A stretch of DNA of 36,129 bases from an uncultured Arthrobacter sp. (GTDB lineage: Bacteria; Actinomycetota; Actinomycetes; Actinomycetales; Micrococcaceae). The stretch's first letter is position 1, and every line of letters begins with the position of its first letter. Both the position numbers and the translations under genes were made by a program. A model generated the notes under the pieces. It had not been told where the DNA came from. It ran no database searches and saw nothing but the letters and a program-made list of their open reading frames with translations. The DNA is taken from the NCBI RefSeq assembly GCF_902805515.1, contig NZ_CADCTE010000128.1:1-36129 (forward strand), read 5' to 3'. Shown here piece after piece: positions 1-36,129 of the stretch.

Positions 1-210
1 TCCCTGGCCGGTGCCTCCGCCGCCGTCACCCGGCGGCTCCCGGTTTCCGCGGCCTATCCCGCGGCCGTGGCATGGGGCCTCGCCGGGACCGCGGTGCGCA
101 CCCTGCCCCGCTACCGCGCCCCCGGAATCGCCGCGGCCCTCGGGTCCGGCGCCGTCGCCTTCGCGGGGCTGCGGGCGGCCCGCCGGAACGCGGCGGCGGA
201 GAACGGCTGA
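1..210 (+). CDS. C-terminal fragment of an unidentified membrane protein
   Basis: An open frame enters from the left edge and ends at TGA 208-210, giving 69 residues. The fragment is rich in Ala, Gly, Val and Leu and has two hydrophobic stretches (roughly residues 17-30 and 43-57) separated by a short basic segment. It ends in a positively charged tail (RAARRNAAAENG), as is common for the last cytoplasmic part of an integral membrane protein. The upstream part lies outside the window, so family and start cannot be given. I do not recognise it. The next gene, on the same strand, begins 32 bases later behind its own -10-like box, so co-transcription is possible but not required. Confidence 0.5.
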   Translation, partial: SLAGASAAVTRRLPVSAAYPAAVAWGLAGTAVRTLPRYRAPGIAAALGSGAVAFAGLRAARRNAAAENG

Positions 211-242
211 GCACCCCTCCCGGCCTTGATAGCGTGGAAGAC

Positions 243-1160
243 ATGACCACACGCCGCACCTTCGCAGCGCGGCGCCTCCGGCCGGCACGGACGCCGGCGG
301 ACCGCCGAGGGGTTCTGCCGGCGGCATTGCTCACAGCATTCCTGGCCGCGTCGCTGTCGGCCTGTTCCCCGGCAGCTCCGGCGCCGCCCTCACCGCCGGA
401 GCCCCTGTCCTACGTCGCCCTCGGTGATTCCTACGCTTCGGGCCTCGGCGCCGGCTCCTACTCCGGGGAATGCCGGCGCTCCCCGCTGGGCCTGCCCGGG
501 CTGCTGGACGCCGAGGATAGGGTCGACCTCGCCGCGGACGGCACCTGCGCCGGAGCCGTCGCCGCCCCGGGCGCCGCGCCGTCCAGCGTCCCCGGGCAGG
601 TCTCCCAGCTGGTGGAGGAGGGCTCGCTCGGGCCGCAGACCGATCTTGTCACCGTGTCGGCCGGAGGCAACGACGCCGGATTCGGCCAGGTGGCGGGAAC
701 CTGCGCGGCCGCACCCATCGAATCATGCCGCCGCCTGGTCGAGGAGACGACGGCGCTCGTCCTGCCCGCCCTCGCCCGGGACCTCGACGCCCTCTACGGG
801 CAGCTCCGGCGGGCGGCCCCGGAGGCGGCGGTCATCGTGACGGGCTACCCCCACCTGTTCTCCCCCGAATTCGGCGCGGCGGAGGCCCTGAGCCTTCCGG
901 CGCAGGAGGCCTTCAACGCCGGAACCGACTCACTCAACGCCGTCCTCGAGGAGGCCGCCGCTGCTCACGGCTTCCTGTGGGTCCCGACGACCGAAGGCTT
1001 CAGATCGCACGGGCTGGGGGCACCCGAACCGTGGATCACCGGTGCCGGCGAACCGGACGGCCTCCATCCCAACGCCGAGGGCTACCGCTCCGGCTACCTC
1101 CCGGCCGTGCGGGACGGCGCTGACCTTGCCGCCCTGCAGCGGGAGCGGCCCGCACGGTAG
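243..1160 (+). CDS. SGNH/GDSL-family esterase, predicted lipoprotein
   Basis: A 305-residue predicted extracellular esterase or lipase of the SGNH hydrolase superfamily. It has a basic N-terminus, a hydrophobic stretch and a lipobox LSAC, with Cys41 as the predicted lipidation site. A Pro/Ala linker leads to the catalytic domain. Family blocks are visible: GDSY with the nucleophile Ser63, the oxyanion-hole block SAGGND, and the C-terminal DGLHPN block carrying the Asp and His. Several further cysteines in the mature part could form disulfides, as in actinobacterial extracellular SGNH esterases. ATG 243 is chosen because the signal peptide starts there and the hexamer TAGCGT (230-235) lies 7 bases upstream, which suggests a leaderless transcript. 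The in-frame upstream extension is Arg/Pro-rich and does not look like protein. The substrate is unknown; an ester of a lipid or a plant or cell-surface polymer is possible. Confidence 0.85.
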   Translation: MTTRRTFAARRLRPARTPADRRGVLPAALLTAFLAASLSACSPAAPAPPSPPEPLSYVALGDSYASGLGAGSYSGECRRSPLGLPGLLDAEDRVDLAADGTCAGAVAAPGAAPSSVPGQVSQLVEEGSLGPQTDLVTVSAGGNDAGFGQVAGTCAAAPIESCRRLVEETTALVLPALARDLDALYGQLRRAAPEAAVIVTGYPHLFSPEFGAAEALSLPAQEAFNAGTDSLNAVLEEAAAAHGFLWVPTTEGFRSHGLGAPEPWITGAGEPDGLHPNAEGYRSGYLPAVRDGADLAALQRERPAR

Positions 1161-1198
1161 GCAGCCCCGGCAGCGGCCGGACCGGCGGCCACCGCGGC

Positions 1199-1933
1199 TC
1201 AGACGGTTAGCCGCGCCCTCAGCGCGGTGAGCTCACCGGGGCTGAGGCCTGCCTCCCGGAGGTACGCCCCGGCGTCGAGCGTCGAAAGCAGCGCCAGCAG
1301 ATGCGACCGGGCCTGGAGCAGCCAGGCCGACAGTTCCTCGGCGCTCCGGGGGTTCTCCCGCGGTGCCGCCTGGGTCAGGTAGCGCTCGTTCATGGTCCGC
1401 ACGGCCACCTCGTAGTCGTCGGCGATGTCCCCGGCCGGCACCCCGCACGCGGCGAGCAGCAGGGAGGTCACCATGCCGGTGCGGTCGCGCCCGGCCGCGC
1501 AGTGGACGATCACACCCCCGGCCGGTGCCGCGACGACGGCCCGGGCCACCGCGGCGAATTTCCCGGGCCACCGCTCCAGGTTGTCCCGGTAGTGAAGCGG
1601 AGTGTTCAGGTACGGCCCGCACAGGGCCCGGAACCCCGCGTCGGAGGAGTCCTCGGTCGGCAGGTTGCGGACGAGGAACCGCCCGGCCGCCGTGCCGTCC
1701 AGGACGGGGTCGGAGGTGCGGCGGCCCACCTCGCCGGGGTTCCGGAGGTCGATGACCGTGCGCACGCCGTCGTCCCAGGCCTGCTGCCAGCCGCGGTCGG
1801 TCAGCCATTCCCGGCGTCCCATCCGGTAGATCCGGCCGGGGAGGACCCGGCCGGCCACGCCGCCGAGGTCGCGCGCGTTCACGGCGCCCTCCCACCCGAC
1901 GTCCCTGCTCGGGACACTCCCCAGCGCGGTCAT
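1199..1933 (-). CDS. Tyrosine-protein phosphatase, MptpB-like family
   Basis: A 244-residue phosphatase with the Cys-based signature HCAAGRDRTG, in which the Cys is the nucleophile and the Arg binds phosphate. The family N-terminal block NARDLGG and the block TVIDLRNPGEV match the tyrosine phosphatase family that includes mycobacterial MptpB (dual tyrosine and phosphoinositide phosphatases). No signal peptide or membrane segment is visible. ATG 1933 is preferred because a GGAG motif precedes it and the family-like sequence starts shortly after. A longer frame to 2008 would overlap the dehydrogenase gene. It begins 31 bases after the stop of the 3-hydroxyacyl-CoA dehydrogenase gene on the same strand and is probably the last gene of that operon. 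A role in acyl-CoA catabolism is not obvious. The physiological substrate cannot be deduced. Confidence 0.82.
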   Translation of the reverse strand: MTALGSVPSRDVGWEGAVNARDLGGVAGRVLPGRIYRMGRREWLTDRGWQQAWDDGVRTVIDLRNPGEVGRRTSDPVLDGTAAGRFLVRNLPTEDSSDAGFRALCGPYLNTPLHYRDNLERWPGKFAAVARAVVAAPAGGVIVHCAAGRDRTGMVTSLLLAACGVPAGDIADDYEVAVRTMNERYLTQAAPRENPRSAEELSAWLLQARSHLLALLSTLDAGAYLREAGLSPGELTALRARLTV

Positions 1934-1964
1934 GTCCCGGGGATCTCCGAAGGGCGCCGCGGGG

Positions 1965-2816
1965 TCAGACGTTCCACTCGAAGAAACCCCGGCCCGACTT
2001 CCGGCCAAGCTCCCCCCGGGCCACCTTGTCCCTCAGGATCTGCGGCGGGGAGAACCGCTCGCCCAGCGTGGATTCGAGGTATTCGGCGATGCCGAGCCGC
2101 ACGTCGAGGCCCACGATGTCGGTGGTGCGCAGGGGACCCACCGGGTGTTTGTAGCCGAGGACCATGGCGGTGTCGATGTCCTCCGGGGAGGCGACTCCCT
2201 CCTCCACCATGCGCATCGCCTCAAGGGCGAGAGCCACCCCGAGCCGGGAACTGGCGAAACCGGGGGCGTCGCGCACCACCACCGGGGTCTTCCCCAGGGC
2301 CTCGACCCAGCCGCGGGCGGCCGCAGCGGTGGCCTCCGAGGTGTCGGGGCCGAGCACCACCTCGATCAGCGTGGAGGCCGGCACCGGGTTGAAGAAGTGG
2401 AGGCCGCAGAACTCCGAGGGCCGCTTCAGCACCCGGGCCAGCCCGGCGACCGACAGCGAGGAGGTGTTCGTCGCGAGCCAGGCGCCGTCGGCGAGGTGCT
2501 CCTCTACGGCGGCAAGTGCCGCCTCCTTCAGGCCGGCATCCTCCGGGACGGCCTCGACCACGAGCGAGCAGCCCGCGAACGCGGCGTAGTCGGTGGAGAT
2601 CCGGACCCGGTCGAGCATCGCCTGCAGCGGCTCCGTCGTCGATCCGCGCTCCACGCTCTTGTGCAGGGCCCCGGACACCCGCCCATGGGCGGCGAGCGCA
2701 GCGGGATCGTCACGCTCCACGACGACGACGTCGGCCCCGGCGACGACGAACGCGTGGGCGATACCAGCGCCCATCCGCCCTCCGCCGAGCACCCCGACCC
2801 GGGCCGGGACGCTCAT
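1965..2816 (-). CDS. paaH: 3-hydroxyacyl-CoA dehydrogenase (PaaH/FadB2-like)
   Basis: A 283-residue NAD-dependent dehydrogenase that oxidises a 3-hydroxyacyl-CoA to the 3-oxoacyl-CoA. The N-terminal Rossmann motif is GGGRMGAGIA, followed by the acidic end of the second strand (VVVVERD). The catalytic region contains NTSSLSV and GLHFFNPVP, whose His is the general base. The C-terminal helical domain is typical and ends in GRKSGRGFFEW. Length is normal for the single-domain family. Its start overlaps the stop of the enoyl-CoA hydratase gene by ATGA, so translation is coupled. With the PcaF/PaaJ-type thiolase and the operator upstream, 3-hydroxyadipyl-CoA is the likely substrate; 3-hydroxybutyryl-CoA is the alternative. 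The family call is firm and the paa assignment is inference. Confidence 0.8.
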   Translation of the reverse strand: MSVPARVGVLGGGRMGAGIAHAFVVAGADVVVVERDDPAALAAHGRVSGALHKSVERGSTTEPLQAMLDRVRISTDYAAFAGCSLVVEAVPEDAGLKEAALAAVEEHLADGAWLATNTSSLSVAGLARVLKRPSEFCGLHFFNPVPASTLIEVVLGPDTSEATAAAARGWVEALGKTPVVVRDAPGFASSRLGVALALEAMRMVEEGVASPEDIDTAMVLGYKHPVGPLRTTDIVGLDVRLGIAEYLESTLGERFSPPQILRDKVARGELGRKSGRGFFEWNV

Positions 2817-3595
2817 CGCCCGCCGCCCTCGGCCGCTGTGGGAGCCGGCTGGGAACCGTTCCTGCGGTCAAGGAAGCGCTGCATCCGCTCGAACTTCGCC
2901 TCCGACTCAAACAGGATGCCCTGGGCCAACTGGTCGATCAGCGGGTGCGCCTCCGCCGGTGCCGAGAAGACGCTCTTGGTGAGGCGGACGGCAAGCGGGT
3001 CCTGGCGGGCGATGCGGTCGGCGAGCGCATGCGCACCCTCAAGCAGCGCGTCCGGTTCGTGGATCTCGGTGATGAGGCGTGCGGCGAGCGCCTCGGAGGC
3101 GTCCAGGATGCGCCCGGCCAGCAGGATCTCCTTGGCGAGGGGCTCCCCGACCAGCTCCCGAAGGCGCCAGCTCGCCCCGGCCGCGGCGAGGATCCCCAGC
3201 CCGGTCTCCGGGTTGCCAATCTTCAGGGCGGGGGTGCCGATGCGGAAGTCGGCGGCATAGGCCAGCTCGGCGCCGCCGCCGAGGGCGTACCCGTCGAGGG
3301 CGGCAATCACCGGCATTGGCAGGCGGGCGATCCGGGTGAACAGCGTGGAGTTGATGCCGGCGAGCGCGTCGTCGCGGCGGCGCTCCCGGAGTTCGCCGAT
3401 GTCGGCTCCCGAGGCGAAGACACCCGCAGTCCCGGTCAGGATCAGCACCCGTGGGTGCGCCTCAAGGCCCGAGCACAGCTGGTGCAGCTCCTCGACCATG
3501 CGGCGGTCGATCGCGTTGCGTACGGCGGGCCGGTTGAGCCGCACGAGCAGCCGGTCGGGGCCTTCCTCGACAATCAGCGCTTCGAAGGACTCCAT
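2813..3595 (-). CDS. Enoyl-CoA hydratase/isomerase (paa-type operon)
   Basis: A 260-residue crotonase-fold enzyme. The N-terminal LNRP block, the oxyanion-hole segments GVFASGADIGEL and DGYALGGGAELA, and the segment GNPETGLGI with the usual catalytic Glu are all visible. It should hydrate a 2,3-enoyl-CoA or isomerise a ring-derived enoyl-CoA. ATG 3595 is chosen because its A is shared with the TGA stop of the upstream thiolase (TGATG), a coupled arrangement. The open frame extending further upstream lies inside the thiolase gene. The C-terminus has a short Pro/Ala/Gly tail. By context it would act between acyl-CoA entry and the dehydrogenase encoded next. Whether it is PaaF-like (hydratase) or PaaG-like (isomerase) cannot be decided by reading, so no symbol is given. 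Confidence 0.82.
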   Translation of the reverse strand: MESFEALIVEEGPDRLLVRLNRPAVRNAIDRRMVEELHQLCSGLEAHPRVLILTGTAGVFASGADIGELRERRRDDALAGINSTLFTRIARLPMPVIAALDGYALGGGAELAYAADFRIGTPALKIGNPETGLGILAAAGASWRLRELVGEPLAKEILLAGRILDASEALAARLITEIHEPDALLEGAHALADRIARQDPLAVRLTKSVFSAPAEAHPLIDQLAQGILFESEAKFERMQRFLDRRNGSQPAPTAAEGGGR

Positions 3596-4803
3596 CACAC
3601 CGCCTCGATGAGCATCGCGGTGCCCTGGCCCACGCCGACGCACATGGTGGCCAGGCCGAGCCGCCGCTCCCCCGGGCCGAGCTCGCGCTCCATCCGGCCC
3701 ATCAGGGTGATGGCGATCCGCGCCCCGGAGGATCCCAGCGGGTGTCCGAGGGCGATCGCCCCGCCGTCGCGGTTGACGATGTCCTCGTCGAGCTTGAGCC
3801 GGCGGATACAGGCGAGGGCCTGCGTGGCGAAGGCCTCGTTCAGCTCGACGGCGCCGAGGTCGCCGATGGAGAGGCCGGTGCGTTCGAGGACCTTCCGGGT
3901 GGCCGGGACCGGGCCGATGCCCATGATGTGCGGGGGCACCCCGGCCGAAGCGCCGTCGAGGATCCGGGCCCGCGGGGTGAGGGAGAACCTCTCAAGCGCG
4001 GCCTCGGAGGCGACGATCACGGCGGAGGCCCCGTCGTTGAGGGCACTTGAGTTGCCGGCGGTGACCACCCCGCCCTTCTTGACCACGGGGCGGAGCCCGG
4101 CGAGCGCTTCGAGGCTGGTGTCGGCCCGGGGGCCCTCGTCGGCGTCGAAGTTGTAGGACCGTTTGCCCTCGTTGACCTGGACCGAGACCAGCTCCGCGTC
4201 GAACCGTCCGGCCTCCGTGGCCGCCACCGCACGCTGGTGGGAGCGCAGCGCGAAGGCGTCGGCGTCGTCGCGGGTGATCCCGTCGAGCTCGGCCAGCTCC
4301 TCCGCCGTTTCCGGCATGGAGTAGGTCACCTTGTCCATGGCGGCAAACTCCGGGTTGGTGAACCGCCACCCGATGGAGGTGTCGAACACGGCCCCCGGCC
4401 GGGCGTAGGCCTTGGCCGGCTTCTCCATCACCCAGGGCGCGCGGCTCATCGACTCGACGCCGCCGGCGACGACGACGTCGGCCGCCCCCGACTTGATCAT
4501 CTGTGAGGCCTGGATGATTGCCGAAAGCCCGGAGGCGCAGAGCCGGTTCACCGTGATGCCGGGCGTGGTGTCCGGGAAACCGGCAAGGAGCGCGGCCATC
4601 CGGGCGACGTTGCGGTTCTCTTCGCCGGCGCCGTTGGCGTTGCCCAGGATCACTTCGTCGATGCCGCCGGGGTCCATGCCTGTCCGCCCGACCACCTCGC
4701 GGAGGACCAGCGCCGCCAGGTCGTCCGGCCGGACCGGGGAAAGCGCTCCGCCGTACCGGCCGACCGGAGTGCGCACTCCGCCCACGAGAAATGCTTCGGT
4801 CAT
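3595..4803 (-). CDS. pcaF: Acetyl-CoA acyltransferase, 3-oxoadipyl-CoA thiolase type
   Basis: A 402-residue thiolase that cleaves a 3-oxoacyl-CoA with CoA. The catalytic Cys lies in NRLCASGLSAI, followed by NEAFA, the His motif GHPLGSSGAR and the second Cys in CVGVGQG. The segment NGAGEENRNVARMAALLAG resembles PcaF/PaaJ 3-oxoadipyl-CoA thiolases more than general acetoacetyl-CoA thiolases, so succinyl-CoA plus acetyl-CoA are the likely products. ATG 4803 is preferred because GGAGG precedes it and the conserved N-terminus starts there. It is the first gene of a tightly coupled four-gene operon. The promoter region about 55-115 bases upstream holds a TTGACC hexamer and a PaaR-like palindrome. 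pcaF and paaJ enzymes are nearly interchangeable, so the symbol is tentative. Confidence 0.82.
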   Translation of the reverse strand: MTEAFLVGGVRTPVGRYGGALSPVRPDDLAALVLREVVGRTGMDPGGIDEVILGNANGAGEENRNVARMAALLAGFPDTTPGITVNRLCASGLSAIIQASQMIKSGAADVVVAGGVESMSRAPWVMEKPAKAYARPGAVFDTSIGWRFTNPEFAAMDKVTYSMPETAEELAELDGITRDDADAFALRSHQRAVAATEAGRFDAELVSVQVNEGKRSYNFDADEGPRADTSLEALAGLRPVVKKGGVVTAGNSSALNDGASAVIVASEAALERFSLTPRARILDGASAGVPPHIMGIGPVPATRKVLERTGLSIGDLGAVELNEAFATQALACIRRLKLDEDIVNRDGGAIALGHPLGSSGARIAITLMGRMERELGPGERRLGLATMCVGVGQGTAMLIEAV

Positions 4804-4857
4804 GACTGCCTCCATGTCGCAGGGCCGGGTGGCCGGTGCACGGCTGGGCGGATCCGG

Positions 4858-4879
4858 AATTACCGACCGCTCGTTCTGT
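4858..4879 (-). promoter_or_regulatory. PaaR-like operator
   Basis: From memory, the corynebacterial PaaR (TetR family) site has half-sites ACTNACCG and CGGTNAGT around a central NNCGNN. Here the + strand reads AATTACCG, then ACCGCT, then CGTTCTGT, matching 13 of 16 fixed positions including the central CG. It lies between the thiolase start and the predicted -35/-10, just past the expected transcription start, where a repressor would block transcription. The match is by eye. The regulator gene is not in the window. Confidence 0.5.
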
Positions 4880-4891
4880 AAAGCTGTATCA

Positions 4892-4920
4892 AGAATTGCA
4901 CGGCGGTTTTCCCCGGTCAA
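4892..4920 (-). promoter_or_regulatory. Candidate sigma-A promoter of the thiolase operon
   Basis: On the minus strand, TTGACC (4920-4915) is followed after 17 bases by AATTCT (4897-4892); GATACA a few bases further is an alternative -10. Transcription would begin near 4885, immediately before the PaaR-like operator. The leader to ATG 4803 is about 80 bases and ends with GGAGG. Confidence 0.4.
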
Positions 4921-5018
4921 CCGACGCGCCCCACTCCACGGGGACGCCGGAGACGCCGGCAGAGAGCCGAAGCATCCCCGGGGCGGGATGGCCACCCCTG
5001 CCACCCCCGGTTTTTTCC

Positions 5019-5048
5019 TTGTAGGCGGAACCCGACGCTTCCTACGCT
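5019..5048 (+). promoter_or_regulatory. Candidate promoter of sdhB-hemerythrin
   Basis: TTGTAG (5019-5024) and TACGCT (5043-5048) are separated by 18 bases. Transcription would start near 5055, leaving a leader of about 45 bases that ends in GGAGG shortly before ATG 5099. The -35 match is weak. Confidence 0.35.
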
Positions 5049-5098
5049 GGTCCTAGTCGAGCAGACGGCGCCGCAATCTTCCAACCCTGGAGGACACG

Positions 5099-5962
5099 AT
5101 GAGCCACGGATCGACGGCCCACGGGCCACTCGCCCAGGCCGGCGCCCCGGCCACCACACCACCCCGGGCCCCTTCCGGCGGGCAGGAGTACGACCTGCCG
5201 GAGCCGCCTTCGAAGGTCGACTTCTCCCGGGCGAAGACCGCCGGGGAGATTCCCCGGCTGAAGGTCACCCTGCGCGTCCGCCGGTACCAGCCCGAGGTCA
5301 CCGACGAGGCGTACTGGGAGGACTTCCCCCTGACCATGCTGGGCACCGACCGGGTCCTCGATGCCCTCCACACGATTAAGTGGGAGCATGACGGCACGCT
5401 CGTCTTCCGGCGCTCCTGCGCCCACGGCGTGTGCGGCTCGGACGCGATGCGGATCAACGGGCGCAACCGTCTCGCCTGCAAGGCCCTCCTGAAGGACCTC
5501 AATCCCGACGAGCCGGTGACTGTTGAGCCCCTCCAGGGCCTGCCCGTTGAGAAGGACCTGATCGTGGACATGGAACCGTTCTTCCAGTCCTACCGCGAGA
5601 TCATGCCCTTCCTGATCACCCGCGGCCACGCACCGGCCCGGGAACGCCTGCAGTCCCCGGAGGACCGCGAACGCTTCGACGACACCACCAAGTGCATTCT
5701 CTGCGCTGCCTGCACCTCGTCCTGCCCAGTCTTTTGGACCGACGGCCAGTACTTCGGGCCCGCCGCGATCGTCAATGCACACCGCTTCATCTTCGACTCC
5801 CGCGACGACGGCGGAGACATGCGCCTCGAGGTGCTCAACGACGCCCAGGGCGTCTGGCGTTGCCGCACGATCTTCAACTGTTCGGAGGCGTGTCCCCGGG
5901 GCATCAAGATCACCCAGGCCATCCAGGAAGTGAAACGGGCTGTGATCAGCCGGAATGTCTGA
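5099..5962 (+). CDS. sdhB: Succinate dehydrogenase iron-sulfur subunit, stand-alone copy
   Basis: A 287-residue protein that closely resembles actinobacterial SdhB, the three-cluster electron-transfer subunit of succinate:menaquinone oxidoreductase. Ligands are complete. Cys107, Cys112, Asp115 and Cys127 fit the [2Fe-2S] site. Cys199, Cys202 and Cys205 with Cys265 fit the [4Fe-4S] site. Cys209, Cys255 and Cys261 fit the [3Fe-4S] site. An N-terminal extension of about 50 Pro/Ala/Gly-rich residues precedes the ferredoxin domain. GGAGG precedes the ATG. No sdhA, sdhC or sdhD lies beside it, which is unusual because these genes normally form one operon. It may be an extra paralogue or the relocated only copy. 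A hemerythrin-like gene follows after 39 bases with its own ribosome binding site, so the two are probably co-transcribed. Confidence 0.9.
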   Translation: MSHGSTAHGPLAQAGAPATTPPRAPSGGQEYDLPEPPSKVDFSRAKTAGEIPRLKVTLRVRRYQPEVTDEAYWEDFPLTMLGTDRVLDALHTIKWEHDGTLVFRRSCAHGVCGSDAMRINGRNRLACKALLKDLNPDEPVTVEPLQGLPVEKDLIVDMEPFFQSYREIMPFLITRGHAPARERLQSPEDRERFDDTTKCILCAACTSSCPVFWTDGQYFGPAAIVNAHRFIFDSRDDGGDMRLEVLNDAQGVWRCRTIFNCSEACPRGIKITQAIQEVKRAVISRNV

Positions 5963-6001
5963 ACCTGTCTCCCGCCGGAAAATCCAACCAAGGAAGTCCT
6001 G

Positions 6002-6718
6002 ATGCACGTATCGGTAGCCGAACAGAGCACCGCCCAGCTGGGTGGGCCCCTCAGCGTCCTGGCCCGTCAGAAGCGGGACCACGAGAAGCTCAATGCCCTC
6101 CTGCAGGAACTGGAGGGTACCCACGGCCGGCAGCAGGGTGAGGTGCTCCGCCGCATCTACCGGCTGGTCTTCCCCCATGCCTTCGCCGAGGAGGCCGTAC
6201 TGTGGCCCGTGATGCGGCGGGTTCTTCCGGACGGCGGGGACCTGACGCTTGAAGTGGAGCAGGAGCATCAGGAGGTCAACGAACTGGTCACCCGGCTCGA
6301 ATCACTTGAGGATGGGGACCCGGAGCGCGGGCCCCTCCTGAACCGGCTGGTCGAGGTGCTCCGTGAGGATGTCCGGGACGAGGAGGACACGCTCTTTCCC
6401 CGCCTGCAGGAGCGGGTGGGAGTGCGCAGGCTCCGGCTGCTCGGGGTCGCCTGGGAAGTCGTCCGCCGGACCGCTCCGACCCGGGCGCATCCGGTCGTGG
6501 CCCGCCGGCCGCCGGGCAACGCCCTTGCCGCAGTCCCGCTGTCGGTGCTCGACCGGCTGCGGGACGCCGTCGACCTCGCCCTCCTGCACGGGCCCCAGCC
6601 GCCCGCCCCCGCGCTCCACAGGGCAAGCAGCGCCCTGCGGGGGGCCGCCCGCGCCGTCGAACGGCTGCCCCTGTTCACGCGCGGCGAGGATCCCTCGACC
6701 TCCACCGCCCGCCGGTGA
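6002..6718 (+). CDS. Hemerythrin-like HHE cation-binding protein
   Basis: A 238-residue protein with an N-terminal four-helix HHE domain (about residues 18-138) expected to hold a diiron site. Visible ligands are His27 (RDHEKL), His59 and Glu63 (FPHAFAEE), His89 (EQEHQEV) and the acidic motif DEEDTLFP. The His usually found in the last helix appears to be replaced by Asp123 (EDVRDEED), which may alter metal or O2/NO binding. The C-terminal 100 residues are basic, Arg/Pro/Ala-rich and not recognised. AAGGAAG precedes the ATG at good spacing. It sits directly downstream of sdhB. HHE proteins are linked to oxygen or NO handling and iron-sulfur repair, so a protective role for the partner is possible but unproven. 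Confidence 0.82.
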   Translation: MHVSVAEQSTAQLGGPLSVLARQKRDHEKLNALLQELEGTHGRQQGEVLRRIYRLVFPHAFAEEAVLWPVMRRVLPDGGDLTLEVEQEHQEVNELVTRLESLEDGDPERGPLLNRLVEVLREDVRDEEDTLFPRLQERVGVRRLRLLGVAWEVVRRTAPTRAHPVVARRPPGNALAAVPLSVLDRLRDAVDLALLHGPQPPAPALHRASSALRGAARAVERLPLFTRGEDPSTSTARR

Positions 6719-6754
6719 CAAGCGGAGCCCGCACGGGGCGTCTCCGCCGCCCGG

Positions 6755-7393
6755 TCAGCGCCTGCCGGCAAGGAGGAAAGCCTGGGCTGTTTTCTCGCCC
6801 TCCTGCGGCTCCCGCAGGGTTGAGGAAATCAGCGCGAACCCGTGCCGCGAAAGCAGCCCGGTGAGGACCGCCGGATCCAGCCGGTACGCGTCGAGGCTGA
6901 CCCGGCTGCCGTAGGCCTCGGTGATCCGCCGCTTCTCGTTCCCGGTCTGGAAGGCGAGGAGCAGAGGGCCGTTCGGCACCAGGACTCGGGCGAATTCGGC
7001 AAGGACCGCCTCCACCCTCGGAGGCGGGATGTGGATGAGCGAATACCAGGCCAGAACTCCTGCCGCGGACCGGTCGGCCAGGTCCAGCCGCTCCATGGAC
7101 CCCACCTCGAACGCGAGCGACGGGTGGTCCCGGCGCGCGGCGGCGACCATGCGCGGCGACAGGTCGATCCCCCGCACCGGGGCGCCCAGCGAGGCAAGAT
7201 GGGCGGTGATCCGGCCGGGGCCGCACCCGACGTCGACCAGCGGTCCGGCGCCGTTGGACCGGGCCAGTTCCGCGAACGCGCCCAGCAGCGCGCGCTCGAG
7301 GGGAAGCCCGTCGAGCTCAAAGCGCAGGAGGTCGGCATACCGGTCCGCCACGAGATCGTAGGCGGCGCGGGTGGCGAGGACATCGGGTTCCAT
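6755..7393 (-). CDS. Class I SAM-dependent methyltransferase (UbiE/type 11 fold)
   Basis: A 212-residue soluble methyltransferase. SAM-binding motif I is VDVGCGPGRITAHL, followed by the acidic residue at the end of the second strand (GIDLSPRMV), the GSMERLDL segment and the LAWYSLIHIPP post-motif typical of type 11 methyltransferases. The acceptor cannot be told from sequence; small molecules are typical for this group. It lies 9 bases downstream of the DHFR-fold gene on the same strand. TAGCCT occurs exactly 6 bases before its ATG, and its first three bases are also the stop codon of the upstream gene. It could therefore be transcribed both with its neighbour and from its own start codon. 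It converges with the hemerythrin gene. Confidence 0.82.
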   Translation of the reverse strand: MEPDVLATRAAYDLVADRYADLLRFELDGLPLERALLGAFAELARSNGAGPLVDVGCGPGRITAHLASLGAPVRGIDLSPRMVAAARRDHPSLAFEVGSMERLDLADRSAAGVLAWYSLIHIPPPRVEAVLAEFARVLVPNGPLLLAFQTGNEKRRITEAYGSRVSLDAYRLDPAVLTGLLSRHGFALISSTLREPQEGEKTAQAFLLAGRR

Positions 7394-7402
7394 GGACCGA
7401 GG

Positions 7403-7969
7403 CTAGCCGGTGGAGCCTCGGACGCCGTAGCGCAGGAACACGACCCCGTTGCGGAACCGTCGTTCGTCGAGCAGTTCGAGGTCAAGGCGCACCCCGCCGG
7501 GCAGGAACCGCGTGCCGCCGCCCACGACGACCGGGGAGATGAATTGGTGGATCTCGTCAACGAGCCCCCCGCTGATCGCCCCGGCTGCAAGGCCCGGTCC
7601 GCCCACGGCCAGGTCCCGGGACGCCGCGGCCTTGAGGCGCCCCACGGACGCCGCGTCGAAGGTGCGCTCCAGCCGGGTGCGGGCGCTGGCTACGGCCGGC
7701 AGCGTCCTCGAGTAGACGATCTTGTCGGCGCCCCGCCAGATGTCAGCGAAGTCGGCGATGGCGGCCGGGTGGCCTGCCGTCTCCAGGGTCTCCCAAGCGA
7801 GCATCACCTCATAGAGCCGCCGACCGTACAGGTGGGTGCCCACAGCCCGCTGGAGGTCGTTGATGAACGCGTGTACCTCCTCGTCGGGGACACTCCAGTC
7901 GAAGGAGCCCGCCTCGTCGGCGACATACCCGTCAAGGGAGGTGATCCCCGTAAAAACCAGACGCGCCAT
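7403..7969 (-). CDS. Dihydrofolate reductase-fold (RibD C-terminal-like) protein
   Basis: A 188-residue protein of the RibD_C/dihydrofolate reductase-like family. It begins ARLVFTGITSLDGYVADEAG, has the segment GTHLYGRRLYEVM, and ends with the NADPH-site-like stretch AVGGPGLAAGAI and the C-terminal SPVVVGGGTRFLPGGV. All are typical of the small YyaP/YwjB-type reductases common in actinobacteria, whose substrates are mostly unknown. ATG 7969 is chosen because the family N-terminus begins there. GGAGGG is only three bases upstream, which is tight, and an in-frame start seven codons earlier is the alternative. It is divergent from the aminoglycoside-phosphotransferase-like gene. Confidence 0.82.
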   Translation of the reverse strand: MARLVFTGITSLDGYVADEAGSFDWSVPDEEVHAFINDLQRAVGTHLYGRRLYEVMLAWETLETAGHPAAIADFADIWRGADKIVYSRTLPAVASARTRLERTFDAASVGRLKAAASRDLAVGGPGLAAGAISGGLVDEIHQFISPVVVGGGTRFLPGGVRLDLELLDERRFRNGVVFLRYGVRGSTG

Positions 7970-8085
7970 GATCCCTCCGAGGTCGGACACCGGATGCAGC
8001 CATCCAGGACTCTACGGTCTCCTGCCGGCCCTGGCGAGGGGCGTCTCCGGATGCGTCCGCCGGTGCCGGATGGTAAACCGGATTC

Positions 8086-9021
8086 GTGCGGAACGTAGCG
8101 CCTCACGTGGCGGCAAGGGCGGCAGTGCTCGGCAGTGCCGGCCGCAGGTGGCTTGATGAGCTTGAGGGCCTCATCGGCGGGATTGAGCGCGACTGGGCGA
8201 TCACGGTCGGCTCGCCGCTGCCCGGTGGAACAGCGTCCTACGTCGCGGCGGCGCGCATGGCGGACGGCCGCGACGCGGTCCTCAAACTGAGCATTCCCGA
8301 CCCGGATCTCGTCAACCAGGTCGAGACCCTCGTCCGTGCGCGGGGCGAGGGCTACTGCCGGGTGTACCTGCACAGCCCGGAGCGGAACGCCGTCCTCCTT
8401 GAACGCCTCGGTGGTTCGCTGGAAAGCCGGCCACCCTCCCCCGGTGCGGCCCTGGACATCCTGTGCAGGACGCTGCAGTCCGCCTGGCAGGTCGAGCCGT
8501 GGCCGGCGCTGCACGTCGGGGCGCCGGGGCGCAAGGCGCGCCAGCTGGGGGCCCTGATCGAGGAACTGTGGATCCGGTTCGACCGCCCCTGCCCCGAAGC
8601 GGTGGTGGACACGGCGCTGCGGTTCGCCGAGCGACGCGCGGAGGCCTCCGGCCGGCGCCCCTGCGTGGTGGTCCACGGCGACCCCCATCCCGGAAATGCC
8701 CTGCGGGTCGGTGAGCCGCGGCCCGGCGCGGAGTCCGGATTCGTCTTCGTGGACCCCGACGGCTTCCTCGAGGATCCCGCCTACGATCTGGGCGTGGTCC
8801 TCCGCGACTGGTGCGCGGACCTGCAGGGCAGCGGCGCACCGGGCGTCGCCCGGGCTTACTGCCGCCGGCTGTCGGACCGCACCGGAATCGACGCGCGGGA
8901 TATCTGGGAATGGGGCTTCATCGAGCGGGTCTCCAGCGGGCTCTACCTGATGCTGCTCGGAGACGTCGCTGCCGGGCGCCGCTTTCTCCGGGCGGCAGAG
9001 GCGATATTCCCAGCGGACTGA
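8086..9021 (+). CDS. APH(6)/hydroxyurea-kinase-family phosphotransferase
   Basis: A 311-residue kinase-fold protein of the aminoglycoside 6-phosphotransferase/hydroxyurea resistance kinase family. VVHGDPHPGNAL is the Brenner-type catalytic loop with Asp and Asn. VDPDGFLEDPAYDLGVVLRDW carries the Mg-binding Asp and the family-specific EPAYD-like motif. The N-terminal ATP lobe is plausible, with LPGGTASYVAAAR as nucleotide-loop region and DAVLKLSIP as the Lys strand. Members phosphorylate streptomycin, but many chromosomal actinobacterial homologues have no known resistance role. GTG 8086 is the only good start. TAAACC lies 6 bases before it, a weak leaderless-type -10. Resistance is possible but not shown by sequence. 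Confidence 0.8.
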   Translation: MRNVAPHVAARAAVLGSAGRRWLDELEGLIGGIERDWAITVGSPLPGGTASYVAAARMADGRDAVLKLSIPDPDLVNQVETLVRARGEGYCRVYLHSPERNAVLLERLGGSLESRPPSPGAALDILCRTLQSAWQVEPWPALHVGAPGRKARQLGALIEELWIRFDRPCPEAVVDTALRFAERRAEASGRRPCVVVHGDPHPGNALRVGEPRPGAESGFVFVDPDGFLEDPAYDLGVVLRDWCADLQGSGAPGVARAYCRRLSDRTGIDARDIWEWGFIERVSSGLYLMLLGDVAAGRRFLRAAEAIFPAD

Positions 9022-9052
9022 AAATGCCCTCCGCAGGAATTGGGCCCGCATT

Positions 9053-9080
9053 CCCGGGCAGGGCCATCCGGGCAGTTTTT
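9053..9080 (+). terminator. Weak Rho-independent terminator after the kinase gene
   Basis: CCCGG (9053-9057) can pair with CCGGG (9068-9072), and CAG plus five T residues (9076-9080) follow. The stem is only 5 bp, so this is a low-confidence call. It lies in the A+T-richer gap before the DUF4190 gene. Confidence 0.3.
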
Positions 9081-9155
9081 CCCAATGTTTCCGCTTTTAA
9101 TGCAAAAATGGCTGAGCGCCGACCACCGGCTGATCCGCACAATGATGGGGGAACA

Positions 9156-9419
9156 ATGTCTCAGCACCAGTCCGAGCAGAATTTTGCAGTAACCAATCCG
9201 GCACAATCCAACGAGGGCGAGAAAGCGGCGAGGACCTCGCTGATCCTTGGCATCATCGGCCTCTTCGTCCTGGGGATCGTCCTCGGCCCGCTGGCCATCG
9301 TGCAGGCGAAGAAGGCGGAACGCCTGGGAACCAAGGCCACCGCGGGCATGGTGCTCGGTTGGATCGCCGCCGTGCTGTCGGTCGTCGGGACCATTTTCTA
9401 TATCTCCACGATGAGGTGA
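9156..9419 (+). CDS. Small DUF4190-type membrane protein
   Basis: An 87-residue protein with a polar Gln/Asn/Ser-rich N-terminus of about 28 residues and two transmembrane helices (ILGIIGLFVLGIVLGPLAIV and MVLGWIAAVLSVVGTIFYI). They are joined by the positively charged loop QAKKAERLGTKATAG. This hairpin arrangement is the DUF4190 pattern seen in many actinobacterial membrane proteins of unknown function. ATG 9156 is chosen because GGGGGA stands just upstream and the polar head starts there; an earlier in-frame ATG at 9108 is less likely. The upstream 130 bases are richer in A+T than their surroundings (runs of T and TTTAAT near 9093) and probably hold the promoter. A strong terminator follows. 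Confidence 0.75.
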   Translation: MSQHQSEQNFAVTNPAQSNEGEKAARTSLILGIIGLFVLGIVLGPLAIVQAKKAERLGTKATAGMVLGWIAAVLSVVGTIFYISTMR

Positions 9420-9442
9420 TTCCGCCGACGCCAGTCGACCGG

Positions 9443-9481
9443 AAATGCCCGTCGACCCCTGTGGGGGCGGCGGGCATTTTT
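9443..9481 (+). terminator. Rho-independent terminator after the DUF4190 gene
   Basis: AAATGCCCG (9443-9451) pairs perfectly with CGGGCATTT (9471-9479) around a 19-base loop. The right arm runs into a five-T tract ending at 9481. This is the clearest classical terminator on the plus strand here. Confidence 0.8.
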
Positions 9482-9641
9482 GTGGCGCCTGCCGCAGTCC
9501 GCACGGTGATCCGCACGAGAATCCTGCGGACCGTCCGCAATTCCCCGCCGTGGGCGGGAAGGAATTCCGCCGCCCGATTGAGGACGCGGGCTGTCCGCGG
9601 TTTCCTTCCGCCGGCCCCGGAGCCGGCGTTACCGTGTCGGC

Positions 9642-10079
9642 ATGGAACACAATATTCAGATTTCAATCGACTGCGCTGACCCCCATTCCCAGGCGGACTG
9701 GTGGGCCGAAACCCTGGGCTGGATCGTCGAACCGGTCGACGAGGGCTTCATCGACAAAATGCTGGCGGCCGGATACGCGAAGGAGTCCGACGTCACTTCC
9801 CACAACGGCGCCCGCGTGTGGACCGGCGGGGCGGCGGTCTGCAGGGCCGGTGACCTGGAGCGCAAAGACCGGATGCGCCTGGTCTTCCAACCCGTGCCCG
9901 AGCCGAAAAGCGTCAAGAACCGGGTGCACCTGGACATCCACCTGACCGGAACGGACAAGGACAACGCGCGCGGGGCCCTGGTGGCCCGCGGCGCCCGGTT
10001 CCTCTACGAGGCAAGCCAGGGGCCCCTCGTCTGGTACACCATGACCGATCCGGAGGGCAACGAGTTCTGCATCTCCTGA
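9642..10079 (+). CDS. VOC-superfamily (glyoxalase/bleomycin-resistance fold) protein
   Basis: A 145-residue protein of the vicinal oxygen chelate fold. It starts with the strand EHNIQISIDCADPHSQADWW and the family motif WWAETLGW. It continues with RLVFQPVPEPKSVKNRVHLDI, where the second metal-ligand-like His lies, and ends VWYTMTDPEGNEFCI. The last motif (DPEGNEFC) is standard for small actinobacterial glyoxalase-like proteins of unknown substrate. The metal site looks partial, so enzymatic activity is uncertain. TACCGT (9630-9635) lies exactly 6 bases before the ATG, with no Shine-Dalgarno motif, so a leaderless mRNA is predicted. It is 46 bases upstream of menB, which has its own start signal of the same type. 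Confidence 0.78.
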   Translation: MEHNIQISIDCADPHSQADWWAETLGWIVEPVDEGFIDKMLAAGYAKESDVTSHNGARVWTGGAAVCRAGDLERKDRMRLVFQPVPEPKSVKNRVHLDIHLTGTDKDNARGALVARGARFLYEASQGPLVWYTMTDPEGNEFCIS

Positions 10080-10113
10080 GCCCCCGCGGCATGCCCGGGC
10101 GGTTGCGCGCCGT

Positions 10114-10119
10114 TAGACT
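10114..10119 (+). promoter_or_regulatory. -10 element of menB, leaderless type
   Basis: TAGACT ends exactly 6 bases before GTG 10126, and no Shine-Dalgarno motif is present. The transcript is predicted to begin at the GTG itself. The same hexamer and spacing recur at the HAD gene (22970-22975). Confidence 0.6.
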
Positions 10120-10125
10120 CGGTTG

Positions 10126-11079
10126 GTGACATCCGATCTTCCCGTCCAGGTCTCCGATACCTTCGACCCGCAGCAGTGGCGCACCGTCTCGGGGTTCGAC
10201 GAGCTGACCGACCTGACCTACCACCGCCAGGTCCAGCGGAGCGCCGACGGCAGCGTGCTCAGGGACCTGCCCGCCGTGCGCATCGCCTTCAACCGCCCCG
10301 AGGTCCGCAACGCCTTCCGCCCCGGGACCGTCGACGAGTTGTACCGCGCCCTCGACCACGCCCGCATGAGCCCTGACGTCGCCACGGTGCTGCTCACCGG
10401 CAACGGCCCCTCCCCCAAGGACGGCGGCCATTCGTTCTGTTCCGGCGGCGACCAGCGCATCCGCGGCCGCGACGGGTACCGGTACGCGGAAGGCGAAACG
10501 AAGGAAAGCATTGACCCGGCGCGTGCCGGCCGGCTCCACATCCTCGAGGTGCAGCGGCTCATCCGGACCATGCCCAAGGTCGTCATCGCCGTCGTCAACG
10601 GCTGGGCGGCCGGCGGCGGCCACAGCCTGCATGTGGTGGCCGACCTGACCCTCGCCTCCCGTGAGCACGCCCGCTTCAAGCAGACCGACGCCGACGTGGG
10701 CAGCTTCGACGCCGGCTACGGTTCGGCCCTGCTCGCACGCCAGATCGGGCAGAAGAAGGCCCGGGAGATTTTCTTCCTGGCCCGGGAGTACTCGGCCGAG
10801 GACATGGTGGCCATGGGCGCGGTCAATGAAGCCGTCGACCACGCCGATCTGGAGCGCACGGCATTGGAGTACGCCGCCGACATCGCCCGGCAGAGCCCCC
10901 AGGCCATCCGGATGCTGAAGTTCGCCTTCAACCTCGCCGATGACGGCCTGGTCGGCCAGCAGGTCTTCGCCGGCGAGGCAACCCGCCTGGCCTACATGAC
11001 CGATGAGGCGGTGGAGGGCAAGGAGGCCTTCCTCGCCAAACGCGACCCGGACTGGTCCGCCTTCCCCTACTACTTCTAG
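10126..11079 (+). CDS. menB: 1,4-dihydroxy-2-naphthoyl-CoA synthase
   Basis: A 317-residue crotonase-fold enzyme that closes the second ring in menaquinone synthesis, converting o-succinylbenzoyl-CoA to DHNA-CoA. MenB hallmarks are FCSGGDQRIRGRDGYRY, the VNGWAAGGGHSLHVVADLTLAS oxyanion region, and the C-terminal GQKKAREIFFLAREY with Asp and Tyr positions typical of MenB. The actinobacterial N-terminal extension is present. GTG 10126 is preferred over TTG 10123 because the upstream TAGACT predicts transcription starting at the GTG. menE follows after 7 bases and menA soon after, so these form one operon. menC, menD and menF are not in this window. Confidence 0.93.
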   Translation: MTSDLPVQVSDTFDPQQWRTVSGFDELTDLTYHRQVQRSADGSVLRDLPAVRIAFNRPEVRNAFRPGTVDELYRALDHARMSPDVATVLLTGNGPSPKDGGHSFCSGGDQRIRGRDGYRYAEGETKESIDPARAGRLHILEVQRLIRTMPKVVIAVVNGWAAGGGHSLHVVADLTLASREHARFKQTDADVGSFDAGYGSALLARQIGQKKAREIFFLAREYSAEDMVAMGAVNEAVDHADLERTALEYAADIARQSPQAIRMLKFAFNLADDGLVGQQVFAGEATRLAYMTDEAVEGKEAFLAKRDPDWSAFPYYF

Positions 11080-11086
11080 GACGCGC

Positions 11087-12223
11087 ATGGAACTCCTGCC
11101 GATCTACACCCCTCCCGCGTTCGACCCGAAGGCACTGCTGAAGCCCCTGGCGGCCTCCCTCGCCGGCGAGGGACCGGCCGTCGCCCCGCACGCCGCCCTC
11201 GGCCAGCAGTTCACCGGGGAGCTGCCCAATGACGAGATCGCCGCCGTGCTCAGCACCTCCGGTTCCACCGGGGCGCCGAAGAAGACCATGCTGAGCGTCG
11301 ATGCCCTCGCCGCGTCCTCGATGGCGACGGCGATCGCGCTGGGCGCGGAGGGCCAGTGGCTGCTGACCCTGCCCGTGCATCACGTCGCGGGCTTCCAGGT
11401 GCTCGTCCGGTCCCTGTACGCCGGGACGGAGCCCTGGGCGATGGATCCCGCCGCGGCCTTCACGGCGGACGCGTTCACCTCCGCGGCGGGCGAACTGACC
11501 GACCGCGTCCGGTTCACTTCCCTCGTGCCGACCCAGCTTCACCGGCTCCTCCAGGACCCCACGCCGCAGACCCTGAAGGCGCTCAAGCGGTTCAACGCGA
11601 TCCTGCTGGGCGGCGCCCCGCTCGGATCCGGCCTGCGCGGCGAGGCCCGCCGGCACGGCCTGAACATTGTGGAGACGTACGGGATGAGCGAGACCTCGGG
11701 CGGATGCGTCTACGACGGGCGGCCCCTTGACGGCGTGGAGGTCCGTGAGGACGGCGGCCGGCTGTGGATCAGCGGCCCGGTGCTGGCCGAGGGCTACCTG
11801 GGCGACCCGGAGCTGACAGGTGAACGGTTCGTCTTCAACTCGGGCCGGCGCTGGTTCCGGACCGACGACGCCGGAGCGGTCACCGCCGGCGGCACCGTCG
11901 AGGTGCACGGGCGCCTGGACGACGTCATCGTGACCGGCGGCCTCAAGGTTTCCGCGGCCGTCGTCGCGGAGGTCATCGAAGGGATCTCCGGGGTGAACCA
12001 GGCCCTGGTCCTGGGCATCACGAGTTCCGAGTGGGGCACCTCGGTGGCCGCCGCGGTGGTCGGCACCGTTGAGGCCGAGGTGGTGCGCCGGCACGTCGCC
12101 GAGGAACTCGGAGCCCACGCCGCCCCCAAGACCGTCCTGGCCCTCGAGGCGATGCCGCTGCTGCCGGGGGGCAAGCCGGACCGGCAGTCCGTCCGGGCGC
12201 TGCTCGAACAGCGGGACTCCTAG
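11087..12223 (+). CDS. menE: o-Succinylbenzoate-CoA ligase
   Basis: A 378-residue adenylate-forming ligase that activates o-succinylbenzoate with ATP and CoA, the step before MenB. The AMP-binding P-loop is STSGSTGAPKKTM. Further core motifs are ETYGMSETSGG, WFRTDDAG and the C-terminal hinge/catalytic region GRLDDVIVTGGLKVSA, with PGGKPDR at the end. It is shorter than the roughly 450-490-residue Bacillus or E. coli enzymes, because the N-terminal subdomain is abbreviated, as is common for actinobacterial MenE. ATG 11087 follows the menB stop (TAG 11077-11079) by 7 bases, and AGGA overlapping that stop serves as ribosome binding site. Function is well supported by position between menB and menA. 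Confidence 0.92.
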   Translation: MELLPIYTPPAFDPKALLKPLAASLAGEGPAVAPHAALGQQFTGELPNDEIAAVLSTSGSTGAPKKTMLSVDALAASSMATAIALGAEGQWLLTLPVHHVAGFQVLVRSLYAGTEPWAMDPAAAFTADAFTSAAGELTDRVRFTSLVPTQLHRLLQDPTPQTLKALKRFNAILLGGAPLGSGLRGEARRHGLNIVETYGMSETSGGCVYDGRPLDGVEVREDGGRLWISGPVLAEGYLGDPELTGERFVFNSGRRWFRTDDAGAVTAGGTVEVHGRLDDVIVTGGLKVSAAVVAEVIEGISGVNQALVLGITSSEWGTSVAAAVVGTVEAEVVRRHVAEELGAHAAPKTVLALEAMPLLPGGKPDRQSVRALLEQRDS

Positions 12224-12289
12224 CGCCGGACACCGCGCCAACCGTTTCGGGCCACCGGCCCGCCAGCACAACCAGTGAAGGAACACACC

Positions 12290-13174
12290 GTGGCGACTGC
12301 CGCTCAGTGGCTTGAAGGAGCCCGCCCCCGCACCCTGCCCATGGCCCTGGCGCCGGTGATCGCCGGCAGTGCCGCCGCGTTCGGGCTCGGCGCGTTCCGG
12401 CCGCTCAACGCCGTGCTCGCCGCGGTCGTGGCGGTGCTGCTGCAGGTGGGCGTCAACTACGCCAACGACTACTCCGACGGCATCCGCGGCACCGACGACG
12501 TCCGGGTGGGCCCGCTGCGGCTCACCGGCTCCGGCGCTGCCCGGGCCCGTGACGTCAAGCACGCGGCGTTCGCCTGCTTCGCGCTGGCCATGGTGGCGGG
12601 CGCTGCCCTGATCGTCCTGTCGCAGGCCTGGTTCCTCCTGCTGGTGGGCGTCGGCTGCATCGCGGCGGCCTGGGGCTACACCGGAGGCAAGAACCCCTAC
12701 GGGTACCTGGGCCTCGGCGACGTCTTCGTCTTCGTCTTCTTCGGCCTCGTCGCGACCCTCGGCACCACCTACACGCAGGCCGGTCAGCTGAGCGCACCGG
12801 CCTGGGTGGGTGCCATCAGCACCGGCCTGATCGCCATGGCGCTGCTGATGGCAAACAATGTCCGCGACATCCCGACCGACCGGGAGGCCGGCAAGCGCAC
12901 CCTGGCGGTGCGTTTAGGCGACAGCACGGCCCGGGTCAGCTACGTGATGATGCTGGCCGCGGCCCTCCTGCTGCCGCTGTTCCTCATCGACAACCACCCG
13001 TGGGTGCTGCTGGTGCTCCTGCTGGTTCCGGCCGGCCTGATGCCCAGCTGGCTGATGCTCAAGGGCAAGAAACGGCGCAGCCTCATCCCGGTGCTCAAGC
13101 AGACGAGCCTGATCAACCTCGGCTTCAGCCTGCTGTTCGGACTCGGCATCGTGCTCACCGAGGTCCTGGCCTAG
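12290..13174 (+). CDS. menA: 1,4-dihydroxy-2-naphthoate polyprenyltransferase
   Basis: A 294-residue integral membrane UbiA-family prenyltransferase with about eight transmembrane helices, which attaches the polyprenyl tail to DHNA. The first Asp-rich motif, NYANDYSDGIRGTDD, and the second, NNVRDIPTDREAGKRTLAVRLGD, are intact. The N-terminal WLEGARPRTLP is typical of MenA. GTG 12290 is chosen because GAAGGAA lies 7 bases upstream; an in-frame GTG at 12275 would leave that site inside the gene. The product is demethylmenaquinone. The final methyltransferase gene is not visible here. It ends 18 bases before the convergent DUF4229-type gene. Confidence 0.92.
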   Translation: MATAAQWLEGARPRTLPMALAPVIAGSAAAFGLGAFRPLNAVLAAVVAVLLQVGVNYANDYSDGIRGTDDVRVGPLRLTGSGAARARDVKHAAFACFALAMVAGAALIVLSQAWFLLLVGVGCIAAAWGYTGGKNPYGYLGLGDVFVFVFFGLVATLGTTYTQAGQLSAPAWVGAISTGLIAMALLMANNVRDIPTDREAGKRTLAVRLGDSTARVSYVMMLAAALLLPLFLIDNHPWVLLVLLLVPAGLMPSWLMLKGKKRRSLIPVLKQTSLINLGFSLLFGLGIVLTEVLA

Positions 13175-13192
13175 GAGCGAGGAGACCTCGGG

Positions 13193-13492
13193 TCAGAGGT
13201 CGCGCGGCCTGCGGTCTGCGTTCACCGGTGCGTTGGGGTCGATGGAGTCCTCCGCGGCGGCGTCGTCCTTCTCCATGAAGTTGCTCGCCCGCGGGGCGCC
13301 CTCCTTGAACCGCCGCTGCAGTGAAGCGCCGGCGGCGTCGCGCAGCGGGCGGAAGAACAGGTAGGTCACGCACCAGGCGAGGATGGCGGCAACGACGGCG
13401 GAGAGCACCGCACCGAGCCCGAGAACCACGCAGATCACAAAGAAGACGACGACGAGGAGCAGGCGCAGAGCGGTGAATTTGAGGAAGGGCAC
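13193..13492 (-). CDS. DUF4229-type small membrane protein
   Basis: A 99-residue protein with two closely spaced hydrophobic helices (FTALRLLLVVVFFVICVVLGL and AVLSAVVAAILAWCVTYLFF) followed by an Arg-rich, then acidic cytoplasmic tail. The tail begins RPLRDAAGASLQRRF and ends DPNAPVNADRRPRDL. This matches the actinobacterial DUF4229 pattern, and in my knowledge such a gene is often found near menaquinone genes. Function is unknown. The start is GTG 13492. TAAACT lies exactly 6 bases before it, predicting a leaderless mRNA. The divergent PLDc_N gene starts only 30 bases away. Confidence 0.78.
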   Translation of the reverse strand: MPFLKFTALRLLLVVVFFVICVVLGLGAVLSAVVAAILAWCVTYLFFRPLRDAAGASLQRRFKEGAPRASNFMEKDDAAAEDSIDPNAPVNADRRPRDL

Positions 13493-13498
13493 CCTTCA

Positions 13499-13516
13499 AG
13501 TTTACTCGCCTACAAT
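13499..13516. promoter_or_regulatory. Divergent, nearly overlapping leaderless promoters
   Basis: The minus-strand -10 TAAACT (13504-13499) serves GTG 13492. The plus-strand -10 TACAAT (13511-13516) serves ATG 13523. Each hexamer is 6 bases from its start codon, and the two are separated by only 6 bases. Neither has a good -35. Two RNA polymerases could not occupy both at once. Confidence 0.6.
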
Positions 13517-13522
13517 TGGGGT

Positions 13523-14044
13523 ATGCCCCGCCTGTTGCTGTTCCTGGTGCTCCTTGGAGTCGCCGTCATCGTCTACGCGCTGATCGAGTGCGCCATGACC
13601 CGATCCAACGAGGTACGCAGTATCTCGAAACCCGCCTGGCTGATCACGATCCTGGTGGTGCCCCTCATCGGAGCGGGCCTGTGGTTCCTGTTCGGCAGGC
13701 CGCGGCGGACGCGGGGCACCCGTCCTCCCCGCCCGGCCCCGCGGCAGCCGACCGCGCCCGATGACGATCCCCAGTTCCTGCAGAACCTTGAGTCTCGACG
13801 CCGGCAGCAGGCCCGCGAGCAGGAACTGAAGCGTAAGGAAGAGGAGCGCAAGGCCCGCGAAGCCCAATCGAACGGCGGCGCGAAGGGCGGCGGAACCACC
13901 TCGCCCGCAGCGGGCCCTCCCGCCGGCGGCGCCCCCGCAGGCGGCGCCCCCGCCAACGGCACGGATCCCGCTCCGGCCGCCGATCCCGACGACGACGCCG
14001 ACGAGACGGGCAGCACGGGCGCGCACCGGCCCAACAACCCGTAG
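13523..14044 (+). CDS. PLDc_N domain membrane protein
   Basis: A 173-residue protein. Residues 1-60 form the phospholipase D nuclease N-terminal-type (PLDc_N) membrane module: helix LLLFLVLLGVAVIVYALIECA, then a loop with SISKPAWLITILVVPLIGAGLWFLFGRPRR. The second helix begins with the characteristic K-x-W and ends with FGRP. The rest is cytoplasmic and low complexity: a basic/Pro segment, a charged coiled-coil-like stretch (RRRQQAREQELKRKEEERK), then a Gly/Ala/Pro tail with AGGAP repeats and an acidic end. There is no catalytic HKD motif, so it is not a phospholipase. TACAAT stands 6 bases before ATG 13523. Function unknown; proteins of this type often sit beside menaquinone or cytochrome genes in actinobacteria. 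Confidence 0.8.
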   Translation: MPRLLLFLVLLGVAVIVYALIECAMTRSNEVRSISKPAWLITILVVPLIGAGLWFLFGRPRRTRGTRPPRPAPRQPTAPDDDPQFLQNLESRRRQQAREQELKRKEEERKAREAQSNGGAKGGGTTSPAAGPPAGGAPAGGAPANGTDPAPAADPDDDADETGSTGAHRPNNP

Positions 14045-14096
14045 CCCACCTACTTCCTGGCCCGCATCTCCGGCCGCAGTCCCGTACGACGCAGAG

Positions 14097-14147
14097 AAAA
14101 GCCGCACCCGCACCCTCGTGGTCAACGAGGGGGTGGGTGCGGCTTTT
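14097..14147. terminator. Bidirectional terminator between PLDc_N and ccsB
   Basis: The two 22-base arms (14097-14118 and 14126-14147) pair with only two mismatches around the loop TGGTCAA. The left arm begins AAAAGCCGCACCC and the right arm ends GGTGCGGCTTTT, so each strand gives a stem followed by a U run. It serves the convergent PLDc_N and ccsB transcripts. Confidence 0.85.
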
Positions 14148-14177
14148 TGTTGCGGTAGCGCCTGGGCCTTGCGCGGC

Positions 14178-15200
14178 CTAGACGCCGGAGTAGCTGTGAA
14201 GCCCCGAGAAGTAGATGTTCACGATGGTGAAGTTGAAGACGATGCACAGGTACCCGACGATCGAGAGCCAGGCCGCTCGGGTTCCGGTCCATCCCTTGGT
14301 GGCGCGGGCGTGCAGGTAGCCGGCGTACACGGTCCAGATGACGAAGGTCCAGACCTCCTTGGTGTCCCAGCCCCAGTACCGGCCCCAGGCCGCCTCGGCC
14401 CAGATGGCCCCGGCGATGAGGGTGAAGGTCCAGCCGACGAAGGCGATCGCGTTGAGGCGGTAGGAGAGGTTCTCCAGGCTGAGGGCCGGCGGCACGAGCC
14501 GCATGAAGCCGGCCTTGTCCGGCCCGCCGGCCGCGATGCGGGCCTCGCGGGAGGACTGGATCAGCTGCAGCACCGACATGGCGAAGGTGAGGGTGAACAG
14601 GGCCGAGGAGGCGACGGCGATGGAGACGTGGACGATGAGCCAGTAGCTCTGCAGCGCGGGGATCAGGTTGGCGACCGGGGTGGCGAAGCCGACCGTCGCC
14701 GCGCACAGCATGATCACGACGAGCCCGATAACGAAGGATCCGACGAAGCGCAGGTCCTTGCGGGTCAGGGTGATCAGGAAGATCAGGGAGACGACGAGCG
14801 CACCGGTGGTGCAGAACTCGTACATGTTGCCCCAGGGCACCCGGCCCGCGGCGATGCCGCGGGTGAGGACCGCGGCGCCGTGGATGACGGTGGCGACCAC
14901 GGTCAGGGCCACGGCGATCCGGGCCGAGGACCGGCGGGGGCCGGCGCTGTAGTCCATCGAGGTGTCGGCCGTGGCCGGGCCGGCAGGTGCGGCCGCGGAG
15001 GCGCCGCCGCGGGCACCGGCGAGGACCTTGGCCTGCGCCGGCACCTGGCCGGCGGCCAGGCGGGCCTCGACGGCACCGATGGTGCGGCTTGACTTCACCA
15101 GGTCGAGCACGAAGAAGATCAGCGCCACCACATAGGCGATGGAGGCCAGGAGCATGAAGAGCTCGCTGGTGGCGCCCAGTTCGGTATTAACGCTTTTCAT
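14178..15200 (-). CDS. ccsB: Cytochrome c biogenesis protein CcsB/CcsA (heme handling)
   Basis: A 340-residue polytopic membrane protein of the heme-handling family, known as CcsA, ResC or CcsB in different organisms. The signature WWD-type segment WGRYWGWDTKEVWTFVIW is intact. Conserved His residues flank it: one in the helix region LIVHVSIAVASSALF, one in GYLHARATKGW, and one in VIHGAAVLTRG. The N-terminal helix and a variable Ala/Gly-rich loop (residues about 40-80) are typical of actinobacterial members. Together with ResB it exports heme and ligates it to apocytochromes outside the membrane. Its ATG overlaps the resB stop by ATGA, showing coupling. It is the last gene of the operon and ends at a strong bidirectional terminator. 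Confidence 0.93.
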   Translation of the reverse strand: MKSVNTELGATSELFMLLASIAYVVALIFFVLDLVKSSRTIGAVEARLAAGQVPAQAKVLAGARGGASAAAPAGPATADTSMDYSAGPRRSSARIAVALTVVATVIHGAAVLTRGIAAGRVPWGNMYEFCTTGALVVSLIFLITLTRKDLRFVGSFVIGLVVIMLCAATVGFATPVANLIPALQSYWLIVHVSIAVASSALFTLTFAMSVLQLIQSSREARIAAGGPDKAGFMRLVPPALSLENLSYRLNAIAFVGWTFTLIAGAIWAEAAWGRYWGWDTKEVWTFVIWTVYAGYLHARATKGWTGTRAAWLSIVGYLCIVFNFTIVNIYFSGLHSYSGV

Positions 15201-16912
15201 TCGTTGTCCTTACCGTTGTCGCCGTCGGTCCCGGCGCCCGTTCCGGCGGCGGGAGCCCCGGCGGGCTGCAATTGATTTTCCCCTGCTTTGTCCGGGTGCG
15301 CCAGCCAGTGGCTGGTCAGCAGCTTCTCCACCGCGGCGCCCTCGGCAGGGAGCCTCGGATCCTCGCCGCGGGCCAGCAGCCCGTACTCAACGAGGACCCG
15401 CCCGTCCGGGTGCTCCCCGGTCCGCACCCAGGCCCGCCGCCGGCCGATGAACAGTGAGGCGCTCAGGCCCGCGAGGGCGAGGACCGAAAAGACCAGCGCC
15501 CCGACCTGGGCCGGGTCGTGGTGGATGTCCACGGCGATGTAGCGCTTCAGCCCGTCGAAGGTGATGGACCCCTTCCCCTCGGGCAGGTCGTAGGTCTCGC
15601 CCAGGCCCAGCACAATGCCGCCGTTGTCGCTGTTGCGGCTGTTCAGTTCCGTCAGGTTGTCGGTGTCCAGGACGTAAACGTTCTTCGGTTCCCCGCCGTC
15701 GAGGCCGAGGTCCCCGGCGTAGGAGTTGAGGTTGAGCTGGGGGTTGAACGGGTCGGGGTCGCGGGAGAAGGAGACGCCCTTTTCATCGACGAAGGCGGTC
15801 GGGAGGAAGAATCCGACGAAGCCGAGCTGTTCAGGGCGGGCATCCGGGGCCTTGATCACTGCGAGTGAGGTGTAGAGCCCGTCGGAGGGGATGGTGACCA
15901 CCGGTCCCTGCACGGCGATATTGCCCTCGCCGTCGCGGACGGTAATCACGGGGGCATAGCCGTTGCCGACCAGGTACACGCTCGTGCCGCCGATGTCGAC
16001 GGGGGCATTGACCTTGAGGGTCTGCTTCTTGGGCTCGGCGTCGGGCCCGTCCTGGGTGGTCAGGCTCGCGGTGAAGTCGAGGGGCTGGCCGTAGTGGCTC
16101 TCCTGGGCCCGGTCGAACTGCACGTCGAAGGCGTCGAGGCGGATGGAGTAGGGCTCGAGCTGGTCATCGGAGAAATTCGTGCCGGGGGTGAAGGCGTCGT
16201 AACCGACCAGGGTGTTCACGAAGGTGTCCCCCTCGACGATCACCTTCTGGCCGTTGTAACCGAACAGGCCCCCTACGGCGACGCTGACCAGCACCCCGAT
16301 CAGGGAGCTGTGGAAGACGAGGTTGCCGAGCTCCTTGCTGAAGCCGCGCTCGGCCGCCACCGACGGTCGATCGCCGTCCGCGTCGCGCACGTCCACACGG
16401 TAGCCGCGCTTCTTCAACAGCGCGGCGGCGTCGGCCACCGCGGAGGCCGGGGTGATGGCCGCACCGGACGCCCGCGCAGCGGGGATCTCCAGGGTGCCGT
16501 AGACCGGCATGCGCGAGAGCCGGCGCGGGGTGGCCGGCGGCTTGGCCCGGACCGCCCTGGCGTGGGCGATGGCGCGCGGGGTCACGCAGCCGATCAGGGA
16601 GATGAACAGCAGCAGGTAGATGGAGGAGAACCACACCGAGGAATACACGTCGAACAGCTGGAACCAGTCGAGGATCGGGCCGCTGTCCGGGTGGTCCTGG
16701 AGGTAGGTGGTGACGACGGCCGGATTCGCCGACCGCTGGGGGAAGAGCGATCCGGGAACGGCGGCCACGGCAAGGAGCAGCAGCAGGAACAACGCTATGC
16801 GCATGCTCGTGAGCTGCTTCCATGCCCACCGCAGGGTTCCGGTGAATCCGAGCGCGGGCAGGGCGGCGTCGGGCTGGGTGCCCTTGGTACGTGCCGTGTC
16901 CTTATTCACCAT
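15197..16912 (-). CDS. resB: Cytochrome c biogenesis protein ResB/Ccs1
   Basis: A 571-residue membrane protein, the partner of CcsB in system II cytochrome c synthesis. Helices are visible near residues 38-58 (MRIALFLLLLLAVAAVPGSL, with the family motif PQRS directly after), 85-110 (DVYSSVWFSSIYLLLFISLIGC), about 190-215 (VFHSSLIGVLVSVAVGGLFGY) and near 470-490. A large extracytoplasmic domain lies between the last two. The conserved His of the third helix region (FHSSL) is present. The cytoplasmic C-terminal tail is Ala/Gly-rich. AGCAGG precedes ATG 16912. The spacing to ccdA is 48 bases and to ccsB an ATGA overlap, so this is one operon: resA-ccdA-resB-ccsB. Confidence 0.93.
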   Translation of the reverse strand: MVNKDTARTKGTQPDAALPALGFTGTLRWAWKQLTSMRIALFLLLLLAVAAVPGSLFPQRSANPAVVTTYLQDHPDSGPILDWFQLFDVYSSVWFSSIYLLLFISLIGCVTPRAIAHARAVRAKPPATPRRLSRMPVYGTLEIPAARASGAAITPASAVADAAALLKKRGYRVDVRDADGDRPSVAAERGFSKELGNLVFHSSLIGVLVSVAVGGLFGYNGQKVIVEGDTFVNTLVGYDAFTPGTNFSDDQLEPYSIRLDAFDVQFDRAQESHYGQPLDFTASLTTQDGPDAEPKKQTLKVNAPVDIGGTSVYLVGNGYAPVITVRDGEGNIAVQGPVVTIPSDGLYTSLAVIKAPDARPEQLGFVGFFLPTAFVDEKGVSFSRDPDPFNPQLNLNSYAGDLGLDGGEPKNVYVLDTDNLTELNSRNSDNGGIVLGLGETYDLPEGKGSITFDGLKRYIAVDIHHDPAQVGALVFSVLALAGLSASLFIGRRRAWVRTGEHPDGRVLVEYGLLARGEDPRLPAEGAAVEKLLTSHWLAHPDKAGENQLQPAGAPAAGTGAGTDGDNGKDNE

Positions 16913-16960
16913 GACCTGCTTCTCGTGGGGATCGCTTTTCTGCGTCGTGCTGCGTACGGA

Positions 16961-17758
16961 TTAGATGGGAAGGACCACATTGCTGACCAGCAGGTCCTGG
17001 ATGCTGGTGATCCAGCTGTTCCAGATACCGGTGACCATCAACCCTCCCACAAGGATGAGCAGGCCGCCGCCGGAGCGCTGCAGGATCAGCCGGTTGCGCC
17101 GGAAGAACCGCAGCGCGCCCATTCCCCGCCGGATGCCCAGGGCGATGAAGAGGAAGGGCAAGCCCAGGCCCAGGCAGTAGACGAAGGTGAGGACGGCGCC
17201 CCTGAGCGCGCTCGCGTCGTCACCGGAGATGGCGAGGAGCTGGACCGCGCCGAGGGTGGGGCCGATGCATGGGGCCCATCCCAGTCCGAAGGTCATTCCC
17301 AGCAGGGGCGCACCCCACAGGCCGGCAGGGACGCGGGCGTGGAGCCTGCTTTCCCGCTGGAACAGGGCAAAGCCGCCAAGGAAGACGATTCCGAGCAGGA
17401 TGACCACGATGCCCAGCAGCTGGATCAGCCAGTCCTGGGAGACGCGCAGCCAGGCCCCGAGCTGGCCGAACAGCGTGCCGTAGGCCATGAAGACCGCGGA
17501 GAAGCCGAGGACGAACAGGGCGATGCCGGCGAACATGCGGCCGCGTTTCTGCTGCTCGAGGTCCACGCCGGTGAGGCCGGTGACGTAGCCCAGGTAGCCG
17601 GGCACGAGGGGCAGCACGCAGGGCGAGGCGAAGGAGACGAGCCCGGCCAGCAGGGCGACGGGGAGGGCGAGGAGCATCGACCCGCTCAGCACGGCGTCGG
17701 CAAAGGCGTTGCCGGCGGCCAGGGCGGGCCCCACGGTTGCGGCCAGTGCCGGGGTCAT
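16961..17758 (-). CDS. ccdA: CcdA-type thiol-disulfide transporter
   Basis: A 265-residue DsbD/CcdA-family membrane protein with about six to seven helices. It passes reducing equivalents from cytoplasmic thioredoxin to the extracytoplasmic ResA. The two redox cysteines occur in conserved settings, [16 protein letters not shown] (first helix) and [12 protein letters not shown] (fourth helix). The N-terminus has an extra Ala-rich hydrophobic segment before the first core helix. GGAGTAAGG precedes ATG 17758 and overlaps the end of resA, whose stop is 6 bases upstream, consistent with coupled translation. Function follows clearly from motif and operon context. Confidence 0.92.
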
Positions 17759-17764
17759 TGTGCC

Positions 17765-18385
17765 TTACTCCCCGAGCGCATCGCGGACGAGGGCCTTGAG
17801 CGTGCTCTTTTCGGCCAGTCCCAGGATCCGCGCCGACACCCGGCCCTCCTTGTCCAGGACCAGGGTGGTGGGCACCGCCTGCGGGGGAACATAGCTTGTC
17901 ATCGCCAGCAGGACGCCGCCGTCCTTGTCGTTGAAGCTGGGATAGGGGATCTCGAAGTTCCGCTCGAAGGCCTCCGCGGTCGCCCGCTCGTCGCGGATGT
18001 TGACTCCGTAGAACTGCGCTCCCTGCGGCCCGAATTCATCCGAGAGGGCCACGAGGTCAGGGGCCTCCTTGCGGCACGGGGCGCAGGCGGCGTACCAGAA
18101 GTTGAGCACGGTCACCTTGCCGGCCCAGTCGGAGCTCGCCACCTGGGTGCCGTCAAAAAGCGTCCCGGAGAGGTCGACGGGTTTCCCCCGGTCGGAGGCT
18201 GCGTACTCGGTGACCGAACCGTCCCCGGCGATGTAGTTCTTGTTGTCCCCGGCGGCGGCCTCCTGGGCCAGCGGATCATCCGCCGCGCAGCCGGCGAGGC
18301 CGAGCGAAACGGAGACGCCGAGGACCGCGGCGGCGCGGAACGCGGACCACGGGCGGCAGGCCAGGGCGGGAATCGGAGGCTTCAC
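17765..18385 (-). CDS. resA: ResA/TlpA-like thioredoxin lipoprotein
   Basis: A 206-residue thioredoxin-fold lipoprotein with an N-terminal signal and lipobox LAGC. The TlpA-like domain contains NFWYAACAPCRKEAPDL, with the CAPC active site and the extra Glu typical of ResA. A cis-Pro segment follows (PQAVPTTLVLDKEGRV). It reduces the CXXCH cysteines of apocytochrome c outside the membrane before heme attachment. GTG 18385 is chosen because a GAAAGAA motif lies about 5 bases upstream; a TTG four codons earlier is the alternative. It is the first gene of the resA-ccdA-resB-ccsB operon. A -10 element and a BlaI-like palindrome lie immediately upstream, after the end of the histidine phosphatase gene. 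Confidence 0.9.
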   Translation of the reverse strand: MKPPIPALACRPWSAFRAAAVLGVSVSLGLAGCAADDPLAQEAAAGDNKNYIAGDGSVTEYAASDRGKPVDLSGTLFDGTQVASSDWAGKVTVLNFWYAACAPCRKEAPDLVALSDEFGPQGAQFYGVNIRDERATAEAFERNFEIPYPSFNDKDGGVLLAMTSYVPPQAVPTTLVLDKEGRVSARILGLAEKSTLKALVRDALGE

Positions 18386-18401
18386 GGCTTCTTTCAAATA
18401 T

Positions 18402-18418
18402 TTCTACAGCGTGTAGTA
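18402..18418 (-). promoter_or_regulatory. BlaI/CopY-like operator of the resA operon
   Basis: On the minus strand the sequence is TACTACA, CGC, TGTAGAA. From memory, the mycobacterial BlaI site is (T/G)ACTACA-NNN-TGTAGT(C/A), so only one position near the end differs. It directly follows a -10-like TAGAAT (18424-18419) and would cover the transcription start near 18412. No regulator gene for it is in the window. Confidence 0.5.
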
Positions 18419-18424
18419 ATTCTA
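18419..18424 (-). promoter_or_regulatory. -10 element of the resA operon
   Basis: TAGAAT on the minus strand lies directly after the histidine phosphatase coding end (stop at 18425-18427). It predicts a start near 18412 and a leader of about 27 bases before GTG 18385. No convincing -35 is seen. Confidence 0.45.
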
Positions 18425-19093
18425 CTATGCTCCCGGAATGTTCGCCGCTCCGGGCAGCAGGTCGGCGCAGGGCTCTTCGTACCGGACGCGGGTAATGTCG
18501 CTGCCGGAGAAGTCGAGCGAGGTGACCGAGGTCAGGGTGCACTCGCGCTGCCGGGGATCATGCCAGAGGCGGCGGTGCTCGGCCGCCAGCCGCGTCACCC
18601 AGATGGGCAGCTGGTGGCTGACCAGGACCGCCTCGACCGGGCCGTCCGCGCCGCCCAGTTCCAGGGCACGGGTACGGGCGAACTGCACGGCGGCCATCAC
18701 GCGCTCGACCTGTCGGGAGTACGGCTCCCCCCAGGAGGGGCGGAAGGGGTTGGCCAGCAGGGGCCAGTACCGGGGATTCCGCAGCCTGCTCTTCACCCTC
18801 GACATCCCCTCGAACCGGTTTTCGGCCTCAAGGATGCGCTCCTCGGTGTGCACGGGCAGGTCCAGGGCCGTGCCGAGCGGCTGTGCCGTCTCCTGGGCCC
18901 GGACCAGCGGGGAGGCCGCGAGGTAGACGATGTTCGCCCCATCGCTGCGCCGCTTTTCGAAGTGGGCGGCCATCTGGTCCGCCATCCGGCGTCCCAGTTC
19001 GGACAGGTGGAACTCGGGGAGGCGGCCGTAGAGGACGCCCTTGGGGTTGTGGACCTCACCGTGGCGCACCAGGTGGACGGTTGCAAGGGGCAT
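18425..19093 (-). CDS. Histidine phosphatase (phosphoglycerate mutase-like)
   Basis: A 222-residue member of the histidine phosphatase superfamily. The phospho-accepting His lies in LVRHGEVHNP, and the second catalytic His in VLVSHQLPIW. Arg residues of the phosphate pocket are in ASPLVRAQETAQPL. The family covers phosphoglycerate mutases, cobalamin phosphatases and others; this gene most likely corresponds to the M. tuberculosis Rv0525 type found next to the cytochrome c genes. Its substrate is unknown. The start ATG 19093 gives the family N-terminus at once. It lies 27 bases before the resA leader on the same strand, but a separate promoter between them suggests the downstream operon can be expressed alone. 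Confidence 0.85.
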   Translation of the reverse strand: MPLATVHLVRHGEVHNPKGVLYGRLPEFHLSELGRRMADQMAAHFEKRRSDGANIVYLAASPLVRAQETAQPLGTALDLPVHTEERILEAENRFEGMSRVKSRLRNPRYWPLLANPFRPSWGEPYSRQVERVMAAVQFARTRALELGGADGPVEAVLVSHQLPIWVTRLAAEHRRLWHDPRQRECTLTSVTSLDFSGSDITRVRYEEPCADLLPGAANIPGA

Positions 19094-19205
19094 CTGCCTA
19101 GTTTCTCAGAGTTCCGCCACCGGACTAAATCCGGACAGCCCGTTTCGGCGCGGCAGGGTCCGGATTCTCGGAGGGCGCCCCGGAGCCGGACCACCCCCCG
19201 GGGAA

Positions 19206-19240
19206 TAAAACATGCAAAAACATGTTTACATAGTTACAAG
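19206..19240 (+). promoter_or_regulatory. A+T-rich promoter/operator region of the yceI gene
   Basis: A stretch much richer in A+T than the chromosome, containing the perfect 10-base palindrome AAACATGTTT (19218-19227). A second ACATG lies just to its left (19210-19214), and TTTACATAGTTACA follows. Such spaced elements suggest a repressor site (MarR or TetR type) over the promoter. The regulator cannot be identified. Confidence 0.4.
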
Positions 19241-19269
19241 CCTTCCGCTTCCATCAAGGAGAAACATTC

Positions 19270-19821
19270 ATGAGCATCCCCACAGGCCTCACCCACGGCA
19301 CCTGGTCCTTCGACCCTTCGCACAGCGAGATCGGCTTCACCGTCCGCCACGCGGGCATCAGCAAGGTCCGCGGCAGCTTCGCAGACGTCGACGCCACCAT
19401 GGTCGTCGGTTCCTCGCTCGAGGACTCAAAGGTCACCGCCACCATCAAGACCGTGTCCTTCCAGTCCGGTGACGAAAACCGCGACGCCCACGTGCGCAGC
19501 GCCGACTTCTTCGACGCCGAGGTTTTCCCGGAGATGACCTTCACCTCCACCTCCGTTGAGACGAAGGGTGAAACCTACAAGATCGCCGGCGATCTCACGA
19601 TCCGCGGGATCACCCAGCCTGTGGTCCTTGACGCCGAGTTCAACGGCGTCGCTGTCGATCCTTTCGGCGCCACCCGCGCAGGCATCTCGGGCCAGACCAC
19701 GATCTCCCGCAAGGACTTCGGCCTGACCTGGAACGCCGCCCTCGAAGCCGGCGGCGTGCTTGTCGGCGACAAGGTCACCATCTCGGTTGACGCCGCCTTC
19801 GTGGCGCCTTCGGCCAACTGA
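19270..19821 (+). CDS. YceI-family lipocalin-like protein
   Basis: A 183-residue protein of the YceI family, a lipocalin-like beta barrel that binds isoprenoid or other amphiphilic molecules. Typical blocks are GTWSFDPSHSEIGFTVRHAGISKVRG, the helix segment DENRDAHVRSADFFDAEVFPEMTF, and LTIRGITQPVVLDAEF, with KDFGLTWNAALEAGGVLVGD at the end. There is no signal peptide, so it is cytoplasmic as written, as in many actinobacterial homologues. AAGGAG (19256-19261) lies 8 bases before ATG 19270. The location close to menaquinone and cytochrome genes is suggestive, because the family binds polyisoprenoids such as quinone precursors, but a direct role is not shown. Two strong hairpins follow the gene. 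Confidence 0.9.
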   Translation: MSIPTGLTHGTWSFDPSHSEIGFTVRHAGISKVRGSFADVDATMVVGSSLEDSKVTATIKTVSFQSGDENRDAHVRSADFFDAEVFPEMTFTSTSVETKGETYKIAGDLTIRGITQPVVLDAEFNGVAVDPFGATRAGISGQTTISRKDFGLTWNAALEAGGVLVGDKVTISVDAAFVAPSAN

Positions 19822-19830
19822 TTCACTCCG

Positions 19831-19893
19831 ACCGGGCCCATCCACCCGGTTGACACTGCGCCGCCGGCGGGCCCTCGGGAACGCCGGCGGCGC
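19831..19893 (+). terminator. Tandem hairpins after the yceI gene
   Basis: ACCGGG/CCCGGT (19831-19836 and 19845-19850) form a 6-bp stem. GCGCCGCCGGCG/CGCCGGCGGCGC (19858-19869 and 19882-19893) form a perfect 12-bp stem with a 12-base loop. There is no T tract, as is common for actinobacterial terminators. Confidence 0.65.
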
Positions 19894-20060
19894 ACCGCGT
19901 TTGGCCCCGTGAGCCACGCGGCCGGAACGGTGCCGGGCGCGCCGGATCAAAACCTCGACTCTGCCGGCCGGCGCGGTAGGGTGAACGCAAGATCCGGCAG
20001 GCCGCGAAACGGCAGGTGCCGGCTCGTCCTACCCTGCACGCCTGACGAACGGATGCGGCA

Positions 20061-20783
20061 ATGAGCACACCTGACGAGAACCCCAACTCCACCCCGCAGA
20101 ACCCGGACGCGCCCCGGTACGGCCAAAACGAGGGCCAGCCGCGGTACGGGCAGAACCCGACGCCGTCCCCCGGGCAGAACCCCCCGCCCGCTTACGGGCA
20201 GAACGCTCCGCAGTCCTACGGTTCGAATTCCCCGGCCTCCCCCGGGCAGCAGGGTTACGGGCAGCAGCCGTACGGCTACCAGTCGGCCCAGCCCTCCGGC
20301 TACGCTTACCCGGGCTCGGCCTCGATGCCCGCCACCGCCAAGGGACCCGCACCCCAGCGGGTCGTTCTGGCCTTCTGGCTCATTCTCGCGGCGGCCGTCC
20401 TCGGGCTCATCAGCACGATCGTCAGCTCGCTCGATCCCCTGGCCAGCCTGACCCCGCAACAGCGTGAGCAGTTCGAAGGGTCGGGGGTTTCCCCCGAGTC
20501 CATCAGCGGGATCGCCACAACCATCGGGGTCGTCGTGGGGCTCCTGTTCGCCGCCCTCTACGTCCTGCTCGCGTTCATGATCCGCAAGGGAAAGAACTGG
20601 GCGCGGATCACGCTGACCGTCCTGGCCGCCCTGTCCGTCCTCGGGTTCCTCTTCGGCCTCGCAGGCGGCGCCCCGGTCGGGCTCCTGTCGACCCTCGTGC
20701 TGATCCTCGTCGTCGCCGGCGTCGTCCTGTGCTACCTGAAGCCCGCGGGCGAGTACTTCAAGCCCGCCGCTCCGCGCTACTGA
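20061..20783 (+). CDS. Membrane protein with YGQN-repeat low-complexity N-terminus
   Basis: A 240-residue protein. Residues 1-95 are a disordered Pro/Gly/Gln/Tyr/Asn/Ser-rich domain with repeats of the form YGQN (RYGQNEG, RYGQNPT, AYGQNAP, SYGSNSP, GYGQQP). The C-terminal half has about four transmembrane helices: residues 103-125, 154-178 (TIGVVVGLLFAALYVLLAFM), 185-205 and 210-228. A polar extracellular loop (DPLASLTPQQREQF) sits between helices 1 and 2. The architecture resembles actinobacterial DUF4064- or DUF2127-like proteins, but I cannot assign a family. The Tyr/Gln/Gly-rich tail could mediate weak multivalent interactions. Leader and start are short: TACCCT (20030-20035) may be the -10. 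It converges with rex, with 10 bases between the stops. Confidence 0.75.
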   Translation: MSTPDENPNSTPQNPDAPRYGQNEGQPRYGQNPTPSPGQNPPPAYGQNAPQSYGSNSPASPGQQGYGQQPYGYQSAQPSGYAYPGSASMPATAKGPAPQRVVLAFWLILAAAVLGLISTIVSSLDPLASLTPQQREQFEGSGVSPESISGIATTIGVVVGLLFAALYVLLAFMIRKGKNWARITLTVLAALSVLGFLFGLAGGAPVGLLSTLVLILVVAGVVLCYLKPAGEYFKPAAPRY

Positions 20784-20793
20784 AAGCCGCCGC

Positions 20794-21507
20794 CTACTGC
20801 GCCGAGCGGGCGTCGGTGATCGACTCGATGACCGCGTCCTGCGCCCGCTGGGCGTGGTAGGCAAGAATCTGGAGCTCCGTTGACATGTCGACCTTCCGCA
20901 GCTGGACGTGCGGAGGGACCTGGAGCACCACGGGGGCGAAGCTGAGGATGCTGGTGATCCCGCTGGCCACCAGGCGGTCGCACAGCTGTTGGGCGACCGG
21001 CGCCGGCACCGCGAGGACCGCCATGTTCGCCCGGGTCCGTTCGAGGACCGTCTCAAGGTCGTCGACGGCGCTCACCCGCAGCCAGCCGACCTCCGATCCG
21101 ACAACCATCCTGTCCGCGTCGACCAGCGCGACGATCTCGAACCCGCGGGAAGCAAACCCGGAATAGCCCGCCAGCGCCCGACCCAGGTTGCCGACTCCGA
21201 TGATGGCCACCCGCCAGTCGAGGGTGAGACCCAGCGCGGTGGAGATCTGGCGGTTCAGGTACTGCACGTCGTAGCCGACGCCCCGGGTGCCGTAGGAACC
21301 GAGGTAGGAAAGATCCTTGCGCAGGATCGGCGAATTGACTCCGGCCGCGTCCGCGAGGACCTCCGAGGAGACCCGTTCGATCCCCTCGGCCAGGAGCGAG
21401 TTCAGCGCCCTCAGGTAGATCGTGAGGCGGGTCAGGGAGGCCGGCGGAATGCGGCGCCCACCATCGGCGCTCACCGAATGAAGCTCTGGCGTCTCTGGCG
21501 TCGTCAC
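20794..21507 (-). CDS. rex: Redox-sensing transcriptional repressor Rex
   Basis: A 237-residue NADH/NAD+-sensing repressor of respiratory genes. Residues about 18-85 form the winged helix (SLTRLTIYLRALNSLLAEG, and NSPILRKDLSYLGSYGTRGVGYDV, the recognition region). A Rossmann domain follows, with AIIGVGNLGRALAGY and EIVALVDAD. The C-terminal domain-swapped helix is HAQRAQDAVIESI. The start is GTG 21507, preceded by GGAG at 9 bases. The frame continues to 21855, but that part is Arg/Pro/Ser-rich and overlaps the next gene antisense to nothing sensible, so it is rejected. In Streptomyces, Rex controls cytochrome and NADH dehydrogenase genes. I found no clear copy of its site (TTGTGAAC/TTCACAA type) in this window. 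Confidence 0.93.
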   Translation of the reverse strand: MTTPETPELHSVSADGGRRIPPASLTRLTIYLRALNSLLAEGIERVSSEVLADAAGVNSPILRKDLSYLGSYGTRGVGYDVQYLNRQISTALGLTLDWRVAIIGVGNLGRALAGYSGFASRGFEIVALVDADRMVVGSEVGWLRVSAVDDLETVLERTRANMAVLAVPAPVAQQLCDRLVASGITSILSFAPVVLQVPPHVQLRKVDMSTELQILAYHAQRAQDAVIESITDARSAQ

Positions 21508-21655
21508 TGTAATCTGCTCCGTTGCATCAGGTGGCCCACCGAAGCGGCGCCCGTTCCGGCCGCTGCCCCCAAAGCCCCGACTCGAAATCCCTTCAACTCT
21601 ATGCCGCAGCGGCCGGGCCCACCAAGTGCGGGCGTCGCCGCGGTGGGCCCGGACC

Positions 21656-22435
21656 TCAGAGCGGAAGCGGGTGCTCGAGCACTCCCGCGGGCGTCCCCCG
21701 GCCGGAGAGGATCCGGCAGCAGTCGATGGCATCGATCTCCAGGGGTGCGCTCCCGTCGTCGTCCCGGACGAAGGTACCGCCGGCCGGACCGGTGAGTCGG
21801 AGGTGGAACGGGTCGGTGTGGAGGGTCGCCCACTCCGCGATGATGTCTTCGACAATGCGCCCGTCGTGTTCCCGGGTCGGGTTGAGCGGCCGGCCGGTCG
21901 CCCGGGAGATGTCGATGCGGTGCATCCAGACGTCGCGGGTGAACCCGATGTCGAAAAGATAGCTCAGCGGCTGCCAGCCGAAGTCGACGCCGGCCATGCT
22001 GCCCAGGGGCAGCAGCCGAAGCCTGCGAACGGCCCCGGGCAGCCGCCTGCGGGACCTGAGCGCGGCCCCGGCCGCGCTCACCCACCGCGCGGGGATGTCC
22101 CGGGCGCCGAGGTCACGTCGAGCCTGAAGCTGGGCCTCATTGAGTCCGTCCACCCAATGCTGGCCGCCGATCTGCGCGGTGAGCCTGCGCCCCCGCACCG
22201 CCTGGCGCAGGAACTCACGGGGTGAGGCCTGTGCCTCGGCGGAGGCAACGACATGCACGGCCACATCCCGCACCGTCCAGCGGGCGCAGTCGGTCCCCCG
22301 ATCCCAGTCTCCGGCGCTGAGCTGCTGCAGGAGAGTGGAGAACCGCTGATTTTCCTCTGCTGCCAGCCGCATGGCCTCGTGGTGCCCGATCCGGGCGATT
22401 TCAGCCACCCGGAGGGAAGGGCGATCCTCGGTCAT
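21656..22435 (-). CDS. DinB/mycothiol-dependent maleylpyruvate isomerase-fold protein
   Basis: A 259-residue protein of the maleylpyruvate isomerase/DinB superfamily, helical-bundle enzymes that usually use mycothiol and a metal. The N-terminal region contains RFSTLLQQLSAGDWDRGTDCARWTVRDVAVHVVA, where the W-x(n)-DVAVHV segment carries the first metal-binding His. Later TRDVWMHRIDISRATGR carries the second His. The C-terminal part has the LTGPAGGTFV strand of the SCP2-like domain often fused in actinobacteria. Mycothiol is the actinobacterial thiol, consistent with the organism. ATG 22435 is chosen because the conserved sequence begins there; the upstream open frame is low complexity. Its substrate is unknown. 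A TACGCT -10 candidate lies at 22521-22516. Confidence 0.8.
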   Translation of the reverse strand: MTEDRPSLRVAEIARIGHHEAMRLAAEENQRFSTLLQQLSAGDWDRGTDCARWTVRDVAVHVVASAEAQASPREFLRQAVRGRRLTAQIGGQHWVDGLNEAQLQARRDLGARDIPARWVSAAGAALRSRRRLPGAVRRLRLLPLGSMAGVDFGWQPLSYLFDIGFTRDVWMHRIDISRATGRPLNPTREHDGRIVEDIIAEWATLHTDPFHLRLTGPAGGTFVRDDDGSAPLEIDAIDCCRILSGRGTPAGVLEHPLPL

Positions 22436-22662
22436 GGCGCATCCCTGCCTTCGCTTCCGTCGGGTCCGGTGGGCTCCGGGGCTCGGTTGCGCCGAAGCCT
22501 GATCGCTGCACCTTAAGCGTAGGACCGCCGGTCCCGGTGCGACAGGCCCTGCCCCGCCATACGGCAGGGGTTTCCGCCGCCACGGAAGGTCGGCGGGAGC
22601 CCCTCCGCCGCCTCGAGTCCGGGAGCACCGGCGCGGGCCCGATGACCGCAGATCGGACTGGT
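22436..22662. other. Intergenic region between grx-like gene and isomerase-fold gene
   Basis: These 227 bases hold no convincing gene. On the minus strand the only promoter-like element I see is TACGCT at 22521-22516, which would give a leader of about 74 bases for the gene starting at 22435. The rest is GC-rich. Confidence 0.4.
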
Positions 22663-22920
22663 TCAGGGCCGCAGCAGGCGCCGCAGCCGCTCTTCGTCGA
22701 TCGTCCAAAAGTCGCGCTGGACGCCGTCGATCATCAGCACGGGCAGTTCCTCGGCGAACCTCTCCAGCAGTTCGGGCGCGTCCGTGACCGATTGTTCCCG
22801 CCAGCGCAGACCCAGCGAGGCGGTGACCCTTTCCACCACGGCGCGCGCGTCCTCGCAGAGGTGGCACTGCGGTTTCGTCACGAGCACGACGTCGGGCGGG
22901 CCTTCGGGCTGGGTCTTCAT
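22663..22920 (-). CDS. Glutaredoxin-like (CxxC) thiol protein
   Basis: An 85-residue thioredoxin-fold protein with the active-site motif KPQCHLCEDA and the cis-Pro segment ELPVLMIDG. This is the short glutaredoxin-like (DUF836) family that, in actinobacteria, is found beside rex or heme genes; the M. tuberculosis counterpart would be Rv0508. It is cytoplasmic and may act with mycothiol or thioredoxin. ATG 22920 is preceded exactly 6 bases upstream by TAGGTT (22932-22927), so a leaderless mRNA is predicted; the GAAGAG between them could also serve as a weak ribosome site. It is divergent from the HAD gene, whose start lies 62 bases away. Confidence 0.85.
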   Translation of the reverse strand: MKTQPEGPPDVVLVTKPQCHLCEDARAVVERVTASLGLRWREQSVTDAPELLERFAEELPVLMIDGVQRDFWTIDEERLRRLLRP

Positions 22921-22926
22921 CTCTTC

Positions 22927-22975
22927 AACCTACCCGCCGCGGCACACGGACGCGGGCACCGCTTGTGGCTAGACT
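22927..22975. promoter_or_regulatory. Divergent leaderless promoters: glutaredoxin-like and HAD genes
   Basis: Minus strand: TAGGTT (22932-22927), 6 bases before ATG 22920. Plus strand: TAGACT (22970-22975), 6 bases before ATG 22982. Neither gene needs a leader. The two -10 elements lie 37 bases apart, so the -35 regions overlap in the space between them. Confidence 0.6.
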
Positions 22976-22981
22976 TTCACC

Positions 22982-23794
22982 ATGCGTGGTGCCGCCGGGA
23001 AGGACCTTCCCTTCCCCCTGGATACGCCCGGCGAGCCCGGGTCGGCGGCCTTCTTCGACGTGGACAACACGCTCATGCGCGGCGCCAGCCTGTTCCATGT
23101 GGCGCGGAAGATGTATCAGCGCCGTGCATTCACCCTCCGCTTCGCCGCGGGTCTGGCGTGGAAGCAGCTCCGGTTCGTTCTGCGCGGCGAGACGATGACC
23201 GATGTCAACTCGGTCCGCGATGCGGCGCTCGCCTTCGCCATCGGGATCGCCCACGCGGACATCCTCGCCCTCGGCGAGGAGGTCTACGACGAGATGATCG
23301 CCTCCAAGATCTGGCCCGGGGCCCGGGCCCTGACGGACCAGCACCTGGCCGCCGGGCGGAAGGTGTGGCTGGTGACCGGCACGCCGGTCGAGGTGGCCAG
23401 CGTCATCGCCAAGCGGCTCGGTCTCACCGGTGCCCTCGGCACGGTCGGGGAGGTGGCCGACGGCCTCTACACGGGACGGCTGGTCGGGGAGTTCCTCCAC
23501 GGCGCGGCCAAGGCCGCGGCGGTGAAGGAGCTGGCGGCGCGGGACAACCTCGACCTTGACCGCTGCTGGGCCTACAGCGACTCGTTCAACGACGTCCCGC
23601 TGCTGAGCAGCGTGGGCCACCCGGTCGCAATCAATCCGGACGCCCGGCTGCGCCGGCACGCGCGGGCGAACAACTGGCCGGTGTTCGACTTCCGCAGCGG
23701 CCGCCGCGCGGCAACCCTGGGGCTCAAGGCGGCGACCGGAGTCGGTGCCGTCTACGGAATGTGGCGGGGGTTCGTGAAACTGCGGGACCGCTGA
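22982..23794 (+). CDS. HAD-IB family phosphatase (SerB1-like)
   Basis: A 270-residue haloacid dehalogenase subfamily IB hydrolase. Motif I is AAFFDVDNTLMRG with nucleophile Asp and general acid Asp. Motif II is WLVTGTP, motif III the Lys in FLHGAAKAAAVKEL, and motif IV AYSDSFNDVPLL with the metal-binding Asp. The C-terminal tail RAATLGLKAATGVGAVYG is a weakly hydrophobic helix typical of actinobacterial homologues (M. tuberculosis Rv0505c, named SerB1). The annotation as phosphoserine phosphatase is not secure, since some members act on phospholipid or lysophosphatidate substrates. The start ATG 22982 is fixed by the -10 TAGACT 6 bases upstream. A hairpin region separates it from bS22, which is on the opposite strand. 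Confidence 0.86.
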   Translation: MRGAAGKDLPFPLDTPGEPGSAAFFDVDNTLMRGASLFHVARKMYQRRAFTLRFAAGLAWKQLRFVLRGETMTDVNSVRDAALAFAIGIAHADILALGEEVYDEMIASKIWPGARALTDQHLAAGRKVWLVTGTPVEVASVIAKRLGLTGALGTVGEVADGLYTGRLVGEFLHGAAKAAAVKELAARDNLDLDRCWAYSDSFNDVPLLSSVGHPVAINPDARLRRHARANNWPVFDFRSGRRAATLGLKAATGVGAVYGMWRGFVKLRDR

Positions 23795-23867
23795 CACCGC
23801 CGCTCACCGGACTGCGCCGTCACCCACCGCCAACCGCACCGCCGTTAACCACGTCCGGCCCACCGCT

Positions 23868-23928
23868 CCAACCTGACGGTTGGGGCTGCGGACCGGGAAA
23901 ACTGGAAAGGGAGCCGCCGGACGGCGGC
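23868..23928. terminator. Hairpins between convergent HAD and bS22 genes
   Basis: CCAACC/GGTTGG (23868-23873 and 23878-23883) and GCCGCC/GGCGGC (23913-23918 and 23923-23928) form two small perfect stems. On the minus strand the second is followed by a pyrimidine-rich stretch (CTCCCTTTCC, then AGTTTTCCC), which suits termination of the bS22 transcript. Confidence 0.5.
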
Positions 23929-23958
23929 CCTCCAGCTGTGGAGCAGAAGAGCGGTGCC

Positions 23959-24057
23959 CTACTTCTTGTTGCGGCGCTGGTGGCGGGTCTTGCGAAGCAG
24001 TTTGCGGTGCTTCTTCTTGGCCATACGCTTGCGGCGCTTCTTGATTACTGAACCCAC
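23959..24057 (-). CDS. Small ribosomal protein bS22 (AURKAIP1/COX24-like)
   Basis: A 32-residue, extremely basic protein encoded on the minus strand from GTG 24057 to TAG 23961-23959. The translation begins with VGSVIKKRRKRMAKKKH and ends in RHQRRNKK. It matches the actinobacterial 30S subunit protein bS22, known from mycobacterial ribosome structures (about 33 residues, starting MGSVIKKRRKRM), which binds rRNA and has a relative in mitochondrial COX24/AURKAIP1. GTGAGGACTCT precedes the start, so GAGGA is the ribosome binding site. Genes this short are easily missed. The downstream hairpins and the neighbouring BldC-like gene (195 bases upstream on the same strand) match the conserved actinobacterial pair. 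Confidence 0.9.
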   Translation of the reverse strand: MGSVIKKRRKRMAKKKHRKLLRKTRHQRRNKK

Positions 24058-24251
24058 AGAGTCCTCACAAACTTAATAGGAATCCAGGCGGCTGCCTCCG
24101 CTGCGAAAACAGCGCAGGACCGCCCGGAGCTGACATGGGCCCGCACGAACTGGCGCTGGCCCGGTAAAACCGGTAGTTGCGCGGCGGCTATCGACCGCGC
24201 AAAACGTTCCTTAACAGGGTACAGGCAATTGGTGCCGCCCCCGACCGGCGG

Positions 24252-24461
24252 CTACGCGGTCGCCGACTGCCCGTCGACCTGCGCGTGGCGGAGGTAATCG
24301 GCCACGGCCGACTCGGGAACCCGGTAGGAGCGCCCGAACTGGACGGCCGGAAGTTCCCCTGAATGAACGAGTCGGTAGACGGTCATTTTCGACACCCGCA
24401 TGACCTCGGCGACTTCCGCCACCGTCAAGAACTGCACATCCGAGAAGTTCCCGTCTGCCAT
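24252..24461 (-). CDS. BldC/excisionase-like helix-turn-helix protein
   Basis: A 69-residue DNA-binding protein with a MerR-like winged helix of excisionase type: FLTVAEVAEVMRVSKMTVYRLVHSGELPAVQFGRSYRVPESAVADYL. This is typical of the BldC family and its homologues (in M. tuberculosis Rv0500A, upstream of bS22 Rv0500B). BldC-like proteins bind head-to-tail direct repeats. The targets here are unknown, but constant linkage with bS22 hints at a shared role. It has no phage neighbours, so despite the fold it is unlikely to be an excisionase. The start ATG 24461 is preceded by GGTGAG. The 238 bases upstream hold its probable promoter, near 24580-24612 on the minus strand. Confidence 0.88.
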   Translation of the reverse strand: MADGNFSDVQFLTVAEVAEVMRVSKMTVYRLVHSGELPAVQFGRSYRVPESAVADYLRHAQVDGQSATA

Positions 24462-24578
24462 CTCACCACTATTCCTTTACTTGAAGGCTTCCCACCCTGA
24501 GACCGGCATTCGAACTGATGCCGGATGCGCGCAATGGATACGCCGCCTCGAAGCATGAGGATTTTCTGCCTAGGACGG

Positions 24579-24612
24579 TACTCTAGTGGCACCTGTGACA
24601 AAAGTGAAAGCC
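24579..24612 (-). promoter_or_regulatory. A+T-rich candidate promoter region upstream of the BldC-like gene
   Basis: On the minus strand TAGAGT (24585-24580) follows an A+T-rich stretch containing TTTCAC (24609-24604) with an 18-base spacer. On the plus strand the same bases read TACTCT (24579-24584), a possible -10 in the other direction. The orientation is ambiguous. The minus reading fits the BldC-like gene with a leader of about 110 bases. Confidence 0.35.
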
Positions 24613-24648
24613 CTTGTGGTAGAGAGGCTCCCTTGACTGCCGGCGGAG

Positions 24649-24681
24649 GCCGGTCGGGGTGGCAAAGAGCGGCCGACCGGC
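24649..24681 (-). terminator. Hairpin after the ArsR-type gene
   Basis: GCCGGTCGG (24649-24657) and CCGACCGGC (24673-24681) form a perfect 9-bp stem with a 15-base loop, 19 bases past the ArsR-type stop. There is no T tract, so this is a GC-only actinobacterial-type terminator. Confidence 0.5.
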
Positions 24682-24699
24682 CGCCCGTTCGGCCGCACG

Positions 24700-25230
24700 C
24701 TACCGCTCGTGGTCCTTCCGACGCCGCAGCTGGGAGATGAGGTCGGCCGCGCGTTCGGCCGCCCGCCCCATGGTCCTGCCGATCTGCTGCTGCCGGGTCG
24801 CCTCCGCCGTGGCCCGCGGTGATCCGGCGGGCGCGAGCGCAGCCGCCGCCAGCACTCCTGCGGCCGGGGCCCCGGCGCCGGCCGGCACCTCCACTGCGGA
24901 GACGGGTGCCTCCGGCCCCGCGGGAGCGGGGACGGTGAAGGAAACCGGCACCTCGGGGGCGGCCTCGGCCGGCGCCGCGGTGAAGCCTGCGATCCAGTCC
25001 TGCACGGAAAGCAGGGGTGAGGATTCAAGCGAATAGAAGCGTTTCTGGCCCTGCGCCCGCATGGTGACCAGGCCGGCCTCGCGCAGTACCTTGAGGTGCT
25101 TCGACACCGTCGGCTGGCTCACGCCGAGCTCTCCCACGAGCTGCCCCACCGATTTCCCCTCGGTGCGCAGCAGCTCGAGGATGTCCCGCCGCGTGCGCTC
25201 GGCGATGACTGCAAACACGTCGATACCCAT
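24700..25230 (-). CDS. ArsR-type winged-helix regulator with long Ala/Pro linker
   Basis: A 176-residue regulator. Residues 1-75 form an ArsR/SmtB-like winged helix (RTRRDILELLRTEGKSVGQLVGELGVSQPTVSKHLKVLREAGLV and the wing RAQGQKRFYSLE). No metal-binding cysteines are present, so it is not a metal sensor of the classic type. A low-complexity Ala/Pro/Val linker of about 60 residues follows (PAPAGPEAPV and similar). The C-terminal segment RTMGRAAERAADLISQLRRRK is a conserved-looking amphipathic helix. The N-terminal motif and this C-terminal helix resemble actinobacterial regulators usually placed beside the BldC-like/bS22 pair. ATG 25230 has TAGGGT exactly 6 bases upstream, a leaderless-type start. 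The effector is unknown. Confidence 0.83.
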   Translation of the reverse strand: MGIDVFAVIAERTRRDILELLRTEGKSVGQLVGELGVSQPTVSKHLKVLREAGLVTMRAQGQKRFYSLESSPLLSVQDWIAGFTAAPAEAAPEVPVSFTVPAPAGPEAPVSAVEVPAGAGAPAAGVLAAAALAPAGSPRATAEATRQQQIGRTMGRAAERAADLISQLRRRKDHER

Positions 25231-25284
25231 TGCTTCACCCTAGCGATATATGCCGCCGACGGCATCCCGACCCGCTGCGGGCCC

Positions 25285-26487
25285 TCAGTCGAACCATGGG
25301 TCGAGCCCGTGCAGCGGGAACACGGCCCGGCGCGTGGCCATGACCGTGCGGTCGAGGTCGTCGCCGGGGTCGTAGCCCACTTCCCAGGACCGCCACCAGG
25401 TGTCCGCGCCGTCACCCATCAGGGCCGGCGGGGTGGAGCCGTAGCGTTCGCGCACGTGGTCCCGCCACGCCGGCGGCACCGGGGTGGACGGCCCGACCGC
25501 GGCTCCCGCCGCCACCGCAATGAGCAGGCCCCAGGAGCGGGGCACCACGTTCGCGAGGCTGTATCCGCCGCCGCCGGTGGAGATCCACCGCCCGCCGCAC
25601 AGGCGCTCCGCGAGGTCCCGGACACCGAGCATCATCGCGTGCTGGGCGTCGACACTGAGCCGCAGGTTCGTCAGCGGATCCGCAAGGTGGGAGTCGCACC
25701 CGTGCTGGCTGACGATCACCTCGGGCGCAAACACCTCTGCCAGCTGGGGCACCACGGCGTGGAATGCGCGCAGGACCGCCGCATCGCCGGCCGAGGTCGG
25801 AAGGGCAACGTTGACCGCGGTGCCCTCGGCGCCGGGGCCGCCGGTCTCGTTCGCGAAGCCGGTTCCGGGAAACAGGCTCATTCCCGTTTCATGGAGGGAG
25901 ATGGTCATGACCCGCGGCTCGTTCCAGAAGATGCTCTGGGTGCCGTCCCCGTGGTGGGCGTCCACGTCGAGGTAGAGCACCCGCGCGACCCCTGAGTCGA
26001 GGAGCCGCTGGATGCTCGCGGCGGCGTCGTTGTAGATGCAGAAGCCGCTGGCCGCCGATCGTGCCGCGTGGTGCATGCCGCCGCCGAAGTTCACGGCGTG
26101 GAGTGCGGTGCCTGCGACGATGGCGTCGGCCGCCGCCAGCGAGCCGCCGACCAGCCGGGCACTGGCCTCGTGCATCCCGGCGAAGCCCGGGGTGTCGGAG
26201 GTGCCCAGGCCGAACTCGGGACGCGCGGTGTCGGGGTCGGCGCTCACCGCGCGCACCCCGGCGATGTAGGTGGGGCTGTGCACCGTTGCAAGTTCGGCGT
26301 CGGCGGCCACGAACGGGTGCACCACCGACACGGTGGGGAGGTCGAGCAGCCCCATCTCACGCGCCAGCCGGGCCGTCAGCGCAAGCCGGGCCGGGTTCAT
26401 CGGGTGATGCGGGCCGAAGTTGTAGGCGAGCATCTCATCGTCCCAGACAACGTGTGTCGGGGGCGCGGGCGCGGAGGAATTAGACAT
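25285..26487 (-). CDS. acuC: AcuC-type acetoin utilization/histone deacetylase-fold protein
   Basis: A 400-residue protein of the class I histone deacetylase superfamily (AcuC), a zinc-dependent lysine deacetylase. Motifs are YNFGPHHPMNPARL, the catalytic HxHH-like segment NFGGGMHHAARSAA (His-His), the metal ligands in LDVDAHHGDGTQSIF, and ISLHETGMSLFPGTG. EVIVSQHGCDSHLADPLTNL and GGGGYSLANVVPRSW complete the active site. In other bacteria AcuC regulates acetyl-CoA synthetase by deacetylation, and in actinobacteria it appears constitutively beside the BldC/bS22 cluster. ATG 26487 is preceded 7 bases upstream by TAGCCT; the intervening GAGGGCG could also be a ribosome site. The substrate is not known. 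Confidence 0.88.
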   Translation of the reverse strand: MSNSSAPAPPTHVVWDDEMLAYNFGPHHPMNPARLALTARLAREMGLLDLPTVSVVHPFVAADAELATVHSPTYIAGVRAVSADPDTARPEFGLGTSDTPGFAGMHEASARLVGGSLAAADAIVAGTALHAVNFGGGMHHAARSAASGFCIYNDAAASIQRLLDSGVARVLYLDVDAHHGDGTQSIFWNEPRVMTISLHETGMSLFPGTGFANETGGPGAEGTAVNVALPTSAGDAAVLRAFHAVVPQLAEVFAPEVIVSQHGCDSHLADPLTNLRLSVDAQHAMMLGVRDLAERLCGGRWISTGGGGYSLANVVPRSWGLLIAVAAGAAVGPSTPVPPAWRDHVRERYGSTPPALMGDGADTWWRSWEVGYDPGDDLDRTVMATRRAVFPLHGLDPWFD

Positions 26488-26611
26488 CGCCCTCAGGCTA
26501 CGCGATGCCCCGAACTTCGGCCACGAAGCGGGGGTGAAAGTGATTTACTACTTCAAGGACAACATTCGGGCCGCTGCGGCGGCATCAACAGCAACGGGGC
26601 AAGCGGCGTCA
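26488..26611. other. Intergenic region acuC-trkH
   Basis: It holds the divergent starts of acuC and trkH. A locally A+T-rich part (26534-26565, with GTGATTTACTACTTCAAGG) may be the trkH promoter, or may code for an N-terminal extension starting at GTG 26534. Confidence 0.35.
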
Positions 26612-28024
26612 ATGATTACTCAGCAGCCTCCGTGGCTGAGGGAAGATCGGAGCGGGCTCGCGCGCCTTCTGGCGCGCCTGCGGGACTTCCTTGACGGGTT
26701 CGCCAACAGCTCGCCGGCCCGGCTGGCCCTGACCATCTTCGTCGCCGTCATCCTCCTGTTCACGGGGCTCCTTAGCCTGCCGGCGGCCTCCTCGGACGGC
26801 ACCGCCACCCCGCTTCATGACGCGCTGTTTACCGCGGTCTCGGCGGTGTGCGTGACGGGGCTGACGGTCGTCTCGACGGCCACCCACTGGTCCTTCCTGG
26901 GTCAGCTGATCATCCTGCTCGGCATCTTCATCGGCGGACTGGGAACCCTGACCCTGGCCTCCCTGCTGGCCCTGGTGGTGAGCAGGCGCCTGGGCGTACG
27001 CGGGAAGCTCATCGCCCAGGAGGCGCTCAACAACGCCGGCCGGCTCGGGGAGATCGGCACCCTGCTGCGCATCGTCATCACCACCTCCGTGGTGATCGAA
27101 CTCGTGCTCGCCCTGGCCATGATCCCCCGGTTCATCATCCTCGGGGAACCGCTGGGCCAGGCGGTGTGGCACGGCATTTTCTACTCCATCTCGGCCTTCA
27201 ACAACGCCGGGTTCACCCCGCACTCCGACGGGCTGGTCCCCTACGAGACCGACCTGTGGATCATTGTTCCGCTCATGGTCGGGGTGTTCCTCGGCAGCCT
27301 CGGCTTCCCCGTCATGATGGTCCTGCTCCAGACCCGCTGGCGGTACCGGAAGTGGAACCTCCACACCAAGCTGACCATCACGGTGTCCCTGATCCTGCTG
27401 GCGCTCGGTACGGCTGCCTGGGGCGCGCTCGAATGGTCCAACCCCGACACGATCGCCGGCCTGAGCACCAGCGACAAGGTCATCCACGCCATGTTCGCCT
27501 CCGTCATGACGCGCTCGGGCGGTTTCAACCTCGTGGACCAGGCGGCAATGGACTCCACCACGATGCTCCTGACCGATGCGCTCATGTTCGCCGGCGGCGG
27601 CTCGGCCTCAACCGCCGGCGGCATCCGGGTGACGACCATCGCCGTGATGTTCCTCGCCATTGTGGCCGAGGCCCGCGGCGACACCGACGTGCGGGCCTGG
27701 GGGCGCACCATCCCGCAGGGCACCCTGCGGGTGGCCATCTCGGTGATCTTCATGGGCGCCACGGTGGTGCTGCTCGGCACCGGCGCCATCCTCGCCATCT
27801 CCGGCGAGGGCCTGAACCGGGTGCTGTTCGAGGTGATCTCGGCCTTCGCGACCTGCGGGCTGAGCACCAACCTCAGCGCGGAGCTCCCGCCGGCGGGCAA
27901 GTACGTGCTCGCGGCTTTGATGTTCGCGGGCCGGATGGGCACAATTACCCTTGCCTCCGCCCTGGCCCTGCGCCAGCGCAGCACCCTGTACCACTACCCC
28001 GAAGAAAGGCCGATCATTGGCTGA
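26612..28024 (+). CDS. TrkH/KtrB-family potassium uptake membrane subunit
   Basis: A 470-residue protein (from ATG 26612) of the K+ transporter superfamily with four M1-P-M2 repeats. The Gly residues of the four filter loops are visible: SAVCVTGLTVVST, SAFNNAGFTPHSD, MTRSGGFNLVD and SAFATCGLSTNLS. The last helix ends GRMGTITLASALALRQR. Together with the RCK protein encoded next it should form a KtrAB-like K+ uptake system. The start is uncertain: GTG 26534 would add 26 residues, but that stretch is A+T-rich and reads more like promoter. No Shine-Dalgarno is evident at ATG 26612. The gene overlaps trkA by 8 bases. It interrupts an otherwise conserved core order between the BldC/bS22 and proC genes. 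Confidence 0.85.
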   Translation: MITQQPPWLREDRSGLARLLARLRDFLDGFANSSPARLALTIFVAVILLFTGLLSLPAASSDGTATPLHDALFTAVSAVCVTGLTVVSTATHWSFLGQLIILLGIFIGGLGTLTLASLLALVVSRRLGVRGKLIAQEALNNAGRLGEIGTLLRIVITTSVVIELVLALAMIPRFIILGEPLGQAVWHGIFYSISAFNNAGFTPHSDGLVPYETDLWIIVPLMVGVFLGSLGFPVMMVLLQTRWRYRKWNLHTKLTITVSLILLALGTAAWGALEWSNPDTIAGLSTSDKVIHAMFASVMTRSGGFNLVDQAAMDSTTMLLTDALMFAGGGSASTAGGIRVTTIAVMFLAIVAEARGDTDVRAWGRTIPQGTLRVAISVIFMGATVVLLGTGAILAISGEGLNRVLFEVISAFATCGLSTNLSAELPPAGKYVLAALMFAGRMGTITLASALALRQRSTLYHYPEERPIIG

Positions 28025-28685
28025 CAGACCAGCACACAACGCCCCGGTCCTGGTGATCGGTCTTGGCCGGTTTGGTGCCGCAACGGCCGAGCAGCTCGTC
28101 AAGCAGGGACGCGAGGTCCTGGCCATCGAGCGGGACGGGCAGCTGGTGCAGAAGTTCGCCGGAACCCTCACGCACGTCGTTGAGGCCGACGCCACCAACC
28201 TCGACGCGCTGCGCCAGCTGGGAGCGCAGGAGTTCACCGCCGCGGTCGTCGGCGTGGGCACCTCCATCGAGTCAAGCGTGCTGATCACCGCCAATCTGGT
28301 GGACCTGGGCATCGACCACCTGTGGGTGAAGGCGATCACCCCGTCGCACGGGAAGATCCTCAAGCGCATCGGCGCCAACCACGTGATCTACCCCGAGGCC
28401 GACGCCGGGCAGCGCGCCGCGCACCTGGTGGGCGGCCGGATGCTCGACTTCATCGAGTTCGACGACGGCTTCGCGATCGTGAAGATGTACCCGCCCAAGG
28501 AGACGCAGGGGTTCACCCTCGCCGAGTCCTCGGTGCGCTCCAAATACGGGGTCACCATCGTCGGGGTGAAGTCCCCGGGCGAGGACTTCACCTATGCGCA
28601 GGCCGACACCAAGGTCTCGGGGCGGGACATGCTGATCGTCTCGGGCCACGTCGACCTGCTCGAACGCTTCGCCGCCCGCCCCTGA
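28017..28685 (+). CDS. TrkA/KtrA-type RCK domain K+ uptake regulator
   Basis: A 222-residue peripheral gating subunit. The RCK_N Rossmann domain shows VLVIGLGRFGAATAEQL and the acidic end of the second strand (VLAIERD), consistent with NAD(H) or ATP binding. EADATNLDALRQLG, then VVGVGTSIESSVLIT, are standard. The RCK_C domain follows from about residue 140 (QGFTLAESSVRSKYGVTIVGV). The start is TTG 28017: GAAAGG (28004-28009) lies 7 bases upstream and the sequence after it fits the family. It overlaps the trkH stop by 8 bases, an arrangement that couples subunit synthesis. Convergent with proC, with a palindromic terminator between. Confidence 0.88.
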   Translation: MADRPAHNAPVLVIGLGRFGAATAEQLVKQGREVLAIERDGQLVQKFAGTLTHVVEADATNLDALRQLGAQEFTAAVVGVGTSIESSVLITANLVDLGIDHLWVKAITPSHGKILKRIGANHVIYPEADAGQRAAHLVGGRMLDFIEFDDGFAIVKMYPPKETQGFTLAESSVRSKYGVTIVGVKSPGEDFTYAQADTKVSGRDMLIVSGHVDLLERFAARP

Positions 28686-28692
28686 TCCCGGC

Positions 28693-28720
28693 CGGGCCCG
28701 CTCCGGCGCTCCGGGGCCCG
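28693..28720. terminator. GC-rich hairpin between trkA and proC
   Basis: CGGGCCC (28693-28699) pairs with GGGCCCG (28714-28720) around a 14-base loop. It lies between two convergent genes and would serve both. No T tract. Confidence 0.5.
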
Positions 28721-28724
28721 CGGG

Positions 28725-29570
28725 TCAGCTGCCGCCGAGTTCCCGAGTGATTTCGGCGGCGCGCTCGGTGGCGGCACCGGCGCCGCGCGCCACAATCTCG
28801 GCCAGGCCCTCCCGGTCGAAGGTCTCGACGGCGCTCTGCGTGGTCCCGTTCGGGCTGGTCACGGCACGGCGCAGCGCCGCGGCGTCGGCGCCGTCCTCGG
28901 CGAGCATGAAGCCCGCCCCGGCGACGGTTTCATTGGCGATCCGCCGTGCCAGATCCGGCTCGAGGCCCAGCCGCTCCCCCGCTGCGGCCATCGCCTCGGC
29001 CAGGTAGAAGGCATACGCCGGCCCGGAGCCGCTGACCGCCGAGAGCGCGTCCACCTGCTCCTCGGGGATTTCCACCACGGTTCCGGCCGCGGACAGGAGC
29101 TCCCGGGCCGTCCGCAGGTGCTCCGGGCCCGCGGACGCGCCGGCGGAGATGGACAGGACGCCCCGGCCCAGCCGGGAGGGGGTGTTGGGCATGGTGCGGA
29201 TGACGGGCTGCCCGGCCGGCAGCGCCGATTCGAGCATCGCCGTGGTCACGGCCGCGGCAACGCTGAGGACCAGGGTGTCCGGCCGCAGGGACGGGCCGAT
29301 CTCCCGGGCCAGGGGCAGCACACCGACGGGCTTTACCCCGACGACGACGACGTCCGCCGCGGCGGCCGCCTCCCGGTTGGCCCCCGGGTTGTCCCCGGTG
29401 GCAAGGACCTCAATGCCGTACCTGTCCCGGAGCTCCTGGGCCCGGCCGGAACGCTGCACGGTCGCGGTGACGCTTGAGGGGTCACGGCCCGCGGAGAGCA
29501 GCCCGCCGAGGATCGCCTCGTTCATCGATCCGGTGCCGAGGAAGGAAAGGTGAAGGGAAGTTTCGCTCAT
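28725..29570 (-). CDS. proC: Pyrroline-5-carboxylate reductase
   Basis: A 281-residue NAD(P)H-dependent reductase for the last step of proline synthesis. Residues 10-20 give the Rossmann motif FLGTGSMNEAILGGLL. A conserved central segment is VIRTMPNTPSRLGRGVLSIS. The C-terminal substrate and dimer domain carries SGSGPAYAFYLAEAM, ETVAGAGFML and LRRAVTSPNGTTQ. Length is normal. ATG 29570 is chosen because the family begins there, and CAGGAT 6 bases upstream resembles the leaderless -10 pattern found elsewhere here. The upstream open frame is Arg/Pro-rich and rejected. In M. tuberculosis the same gene (Rv0500) precedes the excisionase-like/bS22 pair, so the local order is conserved apart from the K+ genes. 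Confidence 0.94.
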   Translation of the reverse strand: MSETSLHLSFLGTGSMNEAILGGLLSAGRDPSSVTATVQRSGRAQELRDRYGIEVLATGDNPGANREAAAAADVVVVGVKPVGVLPLAREIGPSLRPDTLVLSVAAAVTTAMLESALPAGQPVIRTMPNTPSRLGRGVLSISAGASAGPEHLRTARELLSAAGTVVEIPEEQVDALSAVSGSGPAYAFYLAEAMAAAGERLGLEPDLARRIANETVAGAGFMLAEDGADAAALRRAVTSPNGTTQSAVETFDREGLAEIVARGAGAATERAAEITRELGGS

Positions 29571-29842
29571 GGACCAATCCTGCCACGGGCCACTCCCAGC
29601 GTTCTCCCAGCAATTTCGCCGGGGAGTCACAAGATGGGCCGGTAACGTTCTACGTACCTCATGAAGGTGCGAGTGATGAGGGCCGGATTCTCCTGATCCG
29701 GTCCGGCGCCGCTGGTAGGCCACGTGTTCCCCCAGTACCTGGCCACACCGGCGGCGTCACTGCGTTAACCGCCGTTTGTATGGCCGGTGTGCCTCGGCAC
29801 AGGCCGGCCGCTGACCGGCCGACAATCAGGCGCTGCCGCGGG
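29571..29842. other. Intergenic region proC-isomerase with imperfect hairpin
   Basis: 272 bases without a convincing gene. The centre holds an imperfect hairpin: GCCGGTGTGCC and GGCACAGGCCGGC around TC (about 29783-29808), with a 2-base bulge. A tiny frame ATG 29662 to TGA 29695-29697 (11 residues) has no support. The hairpin lies past the isomerase stop and is a candidate terminator. Confidence 0.35.
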
Positions 29843-30643
29843 TCAGTGGCCCAGGTGTTTCCGCGCGAAGGAGAGCGTCTCGGCGAGCCACTCCTCGCGC
29901 TCGCCCGCCCCGCGGGCCCTGCGCGTGCTGACCTCGACCGCGACGACGCCGCCCCAGTCCGAGTCACTCAGGTGCCGCAGCGCCTCGGCGCAGCGCTGCT
30001 CCCCCTGGCCGGGCACGAGGTGTTCGTCCTTGCCGTTGGCCGTGCCGTCGGTGAGGTGGACATGGGAGAGCCGCTCCCCCAGGCCACGGATCTCTTCGAA
30101 GGAATCCATCCCCGCGATCGCCGCGTGGGAGAAATCCCAGGTGACCGCGTCGTAGGGCTCCGGGATCGGGTTCCAGTGCGGGAGGTACGCCTTCGCCTCC
30201 CTTCCGCGGACCTTCCACGGGTACATGTTCTCCACGGCGATCTTGATGCCGTATTCGTCCGTGACCCGGCGGATCCCCTCCGCGAAGTTTTCGGCGTAGC
30301 CGCTCTGCCAGCGGAACGGCGGGTGCACGACGACGGTCTTCGCGCCCACTTCGGCGGCCATCGCCGCGGACATCTCGACCTTCGTCCACGCCCGTCCCCA
30401 TACCTGCTGGGTGAGCAGGAGTGTCGGGGCGTGGATGGCCAGGATCGGCTGGTCGTAGCGGGCGCTCAGGCCGCGCAGCAGGTCGGGGTTCTGGCTGGTG
30501 GAGTTGTTGGTCACCATGACCTCCACGCCGTCGTACCCGAGATCCTGGGCCATGGCGAAGGCATCGTGCACCGACAGCGGGTACACCGAGGCGCTGGAGA
30601 GCGCCACGGGGATCGGGGACCGGGATTCCTCGGGGAGCGTCAT
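29843..30643 (-). CDS. Sugar phosphate isomerase/epimerase-like TIM barrel
   Basis: A 266-residue protein of the AP-endonuclease family 2/xylose isomerase-like TIM barrel. The N-terminus VALSSASVYPLSVHDAFAMAQDLGYDGVEV is characteristic. Metal-site segments follow: VVVHPPFRWQ, KIAVENMYPWK, AVTWDFSHAAI, LSHVHLTDGT and VVAVEVSTRR. M. tuberculosis Rv0498 occupies the equivalent place. The substrate is not known; the fold spans sugar isomerases, epimerases and endonucleases. ATG 30643 begins the gene without a good ribosome motif. It lies 129 bases downstream of the topA stop (same strand), so it may be transcribed separately. Confidence 0.82.
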   Translation of the reverse strand: MTLPEESRSPIPVALSSASVYPLSVHDAFAMAQDLGYDGVEVMVTNNSTSQNPDLLRGLSARYDQPILAIHAPTLLLTQQVWGRAWTKVEMSAAMAAEVGAKTVVVHPPFRWQSGYAENFAEGIRRVTDEYGIKIAVENMYPWKVRGREAKAYLPHWNPIPEPYDAVTWDFSHAAIAGMDSFEEIRGLGERLSHVHLTDGTANGKDEHLVPGQGEQRCAEALRHLSDSDWGGVVAVEVSTRRARGAGEREEWLAETLSFARKHLGH

Positions 30644-30772
30644 CTAGACCGCCCCGCCCGACGGGTGCACCGCGCCAGTGTCCAGCCCGCCTATCCGCAT
30701 TCTTCCGCCATCCGTCGCGCCACTCATCCTGTTCATCGCGGCACCGCGCAGCACACCCCGTGCCGCGGCGGT

Positions 30773-33520
30773 CTACTTCCCCGCTGCTACCTTGCGCTTG
30801 GCCGGGGCGCGCCGGGTCGTCTTCTTGGGAGCCGGCCCCTTGGCCCGCTTCTCCGCCAGCATGTCGATCGCCTGTTCCCGGCTGAGCTCCTCCAGAGCCA
30901 TCGAGCCCGGGACGGTGATGTTCGTGATGCCGTCGGTGATGTACGGGCCGAAGCGGCCGTCCTTCACCACAATCGCCTTGCCGCTCTCCGGGTCGTCGCC
31001 GAACTCGGCCAGCGGCGGGGTCGCGGTGCGTCCGCCGCGCTGCTTGGGCTGGGCGTAGATCTCAAGGGCCTGCTCGAGGGTGATCGTGAAGATCTCCTCT
31101 TCGGAGCCGATGGAGCGCGAGTCGCTGCCCTTCTTCAGGTACGGCCCGAAGCGTCCGTTCTGGACGGTGATCTCCTTGCCCTCGGCGTCCTCGCCCAGGA
31201 CCCGGGGCAGGTTCATCAGCTTCAGCGCCTCGTCGAGCGTGACGGTTTCCACCGACATCGACTTGAACAGCGAGCCCGTGCGCGGCTTGACCTTGGCGGG
31301 CTTCTTGGGCGGCTTCGGCTTGCCGTTCTTGTAGTACTCCACCGGCTGGGCCGCGAGTTCGGCCTCGGTCGGCTCGGGGATCAGTTCGATGACGTAGGGC
31401 CCGTAGCGTCCGTCGCGGGCCACGATGGTCCGGCCCGTTTCGGGGTCGACGCCGAGCACCCGCTCCTGGGAGACCGGGGACTCCATCAGCTCAATCGCCT
31501 TTTCGGCGGTCAGCTCGTCGGGGGCGAGGTCCTCGGGCACGTTGGCGCGCTGCGGCTCGGCGCCCTCGGGCGCGTCGGCCGGCAGCGGCTTCTCGAGGTA
31601 GGGCCCGAACTTGCCCACGCGCAGGGTGATGCCGTCGGCGATCTCCACCGAGTTGATGCGGCGGGCGTCGATCTCGCCGAGGTCGTTCACGATCGTGTGA
31701 AGCCCGGTGTCCTTGCGGTCGCAGTAATAGAACCGGTCGAGCCATTCCACCCGGCCGGCCTCGCCGCGTGCGATCCGGTCGAGGTCCTCCTCGAGCTCGG
31801 CGGTGAAGTCGTAGTCGACGTAGTCGTTGAAGTGCTCCTCGAGCAGGCGCACCACGGAGAACGCGATCCAGCTGGGCACCAGGGCCTGGCCCCGGACCCG
31901 CACATAGCCGCGGTCGACAATCGTCGACATGGTCGCGGCATAGGTCGAGGGACGGCCGATGCCGCGCTCCTCGAGGACCTTCACCAGGGACGCCTCGGTG
32001 TAGCGCGGCGGCGGCGAGGTCTCGTGGCCGAGAGCCTCGATGGCCTCGGCGCCGAGCGCGTCGCCCTTGGCGACGTTCGGAAGGCGGGTGCCCTGGCCGG
32101 CGTCGTCGTCGCCGTCCTGGTTGCGGTCCGCGTCGCGGCCCTCCTCGTAGGCGGCCATGAAGCCGCGGAAGGTGATCACGGTGCCGGAGGCCGAGAACTC
32201 GGCGTCGCGCCCGTCGGCGCTGACGGCGCCGAGCCGCAGCGAGGCGGTGGAGCCCTTGGCGTCGGCCATCTGGGAGGCAACCGTGCGCTTCCAGATCAGC
32301 TCGTACAGCCGGAACTCATCGCCGCGCAGGGACTTGGCGACCTGTGCCGGGGTGCGGAAAGAATCCCCGGCGGGACGGATGGCCTCGTGGGCCTCCTGCG
32401 CGTTCTTGGACTTGCCCTTGTAGATCCGCCGGGCCTCGGGCACGTATTCCGCACCGTACAGCTCAGAGGCCTGGCGGCGGGCGGCGTCGACGGCCTGGTC
32501 CGACAGCGCCGGGGAGTCCGTACGCATATAGGTGATGTAGCCGTTTTCGTAGAGCCGCTGGGCCACCTGCATGGTGGTCTTGGAGGAGAAGCGCAGCTTG
32601 CGGGCGGCCTCCTGCTGCAGGGTCGACGTCGTAAACGGCGCGGCCGGGCGGCGGGTGTAAGGCTTGGTCTCCACCGAGCGCACGGTGAACGCGGCGGCCT
32701 CAAGGCCCGCAGCCAGGGACCGGGCCGCCTCCTCATCGAGGCGCGCCACCCCCGAGGTCTTCAGTTCGCCCCGGTCGGTGAAGTCCTTGCCGGAGGCGAT
32801 GCGGCTGCCGTCCACGGAGACAAGCTTCGCGGGGAACGCACCGCCCTTGGCGGCCTCGGCGGGGGTGAAGGACCCGGTGAGGTCCCAGTAGGAGGCGGCA
32901 CGGAAGGCCATGCGTTCGCGTTCGCGCTCCACGACCAGCCGGGTGGCGACGGACTGCACGCGGCCGGCGGACAGGCCGCGGGCCACCTTGCGCCAGAGCA
33001 CCGGGGAGATCTCGTACCCGTAGAGGCGGTCGAGGATCCTGCGGGTCTCCTGGGCGTCGACCATCGGAATGTCGAGGTCACGCATCTCCAGCAGGGCGCG
33101 CTGAACCGCTTCCTTCGTGATTTCGGGGAAGGTGAGCCGGTAGACGGGCACCTTGGGCTTGAGCACCTCGAGCAGGTGCCACGCGATGGCCTCGCCCTCG
33201 CGGTCACCGTCGGTTGCGAGATACAGTTCGTCGGCGTCCTTGAGGGCAGCCTTGAGCTCGGCCACCTTCTTCTTCTTATCCGAGGAGACGACGTAGTACG
33301 GCTCGAAGTCCTTCTCGATGTCCACGGCGAACTTGCCCACCGAGCTCTTCTTCATCTCGGCCGGCAGGTCGGAGGGCTGGGGCAGGTCACGGATATGGCC
33401 CATCGAGGCCGCGACCTCAAAGCCCTCCCCGAGATAGCCGGCAATGGTCTTGATCTTGCCGGGTGACTCGACGATGACGAGCTTTTTTCCGTGCTTTTTG
33501 TCCGATGCCTTAGTGGGCAC
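30773..33520 (-). CDS. topA: DNA topoisomerase I
   Basis: A 915-residue type IA topoisomerase that relaxes negative supercoils. The Toprim domain starts KLVIVESPGKIKTIAGYLG and holds DREGEAIAWHL with the metal-binding acids. The active-site Tyr is in YITYMRTDS, and domain motifs GRPSTYAATMSTIVDRGYV and QEAHEAIRPAG are intact. The C-terminal part has four topo-C repeats with GKFGPYL, GRYGPYV, GRFGPYL and GRFGPYI, and no zinc-binding cysteine fingers. It ends in a Lys/Arg/Ala-rich tail (KGPAPKKTTRRAPAKRK), as in mycobacterial TopA, where this tail boosts processivity. Start GTG 33520 is preceded by GAGGAG at about 4 bases. A TTGACG to GTATCG promoter with an 18-base gap precedes it. It is the main essential gene here. 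Confidence 0.96.
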   Translation of the reverse strand: MPTKASDKKHGKKLVIVESPGKIKTIAGYLGEGFEVAASMGHIRDLPQPSDLPAEMKKSSVGKFAVDIEKDFEPYYVVSSDKKKKVAELKAALKDADELYLATDGDREGEAIAWHLLEVLKPKVPVYRLTFPEITKEAVQRALLEMRDLDIPMVDAQETRRILDRLYGYEISPVLWRKVARGLSAGRVQSVATRLVVERERERMAFRAASYWDLTGSFTPAEAAKGGAFPAKLVSVDGSRIASGKDFTDRGELKTSGVARLDEEAARSLAAGLEAAAFTVRSVETKPYTRRPAAPFTTSTLQQEAARKLRFSSKTTMQVAQRLYENGYITYMRTDSPALSDQAVDAARRQASELYGAEYVPEARRIYKGKSKNAQEAHEAIRPAGDSFRTPAQVAKSLRGDEFRLYELIWKRTVASQMADAKGSTASLRLGAVSADGRDAEFSASGTVITFRGFMAAYEEGRDADRNQDGDDDAGQGTRLPNVAKGDALGAEAIEALGHETSPPPRYTEASLVKVLEERGIGRPSTYAATMSTIVDRGYVRVRGQALVPSWIAFSVVRLLEEHFNDYVDYDFTAELEEDLDRIARGEAGRVEWLDRFYYCDRKDTGLHTIVNDLGEIDARRINSVEIADGITLRVGKFGPYLEKPLPADAPEGAEPQRANVPEDLAPDELTAEKAIELMESPVSQERVLGVDPETGRTIVARDGRYGPYVIELIPEPTEAELAAQPVEYYKNGKPKPPKKPAKVKPRTGSLFKSMSVETVTLDEALKLMNLPRVLGEDAEGKEITVQNGRFGPYLKKGSDSRSIGSEEEIFTITLEQALEIYAQPKQRGGRTATPPLAEFGDDPESGKAIVVKDGRFGPYITDGITNITVPGSMALEELSREQAIDMLAEKRAKGPAPKKTTRRAPAKRKVAAGK

Positions 33521-33607
33521 TTCTCTCCTCGATACGGGGGTGCTGAGCCAGTCCGTCAATGGCGCGCGGCGGGGGTTCCGCTGCTGGCTCTACCCCTCCC
33601 AGTATGC

Positions 33608-33619
33608 GGTATGCATACC
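33608..33619. repeat. Perfect 12-base palindrome upstream of topA
   Basis: GGTATGCATACC is a perfect inverted repeat in the topA-methyltransferase gap, with a partial copy (AGTATGC) on its left at 33601-33607. It lies about 90 bases upstream of GTG 33520, so it could be a repressor or activator site. No known consensus is assigned. Confidence 0.4.
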
Positions 33620-33641
33620 TGCAATAGGGTAGCCGCAATGT

Positions 33642-35336
33642 TCAGGGGGCCGGAATCAGGAATCCTTCGAGCACCAGCTGCCGCACCATCGCCAGCAGGT
33701 TGGAGGAGAAGAGGGGGTCGTTTTCGCCGAGGAGCGCCGCGAGCGCTCCGGCGATCTGCCCGGCGGTCAGTTCGCCGTCGCAGGCCGAGGCGAAACCGGC
33801 CAGTTCGGTGGTCAGCAGCGTGGTGCGCCGCAGCCCGGCGCCCTGCCGGAGCAGGATGACGCCGGGGTGTTCGGCGCCCGGCCGCTGGTGCCGTTCCTCG
33901 GTGACGTCGCCGGCCACCAGCAGGTATTCCCAGGTCAGGTCCCGTCCCGCCGGATTTTCCCGGCCGCCGCCCGGAGTGGTCCCGGATCCCTCACCGGGGG
34001 CACGGAGCCAGTCTCCGCGCGTGAGAGCCGCCGCGAGGTGCGGCCCGAGGGGCTGCTCGATCTCGTGGGTGATCTCCTCGCACCGCACTGTTCCGGGGCC
34101 GGCCGACCGGCGGAGCCAGATATAGCCGAACCCGACGGCGTCGACGCTCCGGGACGCGAAGTCCTTCAGATAGTCCGCGTACCGGCGGGCATAGGCGTCG
34201 CGGTCCCGGTTCTCGGCGGCGTCGCGCAGCCAGGTCTCGGCGTACTGCAGCGGGGACTGCACCTCCCGCTGGATGATCCAGGCGTCGGTGCCCTCCGGCA
34301 GCCACTGCCGGATCCTTTCATCCCAGCTGCGCCCGCCCCGGATCTCCCAGTTCCCCAGAAGCTGGGCCGTACCGCCCTCGGTGAGCATCCCGGGCAGGTC
34401 TGCCAGGAGGCCCGAAACGATGTCGTCCCCGGCCAGGCCGCCGTCGCGGTAGGTGAACTGGTCCCCCGCGGTTTCCGCAGCGTTACGGGGCGTGATCACG
34501 AACGGCGGGTTCGATACGACGAGGTCGAAGCGTTCACCGGCCACGGGCTCGAGCAGGCTGCCCTGGCGGAGGCTGACGCGCTCCTCGAGGGCCTCGGGGT
34601 CGATCCGCAGGACCCCCGAGTTGAGCAGCAGGTTGAACCGGGTGAAGGCGAGTGCCCGCGGGGAGATGTCGGTGGCCGTGACGTGCTCTGCGTGGGAGAG
34701 CAGGTGGAAGGTCTGGATGCCGCAGCCGGTGCCGAGGTCCAGCGCCCTGCCGACGCGGGGGCGGACGGTGATCTGGGCCAGGGTGAGCGAGGCGCCGCCG
34801 ATGCCGAGCACGTGGTCGTGGCGCAGGACTCCGGGGCGCTGGAGCGCCCCGAGGTCGCTGGCGACCCACAGGTCGCCGTCGGCGTCGGAGGAATAGGGGC
34901 GGAGCTCGACGGCGGCCTGCCGCATTGCGTCCGCCGGCACCGGGCCGTCGAGAGGCTCGATCAGCCGCAGGGACTGCAGCCCTGCGGCGCCGGTGATGGG
35001 GAAGGCGAGATCCAGGTGGCCCTGGCTCACCTGCCCACCCAGGAGCCACAGCATGACGGGCGCCACGATCATCGAGGGGTTTTCGCTCCGGAGCTCCTCC
35101 TCGCAGGCAAGCAGCACGGGCACTATCTGGTCCCGGGTCAACGCCGCATAGGCTTCTTCGCCGGCGAAGGCCGCCACGCCCCCGACGGTGTAGTTCAGGG
35201 CGGCGAGATCCGCGGCGAGCGAGACGAGCAGGCCGCGGTCCAGGACCGAGGGCGCGTCGGCCACCCCGGCGGTGTCCCCCGCGGCGCCTTCGTCCTTATC
35301 TCCGGCGGTGCCCCGGCGCTCCTCGATGCCGGCCAC
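33642..35336 (-). CDS. Large class I methyltransferase with NPPF motif
   Basis: A 564-residue methyltransferase of the HemK/MTS type. The SAM motif is ALDLGTGCGIQTFHL, followed by TATDISPRAL. The catalytic N-P-P-(F/Y) motif is LVVSNPPFVI, so a planar nitrogen (glutamine amide or base amino group) is the likely acceptor. The first 200 residues are a separate N-terminal domain (VSLAADLAALNYTVGGVAAFAGEEAYAAL region), and the last 180 form another, ending in LFSSNLLAMVRQLVLEGFLI. Both are typical of the actinobacterial proteins of this length placed near topA. GTG 35336 shares its first base with the trhO stop TAG, so translation is coupled. The substrate is unknown; ribosomal protein, release factor or rRNA are candidates. 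Confidence 0.82.
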   Translation of the reverse strand: MAGIEERRGTAGDKDEGAAGDTAGVADAPSVLDRGLLVSLAADLAALNYTVGGVAAFAGEEAYAALTRDQIVPVLLACEEELRSENPSMIVAPVMLWLLGGQVSQGHLDLAFPITGAAGLQSLRLIEPLDGPVPADAMRQAAVELRPYSSDADGDLWVASDLGALQRPGVLRHDHVLGIGGASLTLAQITVRPRVGRALDLGTGCGIQTFHLLSHAEHVTATDISPRALAFTRFNLLLNSGVLRIDPEALEERVSLRQGSLLEPVAGERFDLVVSNPPFVITPRNAAETAGDQFTYRDGGLAGDDIVSGLLADLPGMLTEGGTAQLLGNWEIRGGRSWDERIRQWLPEGTDAWIIQREVQSPLQYAETWLRDAAENRDRDAYARRYADYLKDFASRSVDAVGFGYIWLRRSAGPGTVRCEEITHEIEQPLGPHLAAALTRGDWLRAPGEGSGTTPGGGRENPAGRDLTWEYLLVAGDVTEERHQRPGAEHPGVILLRQGAGLRRTTLLTTELAGFASACDGELTAGQIAGALAALLGENDPLFSSNLLAMVRQLVLEGFLIPAP

Positions 35337-36129
35337 TAGACGGCTCCCGCCGCTGTCGCTTCGGCCTCATCCGTCTCGCAGCCCTGGGGGCAGCGGAGCG
35401 TCTCCGGTCGTGCCGCGCAGTCCGCGCAGTACAGGGTCAGGTTGCGGCAGGCGGAGTTTGAGCAGTTCTCGAACTTGTTGGTGGGGCTCTGGCAGCGCAC
35501 GCACTTGCCGATCGTCGCGGCGTCTGCGCTGAACTCAAGATGCATGCGCTTGTCGAACACGTAAAGGGAACCCTCCCAGAGGCCCTTGTCGCCGTAGGTC
35601 TCCCCGTAGCGCACAATCCCGCCCTGCAGCTGGTACACCTCGCTGAAGCCGCGGTTGATCATCAGGCTTGAGAGGACCTCGCACCGGATCCCGCCGGTGC
35701 AGTACGTCACCACCGGTTTGTCCTTCAGATCGTCGTACTTGCCGGATTCGAGCTCCGCCACGAAGTCATGGGTCGTCGACACATCCGGCACGATGGCGCC
35801 CTTGAAGCGGCCGATCTGCGCCTCGAGCGCGTTGCGTCCGTCGAAGAACACCACCTCCTCGCCCTGGCTGCGCTTGGCGTCGACGAGTTCGTGGAGCTCT
35901 TCGGGGCGCAGGTGGATTCCTCCGCCGACGACACCGTCCGGACCCACCTTGAGTTCGCCGGGGGCACCGAAGGAGACGATCTCGTCGCGGACCTTCACGC
36001 TCAGCCGGGGGAAGTCCGCGGCTGATCCCTCGGACCATTTGATGTCCATGGTCTTGAAGGCGGGATACTGCCTTGTGGCCTTCACATACTGCTTAACGGC
36101 GTCGAGACTGCCGCCGACGGTCCCGTTGA
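35336..36129 (-). CDS. trhO: tRNA uridine(34) hydroxylase TrhO, N-terminus beyond window
   Basis: A partial gene: 263 residues are encoded and the start lies past the right edge. The frame reads through to 36127 ([19 protein letters not shown]), which matches the N-terminal domain of TrhO/YceA, so the GTG at 36085 is internal. The rhodanese domain follows ([24 protein letters not shown]) with the catalytic Cys in [15 protein letters not shown]. The C-terminal part has the Cys-rich segment of the family ([29 protein letters not shown]). The enzyme makes 5-hydroxyuridine at position 34 of tRNAs using O2. Its stop overlaps the start of the methyltransferase gene. Confidence 0.9.

Follow-up and report, generated by a model that had tools for sequence, protein, structure and literature searches.

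Ten genes in the window, the whole stretch of 36,129 nucleotides analyzed from a soil bacterium (an uncultured Arthrobacter sp.), are preceded by a TANNNT hexamer ending 6 or 7 bases ahead of the start codon, and the best explanation, held with high confidence, is that these hexamers are housekeeping -10 boxes giving mRNAs that are predicted to be leaderless. An earlier note on this DNA had proposed as much; its proposal, while still a prediction, is now supported by a peak of the motif at this distance in the genome, by depletion of Shine-Dalgarno motifs, by a bias toward the first genes of transcription units and by conservation in orthologs.

The -10 element of a promoter usually occupies positions -12 to -7 relative to a transcription start at +1, and this is where the hexamer lies if +1 is placed at the beginning of the start codon. 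With a -10 box placed directly ahead of the start codon, the message thus probably begins at the start codon. According to the proposed mechanism, the TANNNT hexamers would be the -10 boxes of ordinary housekeeping-sigma promoters, from which transcription would begin exactly at the start codon when the spacer between hexamer and start codon is 6 bases, and either there or one base earlier when the spacer is 7 bases. Transcription starting at the start codon would yield an mRNA devoid of a 5′ untranslated region, and ribosomes would then start on the 5′-terminal ATG or GTG with no Shine-Dalgarno contact.

Ten Box Genes in the Window

The ten hexamers and start codons listed in the earlier note were checked directly against the letters of the window and every one proved exact. 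Eight sites have a 6-base spacer: TAGCCT at 7400-7405 ahead of ATG 7393 (7391..7405, minus strand; class I methyltransferase, PF13649), TACCGT at 9630-9635 ahead of ATG 9642 (9630..9644, plus; Glyoxalase_6, PF18029), TAGACT at 10114-10119 ahead of GTG 10126 (10114..10128, plus; menB, coding for 1,4-dihydroxy-2-naphthoyl-CoA synthase, NF006186 above cut-off), TAAACT at 13499-13504 ahead of GTG 13492 (13490..13504, minus; DUF4229 gene, PF14012), TACAAT at 13511-13516 ahead of ATG 13523 (13511..13525, plus; PLDc_N-domain gene, PF13396), TAGGTT at 22927-22932 ahead of ATG 22920 (22918..22932, minus; glutaredoxin-like gene, PF05768), TAGACT at 22970-22975 ahead of ATG 22982 (22970..22984, plus; HAD-IB hydrolase, TIGR01490 above cut-off) and TAGGGT at 25237-25242 ahead of ATG 25230 (25228..25242, minus; ArsR-family regulator, NF033788 above cut-off). 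The spacer is 7 bases at the two remaining sites, TAGCGT at 230-235 ahead of ATG 243 (230..245, plus; GDSL-like lipase/acylhydrolase, PF13472) and TAGCCT at 26495-26500 ahead of ATG 26487 (26485..26500, minus; histone-deacetylase-family, AcuC-like gene, PF00850). Eight of the start codons are therefore ATG and two GTG. All ten encoded proteins match a Pfam family, and the third-position GC of 0.85-0.92 across the ten reading frames is coding-like. The host belongs to the Actinobacteria, the closest match of one window protein being from Arthrobacter crusticola (93%). No RNA families or tRNAs were found within the window.

Genes were called with software of our own that takes no account of signals upstream of the starts. 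At its first setting, six of the ten starts were recovered, and 13492, 13523 and 22920 were among the small genes missed, for which reason the score threshold and minimum length were lowered before counting. The lowered setting recovered nine of the ten starts, the tenth being called at TTG 327 instead of ATG 243. Among the 37 genes called in the window, 0.26 matches are expected at spacers 6 and 7 together given the background of the genome sample described below; the earlier note had estimated well under one of about 36 genes. Ten observed against 0.26 expected gives a Poisson P of ~3e-13, the ten including the gene at 243 and the called gene set itself holding nine.

A Peak of TANNNT Ahead of Start Codons in the Genome

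A count of TANNNT by distance upstream of starts, the computational check that had been suggested, was carried out on a sample of 530,636 bases from the same genome with 430 called starts, and the anticipated peak at 6-7 bases was found. TANNNT occurs at spacers 6, 7, 8 and 9 ahead of 42, 13, 5 and 3 of the 430 starts vs. 1.5 per position further upstream, which makes a sharp peak at 6 bases, flanked by a shoulder over 7-9. Of the 64 XYNNNZ motifs compared over spacers 3-11, TANNNT is the strongest. Strict boxes at spacers 6-9 precede 62 of the 430 starts (14%), a figure that excludes weaker boxes such as CANNNT. Counts made independently of gene calling give the same picture: TANNNT-N6-RTG occurs 95 times in the sample vs. 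25-47 times at 30 other spacers (0 to 30), and TANNNT-N6-ATG occurs 337 times in the whole genome vs. 90 times for N12, with backward controls of 121 and 124. The 55 box genes of the sample start with ATG (38) or GTG (17) and never with TTG, and the ten window genes likewise use ATG or GTG only. No -35 hexamer was found upstream of the boxes, where only single-base enrichments of G were seen, at -33 (36 of 62 box genes) and at -24.

Box genes are also poor in Shine-Dalgarno motifs, scored as a four-base motif within -20 to -4. In the sample, the four-mer is found in 12 of 55 box genes vs. 203 of 375 others (P = 9e-6), and the median duplex energy is -3.6 vs. -6.3 kcal/mol. Within the window, the observation that most box genes lack such a motif holds for nine of the ten, the exception being 26487 (GAGG); at 13492, a GAAGG touches the GTG. 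The genes that retain a four-mer, 12 of 55 in the sample and 26487 in the window, may in some cases have a second, leadered promoter. Box genes tend to come first in their transcription unit: a divergent neighbor or a gap of at least 40 bases was found for 47 of 52 box genes vs. 258 of 348 others in the sample (P = 0.009), in a test that uses only the strand of the neighbor and a 40-base gap and leaves out 3 and 27 genes, respectively, at piece edges. The other 5 of the 52 lie less than 40 bases behind a same-strand gene, which counts against a leaderless reading for them.

Two near misses had been cited as strengthening the pattern, and this is upheld for one of them only. CAGGAT at 29577-29582, 6 bases ahead of ATG 29570 (29568..29582, minus), belongs to a class, CANNNT at spacer 6, that is enriched in the sample (13 of 430 starts, where the mean per position is 4.15). 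All 16 same-genus rows tested for this gene have CAGGAT or CACGAT with a spacer of 6 or 7; one further same-genus locus (L130), which lacks the N-terminus, is outside the 16. TAAACC at 8086, on the other hand, adds no strength, because TANNNC at spacer 6 is unenriched in the sample (0 of 430 vs. 2.54); no close ortholog of the 8086 gene was found in the 28 genomes searched, the best same-genus match having 31% identity.

Conservation of the Boxes in Orthologs

Among orthologs with 40-88% protein identity, which existed for 9 of the 10 box genes and 17 of the 27 other genes, the box is present in 118 of 119 orthologs of box genes vs. 9 of 121 orthologs of the remaining genes in the window. These counts are not independent events, since orthologs are related to each other, and the loci compared were chosen for carrying the gene or its neighbor and judged by sequence only. 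The start codon of an ortholog was allowed to shift by as many as 45 bases, a freedom that lets some matches arise by chance; a control at spacers 12-14 measures it at 4 of 119 and 1 of 121, respectively. From 186 gene-locus pairs of box genes, 29 were dropped for identity above 88%, 13 for identity below 40%, 13 as short, 11 for lacking the N-terminus and 1 for lacking a candidate start; from 279 pairs of other genes, the same classes removed 69, 42, 31, 9, and 4, in addition to 3 duplicates.

Box, spacing and start codon are retained jointly in diverged orthologs, and the arrangement is inherited gene by gene. The box was found in 2 of 2 diverged orthologs of the lipase gene at 243, 15 of 15 for Glyoxalase_6 at 9642 (spacer 6 or 7), 12 of 12 for DUF4229 at 13492, 8 of 8 for PLDc_N at 13523, 4 of 4 for the glutaredoxin-like gene at 22920, 5 of 5 for the HAD-IB hydrolase at 22982, 14 of 14 for the ArsR-family gene at 25230 and 20 of 21 for the AcuC-like gene at 26487 (spacer 7 or 6), whose full listing has the box in 22 of 23 rows, 1 of 24 having been left out for want of a candidate start. 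The methyltransferase at 7393 had only close orthologs among the loci of the main count, and these retain the box (L003 and L221, 95%). Six remote homologs (35-51%) were inspected afterwards: a box with spacer 7 precedes three of them, two lack a candidate start and one (L223, 41%) has no box, which counts against the preferred explanation.

The menB box is present in every one of 45 distinct rows, left after 3 duplicates had been excluded from 48 hits, and in 19 of 20 further, author-picked genomes of the host's order. Fifteen different hexamers occur among 38 menB orthologs, T, A, and T being constant while the middle letters drift. On the contrary side, outside the order only 7 of 20 menB genes have the box, and a control with the motifs AT...T and T...AT gave hits in 7 of all 40 genomes of the same survey. 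Among the papers listed by a search of an open-access library for menB and leaderlessness, none was relevant as judged by title and the start of the abstract.

The DUF4229 and PLDc_N genes are separated by a divergent intergenic region of 30 bp (13493..13522) that holds both of their -10 boxes. Among the 14 loci that carry both genes, the length of 30 and the core AGTTTACTCGCCTACAATT are retained in 5 of 5 loci L002-L006, and an 87-90 bp version with boxes TAAACT and TAGACT is found in 9 of 9 loci L007-L015. The 30-bp region is conserved and holds two divergent predicted leaderless promoters.

A further reading, which we put forward tentatively and regard as somewhat doubtful, is that long-lasting selection acts on leaderlessness as a trait of particular genes, as opposed to its arising from mere drift of promoters. 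On this reading, menB and the AcuC-like gene would have remained leaderless across the order, and in one Arthrobacter group the process would have gone as far as the 30-bp region, whose two leaderless promoters would exclude each other because RNA polymerase bound at one must cover the other. The middle letters of the menB and AcuC-like boxes, their spacing (6, 7, or 8) and the other upstream DNA would then have turned over.

Alternative Explanations

With a spacer of 6, a TAG or TAA box lies in frame and amounts to a stop codon at -12 that could force a start caller to the next start, and the frame is indeed closed at most 9 bases upstream in six of the ten genes (7393, 10126, 13492, 22920, 22982, and 25230). 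Against this, TGANNT, also a stop, is never found at spacer 6, TAG or TAA boxes without the last T occur there only 3 times, non-stop TACNNT and TATNNT boxes show the same peak (12 at spacer 6) and the peak persists without gene calling in the sample and the whole genome; we consequently reject this explanation, whose probability is negligible. The third base of the box is frequently G at spacer 6 (24 of 42), as it would be if TAG were selected for its in-frame stop, but spacers 7 (6 of 13) and 8 (3 of 5), which are out of frame, show G about as often, small as these numbers are, so this variant is rejected too and the preference looks like that of a sigma factor.

The fixed distance between hexamer and start codon is also what a ribosome-binding site would show, and the hexamer might be a translation signal in an mRNA leader, read by the ribosome, instead of a promoter element. 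We give this virtually no credence: retention of T, A, and T around free middle letters is the -10 pattern at mapped start sites of Mycobacterium tuberculosis (PMC3898074), the box is anticorrelated with Shine-Dalgarno motifs, and it is rarer inside operons, although genes there would need a leader signal all the same. A TTGACA-like sequence is the consensus for the -35 element. The G enriched at -33 is where the third base of such an element would fall at 17-bp spacing. It is improbable, though less so, that the hexamers are real -10 boxes while many messages come from other promoters upstream, the leaderless form being minor or conditional. The Shine-Dalgarno four-mers retained by a minority of box genes would fit, as would the 14% of leaderless genes of M. 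smegmatis that also have a leadered transcript (PMC6448022); on the other side stand the nine window genes without a four-mer and the divergent regions of 30 and 61 bp, where a second promoter would hardly fit without reaching into the neighboring gene. Leaderless transcription from the boxes is hence retained as the preferred explanation.

Significance and Comparison with Known Systems

The ten genes gain well-supported start codons and promoter positions in a little-mapped genus, and the box provides a cheap rule for locating a few hundred more such genes in this genome. Among the papers listed by a search of an open-access library, none was, by its title, about transcription-start mapping in Arthrobacter. 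menB offers a single gene for asking why a leaderless message is kept across an order.

Leaderless mRNAs are established in actinobacteria, as the earlier note stated (PMC3160421; PMC3898074). In M. tuberculosis, Cortes et al. (2013; PMC3898074) described a TANNNT -10 motif with no conserved -35 motif, and about a quarter of the genes with a primary start site are leaderless, both ATG and GTG are used and divergent promoters are closely juxtaposed; TANNNT, the lack of a -35 motif, both start codons and juxtaposed divergent promoters are common to M. tuberculosis and the window, although the starts of M. tuberculosis were mapped by 5′-end sequencing whereas those of Arthrobacter are predicted. 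Leaderless status tends to be common to homologs of M. smegmatis and M. tuberculosis, with 62% or 73% agreement among mapped starts (Martini et al., 2019; PMC6448022), compared with the 118 of 119 orthologs counted here by sequence at chosen loci. Zheng et al. (2011; PMC3160421) reported that high-GC genomes have a TAnnnT signal ~10 bp ahead of the start. They predicted TA-led leaderless genes for 86 of the 89 actinobacterial genomes, at ~20% of genes as against 14% with strict boxes here, and pointed out that within an operon leaderlessness is limited to the first gene. Their main text does not name Arthrobacter, and the TA-led genes that it describes show no difference in kind from the boxes of the window. 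The general phenomenon is already known, and what is new is that these genes are further predicted members of it.

Genome-Wide Occurrence of the TANNNT Box

The earlier note had reported TANNNT hexamers (boxes), putative -10 elements, 6 or 7 bases before ten start codons of the window, and all ten lie exactly there. The spacer between box and start codon is 6 bases at eight starts, whose products match by Pfam a methyltransferase at 7393(-), Glyoxalase_6 at 9642(+), MenB at 10126(+), DUF4229 at 13492(-), PLDc_N at 13523(+), a glutaredoxin-like protein at 22920(-), a HAD hydrolase at 22982(+) and an ArsR regulator at 25230(-); it is 7 bases at two, a GDSL lipase at 243(+) and a histone-deacetylase family protein at 26487(-). 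Every one of the ten proteins thus has a Pfam family match, and GC at the third codon position is 0.85–0.92 across their frames. One window protein has its closest match in A. crusticola (93%, protein search), which places the window in or beside Arthrobacter.

Chance would yield 0.26 such starts for two spacers over the 37 window genes, and the claimed excess is borne out by a wider sample of the same genome (41 pieces including the window; 530,636 of 3,742,744 bases). A simple gene caller based on coding potential and blind to upstream signals, its thresholds lowered after a first setting had missed small genes, returned 446 genes, 430 of which have 60 bases upstream and form the counting set. 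Counted by distance upstream of starts, as the earlier note had proposed, TANNNT peaks at spacer 6 (42/430) and then declines to 13, 5 and 3 at spacers 7, 8 and 9, against a background of 1.5 per position further upstream. At spacer 6 it leads by far among all 64 XYNNNZ motifs (spacers 3–11). Independently of gene calls, the sample contains 95 instances of TANNNT-N6-RTG vs. 25–47 at each of the 30 other spacers between 0 and 30; genome-wide, TANNNT-N6-ATG is found 337 times vs. 90 for TANNNT-N12-ATG, and the backward-read controls number 121 and 124.

Genes with a box at spacer 6–7 differ from the others in several respects. A four-base Shine-Dalgarno test is positive in 12/55 of them vs. 203/375 others (P 9e-6), and they pair less strongly with the 16S tail (median -3.6 vs. 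-6.3 kcal/mol). A divergent neighbor or a gap of at least 40 bases precedes 47/52 box genes vs. 258/348 others (P 0.009), piece-edge genes (3 box, 27 others) being left out. Their start codons are ATG (38) and GTG (17). Aligning the 62 starts that have a box at spacer 6–9 on that box reveals an excess of G at -9, -10, -14, -24, and -33.

Alternative Readings of the Box and Its Near Misses

Because TAG and TAA boxes at spacer 6 are in frame as stops at -12, they might bias which start codon is chosen. At that spacer, however, TGANNT, likewise a stop, occurs 0 times, TAG/TAA boxes missing the last T occur only 3 times, and the non-stop TAC/TAT boxes number 12; this artifact is therefore ruled out, and what counts is the final T, and with it the promoter reading, rather than the stop. 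At the near miss 29570(-), the AGGA within CAGGAT might serve as a Shine-Dalgarno core; CACGAT, which three relatives carry instead, is not such a core, however. CANNNT at spacer 6 is enriched (13/430 vs. 4.15 background). Of the 23 rows listed, the 16 from the same genus all have CAGGAT or CACGAT at spacer 6–7, and the seven belonging to other families do not have the motif; one more same-genus locus is missing the N-terminus. The view that near misses strengthen the pattern consequently holds for 29570 and is not supported for TAAACC at 8086(+), as TANNNC at spacer 6 was found at 0/430 sample starts.

A CTGGGA element lies upstream of CAGGAT (29583–29610, minus strand), at most 40 bases from the start in 13/23 rows, at a distance matching no usual -35 spacing. 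The 8086 gene (8086–9021, plus strand) has no close relative for comparison; its same-genus matches reach at most 31% and its best match, 40%, belongs to another family, and it is perhaps accessory or transferred.

Conservation of the Box in Orthologs

All 37 window genes entered the comparison, 243 with the start from the earlier note. Orthologs qualified if their protein identity was 40–88%, coverage 60% and the N-terminus nearly complete, duplicates being removed; a box was scored if TANNNT stood at spacer 6–8 before any in-frame start up to 45 bases from the expected position. It was present in 118/119 orthologs of box genes (9/10 genes with qualifying orthologs) and in 9/121 orthologs of non-box genes (17/27 genes with orthologs), counts that are not a test on independent events because the rows are phylogenetically related. 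The control spacer 12–14 gave 4/119, all at 25230, and 1/121. Retention alone is no proof of selection for leaderless translation, since a separately conserved promoter and start codon would look identical. At 9642 and 26487 some relatives have spacer 6 and others spacer 7, a switch that points to leaderless transcripts with either spacing.

Five of the nine boxes in non-box orthologs come from gene 1933 (1199–1933, minus strand), which has none itself, its upstream neighbor ending 31 bases away; TANNNT at spacer 6–8 is found in 5/7 of its diverged orthologs, and gene 1933 may have lost its box on entering an operon. The 7393 gene (6755–7393, minus strand) has no ortholog within the identity range; among six remote homologs, a box occurs at spacer 7 in three and is absent from one (L223), and the other two lack a candidate start. 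L002 offers no candidate start for the gene either, and in the related genome G007 (L228) the match is limited to residues 161–212 with one internal stop, so this methyltransferase gene may be decaying in these relatives. Upstream of the ArsR box, ATATATCGC (25243–25251, minus strand) is kept in 9/17 rows and may belong to an operator that overlaps the predicted leaderless promoter.

For menB (10126), scored at spacer 5–9 with the start within -90 to +60 bases, the box is present in 45/45 distinct rows, the spacer 12–16 control in 1. Among further genomes, it is found in 19/20 chosen by the author across families of the order, the sole exception having CACAAT at spacer 6, and in 7/20 outside the order; of these 40 genomes, 1 scores for the spacer control and 7 for two control motifs combined. 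The middle of the hexamer is variable, 38 menB orthologs having 15 different hexamers, and spacers 6, 7, and 8 are found in 27, 9, and 2 of these orthologs. A limited search of the open-access literature found no description of long persistence of a leaderless menB.

Predicted Divergent Promoters and Comparison with Known Leaderless Genes

The sample holds 68 divergent pairs, 21 with a box on one side and 2 with boxes on both, and these two lie in the window. A gap of 30 bases separates 13492 from 13523 and holds both opposite-strand boxes, 6 bp apart; the core AGTTTACTCGCCTACAATT is identical in 5/5 loci of one group of relatives (L002–L006). In another group (L007–L015), 87–90 bases separate the same genes in 9/9 loci, with the boxes TAAACT and TAGACT. 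The usual footprint of RNA polymerase is too large for both promoters of the 30-base form simultaneously, and mutual exclusion of these predicted promoters is thus likely.

Leaderless genes were predicted in 86/89 actinobacterial genomes with the same TAnnnT signal (Zheng et al., PMC3160421) and mapped in M. tuberculosis (Cortes et al., PMC3898074), in line with the earlier note, which called leaderless mRNAs established in mycobacteria and other actinobacteria. RTG at transcript +1 is far above expectation in mycobacteria (PMC4633059), leaderless status agrees at 62 or 73% between two mycobacteria (PMC6448022), and 21.6% of bacterial species are predicted to have leaderless transcription by GeneMarkS-2, which uses several upstream-pattern models (PMC9581028). 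The box pattern is real, well above chance and, as far as sequence can tell, correctly interpreted as leaderless; leaderless transcription is itself ordinary for the phylum, and the ten window genes are further predicted examples of it. In M. tuberculosis, divergent promoters in close juxtaposition are likewise reported to be a common arrangement (PMC3898074), and the predicted pair at 13492/13523 resembles them.
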